Positions 1 to 64,000 of a DNA stretch of 64,000 nucleotides are shown piece by piece. Below the pieces are notes generated by a model. The model was not told the origin of the DNA. It searched no databases and saw nothing but the letters and a program-made list of their open reading frames with translations. The translations under genes and the position numbers were made by a program. This DNA is from Thermoplasmatota archaeon (lineage in GTDB: Archaea > Thermoplasmatota > Thermoplasmata > UBA10834), in NCBI GenBank assembly GCA_018818785.1, contig JAHIRF010000012.1, positions 38,259 through 102,258 on the forward strand, given 5' to 3'. Numbering within the stretch: position 1 is the stretch's first letter; each line of letters starts with the position of its first letter.

Positions 1-498
1 CACGAGGCCGGTCTCCTCCCGCACTTCACGGACAACGCAATCTTCAAGTCGCTCCCCGTGATTCAAGAAACCGCCAGGGAGCGCGTGGTATCCCATGAAT
101 GGGTCGTTCTTTCGCTTGATCAGCAGGATCTTGCCATTCCGGATCACAATCCCGTCTGCGGTCACGGACGGTTTCTTCCAATTGTTCTCGAACAGGCTTC
201 TCAAGTGGGCGGACCTGTTCTCGTATTCTCTGAGTACCGCCTCCCCGAGTTTGCTGAGTTCCGTCTCGCCCCCATGAACGCCTCCACGGGTCGAAGTCAC
301 GACATCCCCTCCGGCGTTCTCGGATATCCTGTGTATTATGCCCCATGCATGACGATACGACATCCCCATCTCCTTGGCGGCTTTCGAGAGTGATTTAGTA
401 TCCTTGATGATTCTCAGGAGCCTGGCCCGTCCGTCGCTGATTATGAACCTGTCATCACGAACCAGCCAGAACTTCAATCTAAGGTCGTACACGATCAT
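1..498 (-). CDS. ModE-type HTH fused to Nudix hydrolase (3' end outside window)
   Basis: The minus-strand frame is open from position 498 to the window edge, giving about 166 residues. The first ~85 residues look like a ModE/LysR-type winged helix, with KAAKEMGMSYRHAWGII as recognition-helix region. After a short linker comes a Nudix fold. Its box is near-perfect: GG, then E eight residues on, then REVREETGL (pattern GX5EX7REXXEEXG). Nudix enzymes cleave nucleoside-diphosphate-linked compounds, while ModE domains bind DNA, sometimes in response to molybdate. The fusion suggests a regulator that senses or hydrolyses a nucleotide metabolite, which is inference. ATG at 498 follows GGGGAGG with only one base of spacing, so GTG at 492 is an equally good start. 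The C-terminus is not visible, so a further domain cannot be excluded. Confidence 0.8.
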   Translation of the reverse strand, partial: MIVYDLRLKFWLVRDDRFIISDGRARLLRIIKDTKSLSKAAKEMGMSYRHAWGIIHRISENAGGDVVTSTRGGVHGGETELSKLGEAVLREYENRSAHLRSLFENNWKKPSVTADGIVIRNGKILLIKRKNDPFMGYHALPGGFLNHGERLEDCVVREVREETGLV

Positions 499-511
499 AC
501 CTCCCCGGACA

Positions 512-2152
512 TCACTTCATCATCGGTATCTTGACTTTGCACTTCTTTGCGACCCTGATGGCCTCCGAGTACCCGGCATCCGCGTGCCTGATGACACCCA
601 TACCAGGGTCTGCAGTCAACACCCGCTCGATCTTGGCCTCAGCCTCTTTGGACCCATCAGCTATCACTAGCAATCCTGCGTGTGTGGAGTAGCCGATCCC
701 CACACCACCTCCGTTGTGTATGGCGATCAGGTCCGCACCGGCGGAGGCGTTCAGAAGGGCGTTCAGGAACGGCCAATCGGCAATAGCATCGCTGCCGTCC
801 TTCATGCCTTCGGTCTCCCTGTTCGGGGATGCGACCGAACCGCAATCGAGGTGGTCCCTGGTTATGACGATCGGTCCTGACAGTTCCCCAGAGCCTACCA
901 TCCTGTTTATTATCTTGCCGAAGCGCGCCCTCTCCCCGTATCCGAGCCAGCAGACTCTTGCAGGCAATCCTTCGAAGGGCACCTTGTCCTCAGCGAGCTT
1001 GATCCAGTTGACGAGCTGCTTGTTCTCCTTGAACTCCCTCATGACGACCTTGTCCGTCTTGAGTATGTCCTCGGGGTCTCCGCTCACCGCGATCCATCTG
1101 AACGGCCCCCTGCCCTCGCAGAACATGGGTCGTATGTAAAGGGGGACGAATCCTTTGAAATCAAAGGCGTTGTCCACGCCGACTCTCTTGGCCTGAGCCC
1201 GGATGTTGTTACCGTAATCGAACACAATCGCCCCTTTCTCCATGAATCCGAGCATCGCTCGAACATGGACACCCATGCTGTCCAGTGCCCGCTTGATATA
1301 CTCCTCGGGGTCGCTCTTCCTCAGCTTCGTAGCCTGTTGTACGTCCAGCCCGCTCGGTATGTAACCCCCCAGTTCGTCATGGGCGGAGGTCTGGTCCGTC
1401 ACGACATCCGGGATGATTCCCGACTCCAGCAAGGCCGGGTGCGTCTCAGCGCAGTTTCCGAGCAGCCCGATCGATAGTGGTTTCTTTCGCTTCTTCGCAT
1501 CGAGAGCCATTTCGACCGCATCGTCCATGTCCTCGACCAGTGTATCGCAATATCCTGTCTTCACCCTCCGCACTATCCGTTTTCGGTCGCACTCGACCGC
1601 GATACATACGCCGCCGTTCATGGTGACGGCGAGAGGTTGTGCCCCTCCCATCCCGCCAAGGCCACCTGTCAGGACGAGCCGCCCCCTGAGACCATCTCTG
1701 AAATTCTTCTTGGCACATTCGGCGAATGTCTCGTAGGTGCCTTGGAGGATGCCCTGCGTACCGATGTACGCCCATCCACCTGCAGTCATCTGGCCATACA
1801 TGATGAGCCCTTTTGCCTCCAGCTTGTGGAACTCCTCCCAAGTGGACCATCGGGGTACGAGATGGGCGTTTGCGATGAGCACCCTGGGAGCCAGCTCATG
1901 CGTTCTGAAGACTCCGACAGGTTTCCCTGACTGGACGAGCATGGTCTCGTCGCCTTCCAGTTCCTTCAAGGTGCGGACTATGGCGTCGTAGCAGTCCCAG
2001 TTCCGGGCGGCCTTCCCAGTGCCTCCGTATATGATGAGGTCCTCTGGCTTCTCGGCGTTCTCCAGATTGTTCTGGAGCATCCGAAGTATGGCCTCCTGCC
2101 TCCACCCCTTGCAGACCCTGCTATTCCCACGTCTAGCCTTCGCCTTGGTCAT
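512..2152 (-). CDS. hutU: Urocanate hydratase
   Basis: The 546-residue protein matches urocanase along its length. It has the N-terminal [17 protein letters not shown] block, the NAD-binding [13 protein letters not shown] stretch (about residues 163-175) and the C-terminal [19 protein letters not shown] region. Urocanase uses tightly bound NAD+ to convert urocanate to imidazolone propionate, the second step of histidine degradation. No hutH, hutI or other hut gene is next to it, so the remaining steps must be encoded elsewhere or are missing. Its length is usual for the family and the frame is uninterrupted. It ends 14 nt before the ModE-Nudix gene on the same strand, so the two may be co-transcribed. 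Confidence 0.95.
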
Positions 2153-2247
2153 CTCACTCGTCTACTACAGACCTTTTCACTGATAATAGGCTTTCCAGCT
2201 TCGATGGCAGGCTTTATCATAGAGGCCGTGTATGCGAGCCGTCGAAG

Positions 2248-3255
2248 ATGTTCAAAATACCAACGGTCCTCACGGCGGACGAGATACTGGACAAGGCCTT
2301 CAAGAAGGCTGCCAAGGTCGATCTCAGCAGCGTGACCAAGCTGGAGACCGTGAGGGAGATCAACATAGCCAAGCTCAAGAGTTCCAGCGATACTATCGTG
2401 AGCACTATGGGGAGATATGTCAAGGCGTTCCCCAGCATCGAGCGGTTGAGCCCGTTCTATAACCAGTTGATCGATGTGACGATTGGCAAAGACCAGCTGA
2501 GGAAATCCCTGGGCGCTATCGACTGGAGCAGAGGCCAGGTGGCTAGGATATCCAAGGATGCGGTCCGAAGAGTGGCAGTTGCGAGAAAGATGGGAGAGAT
2601 CGACGAGATCCGAAGGGGGGCATATGGCAGGATATCATCGGTCGTCAAGCAGGTCGGCAAGGATCTCAAGTTCCTCGCCAATGCCAGGAACATCATTCGG
2701 AAGTTCCCGACGATAGAGCCCGCGGTGCCCACCATCGTGATCGCAGGCGCTCCGAACGTGGGGAAGAGCCAGCTCATAGGCCGGATATCGACCGCCAAGC
2801 CGAGAGTGGCCGTATATCCGTTCACAACCCAGGAGGTGTCCGTCGGTACCTTCGAGAGGCGGTATATCAGATATCAGGTCATAGACACCCCGGGTCTGCT
2901 CGACCGTCCTCTCAACGAGAGGAATCCGATCGAGCTCAGGGCTGTGCTCGCGCTGAAGTATCTTGCAGACGTGATAGTCTTCATATTGGACCCCTCCGAG
3001 ACTTGTGGATATCGTGTCGACGAGCAGGAGCGCATACTCGAGAGCATCAGGTCCGAGTTCGGGGACATACCTATCATCCTCGCAGAGAACAAATCAGATG
3101 TCCTCGTCACCGAGACCGATCGTCCAAAGATATCCGCTGAGACAGGCGAGGGTGTGCCAGAACTGGTTGATTCGATCCTGGATGAATTAAAGAAAAGAAG
3201 TGGTTTAGAAGAGGGCCCTGACGGACACCTCGACCTTAGAGGACTTTCGCCCTAG
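2248..3255 (+). CDS. NOG1-like GTPase
   Basis: The 335-residue protein has an N-terminal helical NOG1 domain (about 1-165) followed by a TRAFAC GTPase domain. Visible motifs are G1 GAPNVGKS (about 172), G3 DTPGLLDR, G4 NKSD and a G5-like SAETGEG. NOG1/Obg-related GTPases act in maturation of the large ribosomal subunit. The ATG at 2248 lies about 100 nt from the divergent hutU start, and no strong Shine-Dalgarno is seen. It ends 3 nt before the convergent ATP-cone gene. Family assignment is firm; its specific role in archaeal 50S assembly is inferred from eukaryotic and bacterial relatives. Confidence 0.9.
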   Translation: MFKIPTVLTADEILDKAFKKAAKVDLSSVTKLETVREINIAKLKSSSDTIVSTMGRYVKAFPSIERLSPFYNQLIDVTIGKDQLRKSLGAIDWSRGQVARISKDAVRRVAVARKMGEIDEIRRGAYGRISSVVKQVGKDLKFLANARNIIRKFPTIEPAVPTIVIAGAPNVGKSQLIGRISTAKPRVAVYPFTTQEVSVGTFERRYIRYQVIDTPGLLDRPLNERNPIELRAVLALKYLADVIVFILDPSETCGYRVDEQERILESIRSEFGDIPIILAENKSDVLVTETDRPKISAETGEGVPELVDSILDELKKRSGLEEGPDGHLDLRGLSP

Positions 3256-3258
3256 CGT

Positions 3259-3729
3259 TCATCTGGCGGAGAATCTCACATTGACTCGAGATCCTTCAGA
3301 GACACCGAGCTTCTCCAGATCCGCATGTGACATGTGAATCTCCTCACGGTCTGCGGATTTCGCGGGTTCGACACGGACTTCAGCCTTCATGTCTTTGTTC
3401 ATCAGATGTGCGTGTTGTCCTGATTGGAGACCGTGCATCTTCAGGAGTTCCTCGTGCAATCTCACGACTCCCGATGAGAGATCCTTCGCCTCTTTCGCGC
3501 GCAGTCTCCTCGTGGCCACGTAAGCTCCGGATAGCGATTCGTTCTCCCTCTTCAGCTCTTGGGAGACCAATCTTCGGAGTTCCTCTGTAGAGAGCCCTTC
3601 CGAGGGTGTTATCTTCTCAGCTACCCGTCGGGCGACCTCCTCGCTCGCGCCCGCTCTCTTTACGGATTTCTCTAGCTTTCGCTTGTCAAATTCCTGCATC
3701 TCGCCAGATCGCTTCTTTATCTTTGCCAA
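3259..3729 (-). CDS. ATP-cone domain protein
   Basis: The protein has 156 residues. Residues 1-95 resemble an ATP-cone: KKRSGEMQEFDKRKLEKSV, then LSTEELRRLVSQEL and YVATRRLR. This is the nucleotide-binding module found in ribonucleotide reductases, NrdR and several stand-alone archaeal proteins. The last ~60 residues form a small beta-rich region (LEKLGVSEGSRVNVRFSA) resembling a double-psi or AbrB-like end, which I cannot name firmly. It is convergent with the NOG1 gene and divergent from the polymerase gene. A regulatory role sensing ATP/dATP is possible but not shown by the sequence. Confidence 0.75.
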   Translation of the reverse strand: MAKIKKRSGEMQEFDKRKLEKSVKRAGASEEVARRVAEKITPSEGLSTEELRRLVSQELKRENESLSGAYVATRRLRAKEAKDLSSGVVRLHEELLKMHGLQSGQHAHLMNKDMKAEVRVEPAKSADREEIHMSHADLEKLGVSEGSRVNVRFSAR

Positions 3730-3805
3730 TTTCTCACCTCCCCGCTATTCTATGCGACCTCATCGGTATTAATCATTATGACGTTCGGAGGCGCCCCTCA
3801 TCAGC

Positions 3806-3820
3806 AAGACTTATAGTGGG
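3806..3820 (+). promoter_or_regulatory. Possible TATA box for the DP2 gene
   Basis: GACTTATAGTGGG lies in the 216-nt divergent gap between the ATP-cone and DP2 genes. It would place transcription start near 3,835, about 110 nt before the DP2 start codon. The assignment rests on an A/T-rich box alone. Confidence 0.3.
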
Positions 3821-3945
3821 ATGCAATGATTATCGTCCGGGATCGCACTTAGCCATCCATTCCGCGGAGACGGTTCTTCCAAGCTCCGCACCAGTCAATC
3901 AGTAAGGGGGAGCAGCACACGGCTGGAGTCATATGCAGCGAATCA

Positions 3946-6900
3946 ATGCAGGAGTACTTTTCATCGCTTCAGAAGGCGGTAGATCAGTGCTATGAGGTCG
4001 CTAAGCGTGCAAGGATGAAGGGTTTCGACCCCGAACTCGATGTCGAGATACCGCAGGCATCGGACCTTGCCGCCCGTGTCGAGAAGCTCCTGTTCGATTG
4101 GGATGTCGAAGGAGTCGCCAACCGCATCAGGGAGTTGGCGAGAGACCATGACAGGGAGGAGACATCCCTCATAATCGCGAAGGAATACGCGAAGATGCCT
4201 GCGAAGACTGTCGAGTTCGCGATTGAGCGCGCGATCAGAGTGGGCCTGGCAGTCCTCACAGAAGGTATACTTGTCGCCCCTCTCGAAGGCATAGCCGAGG
4301 TCTCCATCAACAAGAACTCCGACGGGTCGGATTATCTGACCGTATTCTTCGCTGGCCCGATCAGATCCGCAGGCGGGACTGGTCAGGCCATGAGCGTTCT
4401 CATTGCGGATGTCGTCCGCCGCGAGCTGGGGATCGACAGATATCGGCCGACCAACGGCGAGGTCCAGAGGCTGAAAGAGGAGATCCCACTCTACAAATCA
4501 TGCCAGCACCTCCAATATACGCCCTCCAACGAGGAGATCGACATCATAACCAAGAACATACCGATTTGCGTCGACGGTGAAGGGACGGAGGACGAGGAGA
4601 TACAGGGATTCAGGGACCAGCCCAGGATAGCCACCAACCGGGTTCGAGGCGGAGCGTGTCTCGTGATCGCCGAGGGGATGTGTCTCAAGGCGCCAAAGAT
4701 CCAGAAACACGTCAAGCGTCTGGCCATCGACGGATGGGAGTTCATAGATGAATTCGTGAACTTGAGAAAGAAGGGCCAAGAGACCAACGGATCCGGGATC
4801 TCGCCAAGCGTGAAGTTCTTGAAGGACATCATAGCCGGGAGGCCGGTCCTGTCATATCCATCCCGGGTCGGCGGCTTCAGACTTCGCTACGGTCGTACTA
4901 GGGCGACGGGGTTGGCCGCTCTTGCCATGAATCCAGCAACCATGATAATGCTGGATGAATTCGTCGCCATAGGCACTCAGATCAAGATCGAACGGCCAGG
5001 AAAAGCGGGCGCGATCACTCCCTGCGCGACAATCGATGGACCAATAGTCCTGTTGGATAATGGCGACGTCGTCTATGTCCCGACCGTCCCTGAAGCCCGC
5101 GCCCTCATGGGTCGGGTGAAGGAGATAATCGATGTGGGCGAGATACTGATACCCTTCGGGGAGTTCGTCGAGAACAACCACCTTCTGATGCCTTCGGGGT
5201 ACACGATCGAATGGCACGAGAAGGAGGTGCTGGAGAAATGCGGCAGACTCCCCGATGCATGGGACGATCTTTCGCTGGATGATGCCCTGAGCATGTGCAG
5301 GAAATACAAGGTCCCTCTTCATCCGAAGTACAACCTGTTTTGGTTCGATCTCCCTCCAAAGGACTTGCTCTTGCTTCGCGATCATCTGATGCAGAATTCG
5401 GAGTTCGCCGATGGAGCGCTGTTCGTGAAGGATGGGGAGCGAGTGAAGATCATCCTCGAGAGTCTGGGCGTGCTCCACAGGGTAGTCCCCGGTGGATACC
5501 GGATAGAGGAATCCACAGGGTCGTTGATGCTCGGCCTTGGCCTGGAAGACAAGGGAGGACGACCGGCAGGAAATGGTGTTCAGGTGCCATCGAGCGAGAA
5601 AACGATGGAGATCGTGTCAGCTCTGGCAGGCGTGGAGATACGTCCGAAGGCCGTGACGAGGATAGGCGCTCGAGTGGCGAGACCTGAGAAGGCTAGGGAG
5701 AGACGGATGAAACCGCCACCCCATTGCCTGTTCCCAGTGGGTATAGCCGGGGGGCAGCAGCGAATCATAAACGATGCCGCGCAGGCGGGCGAACTGAGGG
5801 TGGAGCTGGGCGAGAGGATATGTGCCACATGCGGAGCGAAAGGGTTCATGTCCAAGTGCAGATGCGGGTCTCATACGACCTCGATGGGCGAATCCTCGTT
5901 GCAGCCAGTGCCTCTCGCGGATATGCTTCAGAGAGCGTTCGATTCGGTGCAGATGAAGCGTCCGGTGGATGTGAAAGGCGTCCAAGGCATGATATCTAAG
6001 TGCAAGACGCCTGAGTGCCTGGAGAAAGGGGTCCTCAGGGCGAAGCACGATCTCTTCGTGTTCAAGGACGGAACCATCAGGGTGGATGCCACGGATGTAC
6101 CGATCACTCACTTCAGGCTGTCGGAGATCGGTCTCAGCGTAGAAGCGGCACACATGTTGGGATATCTCAAAGACATCGACGGGAAGGAGATCAGGAGCCT
6201 GGACCAGCTGGTCGAGATCAAGGTCCAGGATGTGATCATACCCAACTCGTGCGTGGACTACCTGATGGCGACAGTCCGATTCATCGACGACCTCCTGGAC
6301 AGATTCTATGGCATTGAGCCGTTCTACAGGATATTCAGGAAGCAGGATATGATCGGTCATCTCGTGGTCGGACTCGCTCCGCACACCTCCGGAGGAGTCC
6401 TATCCAGGATCATAGGTTTCACAGATGCGCACGTCGGGTACGCGCATCCGTTCTTCCATGCCGCCAAGAGACGCAACTGTGACGGTGACGAAGATTCCAT
6501 AATCATGCTGATGGATTGCCTGCTCAACTTCTCCCGCGCATTCCTTCCGGAGCGACGCGGCGGGCTGATGGATGCCCCACTGGTCCTTACGACGAAGCTG
6601 GACCCGAACGAGATTGACAAGGAGGCACACAACATCGACGTGTCATCCGTATACCCTCTGGAATTCTACAGGGCCACCCAGAGATATGCCCACCCGAAGG
6701 AGGTGGAGTCCATCATGGACCTGGTGGGCGGCAGGATCGGCACGGTCCTTCAGTATGAGGGTTTAGGGTTCACGCACGATGTGGATGACATCTCGGAAGG
6801 ACCAGTCACATCTGCCTATACCTCTCTGGAGACCATGGACGAGAAACTCGATGCCCAGATGGCCCTTGGCGTGAGGATACGCGCAGTCGACGTGAACGAT

Positions 6901-7227
6901 GTTGCTCATAGGGTGATCACGAGGCATCTCCTGCCAGACATACAGGGCAGCCTGAAGAGGTTCACAGGACAGACACTACGATGCCCCAAGTGCCATGCCA
7001 AGTATCGAAGGATACCTTTGAAGGGCGCATGTTATTGCGGTCACAAATTGACCCTCACGGTCTACGAGGCCGGCGTGAGCAAGTATCTCGAAAAGGCCAA
7101 ATCGATGGGGGCGACCTTCAATATCCCGCCCTACACGCTCCAGAGGATAACCCTGCTGGAGAACGCGATCAACTCATTGTTCCAATCAGATAAGGTGAAA
7201 AACGCGAAGCTGGACGAGTTCCTGTAG
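3946..7227 (+). CDS. polC: DNA polymerase D large subunit DP2
   Basis: The 1,093-residue protein is full-length for DP2, the catalytic subunit of the replicative archaeal polymerase PolD. The N-terminal block contains FFAGPIRSAGGTGQAMSVL. The central region holds PRIATNRVRGGACLV and GTEDEEIQGF. The catalytic part near residues 830-880 includes AHPFFHAAKRRNCDGDEDSIIMLMDCLLNFS, with the acidic pair in NCDGDED. A C-terminal zinc finger CPKCHAKYRR...CYCGHKL follows (about 1,020-1,045). No intein interrupts it, although inteins are common in this gene in other archaea. DP1 (polB) is not adjacent. The start at 3946 was chosen because the upstream ATG at 3933 is out of frame. Confidence 0.97.
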   Translation: MQEYFSSLQKAVDQCYEVAKRARMKGFDPELDVEIPQASDLAARVEKLLFDWDVEGVANRIRELARDHDREETSLIIAKEYAKMPAKTVEFAIERAIRVGLAVLTEGILVAPLEGIAEVSINKNSDGSDYLTVFFAGPIRSAGGTGQAMSVLIADVVRRELGIDRYRPTNGEVQRLKEEIPLYKSCQHLQYTPSNEEIDIITKNIPICVDGEGTEDEEIQGFRDQPRIATNRVRGGACLVIAEGMCLKAPKIQKHVKRLAIDGWEFIDEFVNLRKKGQETNGSGISPSVKFLKDIIAGRPVLSYPSRVGGFRLRYGRTRATGLAALAMNPATMIMLDEFVAIGTQIKIERPGKAGAITPCATIDGPIVLLDNGDVVYVPTVPEARALMGRVKEIIDVGEILIPFGEFVENNHLLMPSGYTIEWHEKEVLEKCGRLPDAWDDLSLDDALSMCRKYKVPLHPKYNLFWFDLPPKDLLLLRDHLMQNSEFADGALFVKDGERVKIILESLGVLHRVVPGGYRIEESTGSLMLGLGLEDKGGRPAGNGVQVPSSEKTMEIVSALAGVEIRPKAVTRIGARVARPEKARERRMKPPPHCLFPVGIAGGQQRIINDAAQAGELRVELGERICATCGAKGFMSKCRCGSHTTSMGESSLQPVPLADMLQRAFDSVQMKRPVDVKGVQGMISKCKTPECLEKGVLRAKHDLFVFKDGTIRVDATDVPITHFRLSEIGLSVEAAHMLGYLKDIDGKEIRSLDQLVEIKVQDVIIPNSCVDYLMATVRFIDDLLDRFYGIEPFYRIFRKQDMIGHLVVGLAPHTSGGVLSRIIGFTDAHVGYAHPFFHAAKRRNCDGDEDSIIMLMDCLLNFSRAFLPERRGGLMDAPLVLTTKLDPNEIDKEAHNIDVSSVYPLEFYRATQRYAHPKEVESIMDLVGGRIGTVLQYEGLGFTHDVDDISEGPVTSAYTSLETMDEKLDAQMALGVRIRAVDVNDVAHRVITRHLLPDIQGSLKRFTGQTLRCPKCHAKYRRIPLKGACYCGHKLTLTVYEAGVSKYLEKAKSMGATFNIPPYTLQRITLLENAINSLFQSDKVKNAKLDEFL

Positions 7228-7233
7228 ACAGGA

Positions 7234-8070
7234 TCATTCTTCCAGCTTGCCTATCTGCTCCCGGAGGGTCTCGAAACGCTCCTCGAGGATCTTCAGACCC
7301 TTAATGAGCACTTCCTTCGCGGTGAGCGAACCGTCCGTCTCGAACCTGAATATGATCTTGCTGGGATCGCCGGAGACCTTGATCACGCCAGTGTCGCAGA
7401 CCTCTGTGCACGCGTTGCACAGGGTGCAGTTTTCCGGGTGCCTGACGACGATCTTCTTGTCCTCCTTCGCGAGCACGCCTCTGGGGCACACATTCACGCA
7501 GGACAGACCGACGTCGCATTTCGAATGGTCTATCTCGATCTTGCCGTAGTACCTGTAGCCGGCACCGAGGGCGGCCTGCCACCTGGAGTGCTGTCTCCCG
7601 GTACCAAGCTCGGCTGTAGCGTATATCAGCAAGGCCTGGTCATCTGCGAGTTTGACGATCGGTATAAGGTCGTCCTTCACTCGGAACTTCTCGCTGCCTA
7701 TTGGTTCCAGGTCGCCGCTGTACACGGTGCATGGGCCCTTCTTGTTCAGGGAGTACATCACCGTGCAGCTCGGGCAACCCTCTCCGTTGCAGCTGCACTT
7801 GGATCTGTATATGAACGAATCCAGGTCGGTCGGTACCGGGACGAGGGATAGTCTGTGTGCCAATATCTCGTCGAAAAGCGGGGATATGCTCTCGTAAGCC
7901 GTCCCGCCCTCATCCATGATCGGTCCAAGATGGAACTCGACATTGTCTATTGCCATCTTGGGGACATCGGATACGATCGTCCTTCTGAGCGCGTTTACGA
8001 ACATCGGGTTCGTATCACTTATCACGAGTTCCGCCTTTGTTGGCGTCATCTCAAGTATATCGATCTTCAT
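7234..8070 (-). CDS. rpo3: RNA polymerase subunit Rpo3 (RpoD) with ferredoxin-like insert
   Basis: The protein is the archaeal counterpart of the N-terminal half of bacterial alpha and eukaryotic Rpb3, forming the assembly platform with Rpo11. The signature NALRRTIVSDVPKMAIDNVEF is near the start. A CSCNGEGCPSC cysteine cluster lies near residue 90. The inserted domain (about 185-235) has two cysteine motifs ending in CP/CD (CDVGLSCVNVCP and CTLCNACTEVCD), consistent with one or two [4Fe-4S] clusters as known in several archaeal Rpo3 proteins. It is the last gene of the S13-S4-S11-rpo3 group. ATG at 8070 is preferred; a TTG two codons upstream (8076) is also possible. Confidence 0.95.
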   Translation of the reverse strand: MKIDILEMTPTKAELVISDTNPMFVNALRRTIVSDVPKMAIDNVEFHLGPIMDEGGTAYESISPLFDEILAHRLSLVPVPTDLDSFIYRSKCSCNGEGCPSCTVMYSLNKKGPCTVYSGDLEPIGSEKFRVKDDLIPIVKLADDQALLIYATAELGTGRQHSRWQAALGAGYRYYGKIEIDHSKCDVGLSCVNVCPRGVLAKEDKKIVVRHPENCTLCNACTEVCDTGVIKVSGDPSKIIFRFETDGSLTAKEVLIKGLKILEERFETLREQIGKLEE

Positions 8071-8079
8071 CTGCAACCA

Positions 8080-8463
8080 CTATACCCTTCGGCCCCTTCT
8101 TCCGCCCTTCTTCTTGGTTCCATCGTGCGGAACGGGTGTGACATCCTCGATCCTGCCTATGCGCAGGCCGGCCCTCGCGAGTCCTCTTATCGCCGCCTGT
8201 GCGCCAGGTCCAGGGGAGGACGATCTGTTCCCTCCGGGTGCCCTGACTTTGACATGGATGCTGTCGATACCCTTCTCCTTGGCTATATCGGCCACCTTCT
8301 CGGCCGCCTTCATGGCGGCGTAAGGCGACGCCTCATCCTTCGCGGCTTTGACGACCATTCCTCCGGTCGCCTTGGTTATGGTCTCGGCACCAGTGATGTC
8401 CGTGACCGTGATTATGATGTTATTGTAGCTTGCATAGACATGAGCTATTCCCCATTTGCCCAT
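8080..8463 (-). CDS. rps11: Small ribosomal subunit protein uS11
   Basis: The protein has 127 residues from the ATG at 8463. It starts [22 protein letters not shown] and ends with the basic, conserved [16 protein letters not shown] tail of archaeal uS11. uS11 lies on the platform of the 30S subunit beside the mRNA exit region. A GGAGAAGTGA sequence precedes this ATG. An in-frame upstream extension to 8502 overlaps the rps4 stop and is rejected as the start. Its position between rps4 and rpo3 is a conserved archaeal order. Confidence 0.95.
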
Positions 8464-8467
8464 CGAT

Positions 8468-9166
8468 TCACTTCTCCTCTGCGGGTTCGACTTCAGCGGC
8501 ATCGATGTCCGCGCCTTCCGTCTCCTTCTCCTCCTTCAGCTCGGCCTTGAGGAGTTTCTTGAGCTTAGGCTTGGCCACTTTGATATCGTCCTTCGGCGCT
8601 TCTGTCTTGGCCATGGCAGCTTCTCTGATCTTCGGGAGGTCTTCCTCCTTCGGTCTCACTGGGTGAAGGTCGTTGGCGATCGGGGAGGTCTCGTGGTATG
8701 TCATCTGGTCCTCCTCGTTCCTCTTCACCATGTATCCAGGTATGGTGACCTTCCTGCCAGCGATGGACGCGTGTCCGTGGACGATGAACTGCCTCGCCTG
8801 CTTGGGTGTGTAAGCGAGTCCCTTCCTGTATATCAGGGTCTGGAAGCGCCTCGAAAGCACTTCTTCGGTGCTGAGCGCAAGAACGTCGTTGAGCGTGGCC
8901 TCGGACGGAAGCAATGCCAGCTTCGCGCAGCGCGCCAGCAGCTGCTTCGTCTCTATCTCGGCCTGCTTGTCCCCGGTCCTTAGCCTCGCCTGGAGGTCCC
9001 TGCTCTGAGTCCTGAGCCTCCTTACGAGCGACTGGGCACGCCAGAGCTCTCTCTTGTTCTTCAGGCCGTACTTCATGATCAAGTCGTTTTCCGCCTTGAT
9101 TCGCTCCCCTTCCCACGGATGGGATGGGGTTTCATACTTCTTTCTTGAGAATTTAGGATCGCCCAT
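8468..9166 (-). CDS. rps4: Small ribosomal subunit protein uS4
   Basis: The protein has 232 residues. The N-terminal archaeal S4 block reads [20 protein letters not shown]. The RNA-binding S4 domain follows (about 105-165), with [22 protein letters not shown]. uS4 is a primary 16S rRNA-binding assembly protein. The C-terminal ~60 residues are a charged, Lys/Glu-rich tail that makes it somewhat longer than many archaeal homologues. It is 8 nt downstream of rps13 and 4 nt upstream of rps11, indicating one transcript. Confidence 0.95.
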
Positions 9167-9174
9167 CAGTCACA

Positions 9175-9753
9175 CTACTCCTTTGCCGGAGCCGCGGCGG
9201 GGCTCTCTTTCTTTCTCATGACACCCATGGTCATTCCGGTCCTGCCGTTAGCTCTCGACCTCTGGCCGCGGACTTTCTGACCCTGTTCGTGCCTTATGCC
9301 CTTGTAGCATCTGATCATCCTCATGACATTGACGTCGTCTCTTCTGTAGAGATCTACGTCGATTCCAACCAGATGCAGGTCCGCGCCCGAGGACCAATCG
9401 TTCTGTCTGTTGGTCATCCAGTGCGGAACCTTCTCAGAATATTCAGTTATGAGTTTCTCAAGTTCGTTCGTCTTCTCCTCAGGGAGATCGCCGATCTTGA
9501 CGTTCTTCGGGATACCTGCCATCCTGGCGATGATCTCAGCCGTTCTGAGACCAATGCCCTTGACGGCTGTGAGTGCGATGACTATGTCCTTCCTGCCATC
9601 CGCGTCAGTGTTCACCAGTCGGACTATATACCTGAAATTCTCGTCCCTCTTCTCCTTGTCAACTGAGGGCTTCTTTGCTTCGGCCTTAGGCTCGGCCTGC
9701 TTACTCTTCTCCTTCTTTTCACCCTTCTGCTTGGGTTCTTTCTGTTCTGGCAA
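9175..9753 (-). CDS. rps13: Small ribosomal subunit protein uS13
   Basis: The conserved body (about residues 40-190) includes IALTAVKGIGLRTAEIIARMAGI and the tail GQKVRGQRSRANGRTG, typical of archaeal uS13, which contacts 23S rRNA at the subunit interface. It has an unusual Lys/Glu-rich N-terminal extension. I place the start at TTG 9753 because GTGGAGGTCG lies directly upstream at standard spacing. A longer frame to 9843 exists, but its extra residues do not look like S13. It is the first gene of the ribosomal/RNA polymerase group. Confidence 0.92.
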   Translation of the reverse strand: MPEQKEPKQKGEKKEKSKQAEPKAEAKKPSVDKEKRDENFRYIVRLVNTDADGRKDIVIALTAVKGIGLRTAEIIARMAGIPKNVKIGDLPEEKTNELEKLITEYSEKVPHWMTNRQNDWSSGADLHLVGIDVDLYRRDDVNVMRMIRCYKGIRHEQGQKVRGQRSRANGRTGMTMGVMRKKESPAAAPAKE

Positions 9754-9927
9754 ACAGCGACCTCCACGGTAGCATGGCTCTAAACCGGCTGTTCCGGTCC
9801 CCAGACCAATCAATACACATAGTCTGGAGAGCAAATCCCCCACACACTAAGGTGTATAAAACACTTATGCTCTTGCACTCTGGCCGGTTAGGTATTTGCA
9901 CGGACATGCCAGCATGCCCTTGACATG

Positions 9928-10761
9928 TCATCGTCCCTGCCTTTTTCTTCCCATCTCGTCGATGACTCTAGCCGTCTCCGACGTTGCATTGTCCAAGCTG
10001 ACTGGTATGTGCCTGAAATCATAGCCCATGTCCTTGAGCCTGGAGAACAGCTTCGAGAGTGATGGTAGCTCTATCCCTGCCTGCTCCAGCATGTCCTTCC
10101 TATGAGCCAGGTCCGCCAAGGTTCCATCGAACATTATCGATCTATTTATGACTATCACACGGTCCGCTAGGTCCGCCACCGCTTCCAAATCGTGTGTTGC
10201 CATCAGCATGGTCCTCTTCATGCCATTCAGGAGGCCTATGAGGTCCGATCTGGCTCTTGGGTCCAATCCCGAGGTGGGCTCATCCAGGAGGAGTATGGCT
10301 GGCTCCATCGCCAATACTCCGGCGATCGCCACCCTCTTCTTCATACCATGGCTGAGCCTGTGTGGCACCCGTTTCGCCAAGGCCTCGGTGCCAGTGCTCC
10401 TCAGGGCGTTCATCACTCTTCCCTGGATGTCATCGAGGGCCAGGTTCTGGGGCCCGAAAGCGACATCTTCCTCGACCGTGGGCATGAATATCTGGTCGTC
10501 GGGGTCCTGGAATAGCATGCCCAAATGCCTTCTCACCTTGTCCTCACTCCCATCATCCAGAGCATCGCCGTTCACGATGACCTTGCCCGTGAACGGGGTT
10601 CTGAAGCCCGCGATCAGGCTGAACAGGGTCGATTTTCCAGCGCCGTTGGGACCTATTATCGCCACCTTCTCGCCTGACTCGACCTTGAATGATATCCCTT
10701 CGATCGCGGGTGTTCCGTCCTCGTACGAGAACGACAGTCCGTCTATCTCCAGTATGCTCAT
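9928..10761 (-). CDS. nikO: Nickel/cobalt ECF-type importer, ATPase subunit
   Basis: The ABC ATPase has about 277 residues. It shows Walker A GPNGAGKST, Q-loop FQDPDDQIF, signature LSHGMKKRVAIAG, Walker B ILLLDEPTSGLD and the H-loop (MATHD). Its ATG overlaps the stop of the transmembrane gene (ATGA), so the two are translationally coupled. It energises uptake by the NikQ/NikMN membrane proteins. Nickel rather than cobalt is inferred from the adjacent NikR. The upstream in-frame extension to 10815 is not ABC-like and is excluded. Confidence 0.92.
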   Translation of the reverse strand: MSILEIDGLSFSYEDGTPAIEGISFKVESGEKVAIIGPNGAGKSTLFSLIAGFRTPFTGKVIVNGDALDDGSEDKVRRHLGMLFQDPDDQIFMPTVEEDVAFGPQNLALDDIQGRVMNALRSTGTEALAKRVPHRLSHGMKKRVAIAGVLAMEPAILLLDEPTSGLDPRARSDLIGLLNGMKRTMLMATHDLEAVADLADRVIVINRSIMFDGTLADLAHRKDMLEQAGIELPSLSKLFSRLKDMGYDFRHIPVSLDNATSETARVIDEMGRKRQGR

Positions 10762-11513
10762 GCGAATGCCCCCAGTTGGAATGTAATGAGGGCGCCGGAA
10801 ACGACCGCGAACCATGCGATGAATGCGAGGTCCGCCGCTGCGAGCCTGGTTTGTCTCCAGGTCTTCAGATCGAAGTTGAAACCCCTCATCTTCAGCCCTT
10901 CATATCCCTTCTCGGCTCTATCGGATGCCCTGACGAACACCATTCCAGCGGTGTAGCCGATTATCTTCAGGCCCCTGAGGTCGAATAGGCTCCTCCCACC
11001 TGAGAACCCCCTCGCCTTCCTGGCCGTCTTCATCCTGACGAGCTCATCGGCCATCAGCACTATGTACTTGTATGTCAACATCAGCAGTGTCGAGATGATC
11101 TTCGGGACACCCAACCGCCTCAGCCCCGCGAACAGTTGGAGGCTCTCCGTGGCGCTGGCAAGCACCAGGAGCGCGATGACGCACGCGCTCGTCCTCGCCC
11201 ACATGCCTATTCCACGATCGATCCCAGCGAATAGGAATACGGACACCGAAGCTATCAGGATGAACGGCAAGGCTCCTGCGTATGCCTTGAGCAGGTGTCT
11301 GGCAGGGACCTGACTGAAGGCTGCGAAGATGACCGAGAGCGCAAGAGCTGCGAATATGAGTTCCGTGACGGTCAGCATCGCCGCGACCGTCACGAACACG
11401 ACGACGCCGATTATCTTCGCGCGCGCGTCGAGCCTGCCCATCCAGCTGGCTCTCGCATGCTCGTCGAGCTCATCGGTCCGTGTATGGTGTCCTCGAACAT
11501 GCCCTACGATCAT
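10758..11513 (-). CDS. nikQ: Nickel/cobalt ECF-type importer, transmembrane subunit CbiQ/NikQ
   Basis: The membrane protein has 251 residues and about five hydrophobic segments. It carries the coupling motifs of the T component, including ARKARGF (about 190) and KGYEGLKMRGF (about 215), where the A-R-x A-type helices contact the ATPase. It links the substrate-binding NikM to NikO. It lies between nikMN (6-nt gap) and nikO (overlap), in the usual operon order for metal ECF transporters. Confidence 0.92.
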   Translation of the reverse strand: MIVGHVRGHHTRTDELDEHARASWMGRLDARAKIIGVVVFVTVAAMLTVTELIFAALALSVIFAAFSQVPARHLLKAYAGALPFILIASVSVFLFAGIDRGIGMWARTSACVIALLVLASATESLQLFAGLRRLGVPKIISTLLMLTYKYIVLMADELVRMKTARKARGFSGGRSLFDLRGLKIIGYTAGMVFVRASDRAEKGYEGLKMRGFNFDLKTWRQTRLAAADLAFIAWFAVVSGALITFQLGAFA

Positions 11514-11519
11514 CGGTGC

Positions 11520-12515
11520 TCATTCCGCCGCTCTTCCGATCTTGAATATGTTCATCAATCCCAAACCCACTAATGCAGTCGCCACGAAGCCGAGGATGCC
11601 TGCGAACAGGGCAGCGAAATAAGTCTCGCCGTATTCGAAGGGAGAGGTCAGCACGGCATCGCCTTCATCCACGCCTGCGTCCTCCATCGTCTTCTCCAGC
11701 CCGTCCGCGCCCTCGCTCGAGTACATGAAGTAAAGTGGGAGCGCCAAGGCGAATACTATCAAGACCGCGACCGTCGCATGGGCTATCTTGGAGGACATGA
11801 TACCCTTCAACCCTGGCACGGCCACATTCTTCTCAGAGATCGATCGGAACGCATTCGGGGACACGCTGAGCACATAAGCCGCGACAGCGACGGTTATCAT
11901 TGCCTCGCCGATCGCTATTATCACATGGTAGCCCAGCATCGCAGGGATCGAAACGGTCGCAGCTATCCCATACGCTCCGCCGGATATTGCGTAGCTGACT
12001 GCCATCTCCGCAGCGCAGGCAGAAGCTGACACGAACACGGACGCCCATGCTCCCACGCCTATCGCGATGGCTGTGCCGAGGTTCATCTTCCCATGTTTAG
12101 TCTCGGTCTTGAGACCTGCGAGGAATGGCTTGACAAGTGTGTAGACTCCCCACCCAGTCAATGGTGCTATGATGGCCATATTGGTGGCGTTGAGCCCGAA
12201 AGCGGTGATGCCACCGTCCCCGAACATCAGGGCCTGTATCACCAGGATGACCGTCATGCCGACCATCGCGATGACCGGCCCTGCCATGATTGCGAACAGC
12301 GCCGCGCCTACCAGGTGGCCGGTGGTGCCGCCACCTATCGGGAAGTTGAGCATCTGAGCCACGAATATCCCTGCTGAGAGGACGGCTATCCTCGGGAGGT
12401 CCTTTTCCTTGAATTTCTTCCCAGATATCAGCAGTGCGACCGCGATGACGACCATGAATTCAATCCAGCCGATGGCCGAGACCATCGGATCCATCAAACC
12501 GTCTGGTATGTGCAC
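11520..12515 (-). CDS. nikMN: Nickel/cobalt importer substrate-binding subunit, CbiM with fused CbiN-like part
   Basis: The protein has 331 residues and starts at GTG (12515) as MHIPDGLMDP. The His at position 2 is the conserved metal ligand of CbiM/NikM, exposed after Met removal. About seven helices of the CbiM domain (1-225) follow. A C-terminal PDGLE/CbiN-like segment with a periplasmic loop (EGADGLEKTMEDAG) and a last helix completes it. In separate-gene systems CbiN is its own small protein, so this is a fusion. A GGAGATGATGAG sequence precedes the start. It is the first gene of the operon and faces the nikR gene across putative operator repeats. Confidence 0.92.
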   Translation of the reverse strand: MHIPDGLMDPMVSAIGWIEFMVVIAVALLISGKKFKEKDLPRIAVLSAGIFVAQMLNFPIGGGTTGHLVGAALFAIMAGPVIAMVGMTVILVIQALMFGDGGITAFGLNATNMAIIAPLTGWGVYTLVKPFLAGLKTETKHGKMNLGTAIAIGVGAWASVFVSASACAAEMAVSYAISGGAYGIAATVSIPAMLGYHVIIAIGEAMITVAVAAYVLSVSPNAFRSISEKNVAVPGLKGIMSSKIAHATVAVLIVFALALPLYFMYSSEGADGLEKTMEDAGVDEGDAVLTSPFEYGETYFAALFAGILGFVATALVGLGLMNIFKIGRAAE

Positions 12516-12527
12516 CTCATCATCTCC

Positions 12528-12557
12528 CGTAATACCTTTTGTTAATTTCGTAATACC
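12528..12557. promoter_or_regulatory. Candidate NikR operator: two CGTAATACC repeats
   Basis: CGTAATACC occurs at 12528-12536 and again at 12549-12557, 21 bp apart (two helical turns). Both copies lie in the gap between the divergent nikMN and nikR genes, just upstream of nikMN. They are direct repeats rather than the classic inverted pair of E. coli NikR. The link to NikR is inferred from position. Confidence 0.45.
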
Positions 12558-12643
12558 GAATTGCAGGGAAGTATTTAGCTCTTCGCGAGCGCGCGCCGTC
12601 GCGCAGGCGAATCATTATGTCGCACCTTCTCAATCCGAAGGTG

Positions 12644-13057
12644 ATGGCCAGGAAGGAACGGATATCTCTAAGCATCGAGAGCGACCTGATCAAGGAGTTC
12701 GACGCGATAGCCGACGACCTGGGTCATCCGACGCGTTCCAAGGCGGTGGGCGAAGCCATGAGGGAATTCGTCGCAAAGAAGAAGTGGGACATGGCGGGGA
12801 AAGGCGTCGTGCCAGGGGTGATACTGGTGACATATGATCATCACTCGCGAGGAGTCAACAACGCCCTGACAGAGCTCCAGCATGACTATCCTGATGTCGT
12901 CAACGCGACGATGCACGTCCACCTGTCGAAGCACACGTGCCTCGAGGTGATAGCCTTCAAGGGAGAGGCCGACCGTGTCCGGTCATTGGCGAGGACGCTG
13001 CAGTCTCAGAAGGGTGTCCTCGATCTCAAGCTGATATCCGCACCCTCTTCTAGATGA
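12644..13057 (+). CDS. nikR: Nickel-responsive transcriptional regulator NikR
   Basis: The protein has 137 residues. The N-terminal ribbon-helix-helix (RISLSIESDLIKEFDAIADDLGHPTRS) binds DNA. The C-terminal ACT-like domain carries the nickel ligands: the His in YDHH, the HVH pair and the Cys of HTCLEVI. NikR represses nickel-uptake genes when Ni2+ is plentiful. Start ATG 12644 is chosen because the ribbon begins immediately after it. An in-frame ATG at 12617 would add nine residues. It is divergent from the importer it probably controls. Confidence 0.93.
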   Translation: MARKERISLSIESDLIKEFDAIADDLGHPTRSKAVGEAMREFVAKKKWDMAGKGVVPGVILVTYDHHSRGVNNALTELQHDYPDVVNATMHVHLSKHTCLEVIAFKGEADRVRSLARTLQSQKGVLDLKLISAPSSR

Positions 13058-13151
13058 GCTCCATGGATTGAACTAGAAATGTGCAATGGTTGCGTACTGA
13101 CCGTGTTATGTTCGACCATCGTTGAATCAAATAGAGAATGGATTTCGGTAC

Positions 13152-13745
13152 TCAATGACCGCCTACGAGTATGAGTATGATGGCGGTTCCGAGTCCTGCG
13201 ATAACGAACCTCAAGCCCGTATAGACGATCATCTCTTTGATCAGGCTGCCGAGGTATGCGCCGAGGAAGAACAGGAAGCAGAGCGTGACGATCGTCCCGG
13301 TCACGACCGCTTCATCAAGGGGCATGAAGAAGAACGGGACCAGAGGGACGAAGGCGGCCAGGAGCGGGGCGAGTCCATGCACCAACGCACTCACGGTTAT
13401 GCTCACATTCATGGCATCCACTCTGGTGCCCTCGACATTGCTGAGCATGGCCTTCTCCAGGTTCTTGTGACAGAGCAGATGCTCGACCCTCTCGGCCTCA
13501 TAGGCCCCCACCGCGCTAGATACGCCAAGTGCGACACCTGCCGCCAGACCAGTGGCCAGTATCAGTCGCTGCGCGATCTCCGGATGCACGCCGGTCTCCG
13601 CAACATAAGCCCCCAAGATGACACCTAGAATAGTCAGTGCGCCATCGAACGCACCGATGACGAAGTACCTCCTGGCGATAGAGCCAGACTTCGTCAGCTC
13701 GAAATGGAACTTCATCTTTTTCAGCGATTCAGAGAGTCTCGACAT
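13152..13745 (-). CDS. VIT1/CCC1-family membrane protein
   Basis: The protein has 197 residues with an N-terminal amphipathic region and five hydrophobic segments. The first segment, FVIGAFDGALTILGVILGAYV, carries the conserved DG of VIT1/CCC1 Fe2+/Mn2+ transporters. A GxSxxxGAYEAER stretch follows in the second helix region. These proteins move iron or manganese out of the cytosol. It lies 7 nt downstream of alaS on the same strand. The metal cannot be told from sequence. Confidence 0.8.
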   Translation of the reverse strand: MSRLSESLKKMKFHFELTKSGSIARRYFVIGAFDGALTILGVILGAYVAETGVHPEIAQRLILATGLAAGVALGVSSAVGAYEAERVEHLLCHKNLEKAMLSNVEGTRVDAMNVSITVSALVHGLAPLLAAFVPLVPFFFMPLDEAVVTGTIVTLCFLFFLGAYLGSLIKEMIVYTGLRFVIAGLGTAIILILVGGH

Positions 13746-13752
13746 CTGTCAC

Positions 13753-16449
13753 TCACTCTTTCTCCAGGGCTGCCTTGGCCGAAGCGACCGCGGAATCGAG
13801 CGCTTCCTCGATCCGAGCCGTCTCAGGTCCACCTCCCTGGGCGAAATCTGGTTTGCCCCCACCGGAGCCGCCGACCATCTCCATGGTCTTCTTGATCAAA
13901 GGTCTGCAGTCCATGACGACGTCCTCGCTCCTCGCTATCACGATCTTCGCGCCACCCTGATCAGACCCCAACACGGCCACAGTCTTGGGTTGTGCAATCA
14001 GCTGTTTCGCGAGGCTGACCAGGTGCTTCATGTCCTCAGACTGCAGGTGTCTAACGATCCTGATCCCATTGACTTGTGACGCCTTCTTGACCAGGTCGTC
14101 GACGGTCTCGCCGACTAGCCCCTTCTTCACGGAATCCAACTCCTTCCTCAGTCCATTCCAATCGGCTACGAGCTTGTCGACCGCATCGGACATGTTCTCC
14201 GGGCTGGAGTTGAGTTTGACACTGACATCTTTGACCTCGTTCCAGACGGACATCATCTTCTCGACCGACGCCATGCCCGCAGTGAACTCCATCCTCACGA
14301 CGCCGTCCTGGATGCGTCTGGTGCCCATGATCTTTATCGCCCCCACTTCGAGGGTGTTCTTGCAGTGTATGCCGCCGCACGCCTCGACGTCGAAGTCTCC
14401 GATCCTCACCACTCGGAGCTCCTTGCCAGGGACTGCACCTCCCTGGTACAGCCTGAATCCGTGCCTCTTCTCCGCAAGGGTCCTCTCCATGAACGTGCTC
14501 TGAACTTTGGCGCCAGATAGGACGGTCTCGTTGGCTATCGTCTCGATCTTCTCGAGCTCGTCCTTCGTGAGGTCAGCGTAATGAGTGATATCCAACCTGG
14601 CCACGTCAGGAGCTTTGTGGGCGCCCGTCTGCCATATATGGTTGCCCAGCACATTTCTGGCTGCGCCATTTATTATGTGCGTGGCTGTGTGATGGCGCTG
14701 GAGACGTCTTCTCCTCGTCTCGTCTATCGTGCATGTGATCAGCTTGCCCACCTTGGCCTGCATCTCACCTTCGACTTTGTGGACGACGATGTTGCCGATC
14801 TTGTCGACATGGACGACCTTCATGTCTTTCATGGTGCCAGTGTCGCTCTCCTGGCCTCCGCTCTCCGCGTAGAAGCAGGTCTTGTCGAGCACGACGAGAT
14901 CGTTCACTATCGCCAGGACCTTCGCTCTGAACCTGTATTTGTACGGGTCTTTGAAGAACAGCTGCTTGGTCGCGGGGAGGTCCTTGGGAAGCTGCACTCC
15001 GACAATTACATCCTCAGCGTCCTTCGTCTTCGCGTGCCTCGCGGCCACGCGCTTGTAGAAATCGTCGGGGACATTCACCTTGGAGTCGGCGAACTCTGCC
15101 ACCACCTCTGGATTGAGCCCGTGTGAATCGTATAGTTCTATCAGTTCCGCATCTGCAATCCCTTTGCCTTCCCTATGGAGCGATTCCTCGAGCCGCTTGA
15201 CGATGCTCTTGCCCTTGACGAGCGTCTCATGGTACTTGTCCTGCTCGACATCCACCAGCTTCAGTATCTCGTCCTTGTTCTCCTTGAGGTCGGGGAAATC
15301 TTTGGAGAAATAGTCCACCTGTAGCGCCACTATCTCGGACAGCTTCTTCTCGATGCCCAGCTGGGACATCTCTCGGAGGGCGCGTCTCACAAGCAACCGT
15401 CCGAAGTATCCTTGTCTCACATTCGAGGGCACCACACCGTCGCTGAGCATGAACATGAGCGCCCGGGTATGGTCGCATATCACATACATGCTCTCGAATG
15501 GTTTGATGTAACTCATGAAATCGTCAACTTTCATGCCCAGTCTGGCTGCGGTGTCCGCCCTGAGCTCCCTCACATCGGCTGCAGTCTCGATCTTCAGGGA
15601 TCCTGCGACCTTCGAGTATTCTGCCAATGCATTCTCATCCACTTTGGTGCCTGAGAGTTCCTTGAGCTTGCCGAGCACGGATCCGAACACGGCCTCGTAC
15701 GCGGATGGTGTACCCTGGGACATCCAGGTAAGCCTCTCGAGGCCATATCCGGTGTCTACCACCTGCATGTCGAGCGGCTTCAGATTACCGTTCTCAGTGG
15801 CATAGGCCATGAACACGAGCGTCGCGACCTCCACTCCTCCGAGGAGGACTTCCAGGCAGGGTCCGGCGTTGCCGCCCCCTTCCCACCAGGCCTCTGAATA
15901 ATTCACAGCCTTCGGGTCGAGCCCCTGGACCTTGGTGAGGAATTCGTGACAGAGCTCCGTCGTACGGTCCTTCCAGTAGACCTCCTTCCCCTTCTTGTTG
16001 AAGACATGGTGAGCCATCATCTCGAACATGGTGAGATGAGAACCTGTCTTGCCCACATTGTCGATATCGTTGAATCTGACGCAGGTCTGTGATATGCCCA
16101 AGGGGTTCGCGGGTGGCTCGACGACTCCCTGTATAACCCATGGCTGGAAGCCGTAGATGCTGGCCTGTGTGAAGAATACGTCATCTCTCCACCTGGCAGT
16201 GATCGGATACCTGCCGATCCTGGTGTGACCTTCCTTCTCCAGGAAAGACAGGAAGCTCTCCCGCATCTCATGGACGCTTAGCTTCTCCTTGAATAGCGGT
16301 TTTCCGATGAATGTATATTCTACACAAGGCGCCTCACCGCATGTCTCGCTGTCCCCAAGGGTCCAGTAGAACTTGCCACACGTCTTGCACTGCTTCCGCT
16401 GGAAGCCGTTGCTCTTGAAGAACTCGAGCTCGTAATCCTTGGGTTCCAT
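13753..16449 (-). CDS. alaS: Alanyl-tRNA synthetase (archaeal type)
   Basis: The 898-residue enzyme has an archaeal N-terminal zinc-type CKTCGKFYW...CGEAPCVEYTF module. The class II catalytic core follows (PITARWRDDVFFTQASI, GGGNAGPCLEVLLGG). The editing domain has HTATH near residue 600 and CGGIHCKNTLEVG near 690. The C-Ala end is glycine-rich (GGSGGGKPDFAQGGG). It charges tRNA-Ala and clears Ser/Gly mischarging. Its length is typical and no key residues are missing. It precedes the VIT1 gene, probably as one transcript. Confidence 0.97.
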   Translation of the reverse strand: MEPKDYELEFFKSNGFQRKQCKTCGKFYWTLGDSETCGEAPCVEYTFIGKPLFKEKLSVHEMRESFLSFLEKEGHTRIGRYPITARWRDDVFFTQASIYGFQPWVIQGVVEPPANPLGISQTCVRFNDIDNVGKTGSHLTMFEMMAHHVFNKKGKEVYWKDRTTELCHEFLTKVQGLDPKAVNYSEAWWEGGGNAGPCLEVLLGGVEVATLVFMAYATENGNLKPLDMQVVDTGYGLERLTWMSQGTPSAYEAVFGSVLGKLKELSGTKVDENALAEYSKVAGSLKIETAADVRELRADTAARLGMKVDDFMSYIKPFESMYVICDHTRALMFMLSDGVVPSNVRQGYFGRLLVRRALREMSQLGIEKKLSEIVALQVDYFSKDFPDLKENKDEILKLVDVEQDKYHETLVKGKSIVKRLEESLHREGKGIADAELIELYDSHGLNPEVVAEFADSKVNVPDDFYKRVAARHAKTKDAEDVIVGVQLPKDLPATKQLFFKDPYKYRFRAKVLAIVNDLVVLDKTCFYAESGGQESDTGTMKDMKVVHVDKIGNIVVHKVEGEMQAKVGKLITCTIDETRRRRLQRHHTATHIINGAARNVLGNHIWQTGAHKAPDVARLDITHYADLTKDELEKIETIANETVLSGAKVQSTFMERTLAEKRHGFRLYQGGAVPGKELRVVRIGDFDVEACGGIHCKNTLEVGAIKIMGTRRIQDGVVRMEFTAGMASVEKMMSVWNEVKDVSVKLNSSPENMSDAVDKLVADWNGLRKELDSVKKGLVGETVDDLVKKASQVNGIRIVRHLQSEDMKHLVSLAKQLIAQPKTVAVLGSDQGGAKIVIARSEDVVMDCRPLIKKTMEMVGGSGGGKPDFAQGGGPETARIEEALDSAVASAKAALEKE

Positions 16450-16552
16450 CCAGGTTCTGGATGAGTCTTCAGAATATAACGGTTTTCGTCTGCAGAGTGG
16501 TGTTCCTGCGCCTCAGTCGACCCATATGCTTGTTCTCGATCATCTTGTGCAA

Positions 16553-17764
16553 TCAAGGAGCGAATCCTGGATCCGACAACTTGTCCCTCAATTCCCCAAT
16601 CGGTGCTCCGTCCTTGATGAGCTTCGATATCTTGGGCACTCCTTGCTTCGTGCCGAGGATTATCGCACCGATCATTTTGCCGTCGCGTATGACGAACTTC
16701 TTGTATATGCCTCCATCCTCGGTCTTGGCCCTGATCTCCTCGAATCCGGCATCAGGCGTCTCATGCTCGCTCCTCACTTTTCCTATCGAGGTGAGGTCCA
16801 GTCCCATGACCTTGAGCGTGTTGGAAGGAACAGTACCCGCATAATCAGGTGTGTCCAGACCACCTACCTTCTTCGCGGCTATCCGCGCCTCTTCAAGAGC
16901 GGGCGGTATCATGCCCCATACAATTCCATCGAACTCAGCGACATCGCCGATCGCGTAGATGTCTGGATCAGAGGTCTTGAGCGAAGGGTCTACGACGATT
17001 CCTCTGTTGACATTGAGTCCAGCATCTTTCGCGAGCCCGAGGTTCGGCCTCGCACCTGCGGAGACAACGACCATGTCGCATTCGATGGCCCGACCGTCCT
17101 TCAGCTTCACACCGGCCACTTCATCATCGCCTAGTATCTCTTCCGTCTCGGCCTTCGTCATCACAGTCGTCCCAAGCTTCTCGATCCATTTCTGCAGTAT
17201 CTGCGCGCCTTCGTGATCCAACTGTCTCATCAACAGATGCTCTGCGTATTCCAGCACAGTGATCTTCAATCCGGGGAATCCTGTCGCGAGAGCCCTCGCT
17301 CCCTCCAAACCGAGCAGGCCCCCTCCGATCATCACTACACTCTTGGCATTCGCTGCAGCTTCTCTTATCAGTATTGCATCATCAAGAGTCCTCAGAGAGA
17401 ACACTCGCTTCTTTGGAAGTCCCTTAAGTGGTGGGACGAAGGCGCTGGAACCATTTGCAAGTACGAGCTTGTCGTAGTCGATCCATTCATCGTTCACCTG
17501 GACCTTCTTGGCGCCTCGGTCGATCTTGTCCACCTTCGAATCCAGGACGAGTGTGATGAGGTTCTTGTCATACCATTCGGTCGGGTAGAACTGCATCGCG
17601 CTCTCATCGATCTCTCCCGCAACGAAGTCTATCAGTTTCGGACGAGGATAGTACGGTCTCGTCTCTTCGGTGAATATTCTGATATCGGCCTCTTGATCTG
17701 CATCACGTAAGGCTTTTGCGAAATTGGTCCCCGCGACATTGTTCCCTACAACCAGTATCCTCAT
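16553..17764 (-). CDS. NAD(P)/FAD-dependent oxidoreductase
   Basis: The protein has about 403 residues. An N-terminal FAD-binding segment MRILVVGNNVAGTNFAKAL is followed by an internal NAD-binding Rossmann GGGLLGLEGARAL near residue 155. A C-terminal FAD segment DIYAIGDVAEFDGI completes the fold. It resembles the reductase part of nitrite reductase, rubredoxin reductase and NADH oxidase families. The catalytic cysteine of NADH oxidase is not evident, so rubredoxin or ferredoxin reductase activity is more likely than NADH oxidase. Start ATG 17764 is chosen because the fold begins there; the frame is open for 35 further codons upstream. Confidence 0.85.
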   Translation of the reverse strand: MRILVVGNNVAGTNFAKALRDADQEADIRIFTEETRPYYPRPKLIDFVAGEIDESAMQFYPTEWYDKNLITLVLDSKVDKIDRGAKKVQVNDEWIDYDKLVLANGSSAFVPPLKGLPKKRVFSLRTLDDAILIREAAANAKSVVMIGGGLLGLEGARALATGFPGLKITVLEYAEHLLMRQLDHEGAQILQKWIEKLGTTVMTKAETEEILGDDEVAGVKLKDGRAIECDMVVVSAGARPNLGLAKDAGLNVNRGIVVDPSLKTSDPDIYAIGDVAEFDGIVWGMIPPALEEARIAAKKVGGLDTPDYAGTVPSNTLKVMGLDLTSIGKVRSEHETPDAGFEEIRAKTEDGGIYKKFVIRDGKMIGAIILGTKQGVPKISKLIKDGAPIGELRDKLSDPGFAP

Positions 17765-17928
17765 ACAACCACGACCTCTGGCATCTTGACTCGCGCTTAT
17801 GGCATACTTATCCATTAACCTTACGCCGGCCTGTAAAAAAAAATAATCGTCGAGATTTGCATGCAACATGGTGACCCTAGATAAGATTATTATTCATGCG
17901 ATTCTATCTCTGTTCCGAGGAATTGGGC

Positions 17929-18591
17929 ATGAAGTGTGGAAAGTGCGGAGCTGACAATCCGAACTATGCGATCTATTGTGGGAAATGCGGGAATGATCTG
18001 CCGAAGGCGTCGCCGAGTGCACTACGCACACAAGAGTCTGATTCAACACCTGCAGCGGCACCTCAACCATCTGCTCAGTGGGCAAAGACCGAGACAAAGT
18101 TCTGCAGCAAGTGCGGGAAGGAGATAAGCGCAAGCTCGTACACATGTGAATTCTGCGGACAGCGTCCGTGGAGTGATGATGCGTCCAAGTGGGAACACTT
18201 GTACGACACGCCGCATTCATATTCTCCATCAGATGCGTATTCGACCTATGACGCTCCTTCATCTGTATCGCACTCCAATGGTCCTGTGATTGGCGGGATA
18301 TTGGCGATACTCGCTGGGGTCCTTGCACTCGGGCAGGGATTGATTTACATGGCTGGCTCAGCGATGATCGATCTTCCTGGAACCGGGTCACTCTGCTTCT
18401 GTGGTGGCATCGATTTTGTGTTCGGAATGGCATCCGTTTTTGGCGGAGTCTCTGCTCTCAGACGCAAGCACTTCGGAATTGCCGTCCTCGGAGCCGTCCT
18501 TGGAATGCTGGGCGTGGGTTTGTTAATCGGGTTCTTGTTCGGCCTGATAGCTTTGATCTTCATAGCGATATCGCGCGAGGAGTTCGAATGA
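17929..18591 (+). CDS. Zinc-ribbon membrane protein
   Basis: The protein has about 220 residues. Two N-terminal zinc ribbons (MKCGKCGADNPNYAIYCGKCG and FCSKCGKEISASSYTCEFCG) are followed by a Ser/Tyr/Pro-rich linker and three hydrophobic helices. A Gly-rich segment VLGAVLGMLGVGLLIGFLFGLIAL closes the last helices. No enzyme motif is seen. The neighbouring downstream gene has the same architecture, suggesting a duplicated pair. Start ATG 17929 begins exactly at the first ribbon; the frame upstream to 17896 is less likely. Function unknown. Confidence 0.7.
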   Translation: MKCGKCGADNPNYAIYCGKCGNDLPKASPSALRTQESDSTPAAAPQPSAQWAKTETKFCSKCGKEISASSYTCEFCGQRPWSDDASKWEHLYDTPHSYSPSDAYSTYDAPSSVSHSNGPVIGGILAILAGVLALGQGLIYMAGSAMIDLPGTGSLCFCGGIDFVFGMASVFGGVSALRRKHFGIAVLGAVLGMLGVGLLIGFLFGLIALIFIAISREEFE

Positions 18592-18622
18592 CGGGTTGAT
18601 TGTGCGAGTGGTGTGTGGATGC

Positions 18623-19285
18623 ATGACAATCTGTGGCAAATGTGGCAACAGTAACCCTGAGGGTTCGAGGTTCTGCAACTCGTGCGGCTCGCAGTTTGAG
18701 CCCAAGGAGCAGGGTCCACCTGCGGGGATGATCCCAGAGGAGCATCCGTGCCCGCGATGCGGAAGCGGTGTACCTCCGTACATGGATTTCTGTCCCAAAT
18801 GCGCAGTCTCATTGAAACGACCTGGTCAGTTCCACGAACCGGAACGCAAGTGTCCGAAATGCGGTAGAATCCTCGAGCATGGAGCGACGGTATGCCCCGT
18901 ATGCATATGGGATTCTCCGAGTTGGATAGACGAGGCTTCACGACCGAAGAGCGACAAGCCAATAATCGTCGGGATATTGCTTTCGGCAGCGTTCATTCTA
19001 GCGGTTGTCTCCAGCGTCATGATGCTTGGATCATCGGAGAGCCTAGAGGATACATCTCCTATCGATATCTCGGGATTCGTCTCATGTTGCGTCATGATCA
19101 TCTGGTTCGCAGCGATATCATCCCTGCTAGGTGCCATTCTCTCATTCAAACGGTCAAAGTACACCCTCGTGATCCTAGCAGCTGCCTTCGGCATGTTGGG
19201 GTTAGGTCCGTTCTATCTCGCGTCCGTGTTTAGTCTGATAGCCATGATCATCGCAGCCGTCTCGAAGGATGATTACAGGTCCTGA
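18623..19285 (+). CDS. Zinc-ribbon membrane protein, paralogue of the preceding gene
   Basis: The protein has about 220 residues with three zinc-ribbon-like cysteine pairs (CGKCGNSNPEGSRFCNSCG; CPRCGSG...CPKC; CPKCGRILEHGATVCPVC). Three to four hydrophobic segments follow (IIVGILLSAAFILAVVSSVMM, CCVMIIWFAAISSLLGAILS, ILAAAFGMLGLGPFYLASVF). It shares the ribbon, linker and membrane arrangement of its upstream neighbour 32 nt away. ATG 18623 (MTICGKCG) fits the domain start. Function unknown. Confidence 0.7.
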   Translation: MTICGKCGNSNPEGSRFCNSCGSQFEPKEQGPPAGMIPEEHPCPRCGSGVPPYMDFCPKCAVSLKRPGQFHEPERKCPKCGRILEHGATVCPVCIWDSPSWIDEASRPKSDKPIIVGILLSAAFILAVVSSVMMLGSSESLEDTSPIDISGFVSCCVMIIWFAAISSLLGAILSFKRSKYTLVILAAAFGMLGLGPFYLASVFSLIAMIIAAVSKDDYRS

Positions 19286-19366
19286 ATGACGCGGCAATCA
19301 TCTCTGACCGATAGGGCTCACGCTGACTGAATGAAAAATGAGAGACTTGGAAGGAAACAGAGATCT

Positions 19367-19379
19367 CATGTGCAATCCG
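19367..19379 (-). other. 3' half of the 23S rRNA processing stem
   Basis: CATGTGCAATCCG on the plus strand is exactly complementary in the transcript to the 13-mer at 22622-22634 on the other side of the 23S gene. A second complementary block (TCGGCTCAGC with GCTGAGCCGA) lies inside it. Flanking GATC blocks on both sides are offset by two extra bases, which forms bulges. This is the layout of the archaeal bulge-helix-bulge stem cut by the splicing endonuclease to release pre-23S rRNA. Confidence 0.75.
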
Positions 19380-19407
19380 TATAACGGCTGAGCCGAAATT
19401 GCTAAAC

Positions 19408-22606
<3,199 letters not shown>

Positions 22607-22621
22607 GGCTCAGCACACGTC

Positions 22622-22634
22622 CGGATTGCACATG
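22622..22634 (-). other. 5' half of the 23S rRNA processing stem
   Basis: CGGATTGCACATG on the plus strand is the perfect partner of 19367-19379, forming the stem that encloses pre-23S rRNA. Confidence 0.75.
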
Positions 22635-22802
22635 ATCGGTATTCACCGGGGCCCGCGAGTCCTTCCGTCCCGTTGCCCCTCAACCATCTTCCCCGGTCCA
22701 TAAATGGCCGAGTGCACGTTTCCCAACCCATACGCAAGACGACGATTCCATACTATGAAATTATGCCTCGCCATGGCCTGGGGTATCCCGCTATGTTTGG
22801 TC

Positions 22803-22815
22803 CTGTATAAAAGCG
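22803..22815 (-). promoter_or_regulatory. TATA box of the 23S rRNA gene
   Basis: On the minus strand this reads GCTTTTATACAGG, a good archaeal box A. Start of transcription would fall near 22,780, upstream of the processing stem. No other strong box is seen between it and the rRNA. Confidence 0.55.
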
Positions 22816-22992
22816 TTGCCGTGCCTGTTTGAAACCCCATAAATTGGTGATGGAAGACAGGGTGATGTCGACGTCGCAACTGGGTCGCAGTCCGAACACC
22901 GAAATGTTGATTTGTCCAGTTGCTTATGGCGTGTTAGGATGGGGTGAGATTTATTGACTTCTGAACAACCAGAAACCCGCGGAGGAGATGTG

Positions 22993-23703
22993 ATGGACGC
23001 TCCTGAAGAGTCCATCGGTTCTGAGCCCAAGACTGCGCCTCCCACTGATGCTGGCGCCGTTCAAGCAGACACCACATCGGTCCAGGGCGAGGAATGGATG
23101 GAAGAATATGAGGCAGAGAAGAATACGAAGAAGCCGAGGGGGAAGATACCTCATCTCCTTGGCATAAGCATCGCTGTCGCAATCGTGATCATGCTAGTCA
23201 TCTGGACGTTGCTCAGTCCACAGGTCCTCCCTACGTCGGGAGAGACTTACTTGCGCTCGCCGACGTACGCAAATCTTGGGAACTACAGCGGGGATCTGGA
23301 CATCAGATGGCTGTTGAACTCAGTCCATGTCGCAGACACCACCTGGGGCGTTTCGATAGCCGGCAGTCCACAGGTATCATCCGGGGATGTCGTGACATTC
23401 GATGTGCTGATCACCAAAGTGAACGAGGAGATGAAGAACCCGTGGTTCGTCGGGACCTCCATAAAGGTGAAGGATGCCGCGATGTTCACCGAGGACGGCA
23501 CGCAGGTCGGAACGATGGTCGGCCGGTCGAGCGAAAGGTTCGGAACCATCGCGGAGATAGAGGCAACATTCGATTCGCCCGGGAATTACACATGTTACGT
23601 ATACACGGAGATCACAATATACGGCAAGATGCTGGTCGGCTATGTCCCGGTGAAGGTTCTGCGCATGACCGCGTACCTGGACGCGGATATGATCGTCACG
23701 TAG
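22993..23703 (+). CDS. Membrane-anchored extracytoplasmic protein of unknown function
   Basis: The protein has about 236 residues from ATG 22993, which sits behind GGAGGAGATG. It has an acidic, Pro/Thr-rich cytoplasmic part (1-50) and one transmembrane helix (LGISIAVAIVIMLVIWTLL, about 56-74). An external beta-sandwich-like domain of ~150 residues follows (DVVTFDVLITKVNEEMKNPWF, PGNYTCYVYTEI). The pattern fits an N-in/C-out anchored Ig-like or CARDB-like domain. An upstream TTG at 22954 is in frame but lacks a ribosome site. No function can be assigned. Confidence 0.75.
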   Translation: MDAPEESIGSEPKTAPPTDAGAVQADTTSVQGEEWMEEYEAEKNTKKPRGKIPHLLGISIAVAIVIMLVIWTLLSPQVLPTSGETYLRSPTYANLGNYSGDLDIRWLLNSVHVADTTWGVSIAGSPQVSSGDVVTFDVLITKVNEEMKNPWFVGTSIKVKDAAMFTEDGTQVGTMVGRSSERFGTIAEIEATFDSPGNYTCYVYTEITIYGKMLVGYVPVKVLRMTAYLDADMIVT

Positions 23704-23761
23704 GGGCGCGTCACGCTCATCATACGTTGATAGTTGATATATAGGGTAGCGGGCATCGGAC

Positions 23762-24412
23762 ATGATGGTCATGACGCTGGAACTCATACTCATCCGGCAC
23801 GGCGAGACCGAATGGAACAAGGACAGGGTCTTCCGAGGTCAGATGGACATGCGATTGAACGCCACGGGCATAGTCCAGGCGGATGTGGTCGCGGACCTGT
23901 TGAAGGACAAGGTCTTCGATGCGATTTACACGAGCCCGTTGAAACGCGCGGTCGTTACAGCTCGCAGGATCGCAAAACCCCATGGCATCGAGATACGGGA
24001 GACACCAGGTCTATCCGACATGCACTTCGGTCTATGGCAGGGCCTGACCGAGGTCCAGGTGAAGGAGAGATTCTCCTCTGCCTACAGGAAATGGAATACC
24101 AACCCCGCCTGGATGAAGGTTCCTGGAGGGGAGACCACCAGGAAGGCCTGGAAGAGGATAAACAGTCAGCTGAGGGAGATCCTGTTCATGCACGGCACAG
24201 GGACCGTGGTCATCGTATCTCACAGGGTACCTCTGAAGATGATGACCGCATACCTGCTCAAGATGAAGAGGGGTGAGATAACGAAGATAAAGCACGACCC
24301 TTGCGCGATATCGATCTTCGATGTGCCGGACAGATACAATATCAAGGCGATAACTCTGAATGATTCCAGCCACCTGAAGAGGCTGGACCTGCCACCAGCC
24401 GAGGACTTCTGA
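23762..24412 (+). CDS. Histidine phosphatase superfamily protein
   Basis: The protein has 216 residues. The catalytic LILIRHGETEWN lies near residue 10 and the second histidine is in VVIVSHRVPLKMM near 155. This is the phosphoglycerate mutase/CobC/fructose-bisphosphatase branch of the family, where the first His is phosphorylated during catalysis. The substrate cannot be read from sequence. A TATA box (GATATATAGG, about 23735) lies about 26 nt before the ATG at 23762, so the mRNA is probably leaderless. Two further in-frame ATGs follow within five codons. Confidence 0.88.
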   Translation: MMVMTLELILIRHGETEWNKDRVFRGQMDMRLNATGIVQADVVADLLKDKVFDAIYTSPLKRAVVTARRIAKPHGIEIRETPGLSDMHFGLWQGLTEVQVKERFSSAYRKWNTNPAWMKVPGGETTRKAWKRINSQLREILFMHGTGTVVIVSHRVPLKMMTAYLLKMKRGEITKIKHDPCAISIFDVPDRYNIKAITLNDSSHLKRLDLPPAEDF

Positions 24413-24420
24413 AGGCCGCC

Positions 24421-25119
24421 TCAGAGATATCTCGCCAGTGAATCCAGGCTACTTATGCGCAGGTATTGTGAATCCGGGAACGCCTCGTTTCTATCGACCA
24501 GGATGGCATTCATGCCCGCACCGATCGCACCCACCATGTCGATGGACGGTCTGTCGCCCAGGAAGAGAGACCTGTTCGCCTTCGTCCCCGCCATATCGAG
24601 CGCGATCTCGAATATCCTCTTGTCCGGTTTCCTCACACCGACCTCGTCGGATATCACTATGAAATCGAAATATTTCTCCATGTCCAGGTTGGCAAGCACC
24701 CTTCTTGCGAGTTCGGTCGCATTGGATACGAGGCCTACCACGAAACCCCTCGACTTGGTTGCGATGAGCGTCGGTATCGCGTCCGGGTAAGGCACCCAGC
24801 TCTCGACCTTCATCGCATGGGTCTCGAACTCCTTGGACATGTCCCTCGAGTAAGTCTCCAGGTCAATTACCGACCCGATCTCTTCCAGCACAATCCTGTC
24901 GTAATCGTTCCAGAACGGTGTCTCGTCCTTTCCGTGCAGCTTCGAGAACGCGAGATCGGTGACTCGTTCGGCCTTTCGCATGGCGGAGATCAGCCTGGCA
25001 TCATCGACATCCTCGCCATTGGACGAGAGCACCCTCGAGATCAGCTCCCTGTGGGTGGGGTTGAGGTCCCATAGGACCCCTCCCGCATCGAACATGACTG
25101 CGTCGAACTCTTCAGTCAT
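24421..25119 (-). CDS. HAD-superfamily hydrolase
   Basis: The protein has 232 residues. Motif I is DAVMFDAGGVLWDL; the second Asp of DxD is replaced by Gly-Gly in the DAGGV form, common in one branch of HAD enzymes. Motif II is VGLVSNATE, with a motif III Lys in GVRKPDKRIFEIAL. Motif IV is FLGDRPSIDMVGAIGAGM. The cap is small and helical, as in subfamily I. It resembles haloacid-dehalogenase-like phosphatases such as phosphoglycolate phosphatase. Convergent with the histidine phosphatase, with a 9-nt gap. Confidence 0.85.
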   Translation of the reverse strand: MTEEFDAVMFDAGGVLWDLNPTHRELISRVLSSNGEDVDDARLISAMRKAERVTDLAFSKLHGKDETPFWNDYDRIVLEEIGSVIDLETYSRDMSKEFETHAMKVESWVPYPDAIPTLIATKSRGFVVGLVSNATELARRVLANLDMEKYFDFIVISDEVGVRKPDKRIFEIALDMAGTKANRSLFLGDRPSIDMVGAIGAGMNAILVDRNEAFPDSQYLRISSLDSLARYL

Positions 25120-25174
25120 GGCGCTCTCAAGGGCGTCCCATCGTATGTAATGGTGTTGCCCGCGGAATCTGAGT

Positions 25175-26032
25175 TCATCTGATCAGTTCCGGCACATCCG
25201 TCGGGATCCTGGCGACTTTCACACCGGCGGCTTCGAGTGCGGTTATCTTGCTCTCCGCGGTACCTCTGCCTCTCGCGATAATCGCGCCTGCATGTCCCAT
25301 CCTCTTGCCTGGAGGCGCAGTCCTTCCAGCGATGTATGCGACTACGGGCTTGGTCACGTTCGTCTTGATGAACTCCGCGGCCTCCTCCTCGGCCGTACCT
25401 CCGATCTCTCCGACCATCACGATCTTCCTGGTCAATGGGTCGTCCTGGAACTTTGCCAGCACATCCACGAAGTTCGTTCCCGGGACCCTGTCCCCTCCGA
25501 TGCCGACACAGGTCGATTGCCCGATGCCTTGCTCGGTCATCGCGTTGACGATCTCGTATGTCAATGTGCCGGATCGGGAGACCACGCCCACGTCTCCCTT
25601 CATGAATATCTTGCTGGGCAGGATGCCCACTTTCCCAAGTCCGGGCGATGCCAGGCCTGGGCAGTTGGGCCCTATCAGTACGACGCCCCTGCTCTGGGCC
25701 ACCGCGACGAAATGTATTGCGTCGTGGACAGGCACATGTTCCGTCACCGCGACGATGGTCTTGATGCCAGCGTCGATCGCCTCCATTACGGAGTCGCGGG
25801 TGAAAGGCGCGGGGACGAATATACAGGAAGTGTTCGCTCCCGTCTTGGCGACCGCCTCAGCGACCGAGTTGAAGACAGGTATGTCGTTCACCGTCTGGCC
25901 TGCCTTTCCAGGGGTGACGCCTGCGACCACCTTCGTTCCGAAATCCTTCATCGCTTTTGAGTGATAAGTCCCCTGGTAGCCGGTTATGCCCTGTACTACC
26001 ACCGTTGTGTTGGAATCTACAATGACTGCCAT
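25175..26032 (-). CDS. sucD: Succinyl-CoA synthetase, alpha subunit
   Basis: The protein has 285 residues. The CoA-binding Gly-rich loop VQGITGYQGTYHSKAM is near residue 14. The phosphorylated histidine lies in RMGHAGAIIARG near 247. With SucC it interconverts succinyl-CoA + ADP + Pi and succinate + CoA + ATP. It follows sucC with a 4-nt gap. This canonical pair is a useful reference for the diverged SucC/SucD-like pair at 53.5-55.4 kb in the same window. Confidence 0.96.
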   Translation of the reverse strand: MAVIVDSNTTVVVQGITGYQGTYHSKAMKDFGTKVVAGVTPGKAGQTVNDIPVFNSVAEAVAKTGANTSCIFVPAPFTRDSVMEAIDAGIKTIVAVTEHVPVHDAIHFVAVAQSRGVVLIGPNCPGLASPGLGKVGILPSKIFMKGDVGVVSRSGTLTYEIVNAMTEQGIGQSTCVGIGGDRVPGTNFVDVLAKFQDDPLTRKIVMVGEIGGTAEEEAAEFIKTNVTKPVVAYIAGRTAPPGKRMGHAGAIIARGRGTAESKITALEAAGVKVARIPTDVPELIR

Positions 26033-26036
26033 AGTA

Positions 26037-27140
26037 TCACCTCAGTGACTCCTTCGAGGCCTTCTCAGCGGCCTCGCTCAGCCCAGATGCGGGTATCATT
26101 CCCGCGTTACTGAGCATCTCCCTCCCCAGCTCCTCGTTCACTCCCTTGATGCGCGCGACTATGGGTACCTTGTTCTTGATGTCCTTGATCGCCTCCAGCA
26201 CCCCTTTGGCGACCGTGTCGCACTTCGTGATCCCGCCGAATATGTTGAGCAGGATGACCTTCGGGTTCGCCTCGCTCATGAGCTGCATGGCCTCCCTGAC
26301 CTTCTCTGGGTCGTCTGTGCCCCCGAGGTCGAGGAACACGCCTGCCTTGCCCCCGAACATGTTGATGCTGTCCAATGTCGCCATCGTGAGTCCCGCCCCG
26401 TTTGCGATGACACCTATGTTTCCATCCAATTGTACGAACGCGATGTCGAGCTTCTTTGCCTTCGCCTCCAAGGGCGTGAGGTCTTCCTCCAACTCATCGT
26501 ATTCCTTGTGCCTGAACATTGCATCGGAATCGATGGTTATCTTGGCGTCACCGGCGACGACCTTTCCGTCCTTCGTGATGACGAGTGGGTTGATCTCGAC
26601 CAACTCCGCATCCTCGCTCTCGGCCAATTCATAGATCTTGGATACGATGCCCATGACCTGTGTCGCCTGCTCCTTGGGCAGCTCCAGGAAGCTGGCAACC
26701 CGCCTGCCGATGAACTGCTGATATCCCATCAGCGGGTCGATGGATAGCATGAGCAACTTGTCATCGGGGACGGATTCGATATCCATCCCGCCGCTTGCGG
26801 ATGCCATCAGAAGCATGCCCCGGCGGCTTCTGTCTATCGTCATTCCCAGATACAGCTCTTTGTCGACCTCGAGCCGCTGCTCCAGGAGCACCTGCTTCGT
26901 GACGTATCCCTTGATGTTCATGCCTAGGATCGCGGAGGCGGCCTTCTTCGCTTCGTCGACTGTCTCCGCGGGCTTAATGCCGCCCGCCTTGCCTCTTCCC
27001 CCTATCAATACCTGAGCCTTCACCATGACGGGGCCTGGCAACGTCTTGATCTCGTCTGGCGAGGACACGACCTGTCCCATCGGGATCGGTATGCCGTGCT
27101 TCCTCATCAGCTCCTTGGCTTTGAACTCATACAGTTTCAT
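26037..27140 (-). CDS. sucC: Succinyl-CoA synthetase, beta subunit
   Basis: The 367-residue ATP-grasp subunit has GGRGKAGGIKPAET near residue 45, metal-binding LVEINPLVI near 200, DAKITID shortly after, and the C-terminal phosphate loop LLNIFGGITKCD near 305. Length and motifs are normal for SucC. The upstream sucC start is 75 nt from the divergent membrane protein region. Co-transcribed with sucD. Confidence 0.96.
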   Translation of the reverse strand: MKLYEFKAKELMRKHGIPIPMGQVVSSPDEIKTLPGPVMVKAQVLIGGRGKAGGIKPAETVDEAKKAASAILGMNIKGYVTKQVLLEQRLEVDKELYLGMTIDRSRRGMLLMASASGGMDIESVPDDKLLMLSIDPLMGYQQFIGRRVASFLELPKEQATQVMGIVSKIYELAESEDAELVEINPLVITKDGKVVAGDAKITIDSDAMFRHKEYDELEEDLTPLEAKAKKLDIAFVQLDGNIGVIANGAGLTMATLDSINMFGGKAGVFLDLGGTDDPEKVREAMQLMSEANPKVILLNIFGGITKCDTVAKGVLEAIKDIKNKVPIVARIKGVNEELGREMLSNAGMIPASGLSEAAEKASKESLR

Positions 27141-27277
27141 CTCATATCCGCCTTCACTCGTAAGCGGAAACCACCGTATTTAGCAATTATCACGAGACAG
27201 ATATTCATGTTCCTGTGGACGCGATCGTGCAACTGCGTAGAAAGGCTTATCAGACATCCATCCAATCAACCAGCCCT

Positions 27278-27868
27278 ATGCAGCGAGATGTGAAGATTGA
27301 AACTTTGGTCGCGTTGTCTGCGTTTGTGTTCGTCACGCTCGCTGTGACTATGTTCCTCGTGCCTTTCGAGGACAATAACACCAGGATATTCTTTGTGAGC
27401 CTCGCAGCGGTCCTCGTTTCGATCAATATAGCCGGGTTCTTCATGGTCTGGAGCTCCTCGCCCACCATAGTGGACGAGATATTCCTGATGACCCCGGACG
27501 GACGGCTTCTGAAACATTACACCAGGCGGCTGAGGCCCGATCAGGATGAGGACATCCTCGCGGGTATGCTCACCGCCGTGCAGAACTTCATACGCGAGAG
27601 TTTCGATGAGAGCGGTGGGCGGCTGAGGGAGATACGTTTCGAACACTACGACATCGTGATATCCCATTCCAAGAACGTCGTCATCGCGGCGATAATCTCC
27701 ACCAAGAAGCCGGAGAAGCTCAGGATGCAGCTGACCATGGTCACTGACGACCTCGAGAAGCACTTCGGGAGCAAGCTCAAGAACTGGGCGGGCGACAAGG
27801 CCGACCTGACCGGTGTGGACATCATAATGAAGAAGCTTCTGAGTGGTAGATATCGAAAGTCCCTCTGA
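27278..27868 (+). CDS. Membrane protein with cytosolic domain, partner of the next GTPase
   Basis: The protein has about 196 residues. Two transmembrane helices (TLVALSAFVFVTLAVTMFLV and IFFVSLAAVLVSINIAGFFMV) are followed by a cytosolic domain of ~130 residues. That domain starts DEIFLMTPDGRLLKHYTRRL and resembles the longin/roadblock-like fold seen beside archaeal small GTPases; the resemblance is my reading, not a search result. It ends 44 nt before the GTPase. ATG 27278 is placed about 30 nt after an AAGGCTTATC box, fitting leaderless transcription. An upstream GTG at 27215 is less likely. Confidence 0.65.
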   Translation: MQRDVKIETLVALSAFVFVTLAVTMFLVPFEDNNTRIFFVSLAAVLVSINIAGFFMVWSSSPTIVDEIFLMTPDGRLLKHYTRRLRPDQDEDILAGMLTAVQNFIRESFDESGGRLREIRFEHYDIVISHSKNVVIAAIISTKKPEKLRMQLTMVTDDLEKHFGSKLKNWAGDKADLTGVDIIMKKLLSGRYRKSL

Positions 27869-27912
27869 CGATAAAAAGCTTTTAAGCCATCCACTGCCTA
27901 TTGCGCTCCTGG

Positions 27913-28728
27913 ATGGAGCTTAAGGAGCTTCTGATGAAAGTCGTCCTCCTGGGCGACGGAGCAGTAGGCAAGACATCCCTTATCGCCAGGTATGTCGTCA
28001 ACAAGTTCGATGACAAGTACATCGCTACCATTGGTACCAAGGTGTCCAAGAAGGACATGCAGTTGACGAAGCCAAACCTGATAATCAACCTCAGATTGAT
28101 GATATGGGACATCTTGGGTCAGAAGGAATATGCCAAGATCCGAAGCGCGAGCCTGAGCGGTGCCCAAGGCGTAATCGCCGTGGGAGACCTCACCCGGCCC
28201 GAGACCGTCCAGGCGATCGAGACTTTTTGGCTCAGAGAGGTCGGGAGCGCCGTGGGCAAGGTTCCGACCATACTCATCGGGAACAAGGCGGACATCGCGG
28301 ACATGACATCGATGTCCACCACCACCCTGGAGTCGATGGGACAGAAGCTCGGATGCCCGATATTCTTCACGAGCGCCAAGACAGGTGAGAACGTCGAGGC
28401 TGCGTTCGATGCGTTGGCGCAGATGCTCGTAGAGAATGTGGTGGCCAGCAGGATGAAGGCTGAAGAGGACGCACTCCAGTCGCTCGCAGAGGTCGTGGAC
28501 TATATCATTCAGGACTTTTGTGCGCAGTACGGCGACCTCGAGAAAGCCATGCTGATAGTCCAGCACCAGTTCGAGGAGGCGGAAGTGGACATTAGGAAGC
28601 CGAACAAGGACGCGGTCCTCCAGGCGCTGGAAGGCCTCGCGAAGGCGGAGGAGCTCTCGCTTACCAAGACCGTCGCCCTCGTGAACCTGGAAGAGCGCCA
28701 GAAGCTCGTGGTGCTGGCCAAGGGTTAG
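27913..28728 (+). CDS. Ras/Rab-like small GTPase with C-terminal extension
   Basis: The protein has about 271 residues. The GTPase domain (about 1-165) has G1 LLGDGAVGKTSL, switch-I Thr in ATIGTKV, G3 WDILGQKEY, G4 IGNKAD and G5 TSAKTGEN, all intact. It has an extra ~105-residue helical C-terminal region with no prenylation motif. Rab/Arf-like GTPases with DxxGQ occur in several archaeal lineages. The upstream membrane protein may recruit or regulate it. A TATA-like AAAAGCTTTTAAGCC at 27873 places the start near ATG 27913. A TTG at 27901 is in frame. Confidence 0.88.
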   Translation: MELKELLMKVVLLGDGAVGKTSLIARYVVNKFDDKYIATIGTKVSKKDMQLTKPNLIINLRLMIWDILGQKEYAKIRSASLSGAQGVIAVGDLTRPETVQAIETFWLREVGSAVGKVPTILIGNKADIADMTSMSTTTLESMGQKLGCPIFFTSAKTGENVEAAFDALAQMLVENVVASRMKAEEDALQSLAEVVDYIIQDFCAQYGDLEKAMLIVQHQFEEAEVDIRKPNKDAVLQALEGLAKAEELSLTKTVALVNLEERQKLVVLAKG

Positions 28729-28782
28729 GACATCTGGATTCGTTGTCGAAAATAGGAAGTCCAACCAAGTCGGAGGCCAAGG

Positions 28783-28792
28783 TTTTATAAGG
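28783..28792 (+). promoter_or_regulatory. TATA box for the MBL-fold gene
   Basis: TTTTATAAGG lies about 26 nt before ATG 28815, placing transcription start at or next to the start codon (leaderless mRNA). Confidence 0.6.
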
Positions 28793-28814
28793 CTCGAGCC
28801 ATCCCGACTCTGGA

Positions 28815-29462
28815 ATGAAGGTCCACTACATAGCAGGGGTGGCGTACGACAGCAACGTGTACCTTCTGGAAGGTGACGACCCGATCCTCGTGGATGCGGG
28901 CACGGGCATGAATGTCGATACGACTCTGGAGGAGGTGTCTAGGATAGTCCCTCTGAAGGATATCGGACGTGTGGTGCTCACGCACAGCCACTACGACCAT
29001 ATGGGCGGGGCCGAGGCAATCCAGAAGGCGACGGGCGCGAAGCTATACCTGCACGAGATAGAAGCGGATCTGATATCGGCCGGAGATACCTCTCTGACCG
29101 TGTCGCAGATGTTCGGCAGGAAACTCGCCCATCTTGATGTTGAACCACTCAAAGCCGGCCAGAAACTCAAGTGCGGTTCTGCCGAGCTAGAGGTCCTTCA
29201 CACCCCAGGTCATTCGCCAGGTTCCATCACGCTCCTTGACAGGGCAGGCATGTCCGCGATAGTGGGCGATACCGTGTTCTGTGACGGGGGCGTTGGCAGG
29301 TGGGATCTTCCGAGCGGGGACCTGTCTGAGCTTAGATCATCCATCATTCGATTGAAAGAGCTGGGACTGAAGAACATGTACCCAGGTCATGGGTCGTACG
29401 CCGAAGGTGATGCGCAATATCATCTGAAGCTATCAACGGAATACATATCGGAGGCATACTGA
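28815..29462 (+). CDS. Metallo-beta-lactamase-fold hydrolase
   Basis: The protein has 215 residues. The metal motif THSHYDHMGG (HxHxDH) is near residue 57. Further ligands are HTPGHSPGS near 132, the Asp in IVGDTVFCDGG and the final His in MYPGHGSYAEGD. It belongs to the glyoxalase II-like branch. The substrate is unknown; hydroxyacyl-thioester hydrolysis is a reasonable guess. Its stop overlaps the start of the TsaC gene (TGATGA), so the two are coupled. Confidence 0.88.
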   Translation: MKVHYIAGVAYDSNVYLLEGDDPILVDAGTGMNVDTTLEEVSRIVPLKDIGRVVLTHSHYDHMGGAEAIQKATGAKLYLHEIEADLISAGDTSLTVSQMFGRKLAHLDVEPLKAGQKLKCGSAELEVLHTPGHSPGSITLLDRAGMSAIVGDTVFCDGGVGRWDLPSGDLSELRSSIIRLKELGLKNMYPGHGSYAEGDAQYHLKLSTEYISEAY

Positions 29463-30106
29463 TGAAAGTGCTGAAGTGCACGGGGCGCAAGGAAGTCTGC
29501 AACAAATGCGATCTGCCAGAGAAGGATGTGGATGAGCTCATAGCGGTGCTCAAAGCCGGTGAGCTGATCGTCTTCCCGACGGATACACTGTATGGCATAG
29601 GTGCTGATCCGTTCAAGGAATCTTCCGTGAAGAAGGTCTTCATCGCGAAGAACAGGCCGTTCGACATGCCTCTTTCCATCGCGGTGAGCAACGAGAAGAT
29701 GATGGAGAGCGTCGCCGTCCTGAACGAGAAGGCGAGAGCAGTCATCAGGAAGTACATGCCCGGACCGATCACGATAATGCTTGCGAAGAAGCCCAGCATA
29801 CCGGATATTCTCACATCAGGTTCGAACCTCGTGGGCATCAGGATACCGGACCATCCCTTGGCGATCCGCCTAATCGACAGGTTCGGACCGATCACCGCGA
29901 CCAGCGCCAACCTGCACTCTCAGAAGGACCCGGTGGACGCTTCGATATCGAAGAAGGATCTGAAGGACCATATCAAGATCTGCGTCGATTGCGGCAAGAC
30001 CAAGTATGCCGCCCCATCGACCATCGTGGACGTGTCGGATGGCGAGGTGGATGTCATCAGGAAGGGCGTAATACCTCAGGAGGAGATTGAGAACGCCCTC
30101 CGTTAA
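29462..30106 (+). CDS. L-threonylcarbamoyladenylate synthase (TsaC/YrdC family)
   Basis: The 214-residue protein holds a full YrdC domain: LIVFPTDTLYGIGADPF, then KVFIAKNRPFDMPLSIAV with the KxR-type substrate contacts. PGPITIMLAKK and GIRIPDHPLA follow, then the C-terminal ITATSANLH. It makes threonylcarbamoyl-AMP from Thr, bicarbonate and ATP for t6A37 in tRNAs reading ANN codons. It lacks the extra Sua5 domain. A short N-terminal cysteine pair region (CTGRKEVCNKCDL) precedes the domain and is unusual. Confidence 0.9.
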   Translation: MKVLKCTGRKEVCNKCDLPEKDVDELIAVLKAGELIVFPTDTLYGIGADPFKESSVKKVFIAKNRPFDMPLSIAVSNEKMMESVAVLNEKARAVIRKYMPGPITIMLAKKPSIPDILTSGSNLVGIRIPDHPLAIRLIDRFGPITATSANLHSQKDPVDASISKKDLKDHIKICVDCGKTKYAAPSTIVDVSDGEVDVIRKGVIPQEEIENALR

Positions 30107-30113
30107 TGACGAC

Positions 30114-30986
30114 ATGCTGAAGAAATACAAGCTTGCCGGAACCCTCGCCCGCGAGGCGAGGGAGTTCGGCGTTTCTCACGCCAAGGCTGGCGTCAGCGCG
30201 CTGGAGCTCGCCAACGCCATGGAATCGTTGATCCGCTCCAAAGGTGGAGAGTGCGCATTCCCTGTCAATATCGGTATCAACGAGGTCGCCGCCCATTATA
30301 CCCCATCCAAAGCAGACGATGTCCTACTCAAGATCGGGGACGTCGTCAAACTCGACGTAGGCTCCCACATAGACGGATATCCAGCGGATACATCCGCAAC
30401 CGTGGAGATTGGCACCAGGAACAACCAGTCACTCATCACTTCAGCCGAGGACGCTCTGAAGATGTGCGTGGAGATGATCGCACCTGGTACTACTCTTTCT
30501 GCCATAGGAGAGGCTGTGGACAGAGCGATATGCTCTGCAGGGTTCAAGCCGATCGAGAACCTCACGGGTCACAGCATGGAACGTTTCAATCTCCACGCAG
30601 GCCTGAGCATTCCGAATGTAAAGACAAAGGACAGGGCCTTTGTCGAAGAAGGCATGATCCTTGCGATCGAACCGTTCTCAACGACGGGTTCCGGAAGGGT
30701 GAAGGGTGCTTGCAGGGGGAATATCTACAGGATAATGAGGGACCGCCGCGCACCCGCGGAGATATCCACGATGTTCTCACGGATGCAGAGCAGATTCGGA
30801 TCGTTCCCTTTCGCATCCAGGTGGTGCGACGATCTTCATCCGAACGCCTCGACTCTCCTTCCGAAGATGTTGCGTATGGGCATGGTGATGAACTATCCCG
30901 TACTGTCCGAGGTTCGTGGAGGCATAGTCGCCCAAGCAGAACACTCAGTGTTGGTCACCAAGAATAGCTGCATTGTTCTGACTTGA
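30114..30986 (+). CDS. map: Methionine aminopeptidase, type II
   Basis: The protein has about 290 residues. Metal ligands are visible in GDVVKLDVGSHIDGYPADTS (two Asp), GHSMERFNLHAG (His), MILAIEPFSTTGSG (Glu) and QAEHSVLV (Glu). The ~60-residue insertion of type II enzymes is present. It removes initiator Met from nascent proteins. The first ATG is 30114. A TTG at 30087 just after GGAGGAGA overlaps the TsaC stop and would add nine residues, so either start is possible. Confidence 0.92.
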   Translation: MLKKYKLAGTLAREAREFGVSHAKAGVSALELANAMESLIRSKGGECAFPVNIGINEVAAHYTPSKADDVLLKIGDVVKLDVGSHIDGYPADTSATVEIGTRNNQSLITSAEDALKMCVEMIAPGTTLSAIGEAVDRAICSAGFKPIENLTGHSMERFNLHAGLSIPNVKTKDRAFVEEGMILAIEPFSTTGSGRVKGACRGNIYRIMRDRRAPAEISTMFSRMQSRFGSFPFASRWCDDLHPNASTLLPKMLRMGMVMNYPVLSEVRGGIVAQAEHSVLVTKNSCIVLT

Positions 30987-31469
30987 CGGAAGAAGTTCCG
31001 AGCAAGCTTATCGTTGCCTCGTCCACTCCCAAAATCGATTCTTTTCAAGCTGATCCAAATGACGCTTGTTCCCCGCCGATGCCTCCCCACCCAGGCCCTC
31101 GAAGGGCACAGGTGGAGAGGCATGACGAACACCTCTTTTGTGAAAAAGTTGTGGGTGGTTCGAAATTCTGGAGGAAATGGCGAGGTGTGTTGGTGATGCC
31201 CCTCCTTTTTGGAGTTTTGCAGACCTCCTCCGAGCCTGACAGAGGTTAATATGATTCACTTATTTTAATCCTTTTCGCTTTCACCACAAGTCGTTGGTTC
31301 ATTTCTAGAAGGGGTTTTAGTCGAGTGAATACATGATTGTGCCAGAACGCACCCATTTGTGTGGATGGTTTCCCATTTTGTTAGCATGTCTTTTATTGAT
31401 ACGCTAATCATAGACGTCGTCGCAGACTGCGAATCTTTAATAGATATGTGACGCTAACCGTTGAACCAA
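30987..31469. other. Intergenic region between map and tRNA-Leu
   Basis: A 483-bp gap without a convincing gene. It holds the long hairpin described separately and a TATA-like CTTTAATAGATATG at about 31434-31448, correctly placed for the tRNA gene. The short reading frames here lack ribosome sites and family resemblance. Confidence 0.5.
31079..31122. other. Nested hairpin, possible small RNA or terminator-like structure
   Basis: ATGCCTCCCCACC pairs with GGTGGAGAGGCAT (one mismatch), enclosing an inner perfect stem GCCCT-CGA-AGGGC. The stability is unusual for this intergenic sequence. An ACA triplet follows about 7 nt after the stem, as in H/ACA guides, but the guide pocket was not established. 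Confidence 0.4.
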
Positions 31470-31554
31470 GCGAGGGTAGCCAAGCCCGGTCAAAGGCGAC
31501 AGACTCAAGATCTGTTCTCGTAGGGGTTCCCCGGTTCAAATCCGGGCCCTCGCA
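31470..31554 (+). tRNA. tRNA-Leu (anticodon CAA)
   Basis: The 85-nt cloverleaf has acceptor GCGAGGG/CCCTCGC plus discriminator A. The anticodon stem is ACAGA/TCTGT with loop CTCAAGA, giving anticodon CAA at 31506-31508. A long class II variable arm follows. The T arm is CCCCGGTTCAAATCCGGG. CCA is not encoded. The 3' end is part of the att repeat, so element integration left the gene intact. Confidence 0.95.
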
Positions 31555-31561
31555 CATTATT
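31540..31561. repeat. att site 1 (3' end of tRNA-Leu)
   Basis: This 22-bp block begins ATCCGGGCCCTCGCACATT and runs from the T arm of the tRNA gene into the flank. It recurs exactly at 61687-61708, and its first 19 bp recur at 63733-63751. It marks the integrase-proximal end of the island. Confidence 0.9.
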
Positions 31562-31602
31562 TGATGGTAAAGTATTTATGGCCAGATATTTATCAAACAT
31601 TG

Positions 31603-32208
31603 ATGAAAAAACCCCGCGGAAGGCCGAATTTAGGGAAAACCGAGACCATCCGACAAAGGGCTATCAATGTCTATCTCCCGACCGAAGAGATGATCGAGAG
31701 ATGGAAATCCGAGGCCGAAAGATTCGGTGTTCCACTGTCGCGATTCATCGTCGAAACGGTCGACGATTCCATCCGGAAGAATCCTGCGGGGATCACTCCG
31801 AGGGAGGAATTGGAGAAGGAACTCAACGATGCGAAGGCGGAAGTGAAGCAGTTGAGTGCGAGGCTCGAGCCTCTTGAAGAAGCGTTGAAGAGGGCCGATG
31901 TCACAATTGCAGATTACAGATCGAAGCTCACTGAGCCTGTATTGCCCTCAGCCGATGCAGAACTCACATCCCGGTTAATCGAGCTTTTCCTTGCTGAGAT
32001 GGTGCTCAATATCGATGAAGTGCCTGAGACTCTCGGGATCAAGTTGACCAGCAGCAAGGATGTCGCTAGGTTGCAATCATCGGTCGATCTGTTGAAGAAA
32101 GCGGGGCTGGTCGAGAGCGGAATGTTCGAATGGAGGTGGACTGGTGGAGCAAAGCGCAAGCCACGAATCTCTCCGGAAAGACGGAGAGGGCTTAAGCGAG
32201 TACATTGA
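31603..32208 (+). CDS. Ribbon-helix-helix / coiled-coil protein
   Basis: The protein has about 201 residues. It starts MKKPRGRPNLGK (AT-hook-like PRGRP). A predicted ribbon-helix-helix follows, RAINVYLPTEEMIERWKSEAERFGVPLSRFIVETV. A coiled coil (about 75-115, EELEKELNDAKAEVKQLSARLEPLEEALKRAD) and a winged-helix-like end complete it. The last 65 nt overlap the integrase gene, so the two are translated as a unit. It may be a recombination directionality factor or partition-type DNA-binding protein, which is inference. In-frame starts at 31561/31564 lie inside the att repeat and would change on excision, so ATG 31603 is preferred. Confidence 0.7.
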   Translation: MKKPRGRPNLGKTETIRQRAINVYLPTEEMIERWKSEAERFGVPLSRFIVETVDDSIRKNPAGITPREELEKELNDAKAEVKQLSARLEPLEEALKRADVTIADYRSKLTEPVLPSADAELTSRLIELFLAEMVLNIDEVPETLGIKLTSSKDVARLQSSVDLLKKAGLVESGMFEWRWTGGAKRKPRISPERRRGLKRVH

Positions 32209-33121
32209 GGTCTTCCTGGACGACTGCAGGCTTCGCGGTATGACACGCTACTCGATTCATTCCTATGCTTCAGCTCTGAGAAGCTTCAGACGGCATCTTG
32301 AAAATTCAGGGATCACAGACGTCGTACGTATCGACAAGAACGCGATAAGGGACTATATCCGTCTGCTCAGGGAGGAGCGCAAGCTTGCCATATCCACGCT
32401 TGAGAATCACCTATCCAGCATCTCGGCTTTTCTGGACTATCTCGTCTATGAGGACGTGATCGAGTCGAACATTGCATTGGCTGTAAGGAAGCGCTATGTG
32501 CGAAGGTACAAGGCCGATGCCCCGGACGGTGCTCAAAGGAGGAAGCTCATAACGACGGAGCAGCTCAAGATGCTCGTCGGTTCGATTCTGGATGCAAGGG
32601 ACAAAGCCATCGTTGTACTGCTCGCGAAGACTGGAATACGCAGGAGCGAGCTGGTCACTATCGACATGGCGGACATCGACCTGGTCGAGATGAAGATTGT
32701 ACTGAAGCCGAAGGCAAAGCGTTCGAACAGAGTCGTGTACTTCGACGAGGAGTGCAGTCGCATTCTCAATGACTGGTTGATTGTGAGGCAGAGATACTAT
32801 CGGAAGGGACAAGACGCCCTATTCATCACGACTTCAGGTGGCCGACTCGATAGGAATGGTGTGTATTCAGCCGTCACAACACATGCCGCGCGTGTAGGTC
32901 TTCACAATTCCACGTCCAAGAGGCTCGAAGATCACTTCACGCCGCACTGCCTACGCCATTGGTTCACCACTTATCTTCGAAGATCCGGTATGCCTCGAGA
33001 GATGGTCCAGGAGCTTAGGGGCGATATTCGATCCGACGCTATCGACATCTATTATCATATTGACGAAGAGCAGCTCAAGCGGGTCTATCTCAATCATATT
33101 CCCAAGCTCGGGATATTCTGA
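32144..33121 (+). CDS. Tyrosine recombinase / integrase
   Basis: The protein has 325 residues. The N-terminal SAM-like core-binding domain (about 20-105) is followed by the catalytic domain. Catalytic residues seen are the Arg in AKTGIRRSEL, HxxR in PHCLRHWFTT and the Tyr in IDIYYHIDEE. The usual GH before the Tyr reads RGD here, a known variation. GTG 32144 is preceded by GGAGGTG at 5-nt spacing inside the upstream gene. Its place beside tRNA-Leu att 1 makes it the likely enzyme of island integration. Confidence 0.92.
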   Translation: MEQSASHESLRKDGEGLSEYIEVFLDDCRLRGMTRYSIHSYASALRSFRRHLENSGITDVVRIDKNAIRDYIRLLREERKLAISTLENHLSSISAFLDYLVYEDVIESNIALAVRKRYVRRYKADAPDGAQRRKLITTEQLKMLVGSILDARDKAIVVLLAKTGIRRSELVTIDMADIDLVEMKIVLKPKAKRSNRVVYFDEECSRILNDWLIVRQRYYRKGQDALFITTSGGRLDRNGVYSAVTTHAARVGLHNSTSKRLEDHFTPHCLRHWFTTYLRRSGMPREMVQELRGDIRSDAIDIYYHIDEEQLKRVYLNHIPKLGIF

Positions 33122-33140
33122 ACAATTGCCCTCCCTCGCT

Positions 33141-33163
33141 GAGAAAAGGTCATAGGGGCGGAA
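33141..33163 (+). repeat. Dispersed repeat, copy A
   Basis: First of four related 23-bp sequences with core GAAAAGGTCATAGRGGCG, here between the integrase and the radical-SAM-like gene. All four are in the same orientation. Confidence 0.55.
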
Positions 33164-33318
33164 ATGAAGACCATAGACCATCGAGTGCGATTCGCGAATA
33201 GTCTGTCGAGATGGGGCTGGTCGAGAATGATTGGAGGAAGTGCCAATGCAAGACAATGTGACTATTTTCACCTGCCCCTTATGCAAGTCAATGGGATACA
33301 ATCACGTTTAATACTCCG

Positions 33319-34350
33319 ATGAACATGATTAGCCTGGACAAGAGGCCCGAACAAGATGGCTCGGAATCGACCCTCCCAGACAATCAGAGGGATTTGACAT
33401 TGAGGGTACGCACAAAAGAATACGAGATGCTTGACGGCACCAGGAAAACTCTGGTTGAGCGAGTCGGAGATGGATCCATCATCACCCGGTTTGACAAGAC
33501 ACCTCTCCCAAGAGGTCCAGATGACGTCGTCTGCCCTCACTTCCTCGAGCTCAAATGGGCAACGGGTTGTCCATATTCTTGTGCATGGTGCTACCTTCAA
33601 GGAACATTCAGGTTCCAGGATTACGGAAAGAATCCTCGACCGAAGGCATTCACGAGAGTGGAGAAGCATCTTCAGGCGTTCTTCGAAGGGGATGGAATAC
33701 GGCCGGAGATTCTGAACTCAGGAGAGCTGTCGGATTCGATGATCACTGAGCATAGAGTGAGACCATTCTCCCGATTCGCAATGGAGCTCTTTGAAGCACA
33801 GAACCGCCACAAGATCCTGTTCGTGACAAAGTCGCCTGAGATCGGAAACCTCCTTGAGGCGGGAGATACGAAGAGGTCAATTGTCAGCTTCAGCATCAAC
33901 GCGGAGAAGGTTGCAAAGAGATGGGAGAAGGCGCCTCCTGTGAAGAATAGGATTGAGGCGGCGGGCCTTCTCAATGATGCAGGATTTAAGGTGCGACTGC
34001 GAATAGACCCGATGGTACCTATCGAGGGCTGGAAGGAATCATATTCGAACCTCCTTGAGAATGTTTTCTCAAGATTGACTCCGGAGAGGATTACGATCGG
34101 CTCGCTCAGAGGATTGCAGAGTACGATCAACAATTCTAAAGACAGGAGCTGGACGGAATACCTCGATGAACGGTCGAACTGGGGCAAGAAGATCGGAACT
34201 GCGACACGGAAGGAAATGTACACCACATTGACAACGACCCTGAAACAGTCTCATGGATTCAGAAAGGTTGCATTCTGCAAGGAAACCGTCCAGATGTGGA
34301 AAGACCTAGGCATGGACTACAAGAAGATTAGATGCAATTGTATTCACTGA
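33319..34350 (+). CDS. Gp37/Gp68-type three-Cys radical-SAM-like protein
   Basis: The 343-residue protein has the CxxxCxxC motif in ATGCPYSCAWCYLQGTF near residue 87. The spore-photoproduct-lyase-like barrel features follow: NSGELSDSM, ILFVTKSPEI, FSINAEKVAKRWEKAPP, RLRIDPMVPIEGW. It matches the phage Gp37/Gp68 (DUF5131-like) type that is regularly found next to TcmP. Here TcmP is indeed adjacent, convergent with a 5-nt gap. The reaction is unknown; the cluster motif supports SAM radical chemistry on DNA or RNA, which is inference. Start ATG 33319; a second ATG is two codons on. Confidence 0.82.
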   Translation: MNMISLDKRPEQDGSESTLPDNQRDLTLRVRTKEYEMLDGTRKTLVERVGDGSIITRFDKTPLPRGPDDVVCPHFLELKWATGCPYSCAWCYLQGTFRFQDYGKNPRPKAFTRVEKHLQAFFEGDGIRPEILNSGELSDSMITEHRVRPFSRFAMELFEAQNRHKILFVTKSPEIGNLLEAGDTKRSIVSFSINAEKVAKRWEKAPPVKNRIEAAGLLNDAGFKVRLRIDPMVPIEGWKESYSNLLENVFSRLTPERITIGSLRGLQSTINNSKDRSWTEYLDERSNWGKKIGTATRKEMYTTLTTTLKQSHGFRKVAFCKETVQMWKDLGMDYKKIRCNCIH

Positions 34351-34355
34351 GAATC

Positions 34356-35438
34356 TCAGATGAACTGTATCCGAGTCTTCAATCCAGATGCCTTCTGCCT
34401 GGGGTAACAATGTCTTCGACGGCTTCCAGTACATTCTACTTTTATGCCTGGAGGATTGCTTCCCTCAAGTTCTCTTAGAACGCAGTTCAGATGTTTTGGT
34501 AGGTACGGAGTTTCGACAACCACGAATCTATCGAGCTCGTCTATGAGATGCATGCCATTGTTCAGTTGAGTCGTCAAGACGGTTTTCAACGGAGCGAGGT
34601 CGGACCCGAAGAGACGAGATTGGCCCTTGATTGTTCGGTCTGAGAATCGGTAACTCCCTGTTTCATCTATCTTCCAGAACGCAGTCTTCATCTCCAGCAA
34701 TCCCTTGACGCTGTTCGTGCCGTGAAAGAGCGAGTAGATCGGTGAATCGTTTTGGTCCAACATATCAAACGCTCTGGCATATTTGACCCCTGCAACCTTC
34801 TCGAGCTGCGTTCGATATAGCTCCCTTAGGAAATCAATGCGGCCACTCTGGTTATGCATATCGAACGCTTTGGACCATTCGTCTGTTCCGAATAGCCTGT
34901 CAAAAGTACTTGCAAGCTCAGGCCTTGATTTGAATCGGTCTATGTCACGGGTCATGAACGTGATTAGAACCTCGCTTTTTTTATTGGACATGATCCGTTG
35001 AATGGTAGACATCGGCGTGTCCGAGAAGCCAAATGGGTCGATGAAGACAAGGGCTGGAGCTAATGCTTTCTCGCTATTCTCTATGCCGTCAAGGGCTCTC
35101 GTCACGGATTCATCGAATTCGCAACACTCATGTAATATCTTCAGGTTCTTTGGCAGAGTGTGTTGAATCTGGCCAATCTCAGATACTAGGTTATCATACC
35201 TATCCGAACGAGATTCTATGAACCAGAATACGATTTCGCATGGCAGATTCAGAATATGATCCCGGGCGACCTCAAGTGCAATAATGGGAGATCCTTGTTC
35301 ATCCCCCTTGTAACGACCCGGTCCAGCAAAAGCATCGATGTACAGAATTCTCTTTGTCTTCGCTCTACTGAGAATCGGGAACCAAGCACCTAGGTATGAC
35401 TTCAGAATGGCATGCTTAGCCTCAGTGTGCGGTTGCAT
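34356..35438 (-). CDS. Three-Cys-motif partner protein TcmP
   Basis: The 360-residue protein starts with the family hallmark EMQPHTEAKHAILKSYLGAWFPIL. A DAFAGPGRY block (SAM-MTase-like loop) and a VFIDPFGFSDTP block (DPFG, comparable to methyltransferase motif IV) follow. TcmP proteins occur beside three-Cys Gp37/Gp68 proteins, as here. Biochemical function is not established. The reading frame stays open about 40 codons upstream of ATG 35438 with plausible protein sequence (SPIEDTIWE directly before it) but no ATG, GTG or TTG. The N-terminus may therefore be shortened by mutation or start atypically. Confidence 0.82.
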   Translation of the reverse strand: MQPHTEAKHAILKSYLGAWFPILSRAKTKRILYIDAFAGPGRYKGDEQGSPIIALEVARDHILNLPCEIVFWFIESRSDRYDNLVSEIGQIQHTLPKNLKILHECCEFDESVTRALDGIENSEKALAPALVFIDPFGFSDTPMSTIQRIMSNKKSEVLITFMTRDIDRFKSRPELASTFDRLFGTDEWSKAFDMHNQSGRIDFLRELYRTQLEKVAGVKYARAFDMLDQNDSPIYSLFHGTNSVKGLLEMKTAFWKIDETGSYRFSDRTIKGQSRLFGSDLAPLKTVLTTQLNNGMHLIDELDRFVVVETPYLPKHLNCVLRELEGSNPPGIKVECTGSRRRHCYPRQKASGLKTRIQFI

Positions 35439-35663
35439 CTCCCAGATTGTGTCTTCTATCGGTGACAGACTAACCGACCATCCCTCTGAAAAAGCAGAGC
35501 ATCCGGAATTTATCCCGTGCTCATGACCTTCTCCCGAAATCCACCATGTACTTAGAATGCGTCATATGGTTATAAACTCCTTGGCCCACCAGCTCGAGAG
35601 CGGTCTGCCCTTGAAGCACCTAGGAGTAGGCGGGATATGCCGTATGATCGATGATTTTCTAGT

Positions 35664-36536
35664 CTATTCCCTCAGAATCCTCCTGGCTCGAGCTATGACC
35701 ACCTCAGCACGGTCGGGTTTGCCCCATTCTAGTGCCGAGAAGTCTGGAGTGCTGCCGATTCCGAAAGTCACCTGAAGCATCATCCTGATGAAGGAACCAA
35801 TGTACCACATCGAGAGCCCCGCCACGATTACCGTCACAACTACCGCGTACGAATGGAAATCACCCAGATGATCCGAGGAAGCAAGTAGTGTGATGGACAG
35901 AATGACGACCACCAGAGTCGAGCCCACTGCCATTATTAAACTGGCAGGAGTGGTCTTCTGGAAGTGATATTCGAGGGATTTAGTGCGTGTTAGTAGGCTC
36001 GCAATCAGACGGTAGCGGGCAACATCGTTCGACAGAGCCTGCCTCTTGTCACGGAGCTCATTCCTCCTTGCTTCTTTCTCCTGAGCGGTCTTTGGGTCGT
36101 CCAACAATCCTTCGACTTTATTACAGATATCATCCACGCGGGTGACCTTGCCCTCAAGTGCATCGGAGTACCAATCCCCCACGTCCCTTCGGATTGTTTC
36201 GAGGTCCTTCGGAAGTTCTCCTCGGCTCAGGTTCCTGGCCTCTCGCACAGCCTCCTCAAGATAGGAGCTCTGGCGGTCTCGGATTCTCTGATGGAGGAAA
36301 CCCATCAGAGCGAGTAGCAAACCCGCCATTGTCGCATATGCTTGTGTCAATGACGAGTACAGGTAGTGCTGTGTGTCGATTTCGATGTGAAGTGCATGGC
36401 CGAAGCGGCAATACAGAACGAGGAGTATGCTACCTATTCCCAGAGAAGCCACTATCGTGATTACCACAGCAATCGTAATCCGATGCCACAACTCTGGAGT
36501 GGCATGGATTTCTCGCCAGAATACATACCACTTCAT
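35664..36536 (-). CDS. Four-helix membrane protein with cytosolic coiled-coil
   Basis: The protein has 290 residues from ATG 36536, which follows GGAGGTGTGAA. Helices are ITIAVVITIVASLGIGSILLVLY (~18-40), AYATMAGLLLALMGFL (~65-80), SLIMAVGSTLVVVILSITLLA (~205-225) and YAVVVTVIVAGLSMWYIGSFI (~238-258). A charged ~110-residue loop between helices 2 and 3 has coiled-coil character. No enzymatic motif is recognised. It overlaps or abuts nothing and is followed on the same strand by nothing obvious. Function unknown. Confidence 0.65.
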   Translation of the reverse strand: MKWYVFWREIHATPELWHRITIAVVITIVASLGIGSILLVLYCRFGHALHIEIDTQHYLYSSLTQAYATMAGLLLALMGFLHQRIRDRQSSYLEEAVREARNLSRGELPKDLETIRRDVGDWYSDALEGKVTRVDDICNKVEGLLDDPKTAQEKEARRNELRDKRQALSNDVARYRLIASLLTRTKSLEYHFQKTTPASLIMAVGSTLVVVILSITLLASSDHLGDFHSYAVVVTVIVAGLSMWYIGSFIRMMLQVTFGIGSTPDFSALEWGKPDRAEVVIARARRILRE

Positions 36537-36584
36537 TTCACACCTCCATGATTCTTGTCGCCCTTCCGAGACCCCTGGCAACTC

Positions 36585-36914
36585 TCATGGCATCCTCTTC
36601 CCACAACTCTGACAGAAGGAAGCTCCTCCAATTCGAGGAGCGCCACAGAATGGGCAGAAACGGGAGCCTTGGGTTCCCTGCGTATCAGTTGGTGGTTGGT
36701 TATACGCATACTGTTGAGGATGTGTCTGAGACTGTTGGCCTTGATGAATCGTGACGCCATCCCGGGACATCTTCTTCAATGCGGATCCGGTCCGCCATTG
36801 GCCTATGTATCCGAGGAATTTGGCACCCTTCACCAGAATCCACAGGACCACAGCAATGATTATGACTACGACAAGCCCGGTGCAACAAAGCGCGAAATCT
36901 TCCTCCAGCACCAT
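36585..36914 (-). CDS. Small membrane protein with C-terminal zinc ribbon
   Basis: The protein has 109 residues. One transmembrane helix near the N-terminus (CTGLVVVIIIAVVLWILVKGA) is followed by a Gln/Thr-rich linker and a zinc ribbon FCPFCGAPRIGGASFCQSCGKRMP at the end. It lies 48 nt upstream of the four-helix membrane protein on the same strand, so the two may form one unit. The shape echoes the chromosomal zinc-ribbon proteins at 18-19 kb with reversed order. Function unknown. Confidence 0.6.
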   Translation of the reverse strand: MVLEEDFALCCTGLVVVIIIAVVLWILVKGAKFLGYIGQWRTGSALKKMSRDGVTIHQGQQSQTHPQQYAYNQPPTDTQGTQGSRFCPFCGAPRIGGASFCQSCGKRMP

Positions 36915-37276
36915 CGAACCGCCCCACTTTCGAAACGGTGATGGTCATTCCCCGATTAGTTCCTTTGCATTCCGGGCTTCCCACTATGTTTTGATTCGCA
37001 AATCACTATAATGAATCATCTAGAATGCGGGCGATCGGCAGGTTTCCGAGCAGATTCAACTCGATATTCGTTAGATTGCCAGATACTGGAATCATGTTCG
37101 TTCCTAATCATCAGAGAAAAGCGCATAGGAGCGGATGGACCGGGGACCTGACGAAGGGCAAACTCCTAGGAACCCTTCATGCCTGAGTATGATTCGAGTA
37201 AGATTCAGTCAGTATTACAGAGAGCTGCTCTCCCTACATACATAATTTGATGTGAGGCGATGAACTCTACACATTC
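36915..37276. other. Intergenic region with repeat copy B
   Basis: 362 bp between the zinc-ribbon and metallophosphoesterase-like genes. Apart from repeat copy B I see no gene, tRNA or clear promoter. Confidence 0.4.
37114..37136 (+). repeat. Dispersed repeat, copy B
   Basis: GAGAAAAGCGCATAGGAGCG and following bases, related to copies A, C and D. It is preceded closely by GTTCGTTCCTAATC, which copy D also has in the form GTGGTTCCTAATC. Confidence 0.5.
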
Positions 37277-38452
37277 GTGAGAGAAGCCAAGGAGGAGAGG
37301 TCTGTGGAACGACAAATGTTTGAGTCCGCCATAACCCCGATCATCATGGTACCTCCCAAGAAGTTGATGCAATATGCATCTAGAAAACTGGTTTCGCTGA
37401 AGGATTGCTCCTCGTGCCAGAGTGAATTTATTGTTCGGGAACATGGTCTGACCGCGCAGAATCTTGCAATATATCTCAGGATGATCAAGATTCTCAGCAG
37501 GAACAGCACAAAGGATTACTGCTACGGAAACGACGAGGAGGGCGGTGTTCTGTGCTATGGGCGGGAGACTCTGCCATTTGCTTCGAGTGTCCAGCGGGAG
37601 GTCTTCTCGATGATTGCCTGTGCCGCGAACAGCGTTAGGAAATGCAACGGAGACAAACTTCTCTTGAAGAAGCTGATTGCCAAAGGAAGAAGGGACAACA
37701 CAAGTTGGTGGGGCTCTCTCAGCCGCGGAGTCCTTGCAATGAACAACTCCTATCAAAGGACTGGTTTCTCCGATTCCAAAGACATTCTCACTCTTAGGGA
37801 CAAGCGAGGATTCGTTATGATCTTCCTGCATGGACATCAACTGAAGGATTTTCTCAGAGGTCGAAGACCCGAACAGGCTAATCGCGGGCAACGGATGTTT
37901 GACGCCCCTGATTACATTCACTTAGGACATTTTCACCGGTTGGGAGTTCTCAACATTCCAGGGTGTCGGAGTCTCATAAGTCTTGGAGGGTCTTGGACCT
38001 ATGGCGCCTATGCTAATCTGAAGGAGTACTACCCTGAGATTCTATCTGATATGGGCTTCTCCAAGACTTCAAAGGATGACAAAGGCAATTTTCACATGGA
38101 CTTCTTCAGATTAGAGATTGACTTGGAAGCCTTCCGTAAGAATAGCACGCAGATATCCTCGAACCCCGTGAGCATCGCCAAGAGAGTGGAAATCACCAGA
38201 AAACAATTTAGAGGTGGAGTCAAGTTCGTGCTTCCAGGAAATCATGACCCAATCGACGAAATGTATGTCCACCGAAGCGCTGGAAAATGGGATGATCCAT
38301 TCAATCCAGAGAACCTACACGGCATTGCCTGCGGCGACTATGCGGACTTCCAACAGGTTGAAATGAAGACGGCTAGGAGACTATTTCTCTCGATGCTCGA
38401 GGAAGAAGGCTTTGCTCCGATTTCAGAACTGAAACGGTCAAGCAAGACCTGA
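37277..38452 (+). CDS. Metallophosphoesterase-like protein with permuted motif order
   Basis: The protein has 391 residues. The calcineurin-like motifs are clear but out of order. MIFLHGHQ (about 178) and DYIHLGHFHRLGVLNIPG (about 212-229), normally the last motifs, come before KFVLPGNHDPIDEM (about 317-330), normally in the middle. A possible GD follows in IACGDYADF. The N-terminal 170 residues carry a CSSCQ and other cysteines but no known motif. Either the fold is circularly permuted or the gene is a rearranged composite. Metal-dependent phosphodiester hydrolysis is the family activity. The start is uncertain; the region before residue ~25 may be untranslated. Confidence 0.55.
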   Translation: MREAKEERSVERQMFESAITPIIMVPPKKLMQYASRKLVSLKDCSSCQSEFIVREHGLTAQNLAIYLRMIKILSRNSTKDYCYGNDEEGGVLCYGRETLPFASSVQREVFSMIACAANSVRKCNGDKLLLKKLIAKGRRDNTSWWGSLSRGVLAMNNSYQRTGFSDSKDILTLRDKRGFVMIFLHGHQLKDFLRGRRPEQANRGQRMFDAPDYIHLGHFHRLGVLNIPGCRSLISLGGSWTYGAYANLKEYYPEILSDMGFSKTSKDDKGNFHMDFFRLEIDLEAFRKNSTQISSNPVSIAKRVEITRKQFRGGVKFVLPGNHDPIDEMYVHRSAGKWDDPFNPENLHGIACGDYADFQQVEMKTARRLFLSMLEEEGFAPISELKRSSKT

Positions 38453-38936
38453 CACCAGAACCTTTGTGAGCCGTTTGCACAATTGATGGAGTTCTCGCAG
38501 AAAGAGAGGGTCGCAACCGTTTTACAGCGTTTCGTGACCGCAAACCAAGGGATCTGTAAGCCCCACTAGATGCATTACATCACCTACATTCCTCTGCGCC
38601 CCGCTCGCGCTGCCGCGCGACCCTTCGGGGATAGCATCACCCCCCGCCCCGCGTGGGGTGCTGACGACGCCGGATTTGCTGGCGTTTAGGTAGCGTTGCG
38701 ACCAACAGGCTAAGAGACAATGAAATCCCGAAATCCGCGGGGCTGCAAGATCACGGAAACGATTCAACTCTGACGTCGCAGCAAATCACCCATCAATCAG
38801 ACGATAATGGCACGCCTCGCAATGCGCATACCACCCGACCGGAAGCTCCTTGTGCAATGCCTGAGCCGAACGAATATCAGCATAACAGATAGGGCAAACA
38901 AGGCAAGGCGGAAATCATCCGAAGCAAGAAAGAATA
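38453..38936. other. GC-rich hairpin region, candidate structured RNA
   Basis: This gene-free stretch contains consecutive stems. They are CACCCC/GGGGTG (38638-38643 with 38655-38660), ACGCC/GGCGT (38667-38671 with 38681-38685) and an ACCCTTCGGGG hairpin near 38619-38630. A 9-bp inverted repeat GGTCGCAAC/GTTGCGACC encloses them (38509-38517 and 38695-38703). It is far richer in G+C than its surroundings. It may be a non-coding RNA or a remnant of a small mobile element; neither can be decided by eye. Confidence 0.4.
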
Positions 38937-39105
38937 GAAAAGAGGCTTCAGGGGCTGCAAAACCCCTACTTTCAACGCTCTTCCTGAGATGCCATTCTGG
39001 AAGGATAGTTTACCTTTTCCGACCGAGCCAGGCATTTCGGCGGGTTCAAATCCCAATGAGTCGTTGGGAAAAGGTCATAGAGGCGAATGGCGATGCTCCT
39101 TGTTG
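38937..39105. other. Short-repeat region upstream of the 39.1-kb gene
   Basis: It contains a small hairpin AGGGGCTGCAAAACCCCT (38953-38970), whose near copy AGGGGCTGCAGAACCCTT occurs at about 50548-50565. It also has a T-arm-like GGGTTCAAATCCC (39045-39057) and repeat copy C. There is no complete tRNA. Confidence 0.35.
39066..39088 (+). repeat. Dispersed repeat, copy C
   Basis: GGGAAAAGGTCATAGAGGCG and following bases, 10 nt after a T-arm-like GGGTTCAAATCCC. Confidence 0.55.
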
Positions 39106-39762
39106 ATGAAGCATGTGGGTTATTATCACCATGTTCGACAATATGAAAAGGATTGGCACAACGTGATGGATGAACCATATGCGTTGTTCATAGGGGAACA
39201 CCCATTGAATCGATACTTCTACTGTACGGAGGATCATGAGGATGGTCCAGATTGTAGCAGCTATAAGCGGACAATTCTCTCCAATGCGCTCTTTCAAGTT
39301 GCCCAAACATGTGGCTGTGTAGTGGTGGAAGGCCGCTCGAAGTGGGCGAATCTTCTTGCCTTCTCCCATCACTTTGGCCTAATAGACATCTTTAGTTCAG
39401 CCGAGGAGCGCAAGCTTGGCAGATTCCGTAATATCGCAGAAGATATTTCCGAACATATTCGGGATCTGGCCACGAATTGCACCCGGCGTAGAAGGCTGCT
39501 TGTGTTTAGCGTTCTAAAGGATTCACCATCCCACGAAGCTTGGCTCATATGGGAAATGGTGAAGATTGTGATAAGAGGAGAATCCATAGTCCGAATTCCT
39601 AGATTAGTAGAGGGCAATATTTGGCCCAGAGGCAGAAGCAGGGAAATCTGGATAGACTGCGTGTGCAGGAAGATTGACAAAGAACACTCTCCTCCAAACA
39701 TGAACCCGATAGTCCCAAGAAGAAGAAGGTTTGTGAGGGGCAATGATCCCCTCAGAAAATGA
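39106..39762 (+). CDS. Hypothetical protein
   Basis: The protein has about 218 residues from ATG 39106 (MKHVGYYHHVRQYEKDWHNV). The frame extends upstream to 38989, but that part runs through repeat copy C and is unlikely to be coding. The protein is rich in Cys, His and Trp (FYCTEDHEDGPDCSSYKR, AQTCGCVVVEG). It has a helical middle and a basic C-terminus (RRRRFVRGN). I recognise no family. The codon pattern resembles the neighbouring island genes. Confidence 0.45.
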   Translation: MKHVGYYHHVRQYEKDWHNVMDEPYALFIGEHPLNRYFYCTEDHEDGPDCSSYKRTILSNALFQVAQTCGCVVVEGRSKWANLLAFSHHFGLIDIFSSAEERKLGRFRNIAEDISEHIRDLATNCTRRRRLLVFSVLKDSPSHEAWLIWEMVKIVIRGESIVRIPRLVEGNIWPRGRSREIWIDCVCRKIDKEHSPPNMNPIVPRRRRFVRGNDPLRK

Positions 39763-39880
39763 TCAAAGAGTCTAACCTATTTCTCAATGTGTCTACTCGG
39801 TGAAGATGCCCTAACAATGGCATTCTGGGGTGTAAGCCCGTCAGTTTCGTGGTTCCTAATCCCCAGGGTCCACCATTTCT

Positions 39881-39903
39881 GAGGAAAGGCCTCAGAGGCG
39901 GGA
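39881..39903 (+). repeat. Dispersed repeat, copy D
   Basis: GAGGAAAGGCCTCAGAGGCG and following bases, with an internal GAGG...CCTC symmetry, preceded by GTGGTTCCTAATCCCC. Confidence 0.5.
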
Positions 39904-41550
39904 CCGGATCTCTCAAGTCGACGAGAGCATCTATGTTCAAACAGTAGTGCCTGCAAAAGAGTTTCTTGACCCTGCGACGGAGGGTCTTTCGGGTAGGCTC
40001 AAAGACTCAGTCAGTTCAGTAACCGACAATTCCTCAAGAGGAACTTCTGCACGCGGGTTTCCATAGTATTGTGCTATCACTCGCGGATGGTCTGTTCCAG
40101 TGAGAATCCTTCTGTAGACAAGAATGCCGCTGATTCGTGTGGTATCTGGGTTCTTCTCAGAAAGCGAGGTCTTGCCATTGTACAATTCGTGTATGTGTAT
40201 CTCATCGGCGTGCACGAGCGATGACGAGATGTTCACAACAAAGACATAGGGTTCCCCCAAGCTAGGTACATTCTTGTCGTACTTCGCGTTGAATTTCTGC
40301 AGAATCTTGCTCTTGAGACGTGATGTGTCCAGGCCATGAACTCCGCTGGCGTGCCGAACGACTCTCTCCGGTTGGAGATTGTATACTTCAAGTATCGGGC
40401 TCTGAATTGTGAGATGTGGTCTTGAGTCATACGGCCCTCGTAGCCCGTTCACGGTCCTTCGGACGTCGACACGATGTCGCCTTCGTAGTAGACTTATGAC
40501 TTCGAGCTCACAGAGAGTGTCTTCTGCACGGTCGTTCCTTTGAAGGTCTTTTCGGCATTGCCCCAATCCTGGCAGGTCCTGACCCAGACGACTGAATATG
40601 TCATCCCAATATGCAATGATATTCCTGGAGTAGTACATTCGGTCGATCTTCGAGGCCTCTGTTATCGCAGTGTTGATATCTGTTGCATTCTGAAGCTCCA
40701 CAATTGCAGCGGATAGTTCGCTGTCGGTTGCCATCTTATGGTCGAACATGTAGAGTAGTAGATGTCGAGGTGCACTCTCGACACACATGCTAGTGAACCA
40801 TTCCTTGGAAACGAATCTGCAGATGTTCGGTATCCTCGTGAGATTCTGGATGAGCTGGTCGCAGTCGACTGATCTTGGCGGATGCTGTATCTCATCGATA
40901 AGCATGAGTGCCTGGAAGACCTGATTGTTTTCTCCTTTGGCTACGGATTTCACATCGAGTCCCATCGCCTCTGAGATTTCACGTACGCTTCCTACGCAGG
41001 AGTCGATTACGATTCGGTCATCGCCATCATCCGATTCAAGGAGGTCGGATATTGTATCCTTCAGTATATCCATGCGAATGTCAAAACGGAGAGTATCCGG
41101 TTCGTTCCAGGCTTTCAATCGTTCGACAAGCCCAATGGTGTCATCCTTGAAGAGTGCACGGAATATGTCGGATACATCCACGAGGAGCCGCGAAGGGGCA
41201 ACCTCGAGGTAATCGTCGAATCTCCGGAATCCATGGTCATTCTCAATCTTCCCGATACCCTCGAATAGGTGATCTCGCTCCCCGATACCGAAGAAGTCGA
41301 ACAGCGGATAGTCCTGAAGAATCTCCGAGAGGTAATGAGTAATGAATTCGCAATCTTCTTTGTGGATTCTTATCAGAATCTCGCAAAGACAGTACGAGCC
41401 GAAACCGTCAGGGAGCTTGCCTACTGTGGATGCCAACCTCTTCAACCCATCAGCCGAGTATGCATCCATAATTGACGCATTCTCGATGCATGCAGTCCGA
41501 ATGGCTACGGGTCCGTTCTCAGCCACTCTCGTGAACATATTGTCAATGGC

Positions 41551-41591
41551 GGTTGAAAAGTTACCAGTTCCGCCGGTCTAATGTTGACCAG
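41551..41591 (+). repeat. IS21 left inverted repeat
   Basis: 41-bp terminal inverted repeat starting GGTTGAAAAGTTACCAGTTC, a perfect match to the complement of 43697-43737. Confidence 0.95.
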
Positions 41592-41652
41592 CCCCATCCG
41601 GTCCCTGAGCGACCGGGGGCTGGGTATGAGGACCGAAGCGGAGGGGTCAGAG

Positions 41653-42900
41653 ATGAGAGAACGATACAGACAGGGCATGTCGATAAGTCAGATAGCAAGG
41701 GAGGAGGGGCTGGCTCGGATCACCGTGAGAAGATACGTCCAGACCGATGTCCCTCCAGCCTACGTGAGATCGAAGAACAGGGAGAGCAAGCTCGACCCGT
41801 TCAAGCCGTTCATCAGGCAGCGCCTGAAGGAATACCCTCTCAGCGCTGCCCGACTGCTCTCGGAGATCCGCGAGCAGGGATACACGGGCGGGTACACCAT
41901 CCTCAAGGAGTTCACGAGCTCACTCAGGCATGACAGGTCAATCCAGGCCGAGATACGTTTCGAGACCCTTCCAGGAGAACAGGCCCAGGTCGACTGGATA
42001 GACTTCAAGCGCGTCGTTATCGACGGCGAGATGAGGCATCTCTGGGCCTTCGCCGCGGTCCTCGGACACTCAAGGATGCGCTTCGTCAGGTTCACGACCG
42101 ACGCCACGACCCCAACATTCATCTCGTGCCACATGGACGCATTCGACTACTTCGGAGGATATACGAAGACCATCCTCTACGACAACACCAAGAACGTCGT
42201 GCTCAAGAGGGCGCTCAAGTCCTCGGACTCCCAGTGGAACCCGCTCTTCCGCGATTTCTTCACGCACTACGACTTCACGCCCAGGCTGTGCAAGCCCGGG
42301 ATAGAGGGCGCGAAGACCAAGGGCAAGGTCGAACGCATGGTCCAGCATGTCAGAAAGGATTTCTACCTCGGCCTCGATTTCGATTCCCTTCCCACCCTGA
42401 ACTCCCTGGCGCTGACGTGGTGCGACGAGGTCAACGCGAAGGTGCACGGAACGACATACGAGGTGCCGTTCGAGAGGCTCAAGCTCGAGAACCTCAGACC
42501 ACTGAACTCCGTCGTCCCATACCAGATAGCCCAGACGGAGTTCAGGAGAATCACCAGGGACTGCTTCGTCTCGTACCAGTCGAACAAGTACTCCGTTCCC
42601 TGGAGGCACGCTGGCAGGAACTGCAGGCTCATCATCAAGAACGGGAGGCTGGACGTCCTCGTCGACGACGAGGTCGTCGCCTCGCACGAGGTCGTCCCAG
42701 GAGCACACAGGTGCATCAAGCTCAAGGAGCACTTCGAGGGACTCTACAAGGCCATCCTCGTGGAGAACAGGGAGAGGCACCAAGACAGGCTCGAGAGGAA
42801 CGCCCCCGTCTCACTGTTGAGTCGCCAGGCCCATGATGTGGATGTCGAGCGGCGAGACCTCGGGTTCTACGAACGGTTCTCGACTGGAGGCGGTCCCTGA
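41653..42900 (+). CDS. istA: IS21 transposase IstA
   Basis: The protein has about 415 residues. The N-terminal helix-turn-helix is SISQIAREEGLARITVRRYVQ. The DDE catalytic domain has D in QVDWIDFKRVVI, D in TILYDNTKNVVLKR and E in KGKVERMVQHVRKDF. The C-terminal beta-barrel is near FVSYQSNKYSVPWR. ATG 41653 follows GGAGGGG at 8 nt. The frame is open to an ATG at 41581 inside the inverted repeat, which is less likely. The stop overlaps the start of istB by one base (TGATG). Confidence 0.95.
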   Translation: MRERYRQGMSISQIAREEGLARITVRRYVQTDVPPAYVRSKNRESKLDPFKPFIRQRLKEYPLSAARLLSEIREQGYTGGYTILKEFTSSLRHDRSIQAEIRFETLPGEQAQVDWIDFKRVVIDGEMRHLWAFAAVLGHSRMRFVRFTTDATTPTFISCHMDAFDYFGGYTKTILYDNTKNVVLKRALKSSDSQWNPLFRDFFTHYDFTPRLCKPGIEGAKTKGKVERMVQHVRKDFYLGLDFDSLPTLNSLALTWCDEVNAKVHGTTYEVPFERLKLENLRPLNSVVPYQIAQTEFRRITRDCFVSYQSNKYSVPWRHAGRNCRLIIKNGRLDVLVDDEVVASHEVVPGAHRCIKLKEHFEGLYKAILVENRERHQDRLERNAPVSLLSRQAHDVDVERRDLGFYERFSTGGGP

Positions 42901-43694
42901 TGGCGGACGACCTCACCATGGAGCGCCTCCGCGAGAGCCTCCTCCAGCTGAGGATGTTCACAGCCGAGAGCATAGTCGATTCAGTGCTCGAGCAGGCAGT
43001 CTCCAAAGACATGTCATTCATCGATGTGCTGGACCACCTCCTCGGAGAGGAGGTGCGATCCAGGAGGGCGTCCACGATAGAGACGAGGACGAGGCTCGCG
43101 GGGTTCCCCGCGAAGAAGACCATAGACGAGTTCGACCTCTCATTCCAGCCGTCGATAGATAAGAAGCTGTTCGCGGACCTCAGGACCCTGAGGTTCGTCG
43201 CGAACCACGAGAACGTCATTGTCCTCGGTCCTCCAGGCGTCGGCAAGACCCATATCGCCATAGGATTGGGTATGGAGGCGATCAGGGCTGGGTATTCCGC
43301 GTACTACGCCAACTCGACCACGATAATCGAGAAGCTGAAGAGGGCGAGCGCAAGAGGCACCCTCGACAGGACCCTGAGGAAGCTCTCGGGCTACAGGGTC
43401 CTGATAGTGGACGAGATAGGCTATCTCCCGATGGACCGGGAGGGCTCCCACCTGTTCTTCCAGCTCGTGTCGAGGAGATACGAGAAGGGCTCGACCATAT
43501 TCACCTCGAACAAGAGCTACGGGGAGTGGGGAGAGGTGCTGGGGGACAATGTCATCGCCTCTGCTGTGTTGGATCGTATCCTCCACCACAGCATCACCGT
43601 GAATGTCAAAGGCGAGAGCTACAGGTTGCAGGCGCGTAAGAGGGCTGGTGTGCCCTATCCTCCGCCTGCGAAGGAGGTCGGCAAGGCTAAATAG
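42900..43694 (+). CDS. istB: IS21 helper ATPase IstB
   Basis: The 264-residue DnaC-like AAA+ ATPase has Walker A LGPPGVGKTHIAI (about 107), Walker B VLIVDEIGYLPMD (about 170) and sensor I FTSNKSYGEW. IstB selects the target and assembles with IstA for transposition. Length and motifs are complete. Its stop lies just before the right inverted repeat. Confidence 0.95.
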   Translation: MADDLTMERLRESLLQLRMFTAESIVDSVLEQAVSKDMSFIDVLDHLLGEEVRSRRASTIETRTRLAGFPAKKTIDEFDLSFQPSIDKKLFADLRTLRFVANHENVIVLGPPGVGKTHIAIGLGMEAIRAGYSAYYANSTTIIEKLKRASARGTLDRTLRKLSGYRVLIVDEIGYLPMDREGSHLFFQLVSRRYEKGSTIFTSNKSYGEWGEVLGDNVIASAVLDRILHHSITVNVKGESYRLQARKRAGVPYPPPAKEVGKAK

Positions 43695-43696
43695 AA

Positions 43697-43737
43697 CTGG
43701 TCAACATTAGACCGGCGGAACTGGTAACTTTTCAACC
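43697..43737 (-). repeat. IS21 right inverted repeat
   Basis: Perfect 41-bp complement of 41551-41591. Confidence 0.95.
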
Positions 43738-44005
43738 GGCGGTAACAACATATCCTCCACCTCAGACGGAGCCACGGCATGAAGAGGCCTGAGACATGCC
43801 TGATAGGATGACAGGACCGAACTGTCGGATGGAATCGGCGCCGCAAGAAACAAGGGCCCGAGTCTGGAGACAATGCGTTTCGTACTAGTCGCCAACCCAA
43901 TGGCTGAGAATGCGGAGTTGCCCGAAGACAGGAACATTGTCTCTCAATATAGGGAAGAACTTTCAGTAGTATGTTGAGTCAATCACCGTAGCTGAGGAAG
44001 ATCTG

Positions 44006-44158
44006 ATGGAAGACGGATCTCTAGCTTCAGATCACAGTGAGGTCGAGAACCAAGCCTCGGACAATGCGACATCCACGGAGCATGGGAGCCGGGAACACGA
44101 ATCGAACATGAGATATGTTCTCAGGAGACTTGGGGAGGTGATTAGCAATGGAAGATGA
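44006..44158 (+). CDS. Possible 50-residue peptide
   Basis: ATG 44006 lies 8 nt after GAGG. The peptide MEDGSLASDHSEVENQASDN...RRLGEVISNGR is acidic at first and basic at the end. Its 3' end overlaps the antisense nadR-like remnant. It lies at the far left of the rSAM/PqqD cluster and contains no Cys, Trp or core-like repeat. It might be a small protein or chance; there is no homology evidence. Confidence 0.25.
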   Translation: MEDGSLASDHSEVENQASDNATSTEHGSREHESNMRYVLRRLGEVISNGR

Positions 44159-44330
44159 GTTGAGAATCCATTGGGGACACTCTTCGAAGAAGTGGTTGCT
44201 ACAGATTACTGTCGTCATTGTATCAGTGTCGCAGAAGACTATCTCGTTCGCTTTCGCAGATATCTCCTCTTCGAAACCGATCTGTCCTCTGGCAATGTCC
44301 TCAATATCTTGGATTGATCTGCAATCCTGG
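44027..44330 (-). pseudogene. Remnant of a NadR-like ribosylnicotinamide kinase
   Basis: Directly after the RpiB-like gene, the frame encodes EDIARGQIGFEEEISAKANEI and VFCDTDTMTTVICSNHFFEECPQWI. These match the middle of the AAA-type kinase domain of NadR (IARGQ...FCDTDxxTT...CPEWI). The Walker A region upstream is absent (replaced by the RpiB gene), and the sequence after the match degenerates. It is therefore a fragment, probably non-functional, left by rearrangement at the cluster edge. Confidence 0.6.
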
Positions 44331-44825
44331 TTACCATTCTTCAGATAGATTTCGCCGATTAAACCACTCTGAGATGAGAGAACCCGCACTATTGAGCCTT
44401 TCAATTCTGCTAACGGTCTTCTCTGTGGGAGCATAATGTGTGCTGAGCCATTCCCATAGTATCTCTCTGGGACTATCGATAATTGTCCTGGTTCCAACTA
44501 TCATTATGTTCGCGTCTAGTTTCCTTCTTGCGTGCACCGCACTCATTTTGTTCGGACACATCGCAGCTCTTATTCCTCTGAACCGGTTGGCAATGATTGC
44601 CATCCCTTGCCCCGTCGAACAACACAGGATTCCAGAGCTTGCCTCTCGTTTCAGAATCATACCTGCGACTTCGACTGCAAATTCTATATAATCGACTGGA
44701 TTCTCGGAATGTGTCCCAATATCTTGGTGATTGACTCCAAATTCCTTGAGAGAAGCTATCAAGGATGACTTTAATTCATAGCCTCCGTGGTCAGATCCAA
44801 TGGCAATGATATCACTGGAATTCAT
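44331..44825 (-). CDS. RpiB/LacAB-family sugar-phosphate isomerase
   Basis: The protein has 164 residues. AIGSDHGGYELK is at the N-terminus and the catalytic-cysteine region is ILCCSTGQGMAIIANRFRGIRA (ICGTG in E. coli RpiB). MIVGTRTI follows near residue 120. The family interconverts aldose and ketose phosphates such as ribose 5-phosphate and ribulose 5-phosphate. ATG 44825 follows GGAGG at 8 nt; an upstream ATG at 44840 lacks one. It is the last intact gene of the leftward unit. Alongside the phosphorylase gene it may process a (deoxy)ribose phosphate, which is inference. Confidence 0.85.
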   Translation of the reverse strand: MNSSDIIAIGSDHGGYELKSSLIASLKEFGVNHQDIGTHSENPVDYIEFAVEVAGMILKREASSGILCCSTGQGMAIIANRFRGIRAAMCPNKMSAVHARRKLDANIMIVGTRTIIDSPREILWEWLSTHYAPTEKTVSRIERLNSAGSLISEWFNRRNLSEEW

Positions 44826-44857
44826 ATTCCAATCCTCCATTCCATGTACAAATTCGT

Positions 44858-45241
44858 CTAGTCCCTCTCAAAGAACTCAAGGACGATTCCATTGCAGTCC
44901 CTAAAGAAAACATATGTGCCTCCGGTCGAACTTCGTTGGGGTTTTCCGAGGAATCTCTGGTTCTTCTTGCTTCTTGAATAGATATCCATGATGTCATCGA
45001 CTTCAAAGGACAAATGCTTGATCCCTGCTGTTCGCAAATCGGCATGAATATCGTCATCATATGGCATCGTCCCGACGTTCGGAGAACAGAAGAGTTCAAG
45101 TCTAATGTCTCCCAATGTCATCCATGCTCTCTCACGGTCATTCTTATGTTCAAGAATGTCAAGTTTGAATCCAAGGTTCTCATAGAACTCAATTGACTGC
45201 TTGATGTCCAACACTGTCAGTGCTATATGTTCGAGTCTCAT
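44858..45241 (-). CDS. VOC-superfamily (glyoxalase/bleomycin-resistance-like) protein
   Basis: The protein has 127 residues. Its two beta-alpha-beta-beta-beta modules are LEHIALTVLDIKQSIEFYENLGFKL and IKHLSFEVDDIMDIYSRSK...TYVFFRDCNGIVLEFFE. The ligand positions His (EHIAL), Glu (RLELF), His (KHLSF) and Glu (VLEFFE) fit a metal-binding VOC enzyme such as lactoylglutathione lyase or methylmalonyl-CoA epimerase. In antibiotic clusters such proteins also act as resistance or tailoring enzymes. ATG 45241 is chosen over TTG 45253. Confidence 0.8.
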   Translation of the reverse strand: MRLEHIALTVLDIKQSIEFYENLGFKLDILEHKNDRERAWMTLGDIRLELFCSPNVGTMPYDDDIHADLRTAGIKHLSFEVDDIMDIYSRSKKNQRFLGKPQRSSTGGTYVFFRDCNGIVLEFFERD

Positions 45242-45266
45242 TTCACTTCTCAATCCCCTTTGTCAT

Positions 45267-45980
45267 CTATCTCTCCTTTGAATTTCCGCCCATTGCGATG
45301 TGTATCGCAACATCAAGTATTTGTTTCATTCTAATCCGCGTTCCATTATCCAATCTGAGACTTCTATTCCTGTTCCCATCACATGTGTCAGAATCAGAAT
45401 TGAAGATTGGATCTCTGGTGATATTCTCAGATACAACTAGGATGATAAATGATCTCTTGCCTCTTGTTTGGGATAGGAATTCCGACGACTCCATATCGAT
45501 ACCCAAGTAGCCTTCTCTCTGCAGTCTTCTCACGAGTTCAGGAGTCTCTCTTCGGATACAATCAATGCTATATACGCTGCCATAAATGGGCTCGCTATCG
45601 ATTTGTCCAAGAAGCTTGTTCATTCTATCGTTGATTGATAGGCCAGGATAGTAGTTGCCTCTCCGTCCATTAAAATCGTCGCTTGCCTTATCAGGGAGAA
45701 TCATTCTTCCTGCAGAGATATCTTCTCGGAGCGCTCCTACAAATCCTACTCCAATGAAGAGATTTGACATGGTCAAATATCCCTTGACAGCTTTCTTGAT
45801 TTCACGGGGCCCCGAGTGCACTCCCGTGATTAGCACTTTCTCCCCATCTTGTTGGACAATCATGGGACTATCGTACGGAGAGTCCGGATTAGCAATCTGT
45901 CTTAAGAGACCATACTCTAAGGCAATCCTGGAACAACTTCCGCCGAATGTGAATATCACACCTCTACATTCAGATTCCAA
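45267..45980 (-). CDS. Nucleoside phosphorylase-like protein (PNP/MTAN fold)
   Basis: The protein has 237 residues. The N-terminal VIFTFGGSCSRIALEYGLLR, the phosphate/ribose region LFIGVGFVGALREDISAGRMILP and GYLGIDMESSEFL (the MEMEA-like ribose-contact motif) match the PNP/UDP family. The catalytic acid position reads VVSENIT, with Glu where the family usually has Asp (SD). Family enzymes cleave nucleosides to free base. It lies between the radical SAM and VOC genes. In this cluster a role on 5'-deoxyadenosine, MTA or SAH is plausible, or on a nucleoside intermediate of the product. Confidence 0.75.
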   Translation of the reverse strand: MESECRGVIFTFGGSCSRIALEYGLLRQIANPDSPYDSPMIVQQDGEKVLITGVHSGPREIKKAVKGYLTMSNLFIGVGFVGALREDISAGRMILPDKASDDFNGRRGNYYPGLSINDRMNKLLGQIDSEPIYGSVYSIDCIRRETPELVRRLQREGYLGIDMESSEFLSQTRGKRSFIILVVSENITRDPIFNSDSDTCDGNRNRSLRLDNGTRIRMKQILDVAIHIAMGGNSKER

Positions 45981-45996
45981 ATCGATTCCTCTCCGA

Positions 45997-47601
45997 CTAC
46001 CTCGATTGTACAGACGCGAGTCTGGTAAGGAATTCCCTTTCTGAGACTATCACTGTATCCCCGATTAGCAGTTGCCAAGGGAGAATCTCAGATGGATTGA
46101 TGCGTCTCCTGAAGAAATCATAGCAGGGGAGACCAAATTCCGTAAGCAGATTCTCTATGGTCGGTTTATCAAGGGATTCTAGTTTGATTCCTCTCCTATA
46201 TAATTCAAGTAAAAGGCCACCGGTCCTCCGATCTCCTCTATATGCGATTGTCTCATATAGATATGTTCCAGGGTTTAATACGTGAATCGATGATGACTGT
46301 CTGATATGTGAATTTCTGAGGATATCATCAAATCCATTGGTCAATTCAGTCAGATGTCTCTCAATATTCTCGACATCCTCATATTCGCATCTCTGCATCG
46401 GTGTGCAGGGGGTTGGTACTAAGGGATTAGTCCGTATAGAGAGGCCCCGAATATTATTATGATTCTCATCTGCAATGTTCTTGACGAAATTTATAATGGC
46501 CATCCTATCATCTTTCCTTTCATGCGGAAGACCAATCATGAAGTACAATCCAATTCGGTTCAGACCTTTGGATATCATCATTTTGATATTCCTTTCAACC
46601 AATTGAGGATCCATATTCTTTCCCAGCAGTCTGAGCAAATCTCTTGATGGAGTTTCGATTCCAAACGTCAACATTCTCGAATCCACACAAGATAATCCAG
46701 AATATTCTGTAATGCTGTGATCCGTACAATTGAGGGATGCAAGTCTGCTTCCTTTCTCATCATTGAGTTCATCTGCCCGGAGAGAACCCATGACTATTCG
46801 ATGCCCGCTCTTGCGCAGGTATTCTATGATTGCGTCAAATTCGCTGTGCTGTGTTATTGATGCTGAATTCACGATTAAAGTGTTTGTATTGCGATTTTCA
46901 AGATTGGAGACCTCCCTCTTGATATTCACCAAATCTGCTTCGACATAATGCCAGTACCATGTCAATGCACAGAAGTAACATTTTTTGCGACAACCAGTAT
47001 TCATCAGAATACTCACGATGCCATTGCCATCGGATGAACAATAGAATCTCGGGCGGGTCTTGTCTTTATTGAAGTGCAACTCATATCTGGATTTGATGCT
47101 CTTGATAGTGTGATCATTATTGAACTCAGGATTGACCAAGGATGGAATGTAAATGTCTGGAATGTCAGTCAATCCCCATAATCTGGACTTTCTATCGCGC
47201 TCACTGGGGGTCTGTTTTGAGAGATGTCGCACAATGCTGATGAGAGACTCCGAGGAAGGACTTGTTACGGCGATGTCTATGAATTCCGCGAGTGGTTCGG
47301 GATTCGGAAGCCCTATCCCTCCAACAACCACAAATGGATATTCACTGGTTCTATCTACGGAATGGAAAGGTACATCCATCTTCTTGAGAGCCGCGAAAAT
47401 GAGAGGGTATTGAAGTGAATTCACAACAGACATAAGAATAACGTCAAAGGATTTACCATCGATCCTCTGTGAATCATCGACGAAGTGCACCTCTGTATGA
47501 ACATTGCCCAGACTTCGCAAGTCCACCAATATATTCAATAGACCTAGTTGGAGGCCATAGAGTTCAGGGGGCGTGAATGAGATTGCGGCAATTCGCATCA
47601 T
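45997..47601 (-). CDS. Radical SAM protein with B12-binding-like N-terminus
   Basis: The protein has about 534 residues. The N-terminal ~150 residues look like a Rossmann-type domain, with FVVVGGIGLPNPEPLAEFIDIAV as in B12-type radical SAM proteins. The iron-sulfur motif is TGCRKKCYFCALTW (CxxxCxxC, about 206). Barrel motifs include LTFGIETPSRDLLRLLGKN and LYFMIGLPHE. The C-terminal ~120 residues have no recognised domain. It overlaps or abuts the nucleotidyltransferase gene. ATG 47601 fits GGGTGAT at 9 nt; a GTG at 47616 overlaps the previous stop. Reaction unknown: methylation or C-C chemistry are typical for the class. Confidence 0.78.
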   Translation of the reverse strand: MMRIAAISFTPPELYGLQLGLLNILVDLRSLGNVHTEVHFVDDSQRIDGKSFDVILMSVVNSLQYPLIFAALKKMDVPFHSVDRTSEYPFVVVGGIGLPNPEPLAEFIDIAVTSPSSESLISIVRHLSKQTPSERDRKSRLWGLTDIPDIYIPSLVNPEFNNDHTIKSIKSRYELHFNKDKTRPRFYCSSDGNGIVSILMNTGCRKKCYFCALTWYWHYVEADLVNIKREVSNLENRNTNTLIVNSASITQHSEFDAIIEYLRKSGHRIVMGSLRADELNDEKGSRLASLNCTDHSITEYSGLSCVDSRMLTFGIETPSRDLLRLLGKNMDPQLVERNIKMMISKGLNRIGLYFMIGLPHERKDDRMAIINFVKNIADENHNNIRGLSIRTNPLVPTPCTPMQRCEYEDVENIERHLTELTNGFDDILRNSHIRQSSSIHVLNPGTYLYETIAYRGDRRTGGLLLELYRRGIKLESLDKPTIENLLTEFGLPCYDFFRRRINPSEILPWQLLIGDTVIVSEREFLTRLASVQSR

Positions 47602-47612
47602 TCCCAGGCATA

Positions 47613-48128
47613 TCACCCAGTTTCATGTCGAGATTCCTGTGAGAGTGTTTGTTCAATCAATTCTGCTCTTCTGATTCTTCCTGTCTCGCGAGAGCGTCTC
47701 AATTCAAGTTCGAGTGGGAAGAAACTCAATTTATATCCGCACAATTCATCCTTGATCGCGTCTGAGAGGTTGAATAGATTTCTCCAACGTCCCTCTCTCC
47801 AATAAGTGAGTTCTGCTACTACATCTACTTGGATATCACGCATTTCATAAGTACCAAAGAATGCTCTCAATCTGACCTTTGTCGTCTCCGTCTCCTTTTC
47901 TGTGATTCTATATTCAGGCGCAGCAATCCGGTGATTGGAAAGTAGATTGTCAGTAAGGAGTACTCCTTCCTTGGTTGTCAGAACGTCGATATCTTTTGGC
48001 ACAATATCTACTCCCTGAAGAAACAAACCCGTGCCTCCCATGAATGACCATTCTAATTCGGAATCATCGAGCATCTTGGCTATTCTCAGGATTACTCTTC
48101 GGAAGTTCTCGAGATTTCGTTCGTTCAT
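47613..48128 (-). CDS. Small nucleotidyltransferase-fold protein
   Basis: The protein has 171 residues. The motif FMGGTGLFLQGVDIVPKDIDVLT carries the GG...DxD pattern of the nucleotidyltransferase fold, as in lincosamide nucleotidyltransferases and AbiEii-like proteins. A third acidic position is in IQVDVVAEL. Enzymes of this fold transfer NMP to small molecules, tRNA or proteins. It lies between thrS-like and the radical SAM gene with an overlap on one side and a 1-nt gap on the other, so it is part of the operon. The substrate is unknown; AMP transfer to the cluster product or to tRNA are options. Confidence 0.65.
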   Translation of the reverse strand: MNERNLENFRRVILRIAKMLDDSELEWSFMGGTGLFLQGVDIVPKDIDVLTTKEGVLLTDNLLSNHRIAAPEYRITEKETETTKVRLRAFFGTYEMRDIQVDVVAELTYWREGRWRNLFNLSDAIKDELCGYKLSFFPLELELRRSRETGRIRRAELIEQTLSQESRHETG

Positions 48129-48129
48129 G

Positions 48130-50055
48130 CTAAATCACTAGCTGATATCCAAGAGTCTTTGTTTTGATTTTGCATATCACAGATTCACAGAAGCTGTCTG
48201 TCGATAACTGATTATATGTCTCATTGTCTAGGGTCCGGACAGAGATACAGGATTCATTCTCCTCTTGGGATCCAATGATTACCATGTACGGGATTCTTTC
48301 TTTGTGGGCCATTCTTATCTTCTTTGAGATGCTGTTCTGCGAATCATCAATCTCGGTGACGAGGCCGAGATTCCTCAGTTTGTCTGCAACCGTCCGAGCA
48401 TATCCAAGTTGTGAATCCGTCACTGGAAGGACTCTGATCTGAATAGGGCAGAGCCAGAGTGGGAATTTTCCACCATAGTGCTCTATGAGAATTCCAAGAA
48501 ATCGCTCGATGCTTCCGAAAACGACTCTATGTATCATGACCGGTCTTCGACTTCCACCATCACTGCTCAGGTACTCGAGATTGAATCTCTCGGGCATTGA
48601 GAAATCCAATTGGATTGTACCGCACTGCCAGTATCTACCGAGACAATCTCTTATATGGAAATCGATTTTCGGGCCATAGAATGCGCCTTCCTTCTCTTTA
48701 ATCCTGAATGCCATATTCCGTTTCCGGAGGACCTCCATGAGAATAGATGTGGACCTCTCCCATGTCTCTACATTGCCAATGAATTGCTCAGGTCTCGTAC
48801 TCACATCCACAACATATGAGAAGCCAAACACTCTATACGTGTTGTCAATCAATCGAATAACCTTGTCCAGTTCATCTGCAATCTGAGATTCCATTAGAAA
48901 TATGTGTGCATCATCCTGTCTGAATGCTCTTACTCTGAACAGGCCTGATATGACTCCTGATAATTCATGTCTATGGACCAGTCCAATCTCCGAATAACGT
49001 AATGGCAGATCCCTGTATGAGTGAATGATATTCTGATAGACAAGAATGGCTCCAGGACAGTTCATTGGTTTAATGGCATATTCCCGTTCATCCAGGGCAG
49101 TTATCAACATATTTTCAGCATATTTGTGCCAGTGACCTGATTGAAGCCAGAGATCCTTGGTCAGCAGTATCGGCGTGCTAATCTCCTGATATCCTTCATT
49201 TCTATGCGTATCTCGCCAGAATTCCACGAGTCGATTGACTATTGTCATGCCATTAGGTAACAAGAACGGCATACCTGGATTATCTTCTTCGAGCATGAAT
49301 AAGCGAAGGTCCTTGCCAATTCTCCTGTGGTCTCTCTTCTCCAATTCCTTGCATTCCTTCTGATGGAGCACGAGGTCTTTCCTTGAAGGAAAAGCTACTC
49401 CAGATATTCTCTGCAACTGGACATTTCTGCGGTCTCCTCTCCAATGGACTGCCGATACGCTCTTAAGTTCGAAGGCATCACTATCGATTTCTCGGAGGTT
49501 CAACAGATGAGGGCCATGGCAGAGGTCTGCGAAATCGCCAAGGTGCCACACGACATGATCCTCAGAATTCTCATCCAATCCTTCTATTATGGTCTTCTTG
49601 AATGCGTTTTCTCGAAACATGTAGAGGAGGTCAGTCTTGGATAGTCTTTCAATCTGAGGGGTTTGTGCGTCTTTGAGGATTTCAATCATGATCTTCTGCA
49701 GTTGTGACATTGTCTCTTCAGTTATCGGATTCGTTTTGAAGTCATAACTGAATTCGTTCTGACCAGAGGAGAGCGATGCCATTGTCGCATCGGGAATGAT
49801 TCTAGACACTGCTCTTGCCAGAACATGAGCGAGCGAATCACATACCAGGGTCATCCCTTCTGGGTCTGTGATTTTCAAGGTGGTAATCTCAGAAGAATCG
49901 GTTATCTCGTCCCTCAACGAGAGCACTCGGGAAGAAATCTTAACTCCCAAGATTCCTTTAAGGTCCCCACCATATCGCTTCCTGAGAATCTCAAGAATGG
50001 TCATTCCCGGCTTGCAGTCTCCTAAATCCTCTTCATCGACTGAAATCCTCACCAT
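48130..50055 (-). CDS. Threonyl-tRNA synthetase homologue, bacterial type, altered editing site
   Basis: The 641-residue protein has TGS, N2 editing, class II catalytic and anticodon-binding domains in bacterial order. Zinc ligands are kept: Cys in MNCPG, His in DDAHIF and His in VMIHRV. Two conserved positions differ. The editing motif HxxxH (H73/H77 in E. coli) reads HVLAR, and the normally invariant MNCPGH reads MNCPGA. Editing residues D, C and H of DLCHGPH remain. ATG 50055 follows GGGTGA. In known clusters an extra ThrRS gives self-resistance (borrelidin, obafluorin). Here resistance, or supply of Thr-AMP or Thr-tRNA to the pathway, are the two readings. Whether the genome has another thrS is not visible. 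Confidence 0.88.
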   Translation of the reverse strand: MVRISVDEEDLGDCKPGMTILEILRKRYGGDLKGILGVKISSRVLSLRDEITDSSEITTLKITDPEGMTLVCDSLAHVLARAVSRIIPDATMASLSSGQNEFSYDFKTNPITEETMSQLQKIMIEILKDAQTPQIERLSKTDLLYMFRENAFKKTIIEGLDENSEDHVVWHLGDFADLCHGPHLLNLREIDSDAFELKSVSAVHWRGDRRNVQLQRISGVAFPSRKDLVLHQKECKELEKRDHRRIGKDLRLFMLEEDNPGMPFLLPNGMTIVNRLVEFWRDTHRNEGYQEISTPILLTKDLWLQSGHWHKYAENMLITALDEREYAIKPMNCPGAILVYQNIIHSYRDLPLRYSEIGLVHRHELSGVISGLFRVRAFRQDDAHIFLMESQIADELDKVIRLIDNTYRVFGFSYVVDVSTRPEQFIGNVETWERSTSILMEVLRKRNMAFRIKEKEGAFYGPKIDFHIRDCLGRYWQCGTIQLDFSMPERFNLEYLSSDGGSRRPVMIHRVVFGSIERFLGILIEHYGGKFPLWLCPIQIRVLPVTDSQLGYARTVADKLRNLGLVTEIDDSQNSISKKIRMAHKERIPYMVIIGSQEENESCISVRTLDNETYNQLSTDSFCESVICKIKTKTLGYQLVI

Positions 50056-50610
50056 TATTCACCCTTTCGTTACCTCTAGTATTAAGTCACCCACGACTTT
50101 GGAATCGCATGATCTAGATAGGACGACGTATTACTAGTGTCGTCCCCTTCCCAAAATCCTTAACAAGTATATCTCACTTCTTATGGAGGATTCTGACCTG
50201 ATGATTACTCTCATCCCATATCTCTGTTGATATCTTATGATGACAGAATCCTATTGACCCTACCTCTTCAAATCGAGGACTAGGATCTTGAGATGTAGAT
50301 AGCATAGGCGTTCGCCAGCAGACGATATGATCAACATCGATGATTGAGATGGATTTAGTGACATTTTTCCAAACCGTGCAAATCCGAGCCATATCATGTA
50401 TCCATCCGAGATTATATAATGTGCATGAGAACTGAACCTCCATTCGGTTGATTGTGTGGTCCTTATTGTCAAATGCAGTATCTGTCAGCTTGCGCTATCA
50501 TATGAATCAAGACGACACAGATATCTATCATTGCCGTTGCAGCCATTAGGGGCTGCAGAACCCTTATATGATGCACAGTAATGATTGCCAACTATGAGTC
50601 CTCTAAGGTC
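50056..50610. other. Long leader/intergenic region upstream of the ThrRS gene
   Basis: The region has 555 bp. A palindromic TATA-like ATTATATAAT at about 50411-50420 could start leftward transcription near 50388. That would give a leader of about 330 nt before the ThrRS start, long for an archaeon. A minus-strand frame 50174-50443 (89 residues from ATG, open about 17 codons further up) lies inside; I do not recognise it. An AGGGGCTGCAGAACCCTT hairpin is at about 50548. Confidence 0.4.
50174..50443 (-). CDS. Possible small hypothetical protein
   Basis: An 89-residue frame (MEVQFSCTLYNLGWIHDMAR...) in the same direction as the flanking MFS and ThrRS genes. The reading remains open upstream to a TAG without another start, so it could be a 5'-truncated gene. 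Cys- and Trp-containing, no recognised motif, no ribosome site before its ATG. A TATA-like box lies inside it, which argues against it. Confidence 0.25.
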   Translation of the reverse strand: MEVQFSCTLYNLGWIHDMARICTVWKNVTKSISIIDVDHIVCWRTPMLSTSQDPSPRFEEVGSIGFCHHKISTEIWDESNHQVRILHKK

Positions 50611-51885
50611 TCAAAGAGTGCGTTCGGGAGAGATACTGCGAGTGTGCGTCTCTGGAACAAAGAGGAAGACTATTAGCGTTGCAGCTGCAATGGCGATGCA
50701 ACATGTCAAGAGAGGAATTTCTGGTCCCACTCCAACGAATAGCAATCCCAGAGCAGAGAATCCAAAGACTGTTCCGATACCTTTGACCATGAGATAAGTG
50801 CCCATCATACTCCCCATCTTTCCATTCTCGATGAGGTCAGCAAAGGTCGCCCCTATCGATGGATTCGACATGGCCGTCCCCAATTCCGCAATGATGACGA
50901 AGATGCACACAGACCAGAAATCAAATGCAATTATGTTGAGACCAACTCCGACAGACATAGCTAACCCTCCTGCCAGAATAAGCCCTCTTCTGCCATACCG
51001 ATCCGAACATGTCCCGAATGGAATTATGGCAATAGCACTCACTATAGCACCAATAGTCAGTAGCACTCCAACCTCGGTTTCATTCATATGAATCCTTGAG
51101 TACCAGAACAATATCAGCCCAAGATCCCAAAGTGCGGTGACGATTCCCATTATGAATCCTCTGAAAGTCAATGCTACTACAATTCGATTACACCTGATTC
51201 CTTCCCTCCATTTCTTCATGGAAAATCTTGCTGGCTTACTTCTTGCTACATGTTCAGCATGTGAATCATCAATTGTCAATACTAGTACTGCACAACATAC
51301 TGAGATTGCGGCAGTGACATAGAATGGTGAGTAGATGCCTAGATTCGCTGCTAGGAGTCCACCAATCCCAGGTCCTCCAAGGGCGCCGATAGACTCAGCG
51401 GTCCCGAGAGCTCCGAGCACAACGGCCTTATTCTCCTTTGGCGCAAGATTCACTGTGAGGGCAAAAACGGTTGGGCTCACCAGGCTGGCGCCAAATCCCT
51501 CAAGGGTTCTCAGAATTCCGAATTCTAGGGAATTCTGGGCATGTATCATCAAATAGGTTGTAACTCCAAATATCAGTACTCCTGAAGATATGCAGAACTT
51601 GCATCCAATCCTGTCAGATACGAGCCCCGCAGGCAATAATCCAATGATATAGGCCAGTGAATATAATGAATACGCAAATCCAAGGGTCGCCTCATCCATG
51701 TTGAGATTGTTCGTGGCAAACTTCGGCATTATCGGGGCAAGAATACCAAAACCAAGATTCACCACGATAATTGAAGCGAGCAGAATATTCAGATTCCTTG
51801 ACTTCCTGAATGTTCTCTTGAGCTCATTGAGTGTCGTCAGCAGTTTCTGAGCCTTCACAGGATGGATTCCCCTCGGCCATTTCAC
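50611..51885 (-). CDS. MFS transporter (drug-efflux type)
   Basis: The protein has 424 residues and about 12 transmembrane helices in two sets of six. Signature loops are GLVSDRIGCKF between helices 2 and 3 and FGTCSDRYGRRGLILAG in the second half. The motif-C-like LGGPGIGGLLAANLG lies in helix 5, typical of antiporters of the DHA1 group. It probably exports the cluster's product or a toxic intermediate. It is the first gene of the leftward unit and is divergent from the PqqD-like gene across a 166-bp gap with a perfect palindrome. Confidence 0.88.
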   Translation of the reverse strand: MKWPRGIHPVKAQKLLTTLNELKRTFRKSRNLNILLASIIVVNLGFGILAPIMPKFATNNLNMDEATLGFAYSLYSLAYIIGLLPAGLVSDRIGCKFCISSGVLIFGVTTYLMIHAQNSLEFGILRTLEGFGASLVSPTVFALTVNLAPKENKAVVLGALGTAESIGALGGPGIGGLLAANLGIYSPFYVTAAISVCCAVLVLTIDDSHAEHVARSKPARFSMKKWREGIRCNRIVVALTFRGFIMGIVTALWDLGLILFWYSRIHMNETEVGVLLTIGAIVSAIAIIPFGTCSDRYGRRGLILAGGLAMSVGVGLNIIAFDFWSVCIFVIIAELGTAMSNPSIGATFADLIENGKMGSMMGTYLMVKGIGTVFGFSALGLLFVGVGPEIPLLTCCIAIAAATLIVFLFVPETHTRSISPERTL

Positions 51886-51969
51886 CAGTGACTCAGCGCG
51901 TATTCATTGTGATGATATTAAATACTTCTTGAGCTAGGTGTTTGGGTTAGATTACTACAATCCCTCCAA

Positions 51970-51981
51970 TTACCATGGTAA
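51970..51981. promoter_or_regulatory. Perfect 12-bp palindrome in the divergent cluster promoter region
   Basis: TTACCATGGTAA sits midway between the divergent MFS and PqqD-like genes, with A/T-rich boxes on both sides (TGATATTAAATAC near 51912). It is a candidate operator controlling both arms of the cluster. No regulator gene is evident within the cluster. Confidence 0.4.
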
Positions 51982-52051
51982 GAGATAACGGGATCATGAT
52001 GTCTGTTCGATGTGGGATCTGTAATATTCCCATGAGGTCTGAATCGAAAGA

Positions 52052-52375
52052 ATGATGATGCTATGTACATTTATGCATAACATGACAGTAATGAGAGAAT
52101 GTCAATTGGAGACATGTTGGAGGATAAGGGATGGTCTCGAACTTCGAGAATCCCCCTCGGGGGGAATTTTGTATGATTGTGAATCAAGAACATTGATGTG
52201 CCTGAATGAGACTGCTTTGAGAATCCTCAGCTTGTTCGATGGAAGGCGTACGATTGAAGAGATTATCGTAGTCATCACGGCAGAATATCCACAAGAGTCT
52301 GAAGAACTGCTCAGGGAATCTATACTTGAATTCATCCAAGAATCAATAGGTACCAATATCATTGTATGTGACTGA
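52052..52375 (+). CDS. PqqD-like RiPP recognition element protein
   Basis: The protein has up to 107 residues. The body reads LELRESPSGGILYDCESRTLMCLNETALRILSLFDGRRTIEEI. This is the PqqD pattern: three strands, then NETAxxILxLxDGxRTxxEI, then two helices. PqqD domains bind the leader of a ribosomally made peptide and hand it to a radical SAM SPASM enzyme; such an enzyme is encoded at 58.8 kb. The start is uncertain: 52052, 52082 and 52091 are all in frame and none has a strong ribosome site. It opens the rightward unit. Confidence 0.78.
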   Translation: MMMLCTFMHNMTVMRECQLETCWRIRDGLELRESPSGGILYDCESRTLMCLNETALRILSLFDGRRTIEEIIVVITAEYPQESEELLRESILEFIQESIGTNIIVCD

Positions 52376-52496
52376 ATGTTGTGATCAGACTATTAGTTCG
52401 ACAAGATAGGACCATCCGACAAGTATTTCTTGCTAGAGGGTATCGTCTTTCTCAATCACCTCTCGGGTAGGAGATGATTCAGAGTGTGGTGCGCCT

Positions 52497-53225
52497 ATGA
52501 TTGAGAATCCTTCTGAGTCGGATTCGCGTTCCCTGATTGAAGATGCTCGCCGTGTATCGAGACGTTATGCAGAGAAACTCGTCCAGGATCCTGATGCTAA
52601 ATGCGTTCTATTGAGGGGTGGGCTGGTAAGAAATGAATTTCTGAAGGGGTCTGATATTGACATTGTAGTACTCACCGAAAGAGAAGATCCTAAGCAGCCG
52701 GGAGTTATAGTAGAGGAAAGTTTCGAAATTGATTGCAGATTCTATGCGATATCAAGGGTTCGGAAACTGATTGGGAATCAAGACTTGCTCATGTTGGAAC
52801 ACATAGGCAATTCAGAATTCCTAGCTGGAGATATGAGCGTCTATGACAATCTCAAGAGGATGATTCAAACCATGTCATTTGAGAAACTGGCATATACATG
52901 GTTTCACGAAGGAATGCATGCATTGAATGAGGCGATTGACCAATGTGATATTGGAGACTTCCAAGCATCCCTTCTGCATCTTCGTGAAGCGATTAGGGAT
53001 TATGCGATTTGCATCTTGGCGAGAAATCGGACGGTTTGCATCAAGGATAAATATCTTGTCAAGAAGATGCGACAAGTTGAACCTCAATACCATGACTTAG
53101 CTAGATGTTATAGTGACATTCAGAGGCTTGCTATAGATGGGGAGGAAATGTCAAAGATGATATCTGATGTCCTTTCGATTACTGGCTCACTACGAATGTC
53201 CTTCGTTGACGACCAGGAGGGGTGA
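52497..53225 (+). CDS. Nucleotidyltransferase with HEPN-like C-terminal domain
   Basis: The protein has 242 residues. The N-terminal nucleotidyltransferase motif is LLRGGLVRNEFLKGSDIDIVVL, a GG...SDxD pattern with a third acidic residue in FEIDCRFY. The C-terminal ~110 residues are helical and HEPN-like (WFHEGMHALNEAIDQCDIGDFQASLLHLREAIRDYAI). Fused MNT-HEPN proteins occur as toxin-antitoxin systems and as antibiotic nucleotidyltransferases of the kanamycin type. The catalytic RxxxxH of toxin HEPN is not evident, so a tailoring or resistance transferase is favoured here. GGTG lies 6 nt before the ATG. Confidence 0.72.
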   Translation: MIENPSESDSRSLIEDARRVSRRYAEKLVQDPDAKCVLLRGGLVRNEFLKGSDIDIVVLTEREDPKQPGVIVEESFEIDCRFYAISRVRKLIGNQDLLMLEHIGNSEFLAGDMSVYDNLKRMIQTMSFEKLAYTWFHEGMHALNEAIDQCDIGDFQASLLHLREAIRDYAICILARNRTVCIKDKYLVKKMRQVEPQYHDLARCYSDIQRLAIDGEEMSKMISDVLSITGSLRMSFVDDQEG

Positions 53226-53255
53226 CCAGCGGATGCTAATGGCTTGGTGAGTACG

Positions 53256-53345
53256 ATGGAGCCTGAATCCCCACATTGTTGGAAGACATCTGGTCATCAG
53301 AGATATATTCATCTTAGATGTAATCGGATTACACTCAGTCATTGA
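53256..53345 (+). CDS. Possible 29-residue peptide, candidate RiPP precursor
   Basis: ATG 53256 is 5 nt after GGTGA. The peptide starts MEPESPHCWKTSGHQRYIHL and contains two Cys and one Trp. It lies in the rightward unit between the nucleotidyltransferase and the SucC-like gene. It is short for a leader plus core. There is no homology support; it is listed because the cluster encodes a PqqD domain but no obvious substrate peptide. Confidence 0.25.
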   Translation: MEPESPHCWKTSGHQRYIHLRCNRITLSH

Positions 53346-53459
53346 ATGAGAGTGTTGATACTGATTATTGGTGGAATATGGTGTGATTTGCTGAGGATTT
53401 GGGCAATACGTGATGCGGACAATGTGTGCAATATCTGAAACATCGGAGGTGATTCAGAG

Positions 53460-54563
53460 ATGAAACTATTCGAATGGGAGGCTAAGAATCTCCTCAGTCG
53501 CTATGGGATCTTGGTTCCAGAAGGTTATGTGGTGCAATCACCCGCTGATATTCATGCGATGCCGTGGCCTGTCGTGATCAAAGCACAGATACTCTCTGGC
53601 AGTAGGGGTGTAGCTGGGGGGATCATGATTGCAGATACGATTGATGAGGCCAGACACGCTGCATCGAATATCATAGGTATGAATCTGAATGGCTTGAGGG
53701 TTCGACGAGTCCTGGTGGAGCGAAAGCTTGATACGAATAGAAATCTCTTCTTAGCTGCTATTGCTGACAATTATACTAAGAAGGTCATTTTTCTCGCTTC
53801 TCCGAATGGTGGATCAAGAGTAGAGACGGATTCAATCGGAGAACTGGTTGCAGTTCCAATAGCCCCTTCTGTTGGATATGAGTCGGAGGTAGCTACTCAG
53901 ATCTCCAGCCATCTTGGTGTGTCTGGCTATGATTCAGCGAGTATTGCTGAGGTGTGCCAGGCCATGTATGCAATGATAGAGAATGAGAAATGCATTCTCA
54001 TTGAATTCAATCCTCTTTCCATTCTCTCAGATAATCGTCTTGCAGCAATAGACGCCAAGGTTGCCATTGATAACACATGTCTTCCATCTGATGTTATTGA
54101 TCACTGCGGTTCGGTCTATTTGGGTGGCATAGAGGCAACGACTAGAAGATTGGGAATAGAGTACATAGACTATTGTGGAGAGATTGGTGTTATCTCGAAT
54201 GGACACGGACTTCTCTCTCTGACTTGTGACATCATCCATGCATTGGGTGGTTCTGTCGGCCCTGTGTTCAACGTTGGAGAGCATTTTTCCGAACGAGTTC
54301 TCCGGGAATCGCTCATTCTCATGAATCGATTACACCCTAGGGTGACATTCCTGAATGTCTTTTCGGGATTCCGTGATTGTGTCGAGATTTCCGAAGATGT
54401 GTATCATGGAATTCTTGAGTTTCATTATGATTTTCCGATTGTCTGCAGAATCAAGGGTCTGAATGAACAGACATCTCACGAGATGTTCGCAGAACGCGGC
54501 ATAGATTCCTCGTTGAATCTGCACGAGGCTGCATCTATGGCGTTCAGGTATTCTAGGGATTGA
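53460..54563 (+). CDS. Diverged SucC-like ATP-grasp protein
   Basis: The protein has 367 residues, the same length as the chromosomal SucC at 26 kb and alignable throughout (MKLFEWEAKNLLSRYGI against MKLYEFKAKELMRKHGI). ATP-grasp features are kept: VVIKAQILSGSRGVAGG, LIEFNPLSIL (metal Glu and Asn), DAKVAID and SNGHGLLSL. The C-terminal phosphate-transfer loop is altered: LNVFSGFRDC replaces LNIFGGITKC. A very strong ribosome site (GGAGGTGATTC) precedes ATG 53460. It is translationally coupled to the SucD-like gene. It probably phosphorylates the partner's histidine, activating a carboxylate as acyl phosphate. Confidence 0.85.
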   Translation: MKLFEWEAKNLLSRYGILVPEGYVVQSPADIHAMPWPVVIKAQILSGSRGVAGGIMIADTIDEARHAASNIIGMNLNGLRVRRVLVERKLDTNRNLFLAAIADNYTKKVIFLASPNGGSRVETDSIGELVAVPIAPSVGYESEVATQISSHLGVSGYDSASIAEVCQAMYAMIENEKCILIEFNPLSILSDNRLAAIDAKVAIDNTCLPSDVIDHCGSVYLGGIEATTRRLGIEYIDYCGEIGVISNGHGLLSLTCDIIHALGGSVGPVFNVGEHFSERVLRESLILMNRLHPRVTFLNVFSGFRDCVEISEDVYHGILEFHYDFPIVCRIKGLNEQTSHEMFAERGIDSSLNLHEAASMAFRYSRD

Positions 54564-54568
54564 TTCAT

Positions 54569-55429
54569 ATGCATTCCGAATCTATCTGGAATAGTAGAGT
54601 GGTGATCATGTGTTCTATGATCGAATCGAATCTACTCATTGTCGATGAGCTAATCGATTTCGGAACGAATGTCATTGCTCTGATTTCTCCGGGGAGTTGT
54701 CAAGAGTGTTATCGAAACGTGCCAGTCCAGAGAACTCTAGCAACATCTCTCAGAAAGAATGACATCGATGTCCTATTGATACTCGATTTCGAGGGGGACA
54801 TTGTCAAGATCTTCCATGATACAGTTGGGTCACAATTGTCGATTGCCATAATTGCATGTCCTGTATCTGCTTTCGAAATGACGCGTATCCTCGATATAAT
54901 TGCAGAGTCGAATCTTGTTGTCCTGGGACCGGAGAGTTGCGGAATTATGGCTCCTTCGCGCTTTATGTTGGGGACTATTCCAGGATTGGCACTTCGTGAC
55001 GGAGAGATTGGTTTGGTATGTACCTCTGGCTCACTAACTTATGAATCGATGGCAACTATGACTGAAGATGGATTGGGGTTATCAATGATCATCTGCGTGG
55101 GGACTGGAGCTATTATCGGAACATCTATCTGCGGTGCTCTGTCGTGTCTTGAAGAGGACGAAGAGACCAAGAAGGTGGTGTTGATTGCTGAATACAATGA
55201 AATTGACACGGAATTCATGGTAGAATTTATTCACAGTCATGTCTCGAAACCTGTTGTGATATGTCGAGTAGGTGGTAGTCTTCCTCCACTGCCTGACAAG
55301 ATGGGCCATTCGTCAGTCATCTTGCGGAAATATCACTCGGCAACTAGGAGTATCATCCGACTTCGTGAGAATTCCTGCATCTCATTCGCCAATTCATTAA
55401 GCGAAATAGCTGTGCTTCTAGGTTCGTGA
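54569..55429 (+). CDS. Diverged SucD-like protein lacking the CoA-binding loop
   Basis: The protein has about 286 residues. The phospho-histidine region is kept (PPLPDKMGHSSVILRKY against APPGKRMGHAGAII), as are LVVLGPESCGIMAP and GLVCTSGSLTYESM. The N-terminal glycine-rich CoA loop of SucD (GITGYQGTYHS) is replaced by MCSMIESNLLIV, and the following GVTPGKAGQ by LISPGSCQE. CoA is therefore unlikely to be bound in the usual way. A TTG at 54560 overlaps the SucC-like stop; ATG 54569 is the first ATG. With its partner it may form an acyl phosphate or join the acyl group to an acceptor other than CoA. Confidence 0.82.
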   Translation: MHSESIWNSRVVIMCSMIESNLLIVDELIDFGTNVIALISPGSCQECYRNVPVQRTLATSLRKNDIDVLLILDFEGDIVKIFHDTVGSQLSIAIIACPVSAFEMTRILDIIAESNLVVLGPESCGIMAPSRFMLGTIPGLALRDGEIGLVCTSGSLTYESMATMTEDGLGLSMIICVGTGAIIGTSICGALSCLEEDEETKKVVLIAEYNEIDTEFMVEFIHSHVSKPVVICRVGGSLPPLPDKMGHSSVILRKYHSATRSIIRLRENSCISFANSLSEIAVLLGS

Positions 55430-56072
55430 GGTTATCTCGTGACAAAAGTAGCTCCTTCGTTGGAACATATGCATTTCCTCAACGACAAGGTGTCATGGAA
55501 CGATAGTCGAATCATCAAGATTTCCTGATGGGGAGATGGAAGAAGGGATATCTGACCGCATTTATTCTCCTTCCAATTGGGATATCAGAAGTCAGATGTA
55601 TGTGACGCAGTTCTTATGAACCTCAGACATTGCATTGACAGGAGTGAATCGCTAGAATGCTATTGAACAGAGCATTAGTTGCAGTATCATGATTGGTGGC
55701 ACGAACTGGGATTGGCACATCCTTGAAGAATCTCGGAGAGAAGTCTTTAACGCCCACTCCAGGCCAACCATATTGGATAATACCCAGGGAATTACTCTTG
55801 CAGAGGTCTGATTCCAGATACTTTATATCTATGATTGTATTTCATATCAGACAAAGCTTTGGGTGGTCGAGGGGTTTGATGTCAGGTGATTACTTGATAT
55901 CCTCAGGATTATATTGCCGGTGTCAGATAATATCTATATTGGCATTTCTGAGGGCAATTGCTGAGGGGCCTGTGTGCCAGGTTGTCGAATTGCGTGAACA
56001 TTCTGATTTCAGAGAAGGATTATAACACAATCATTACTACGCTATCAGAACCTGCAGGCGGAGGAGAAGCAT
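55430..56072. other. Intergenic region with a decayed gene
   Basis: 643 bp with no intact gene. It contains the nucleotidyltransferase-like remnant described separately and many stops in all frames elsewhere. A ribosome site (GGCGGAGGAG) at 56057 belongs to the epimerase gene. Confidence 0.5.
55693..56025 (+). pseudogene. Possible remnant of a sugar-phosphate nucleotidyltransferase
   Basis: A 110-codon frame from TTG, without a ribosome site. Near its start it reads LVARTGIGTSLKNLGEKSLTPTPGQP. This follows the spacing of the nucleotide-binding N-terminus of NTP:sugar-phosphate transferases (AAGxGTRLxxLxxxxPKxLxPxxGxP) but lacks the second Ala and Arg. The rest shows no family likeness. It lies directly before the NDP-sugar epimerase-like gene, where an intact transferase would make sense. 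Confidence 0.35.
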
Positions 56073-56885
56073 ATGAAAATATTGATTACCGGAATATCTG
56101 GGCATCTCGGACGAAATTGCGCAGACCTCTTTGAAGAATCTGGTTATGAGATATCAGGCATCTCCAAAGGAGATCATTCTGACATGAATAACTGCAAGTA
56201 TTCGAAAAGTGTTGATATCTGCGATGTGAGGCAATTGAATGCACTGGTAGAGGAACCTGATGTGGTGCTTCATCTCGCAGGACGCCTGCGTCGGACTGAC
56301 ACTCCATCGGATATCATCTTGTCAAATGTCCTTGGGACGATTAATGTCGCACGAAGATTTCCGAATTCACGTTTGATACATGCTTCGTCGATGTCTGTAT
56401 GTTCTTCAAAGCAGACTGTGTACTCGATATCAAAGCTTCTTTCCGAAAGGGCAATAGAGGTGCTGCATAATGATTATGTCATTCTTCGACCCACCTATCT
56501 CTATGGTCATTACGATTCTAATAGTCGAATCGCGAAGATAATTCAAGACCTTTCGTCCGGGGCAATACCCACAATCGGCAATGGATTCGAATCAAGAGAT
56601 TATTTATTCTGCAGGGATGCCGCTGAAGCCATTCTTGAAATAGTGAAGAATGAGAATATCCATAACTGCACAATTGATTTGGGGACAGGCCTTGCGTATT
56701 CGATGTATGACATATATTCGCGTATAAGATCGATTTGGGGCAGTTGTCCGGACCCAGTTTCTGAAGATGATGAACCATCTACTCCATGGATTACGGATAC
56801 TGCGATGGCGAAGAGACTGTTGCGTTGGCGACCCAAGTATGACATTGACAGAGGAATTAGAGCGATGATTGAGGAGGCGAGATGA
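56073..56885 (+). CDS. NAD-dependent epimerase/dehydratase-like SDR
   Basis: The protein has 270 residues. The N-terminal Rossmann motif is MKILITGISGHLGRNCADLF (GxxGxxG). The catalytic YSISK is near residue 121, with a Ser in HASSMSV before it. The RPTYLYG and RDYLFCRDAAEAIL blocks are typical of extended SDRs acting on NDP-sugars. GGCGGAGGAG precedes ATG 56073. It overlaps the next radical SAM gene by 4 nt (ATGA). It may modify an NDP-sugar or a nucleoside intermediate; the substrate is not readable. Confidence 0.85.
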   Translation: MKILITGISGHLGRNCADLFEESGYEISGISKGDHSDMNNCKYSKSVDICDVRQLNALVEEPDVVLHLAGRLRRTDTPSDIILSNVLGTINVARRFPNSRLIHASSMSVCSSKQTVYSISKLLSERAIEVLHNDYVILRPTYLYGHYDSNSRIAKIIQDLSSGAIPTIGNGFESRDYLFCRDAAEAILEIVKNENIHNCTIDLGTGLAYSMYDIYSRIRSIWGSCPDPVSEDDEPSTPWITDTAMAKRLLRWRPKYDIDRGIRAMIEEAR

Positions 56886-58321
56886 GAGTGGCGGCAACGG
56901 TACTACTCGTGAATCCACCTCAACTCATAGAGAATATTCCGGATACAAAGGGTTCAGGAATATTGCTCTTTTCTGAAAACCTGCGAACATCGGTGATAAA
57001 TGCAGGATTGCTCTCCATCGCATCGTACCTTGACTCGTTTGGAATATCTGTACGTATACTAGATTTGTCGCAGCACAACGACTATGATTCATTGGGAAGT
57101 GAGATTGAATCATCCCTTCCGGAGATTGTTGGAGTGAGTTGCCCTAGCGCCTTGTCGTATCTTGAGTTTCTCAGATGCCTCTCTGTGACAAAAGAAGTAT
57201 CACCATCAATTGTAACTGTCGGAGGCGGGCAGCACGTTGGTCCACTAGGACGAAAGGTCTTCGATGACACAAGTCACCTTGATATCCTCGTCAGATCCGA
57301 GGGAGAACTCCCGATGCATCATATAGTCAGATGTGTCTTGCAGAAAAACGGACATCTATGCGACATTTCTGGTATCATTGCAAAAACCTCGGGTGGTGGG
57401 CTTCTTGAGACACCGTTTCCATCTCCTGTTGTGGAATTGGGAAAGATGCCTTTCCTGAAATATGATCTATATCCCAGATGCTGGACATTTACGCCATATG
57501 TGGAGGAAGGACGTGGATGTAGACACAAGTGTAACTTCTGTGTTACTCCCGGTATGATGTGTCGATATCGGGGAAAACCCCCTAGCAGATTCTTGGCTGA
57601 GCTCGATTTGGCTCGGGGTATATGGGGGGACGAGCCCATGTTTGCTGTGATGACTCCGGATTACGGTGCCAATCCAAGAGGTGCGCTACTCATAGCGGAT
57701 GGATTTGAGAAGCGTAAACTCACCTGGTGCACCGAATTCAGAGCAGATTCAGGACTTTGCAGGAAAGCAGACCAGTTGGTCACGAAGGGACTTCGTCTCC
57801 TGACGATTGGACTCGAATCTGCTAATCCAGATATCCTATTGCTCATGGGAAAGACTCATTCGCCTTCGAAGTACCTCGAGAGTGTGAGGAATCTGTTAGA
57901 CAAGAAGCCTGATGATTTAACTGTAAGGCTGAGCATGATCTTCTATATCGGTGAAACACATAGAACTCTATCCGACAACCTGAAGTTCTTGTGTCATTAT
58001 GCTGGATTGTATGATGCGTTGACATATACACCATTAGTTATCTATCCAGGCTCTGAGCTTGAGAAGGATTTCGATAGGTATTCGAGGGATCTTGGGTGCT
58101 CGAGATTACACACGCCTTTCTGGGACCAGCGACATGCTCACTTGTGTACTCCTTCGAGGTATTTCACTGCAGATGAAATGATTAACTTCTCTGGAATGGT
58201 AGAGCGCATCTTCTCAGATAGAGATGCTTGGATTGCGTCTAGATCGTGCTACTACCAGAGAAATGATGATCAATCTAGATCTCTTCTCAGGAATATCATA
58301 GATCCCGGTCAGACATGTTAA
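56882..58321 (+). CDS. B12-binding radical SAM enzyme
   Basis: The protein has 479 residues. The N-terminal cobalamin-type Rossmann domain (about 1-165) contains LLVNPPQ, LLSIASYLDSFGISVRILDLS and VTVGGGQHVGPLG. The radical SAM barrel has GRGCRHKCNFCVTPGM (CxxxCxxC, about 211) and LLTIGLESANPDILLLMGK. The DxHxxG cobalamin motif is not present, as in many of these enzymes. Class members methylate unreactive carbons or rearrange skeletons. It is coupled to the epimerase gene and followed by a 469-bp gap. Confidence 0.87.
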   Translation: MRVAATVLLVNPPQLIENIPDTKGSGILLFSENLRTSVINAGLLSIASYLDSFGISVRILDLSQHNDYDSLGSEIESSLPEIVGVSCPSALSYLEFLRCLSVTKEVSPSIVTVGGGQHVGPLGRKVFDDTSHLDILVRSEGELPMHHIVRCVLQKNGHLCDISGIIAKTSGGGLLETPFPSPVVELGKMPFLKYDLYPRCWTFTPYVEEGRGCRHKCNFCVTPGMMCRYRGKPPSRFLAELDLARGIWGDEPMFAVMTPDYGANPRGALLIADGFEKRKLTWCTEFRADSGLCRKADQLVTKGLRLLTIGLESANPDILLLMGKTHSPSKYLESVRNLLDKKPDDLTVRLSMIFYIGETHRTLSDNLKFLCHYAGLYDALTYTPLVIYPGSELEKDFDRYSRDLGCSRLHTPFWDQRHAHLCTPSRYFTADEMINFSGMVERIFSDRDAWIASRSCYYQRNDDQSRSLLRNIIDPGQTC

Positions 58322-58790
58322 TCAGTAGTAGTGAGGTAGCAATCATCTGATTCGAGGTAGCGAATGTGCTGAATGGACAATGATGTAGTTCACACGTGTG
58401 CGATAATCTGCTTGTCATCCTAGCTGCTGGTGGAGACGGCACAGATTCAGCATGGTGTTCCCGGAGAAGATGCGTCGTCCTCGTTATAGCCTGATTATAG
58501 CCCTGGGCGAGTCTAGATGTGATGCGAATCGATTACATCTGATGGTGTGGAATTGAATCATTTCAGAACATTGTCACGCCAAGAGAATATCTTCATCTCG
58601 TTTCCATGTATATCTGTCAATTGGCGATGATTCATCTTCAGTGATACCCGTACTGATATCGGAACTTCAACCTAGTGACCATGAATGAATTATGTACCAT
58701 TGTCGTGTGATATCTTGATTAAGAATCTTGAGACAAATAGGCTAATATACCTCGTCGTCCTTTCGCAATGGTAAGCGTGAGGGGGTTCGA
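58322..58790. other. Gap between radical SAM genes
   Basis: 469 bp. One 32-codon frame (GTG 58396-58494) reads NLLVILAAGGDGTDSAW, which resembles the first strand and loop of NTP transferases and may be a second remnant of the kind seen at 55.7 kb. A TATA-like GGCTAATATACC near 58740 could serve the SPASM gene. Otherwise nothing is recognised. Confidence 0.35.
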
Positions 58791-59888
58791 ATGGGGGAAT
58801 TTTGCTCTCCTGAATATATGTACTTCTATGTGACAGAAGCATGTAACCTTAATTGTCGGCACTGTTGGGTTTCCGCAGGCCAGCCTGCAAGTCCGACACT
58901 TCAGCCAGCTGAGATCGTGAATGTGCTTCATCAATTGAACGACGCAGGCACTAAGAAAGTGAAATTTAGCGGCGGGGAGCCGTTTGCCAGACCGGACTTC
59001 TGTGAAATTCTAGAATCCATTCAGGACTCAAAGATGATGATCGAAATCGATACAAACGGATATCGAAGATTATCCATGGATGAGAAGGGAGTCTTGCAGA
59101 CTCTAGATGTTCGTCTCAATATCAGCATTGATTCACCAAATCCAAATATCCACGACGCATTCAGGGGAACCGGCGGTGCTCTCGAGAGAACTCTGTCAAC
59201 TATGCACGAATGCTGCGATCTGAATGTACCTTTTCGTGTAGTAACATGTTGCCAGGAGAATAATGCGCTTCCTCCCCTCATCGAATTGTCAATGAAGGTG
59301 GGGGCAGAGCGAGTGAGAATCATCTCAGATATCATGCCCGTTGGTCGCGCAGATTCTGGGTTCTCATGTATGGAAATTCAGAATATCATCGACAGATATC
59401 GCGTTATAGCAGATTGTCAGGAGCAGTATCGAGATTACGTTAGCAGCACAGTCCCTCCAGCGTTCGCTCGCCGTTCTGAATTCGAGAGAGATTGCAGATG
59501 GGGGGTGACAGTGTGCAGTGTGCTGTCAAATGGTGATATAGGTCCATGTGGTATTGGAAAGCATTTCCCCGAACTAATAGCCGGCAACGTTAGGTCCGAT
59601 GATATACTTGACATCTGGAGCTATTCACCGTTATTCGTTCGGATGAGAAACATTGATCTCCACAAACTTGACGGAGTCTGTGGATTGTGTAGATTCTCTG
59701 ATTCATGCGGAGGCATGTGTCGAGCTTTCACGTATTCAAGATATCGTAGTCTCAATGCCCCCTATCCTCCTTGTCAGGATATCTATGATTCAGGCTTGTT
59801 TCCCCCTGATGCTCTCCGGGCAAACGCACAAGTCGGAATCATTGATTCTGAAGAACTTGCTGGAGGAATACCATTACCGCTGAGGTGA
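58791..59888 (+). CDS. Radical SAM / SPASM enzyme (PqqE/MftC-like)
   Basis: The protein has 365 residues. The N-terminal radical SAM motif EACNLNCRHCWVSAGQP (CxxxCxxC, about 18) is followed by FSGGEPFARPDF and LNISIDSPNPNIHDAFRG. The C-terminal SPASM domain has cysteines in CRWGVTVCSVLSNGDIGPCG, then CGLCRFSDSCGGMC and a final Cys, enough for two auxiliary [4Fe-4S] clusters. SPASM enzymes modify ribosomal peptides with the help of a PqqD domain, and such a domain is encoded at 52 kb. It overlaps the flavoprotein gene by 4 nt. Confidence 0.9.
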   Translation: MGEFCSPEYMYFYVTEACNLNCRHCWVSAGQPASPTLQPAEIVNVLHQLNDAGTKKVKFSGGEPFARPDFCEILESIQDSKMMIEIDTNGYRRLSMDEKGVLQTLDVRLNISIDSPNPNIHDAFRGTGGALERTLSTMHECCDLNVPFRVVTCCQENNALPPLIELSMKVGAERVRIISDIMPVGRADSGFSCMEIQNIIDRYRVIADCQEQYRDYVSSTVPPAFARRSEFERDCRWGVTVCSVLSNGDIGPCGIGKHFPELIAGNVRSDDILDIWSYSPLFVRMRNIDLHKLDGVCGLCRFSDSCGGMCRAFTYSRYRSLNAPYPPCQDIYDSGLFPPDALRANAQVGIIDSEELAGGIPLPLR

Positions 59889-60448
59889 TTCTTGGGATAT
59901 GTGGCAGTTCTCGTAGAGATAGCAACGCCCAGTTCTTGCTCGATAGAGCTCTCCACGGTGCCAGACAATGTGGATATGAGACTTCTTCAATATCTGTGAG
60001 GGAGAAGAGAATAATGCCCTGCGAGGGCTGCGCTAGATGTGGTCTGGATATCCAAAGATGTAAATTAGATGACGATATGCAATCGATTTATAACGCCTTG
60101 ATGAATTGCAGCGGATTGATTGTCAGTACTCCTGTCTACTTTGGTGGCATAACCGGACAGATGAAAACTCTGCTTGATAGAACGCTTCTATTGAGCAGGA
60201 TTGGAAGAAGAATGGCTAACAAGGTCGGAGGAGTGATTTGCGTTGGCAAGAGGGGTGGTCATGAATTTGCAGGGTTATCAACAATGAATGTGATGAATCT
60301 TCAGGGAATGATTCTTCCCGGCAATGCGTCTGTTCATGTATTTGCGGATGAGCCAGGATCTGTTAGGGGGAATAGAGATTCTCTAGCACGAGCCGAAGAT
60401 CTCGGCAGAAGAATTGCCGAGCTTTGCGCATCATTATCTCCTGAGTAA
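59885..60448 (+). CDS. Iron-sulfur flavoprotein / NADPH-dependent FMN reductase family
   Basis: The protein has 187 residues starting at GTG 59885 inside the previous stop. Flavodoxin-like FMN loop GICGSSRRDSNAQFLLDRAL is followed by the compact cysteine motif CEGCARCGLDIQRCKLDDDM, a [4Fe-4S] site of iron-sulfur flavoproteins. VSTPVYFGGITGQMKTLLDR is the second flavin loop. It may supply electrons to the adjacent radical SAM enzymes or carry out a redox step on the product. Translational coupling to the SPASM gene supports a joint function. Confidence 0.88.
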   Translation: MILGICGSSRRDSNAQFLLDRALHGARQCGYETSSISVREKRIMPCEGCARCGLDIQRCKLDDDMQSIYNALMNCSGLIVSTPVYFGGITGQMKTLLDRTLLLSRIGRRMANKVGGVICVGKRGGHEFAGLSTMNVMNLQGMILPGNASVHVFADEPGSVRGNRDSLARAEDLGRRIAELCASLSPE

Positions 60449-60800
60449 TTTGCGATGAATCCAGCGACCGAGTCAAACTAGAAACACAATCACTGAAAAA
60501 ATCAGGTTCAAGGGGGTTTGAAATCAACATGACTATCCCATCGCTGAGATACTCACCATCTTGATTTCCTGGGAATCTTGAGCTTCCGCATTTTCGGTTT
60601 TATGAATCGCATATTCCATACCTCCGAGTGTTAATGAAATCAAAGCTATATATACTTTCGTCCCATGGTCACCCTGTATATGTCCTCCGCGTGTTCATAC
60701 AAAAATACAGGATACTGCAGACTGATGCAATCCCCATCAAAAACAGAAAAAGGGCATATTGGTTTGGTGAGAGATCACCTGGGTCGATATCTATTGTCAG
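60449..60800. other. Promoter region before the phosphoribosyltransferase gene
   Basis: 352 bp with no gene. It contains the strong TATA box described separately. The transcript would carry a long leader if translation starts at 60939. Confidence 0.45.
60645..60657 (+). promoter_or_regulatory. TATA box upstream of the phosphoribosyltransferase gene
   Basis: GCTATATATACTT is the best box A in this part of the window. Transcription would start near 60,680, giving the last cluster gene its own promoter. Confidence 0.5.
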
Positions 60801-60938
60801 GTGATGTGCGGCAGGCATCTGCATCACAATGTTGAAATACGAATAGATCCTCCAAGGCTTTCTATGAGAATAACGATGCCGTCATCAGAGATTGGGCTAA
60901 GCCCCAACCTTCCTATATCGCATCATCATGGTCTGCCC

Positions 60939-61511
60939 ATGGATATGATGAGGAGAATAAGACGGATTCCAGAGTTCAAAGGAGTGGTGTTTTGGGATAT
61001 CACACCCTTGCTCAGAGATGGCAGGGTATTCTGTCGATGTATATTGACATTAGCCGAATCATTTTCTGAACAAGACGTGAAGGTTGTTGCTGCAAATGAG
61101 GCTCGGGGGTTTATCATTGGTGCACCAATTGCACATCGTCTATCTGCTGGATTTGTACCGATTCGCAAGAGAGGGAAACTCCCACCGAGCGTACGCAGTC
61201 TCAGCTATATGAAGGAGTATGAGTCTGATGTTATTGAGATCAAGGATGATTCCATAGATAAGGGAGATACGGTATTGCTAGTGGATGATCTTTTGGCAAC
61301 AGGAGGAACAATCAAGGCCAACGCTGACTTAGTTCAGGGATTAGGTGGAGTCATCATTGGAATGGGCTTTTTCATTGAGCTAGGGTACCTTAATCCGAGG
61401 GCAAATCTGAGAGATTACAGCTGCATTCATTCACTGCTTGATATCCGGTCCACTGATGAATTCTGCATTGAAGCTTCGAATCAGACGGATTCTTGCCAAC
61501 GAATCGGGTAG
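60939..61511 (+). CDS. Adenine phosphoribosyltransferase-like protein
   Basis: The protein has about 190 residues from ATG 60939 (MDMMRRIRRIPEFKGVVFWDITPLLRDG), the usual APRT N-terminus. VVAANEARGFIIGAPIAHRL and the PRPP loop VLLVDDLLATGGTIKA (about 125) are intact. APRT makes AMP from adenine and PRPP. The frame is open to 60801, but the extra residues do not resemble APRT. Together with the nucleoside phosphorylase-like gene it could salvage adenine released from 5'-deoxyadenosine or MTA. It is the last gene before att 2. Confidence 0.85.
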   Translation: MDMMRRIRRIPEFKGVVFWDITPLLRDGRVFCRCILTLAESFSEQDVKVVAANEARGFIIGAPIAHRLSAGFVPIRKRGKLPPSVRSLSYMKEYESDVIEIKDDSIDKGDTVLLVDDLLATGGTIKANADLVQGLGGVIIGMGFFIELGYLNPRANLRDYSCIHSLLDIRSTDEFCIEASNQTDSCQRIG

Positions 61512-61686
61512 ATACCACGAATTTGCCGGATTGTATGCTACTAAATCTGTCATGAGTCTATTCAAATTCTGTGTTCTGACGGAAGTAGGCAATGAGTTGG
61601 TCAATCATGAGTTACTTCGTAACCATAATAGTCGACCTTGAATCATCAAGCTCGGACATTTAAACACCAGTATATTCCGGGTCAAT

Positions 61687-61708
61687 ATCCGGGCCCTCGC
61701 ACATTATT
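61687..61708. repeat. att site 2
   Basis: Exact 22-bp copy of the tRNA-Leu 3' block (31540-31561), without the rest of the tRNA. It marks the far end of the 30-kb island. Confidence 0.9.
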
Positions 61709-61809
61709 ATTATGAATGAATGAATTTATGTGCGGACAGGAACCTTCGTCCGGGAGGATTTCGGAGACGGATTGACAAGCCGTGAACCGCCCTCGGATTC
61801 ACGCTATTG

Positions 61810-63456
61810 TCAATTCGTACACGGACTCATCAATGGATACTCATCCCAGAAGTCCACATCTCCGAATGTTAGCGATGCAGTGAAGACGTGGTACGGAGAA
61901 TCACCAATGCCATCAGAGCCAGGAACCGTTTGATTCGCTCCTTGGTTTATGTCAGTCCCAGAATAGTCTGACCAGTAATTGCCACCGACCGGATACTCTG
62001 TGTTCCATGACGCACTCACATTTCCTGCTTGGACGTTCACTTGATACGAGTTCTCAATGAAGTCATTCTGGTGGATGACGATGTTGCTTGCTCGGTAGTA
62101 GTATCCTTGAACCTGAGCTCCTATGCTATTTCCCATGATTTTGTTGCCTCTGACTGTAATGTTTGACGCCTCGGACACCTTGATTCCAACCTGTCCATAT
62201 GAAATCGTGTTATCAAGAATCGACACACAATCCGTAGATCCGTGAATTCCCCCAGATGTGGAAATCCCTTCCCGATTGTGAGACAGAGTGTTGTTAGAAA
62301 TAGTCAGGTTAATCCCCCGTCCACCAATTCCATACTCGTTGTTCGTAAGGTTGTTCCATGTCGCCTGCAGATTCGTGCCTCGCAAGCCGATTCCCGAGGT
62401 GACATTAGAAATTGTGCAGGAGGTTATGATGATATTGTTACAGTCAGTGGTGGTTACCCCAGAATGGTAAGAGTAATACGACGAATAATCGGTCCAGTCG
62501 AACGTGCCACCGGAAATACTTATGTTCTCAACGATTCCATTGCAGCAGTACGCGAGCAGGATGGGCTCATGAGATCCCTCATCAAAGCTCAGGTCTCTGA
62601 TGCCGAAATCCGAGCAGTTCACGGCAATGAGTTGTCCTGCCAGCAAGTTCTGTATGTTCACACCTGAAGCCCCGTTGACATACAGGAGGGGCAATCCATT
62701 CACCGAGTTGTCTTCCGCGATTGTGTGTGTTGAATAGTGTCTCAGTTCATATCCTCCCATACTCAGGATATTTGTCGACAGATTGTTCCGAGTTATTGTT
62801 AGATTGAGAGACGAATCGATCGATATCGCATGATAACTGTCATGGATGCTGTTTTCCGAGATTACACAGGATTCTGAGTTGGTTATGAAGATGCCATACT
62901 TGCAGTCTGTTAGTTCAACGTCGACAATTCTGCATTCTATTGAATGACCTAGCACGACCGATCCTGCATTAATGCCAGTTTGATTCGATATCCAGCTGTC
63001 CGAAAGCGTGCAGTTGAGTGAACTATACAGGCTCACGGATTGACCGGAGCGGACACCGTCAATAATACATCCAACGAAGCTACAGTTCTCAGCGCGGTCC
63101 ACATACAGACCGGTAGATGTGTTCGTTACTGTCAGATGTTCAAAGTGAACGTTCTCTGAATAGCGTACGAATACGCCGCTACCTGAATCTGCAAGAGCCT
63201 CTACGGTCAGATTGCGTATTACAACGTGCGCATCAGTGTTGCCGATTGAGAACCCCTCCCCCTCCAAGATGGTAATGTCTTCAATAACGAACGGATCCTG
63301 AGGCGTACCCGAGCCTTGACGTACGCCGTGCGCGCTGTTGAAATCGTCGTTGCCGTCTATGCTGATTGACTCATGTCTATCATCCGTGCTGCTCAGCAGC
63401 CAATAGAAGAGTGCGCCTGCTAGCACCACTGAGACACCCACAACAATGGCAATCAA
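61810..63456 (-). CDS. Secreted or anchored right-handed beta-helix protein (NosD-like)
   Basis: The protein has 548 residues. An N-terminal hydrophobic anchor (IAIVVGVSVVLAGALFYWLL, 2-21) is followed by some 20 parallel beta-helix turns rich in N, S, G and I (for example NITVRGNKIMGNSIGAQVQG). The conserved GGNYWSDYSGTDINQG...GDSPYHV end is typical of archaeal NosD/CASH-type surface proteins. It is probably extracellular and carbohydrate- or surface-related. It has only a TTG start (63456) with GGGTGA about 24 nt upstream; no ATG or GTG is in frame before an upstream stop. It lies between att sites 2 and 3. Confidence 0.8.
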   Translation of the reverse strand: MIAIVVGVSVVLAGALFYWLLSSTDDRHESISIDGNDDFNSAHGVRQGSGTPQDPFVIEDITILEGEGFSIGNTDAHVVIRNLTVEALADSGSGVFVRYSENVHFEHLTVTNTSTGLYVDRAENCSFVGCIIDGVRSGQSVSLYSSLNCTLSDSWISNQTGINAGSVVLGHSIECRIVDVELTDCKYGIFITNSESCVISENSIHDSYHAISIDSSLNLTITRNNLSTNILSMGGYELRHYSTHTIAEDNSVNGLPLLYVNGASGVNIQNLLAGQLIAVNCSDFGIRDLSFDEGSHEPILLAYCCNGIVENISISGGTFDWTDYSSYYSYHSGVTTTDCNNIIITSCTISNVTSGIGLRGTNLQATWNNLTNNEYGIGGRGINLTISNNTLSHNREGISTSGGIHGSTDCVSILDNTISYGQVGIKVSEASNITVRGNKIMGNSIGAQVQGYYYRASNIVIHQNDFIENSYQVNVQAGNVSASWNTEYPVGGNYWSDYSGTDINQGANQTVPGSDGIGDSPYHVFTASLTFGDVDFWDEYPLMSPCTN

Positions 63457-63803
63457 CTGTCTTCTGCTTGGAATTCCGAATCACCCTTAATTGAGACCTG
63501 TAATTCGGTTCTAGCATAAGAAACTCCACTTGCGGAGCTGCGCCCAAGTCCAGACGGTTTGAGCATTAGTTCTCCGCGTCAACTTGAAGATATTTCAATC
63601 CTCAATTGGAGATCCCGTGCTCATGCGTCTTTCCGGTTTTCTACCATCAAAGAATTCGGAGAATTCAAGGATCGCATTTGGCTTCGAAGATTATAGCTGG
63701 TAGTTTTAATTAGGGGTAAATTCGGGGTGATAATCCGGGCCCTCGCACATTTTAATAATCTGGTGTGAATTAATGTTTGACGTTGTCTGCTCGGAATGCT
63801 CTG
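63457..63803. other. Intergenic region containing att site 3
   Basis: 347 bp between the beta-helix gene and the ATPase fragment. Only the att repeat is recognised. Confidence 0.5.
63733..63751. repeat. att site 3
   Basis: ATCCGGGCCCTCGCACATT, 19 bp identical to the start of att sites 1 and 2, followed by a different sequence (TTAATAATC). It is likely the outer chromosomal junction. Confidence 0.85.
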
Positions 63804-64000
63804 TTACCTCTTTTCTGCAATCGAATCTTGCGTCGAGAGGAGGAGTCTCCACAGAGGGAAAAGGGTGATAGCGACATCGCCTAGTTCCATGGTTCCATCC
63901 CTGTCTTTCGTAACAAGATAGGCTCTGCTGCAGCCATGCACATCGCAGAACCTCGCGAGTCCCTTCGCGTCAGATTTGTAGATGCTGGTCTGGTACTTCA
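63804..64000 (-). CDS. C-terminal end of an archaeal AAA-type ATPase (DUF4143-like), partial
   Basis: The minus-strand frame runs from the window edge to TAA at 63804-63806. About 64 residues are seen: KYQTSIYKSDAKGLARFCDV, YLVTKDRDG and ITLFPLWRLLL. This resembles the C-terminal nuclease-like (DUF4143) end of the large archaeal family of predicted AAA ATPases, with the pattern of LxxFxxxH...AYLVTKD...PxWxxLL. The N-terminal ATPase part is outside the window. It lies beyond att site 3 and so probably belongs to the original chromosome. Confidence 0.6.
   Translation of the reverse strand, partial: KYQTSIYKSDAKGLARFCDVHGCSRAYLVTKDRDGTMELGDVAITLFPLWRLLLSTQDSIAEKR

Follow-up and report, generated by a model that had tools for sequence, protein, structure and literature searches.

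An integrated island in the genome of a Thermoplasmatota archaeon carries 16 genes (a to p; Table 1) that, in the explanation we tentatively favor, produce and export a small molecule derived from a nucleotide. The likeliest product would be an adenosine-type nucleoside whose ribose has been radically modified and which may also bear an amino acid. The observed parts of this explanation are the gene content, the tight run of genes a to f, the boundaries of the island, the altered residues of f, j, and k, and the neighborhoods in which homologues are found. All of the named genes are intact ORFs, and Pfam and NCBIfam searches upheld the families assigned to them in a first-pass annotation of the window, the 64,000-nucleotide stretch analyzed here. 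Judged from its alignment with the host paralogue, p probably starts at 60939 rather than at 60801. Structure prediction gave mean pLDDT values of 43 for i and 41 for k.

Table 1. Genes of the cluster and landmarks of the integrated element (positions in the window)
Feature	Position	Strand	Basis
tRNA-Leu (CAA), integration target	31470..31555	+	ARAGORN
attL, 22-nt repeat, 3' end of tRNA-Leu	31540..31561	.	repeat comparison
Tyrosine recombinase (integrase) of element	32144..33121	+	PF00589 2.5e-24
a, RpiB/LacAB-family sugar-phosphate isomerase	44331..44840	-	PF02502 1.6e-38; TIGR00689 above cut-off, TIGR01120 below
b, VOC/glyoxalase-fold protein	44858..45253	-	PF00903 4.9e-15
c, nucleoside phosphorylase superfamily, divergent	45267..45980	-	PF01048 (PNP_UDP_1) 1.4e-7
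d, radical SAM enzyme	45997..47616	-	PF19864 + PF04055
e, ANT2''-like nucleotidyltransferase fold	47613..48128	-	PF10706 0.0016, below Pfam cut-off
f, extra threonyl-tRNA synthetase (ThrRS)	48130..50055	-	ThrRS profile 2e-185; residue analysis
g, MFS exporter	50611..51885	-	PF07690 9.4e-56
h, PqqD-like recognition element	52052..52375	+	PF05402 3e-10
i, nucleotidyltransferase-fold protein	52497..53225	+	PF01909 8.2e-6
j, SucC-like ATP-grasp subunit	53460..54563	+	PF08442 4.4e-35; residue analysis
k, SucD-like subunit	54560..55429	+	profile match; residue analysis
l, NAD-dependent epimerase/dehydratase-type SDR	56073..56885	+	PF01370 1.3e-27
m, B12-binding radical SAM enzyme	56882..58321	+	PF02310 + PF04055
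n, radical SAM/SPASM enzyme	58791..59888	+	PF13186 (SPASM); C-terminal motif APYPxCQxxYxxGxFP
o, iron-sulfur flavoprotein	59885..60448	+	PF03358 (FMN_red) 1.3e-26; CxxCxxCx6C
p, APRT paralogue	60939..61511 (ORF open from 60801)	+	alignment with host paralogue
attR, exact copy of attL repeat	61687..61708	.	repeat comparison

The proposal that the genes lie on an integrated island was confirmed and sharpened by a tRNA-Leu (CAA) gene, an adjacent tyrosine integrase, an exact 22-nt direct repeat of the tRNA 3' end (ATCCGGGCCCTCGCACATTATT), and a contrast in G+C content (0.446 in the island versus 0.553 in the host flank). Target tRNA gene, adjacent integrase, and direct repeat together characterize a tRNA-integrated element, here 30.1 kb long and flanked by the repeat; a third copy, of 20 nt, starts at 63732. 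The 16 cluster ORFs are uniform in G+C content (44%) and likewise in codon scores, and the set is foreign to its host and, in our explanation, horizontally acquired. Genes a to f are nearly contiguous (intergenic distances of 17, 13, 16, -4, and 1 nt), so the ThrRS f, radical SAM enzyme d, phosphorylase c, and RpiB a are probably encoded on one transcript. Four gene pairs overlap (d/e, j/k, l/m, and n/o), and wide gaps of 352 to 643 nt lie at k-l, m-n, o-p, and f-g. A palindrome at 51.97 kb, to which the first-pass annotation drew attention, does exist (TTACCATGGTAA, 51970-51981), but the window contains 19 perfect palindromes of 12 bp, against about 16 predicted from simple counting, and this one was rejected as evidence for an operator.

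Lack of co-occurrence of the genes elsewhere had been set beforehand as an outcome that would refute the cluster; it was half borne out. Sub-modules recur, but no second locus with the full gene set was found outside the host genome in the collections searched. The latter result would suit an accidental collection of unrelated metabolic genes that share a mobile island but no pathway, as would the wide gaps and the differing origins of the genes: p descends from the host lineage, f descends from a kind of ThrRS found in a different family of the class, and d and n have bacterial kin. We consider such a collection improbable, given the uniform G+C content and codon scores, the tight packing of a to f, the four overlapping pairs, and the recurrence of sub-modules in bacteria. 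The central proposal, an undescribed biosynthetic cluster on an integrated island that brings its own exporter as well as an additional aminoacyl-tRNA synthetase, is supported.

The cluster encodes three radical SAM enzymes, as first annotated; two had been called B12 type, but a recognizable B12-binding domain (PF02310) is present only in m, whereas d has PF19864 in its place and is of B12 type by family only. The CxxxCxxC motif is intact in all three proteins, as are the SPASM cysteines of n and the CxxCxxC..C cysteines of o, the likely electron donor to these enzymes. Against the housekeeping family TIGR03960, d scores 155.6 bits (cut-off, 462) and falls outside it; a tree separated d and three actinobacterial relatives from six housekeeping TIGR03960 proteins with 100/100 support. 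Each of those six genes has a TIGR03936-like match nearby, whereas NCBIfam searches found no such partner for d among the cluster proteins. RpiB and the phosphorylase accompany d-type enzymes and not the housekeeping TIGR03960 genes examined. The three recur together in an RpiB-DegT-radical SAM-phosphorylase block on plasmids pSCL4 of Streptomyces clavuligerus and pSTRVI02 of S. violaceusniger, with a variant in Streptosporangium NBC_01495 that combines a d-type enzyme, a phosphorylase, and a sugar-phosphate isomerase. Unlike the island, the actinobacterial block includes a DegT aminotransferase and a glycosyltransferase, and identities are only 25 to 30%. The RpiB a is about 30% identical to those of the Streptomyces blocks; c matches the PNPs of blocks L050 and L051 with E values of 3e-5 and 8e-5, shows only about 17 to 23% identity to actinobacterial phosphorylases, and is unusual in its active-site motif, VSEN where PNPs carry VSD. 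No product of the actinobacterial block was reported in the literature searched, and a plasmid search with i and c returned one weak PNP.

A scan of genome contigs with N-terminal radical SAM patterns gave a lower bound on the relatives of n that bear its C-terminal motif. The motif is present in 5/5 proteins of the phosphoribosyltransferase (PRTase)-linked set listed and in none of 77 other radical SAM proteins. A PRTase gene, for APRT or HPRT, adjoins the motif-bearing gene in all three bacterial lineages listed (Rhizobium, Petrachloros, and Parabacteroides), versus 0/77 of the others (P = 1.2e-5). The motif and the adjacent PRTase are what these operons share with the island; they also encode an MDR dehydrogenase and, in two of the three lineages, a PRPP synthetase, neither of which the island has, and n is just 30 to 33% identical to their enzymes and groups with this set with tree support of only 83/52. 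We found no characterization of such operons in the literature searched, and scans of viral contigs with m, n, k, ThrRS, and the n motif returned ordinary ThrRS only. Co-inheritance of p with the bacterial n operons was considered and rejected: p is closest to the APRT of the host itself, with 66% identity, which makes its position next to n a case of recruitment. It may also be a bystander, lying as it does at the edge of the island.

The occurrence of a PqqD-like element together with a SPASM enzyme is typical of RiPP pathways, in which h would present a precursor to n (and perhaps m) for cross-linking or methylation, the nucleotide genes supplying cofactors or a conjugated nucleotide. The PqqD match is significant; h is the only such protein found in the host genome, and the family is missing from almost all of 292 genomes of the phylum. 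The sister group of n (clade support, 100/99) includes loci with a PqqD-like gene and a small precursor-like ORF (L056, L057, and L071), and at the motif-bearing locus L055, tandem small repetitive ORFs, which are candidate precursors, adjoin the n homologue. Among NCBIfam models, n matches ScmF best and m matches ApyD best, but these scores and that of PqqD for h are all below cut-off (ScmF for n, 162 versus 400 bits; h, 19.6 versus 100 bits), which places the island outside the SynChlorMet-type (ScmF/ScmD) cassettes that it resembles in its best model for n and its PqqD. Moreover, n bears the motif of the PRTase-linked subgroup, missing from RiPP-type relatives, and no ORF in the intergenic gaps, on either strand, has the length, ribosome site, codon score, and leader-like start expected together of a precursor, although one may be encoded outside the cluster. 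A RiPP pathway would also leave the phosphorylase, RpiB, and APRT without a role, and we judge it unlikely. The peptide half of the original "modified peptide or nucleoside-peptide" is thus weak, a nucleoside-peptide fitting better than a plain RiPP.

The best homologue of m is from Nostoc (32% identity, 195 bits); the homologues in Nostoc and Burkholderia glumae adjoin P-loop nucleotide-kinase-like and dTMP kinase genes, and two further homologues have no kinase neighbor. Such neighbors, with TcmP in B. glumae and a TcmP/PDC-M30A-like gene on the island itself, could indicate defense or signaling, n and m making modified nucleotides against invaders as prokaryotic viperins and their kinases do; the PADLOC pVip models match n at 6.5e-20. 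We regard this as very improbable. The viperin NCBIfam score of n is below cut-off (54.5 versus 180 bits), and n has a SPASM domain (PF13186), which to our knowledge viperins lack. PADLOC matches among the eight cluster proteins scanned were limited to viperin-type scores for n, and neither an exporter nor a spare ThrRS is a hallmark of defense. Taken together, the closest relatives of d, m, and n are found amid genes for RpiB, nucleoside phosphorylases, PRTases, PRPP synthetase, and proteins resembling nucleotide kinases.

A nucleoside phosphorylase, an extra APRT, and radical SAM enzymes occur together here as in nucleocidin/ascamycin-type clusters. The nucleocidin cluster of Streptomyces calvus encodes NucJ, the phosphorylase NucPNP, and an APRT, NucV, 62% identical to the housekeeping enzyme (PMC8694150), compared with 66% for p. 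The island differs in being archaeal and in having an extra ThrRS, a SucCD-like pair, PqqD, and RpiB; because no sulfotransferase or related sulfamate-forming family was recognized among the 16 proteins by Pfam or NCBIfam, we did not assign it to this type. NucPNP, of the same superfamily as c, acts on MTA (PMC8694150), and adenine is reclaimed by APRT, so c, a, and p might only recycle 5'-deoxyadenosine, MTA, and adenine from the heavy by-product load of three radical SAM enzymes, while j/k, l, b, and m make the actual product, a small acid or sugar unrelated to these compounds. Such a salvage role is distinctly unlikely: RpiB and phosphorylase genes go with the d-type enzyme and not with the housekeeping TIGR03960 genes examined, and among the loci listed a PRTase occurs only with motif-bearing n.

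The residues of f point to a second, synthesis-competent ThrRS with a degenerate editing domain. The catalytic core retains 59/60 invariant residues, including the Zn ligands and core residues C334, H385, H511, R363, and D383, whereas the editing domain retains 18 and has lost 11 of 29 (Fisher P = 9e-6 versus the core). Changes at the editing site are H73D, R72C, G95L, P96S, G101E, Y103S, and Y173W; H77, Y104, C182, and H186 are kept. A borrelidin- or obafluorin-type resistance signature was sought and rejected: the sites linked to obafluorin (Y462 and G463) and borrelidin (L489) give none, the Met found in f at position L489 being present also in 7/36 panel sequences. A further ThrRS-like gene of the host (at C4) is 28% identical to f, and the host also has SucCD and APRT of its own; f, j/k, and p are therefore additional copies. 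Spare synthetases are found in other small-molecule clusters: for the AlaRS AcmD (ascamycin, acm) and the IleRS SbzA (SB-203208, sbz), self-resistance and/or aminoacyl transfer has been shown (PMC12945691). Unlike these, the island synthetase is a ThrRS and has a degenerate editing domain, and no AcmF-like truncated transferase was found.

The SucCD-like pair retains its ATP-grasp and phosphohistidine residues and has lost its CoA pocket. K41, E182, and N184 are kept in j, as is H250 with E211 and SGSLTYE in k, but the CoA-binding residues of k (QGxTGxQG, PGKGG, and VPAP) are all replaced, and 72/118 alpha-chain invariants are lost. Plasmid searches with SucC and SucD found only housekeeping-like proteins (31% identity or less).

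In the nucleoside pathway that we favor, d, m, and n, with electrons via o, would modify the sugar of a nucleotide or PRPP; c and p would take off or add the base, the roles of NucPNP and NucV in the nucleocidin pathway; and a, b, and l would rearrange sugar or acid intermediates. The CoA-less j/k pair could convert a carboxylate to an acyl phosphate on the phosphohistidine and pass it to a non-CoA acceptor, h could hold a substrate, either a peptide or a protein, e and i would nucleotidylate, and g would export the product. The synthetase f may be a drug-tolerant ThrRS or a source of (mis)charged tRNA-Thr to aminoacylate the product, as AcmD is in ascamycin. No kinase or dedicated aminoacyl-transferase gene was recognized among the 16. 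The PqqD-like h is hard to fit into a pure nucleoside route. In its fullest form, which we think unlikely, the pathway would be the first archaeal one for an aminoacyl-nucleoside antibiotic, an adenosine analogue with its ribose remodeled by three radical SAM enzymes and threonine (or a look-alike) joined via an editing-dead, immunity-giving ThrRS, and j/k would be a new class of phosphohistidine carboxylate ligase.

Few characterized archaeal small-molecule pathways are known, and none with this gene content was found in the literature searched. Two findings are independent of the product: a ThrRS that has lost proofreading residues and kept its synthetic site, and a SucCD-like pair that has lost CoA binding and kept its phosphohistidine. 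The SPASM enzymes linked to PRTase genes and the d-type enzymes linked to phosphorylase genes each form a family that can be tested, with nucleotides or sugar phosphates as the predicted substrates. If our explanation is correct, nucleoside-type pathways travel on mobile DNA in archaea and bring an aminoacyl-tRNA synthetase immunity gene with them, which would point to ThrRS as a target and provide a handle for searching.

The source genome, 1.97 Mb in size, scores 1491.6 bits with the archaeal SSU rRNA model, and the window maps to positions 38259 to 102258 of its contig C8, ending where the contig ends. ORF calling with Pfam and NCBIfam searches bore out the inventory of the first-pass annotation: every gene named there is an intact ORF of the family stated. 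Spacing within a to f is 17, 13, 16, -4, and 1 nt, and 4-nt overlaps occur at j/k, l/m, and n/o. Both ends of the cluster fall inside the stretch bounded by the tRNA-Leu 3' end and its 22-nt repeat, which agrees with the integrated island proposed earlier. G+C content rises from 0.446 across the cluster to 0.515 in the element's left part and 0.553 in the flanking host DNA. Since 19 such palindromes occur in the window, the one at 51970 was given no weight. The complete IS21-type element, with 55-nt inverted ends (91% complementary), separates the island's left part from the biosynthetic genes. The third copy of the tRNA-Leu 3' end bounds a second unit of ~2 kb, which we read as either a tandem element or a remnant left at that site.

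Features of the island and its surroundings (window coordinates)
Feature	Position	Details
Host SucC and SucD	25175-27140
tRNA-Leu(CAA)	31470-31555
Tyrosine integrase	32144-33121	downstream of tRNA-Leu(CAA)
Family D1	33136-39900	25-nt sequence, 4 imperfect dispersed copies, left part of island
SPL-like radical SAM (rSAM) gene and TcmP-like gene	33319-35438	adjacent; TcmP-like gene hits PADLOC PDC-M30A (3e-53), left part of element
IS21-type element	41537-43751	transposase 41581-42900, IstB 42900-43694
Minus-strand run		a RpiB, b VOC, c nucleoside phosphorylase, d rSAM, e nucleotidyltransferase, f ThrRS, g MFS
Plus-strand run		h PqqD, i nucleotidyltransferase, j SucC-like, k SucD-like, l SDR
Plus-strand run, continued		m B12-rSAM, n SPASM rSAM, o iron-sulfur flavoprotein, p APRT
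Unusually long gaps	50056-50610, 55430-56072, 58322-58790, 60449-60938	no convincing ORFs
tRNA-Leu 3'-end repeat	61687-61708	22 nt, exact
Second unit	61687-63754	NosD-like beta-helix protein, 61810-63456
tRNA-Leu 3' end, third copy	from 63732	20 nt, exact

The full set was not found elsewhere in the collections searched; sub-modules do recur outside the host phylum, in neighborhood comparisons that rest on a modest number of loci. Within the phylum, nothing close was found to k (60 and 292 genomes), h (292), m (243), or the n motif (389), nor to d (292) except one housekeeping-type match. The nearest d homologues, in S. clavuligerus and S. violaceusniger, lie in a block RpiB-DegT aminotransferase-rSAM-nucleoside phosphorylase, and the Streptosporangium block reads rSAM-kinase-like-sugar-phosphate isomerase-oxidoreductase-aminotransferase-phosphorylase. 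In a tree of only ten sequences, with a long d branch, d and these three actinobacterial homologues separate at 100/100 from a set of six TIGR03960 proteins; every one of the six has a TIGR03936-like match nearby.

A genome-wide scan and plasmid searches gave at least 81 relatives of n besides n itself, read as full ORFs. Among the matches listed, the motif APYPxCQxxYxxGxFP is confined to n and to relatives from Parabacteroides, Rhizobium (two), and the cyanobacterium Petrachloros. At each motif-bearing bacterial locus HPRT or APRT adjoins the rSAM gene, with an MDR dehydrogenase, and PRPP synthetase is present in two of the three lineages; these PRTases had no match at any other n-relative locus among the matches listed. 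The tree, built with the motif columns kept in the alignment, groups n with this set at only 83/52, and the enclosing 100/99 clade also contains PqqD-linked, RiPP-type maturases. The Rhizobium locus (L054:2789-11243) reads APRT-rSAM/SPASM-two small ORFs-NTP_transf_5-PRPP synthetase-MDR dehydrogenase; this apparently uncharacterized operon is conserved on plasmids of bean-nodulating Rhizobium, and its rSAM gene is on 35 Rhizobium plasmids. In Petrachloros mirabilis (L055:11543-12134), a tandem pair of homologous small ORFs containing Ala/Glu/Ser repeats, possibly precursor peptides or structural repeats, lies downstream of the PRTase-linked rSAM gene.

The best m homologue (Nostoc, 32%, 195 bits) adjoins a P-loop kinase-like gene, and that of B. 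glumae adjoins dTMP kinase. The kinase neighbor is absent at two further homologues examined (Rhizobium acidisoli and Solidesulfovibrio), so this link is weaker than those of d and n. A B. glumae homologue also adjoins TcmP and a Gp37/Gp68-type gene.

The modified-peptide product first suggested is made less likely by the precursor search, in which no gap ORF had a ribosome site together with codon usage like that of the cluster and a sequence resembling a leader. The long gaps may be decayed genes or regulatory RNA.

The host has its own SucC and SucD in the same window. k retains the phosphohistidine H250, its partner Glu, and SGxLTYE, with every CoA-binding motif replaced; j keeps the ATP-grasp residues and has lost half of the invariants. 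On the simplest reading, j/k would be a ligase making an acyl phosphate that is handed to an acceptor other than CoA. p shares 66% identity with the housekeeping APRT of the host and was therefore recruited from the host lineage, which weakens co-inheritance with the bacterial n operons; p and the Rhizobium and Petrachloros APRTs all score above the NF002636 cutoff (NCBIfam). Such recruitment matches nucleocidin, since NucV likewise has a housekeeping APRT paralogue in S. calvus (62%; PMC8694150).

The host genome encodes another ThrRS-like protein, 28% identical to f; among 145 phylum genomes, the ThrRSs closest to f (45 to 47%) come from a single family of the host's class. In a comparison with a 36-sequence ThrRS panel, whose E. 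coli entry matches the aligned 1qf6 chain, f has retained 59 of the 60 invariant positions of the core; in the editing domain the figure is only 18 of 29 (Fisher P, 9e-6). Among the editing residues it has lost are H73 (replaced by Asp), Y103, and Y173, and it retains the Zn ligands and the motif-2 Arg. Other panel members tested lose 0 or 1 of ~29 editing-domain positions, except a 744-aa protein that loses 8. Because the core is kept and editing residues are lost, we read f as a putatively synthesis-competent, proofreading-impaired ThrRS. The pattern suits a ThrRS copy able to tolerate a threonine mimic, or to use one, better than it does a random housekeeping duplicate.

The island combines a phosphorylase, a second APRT, rSAM enzymes, a spare aminoacyl-tRNA synthetase, and an exporter, a gene logic known from nucleocidin and ascamycin. 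In the former, NucPNP makes adenine and NucV attaches it (PMC8694150); in the latter, AcmD charges tRNA and confers self-resistance (PMC12945691). We found no sulfamate genes in the island and likened its rSAM enzymes to NucJ by gene kind, so we do not file it with those clusters. By analogy, and with all functions assigned by homology, the island may work in their manner. We tentatively suggest, at somewhat less than even confidence, that it makes an exported nucleotide-derived product; any exact structure would be far less probable.
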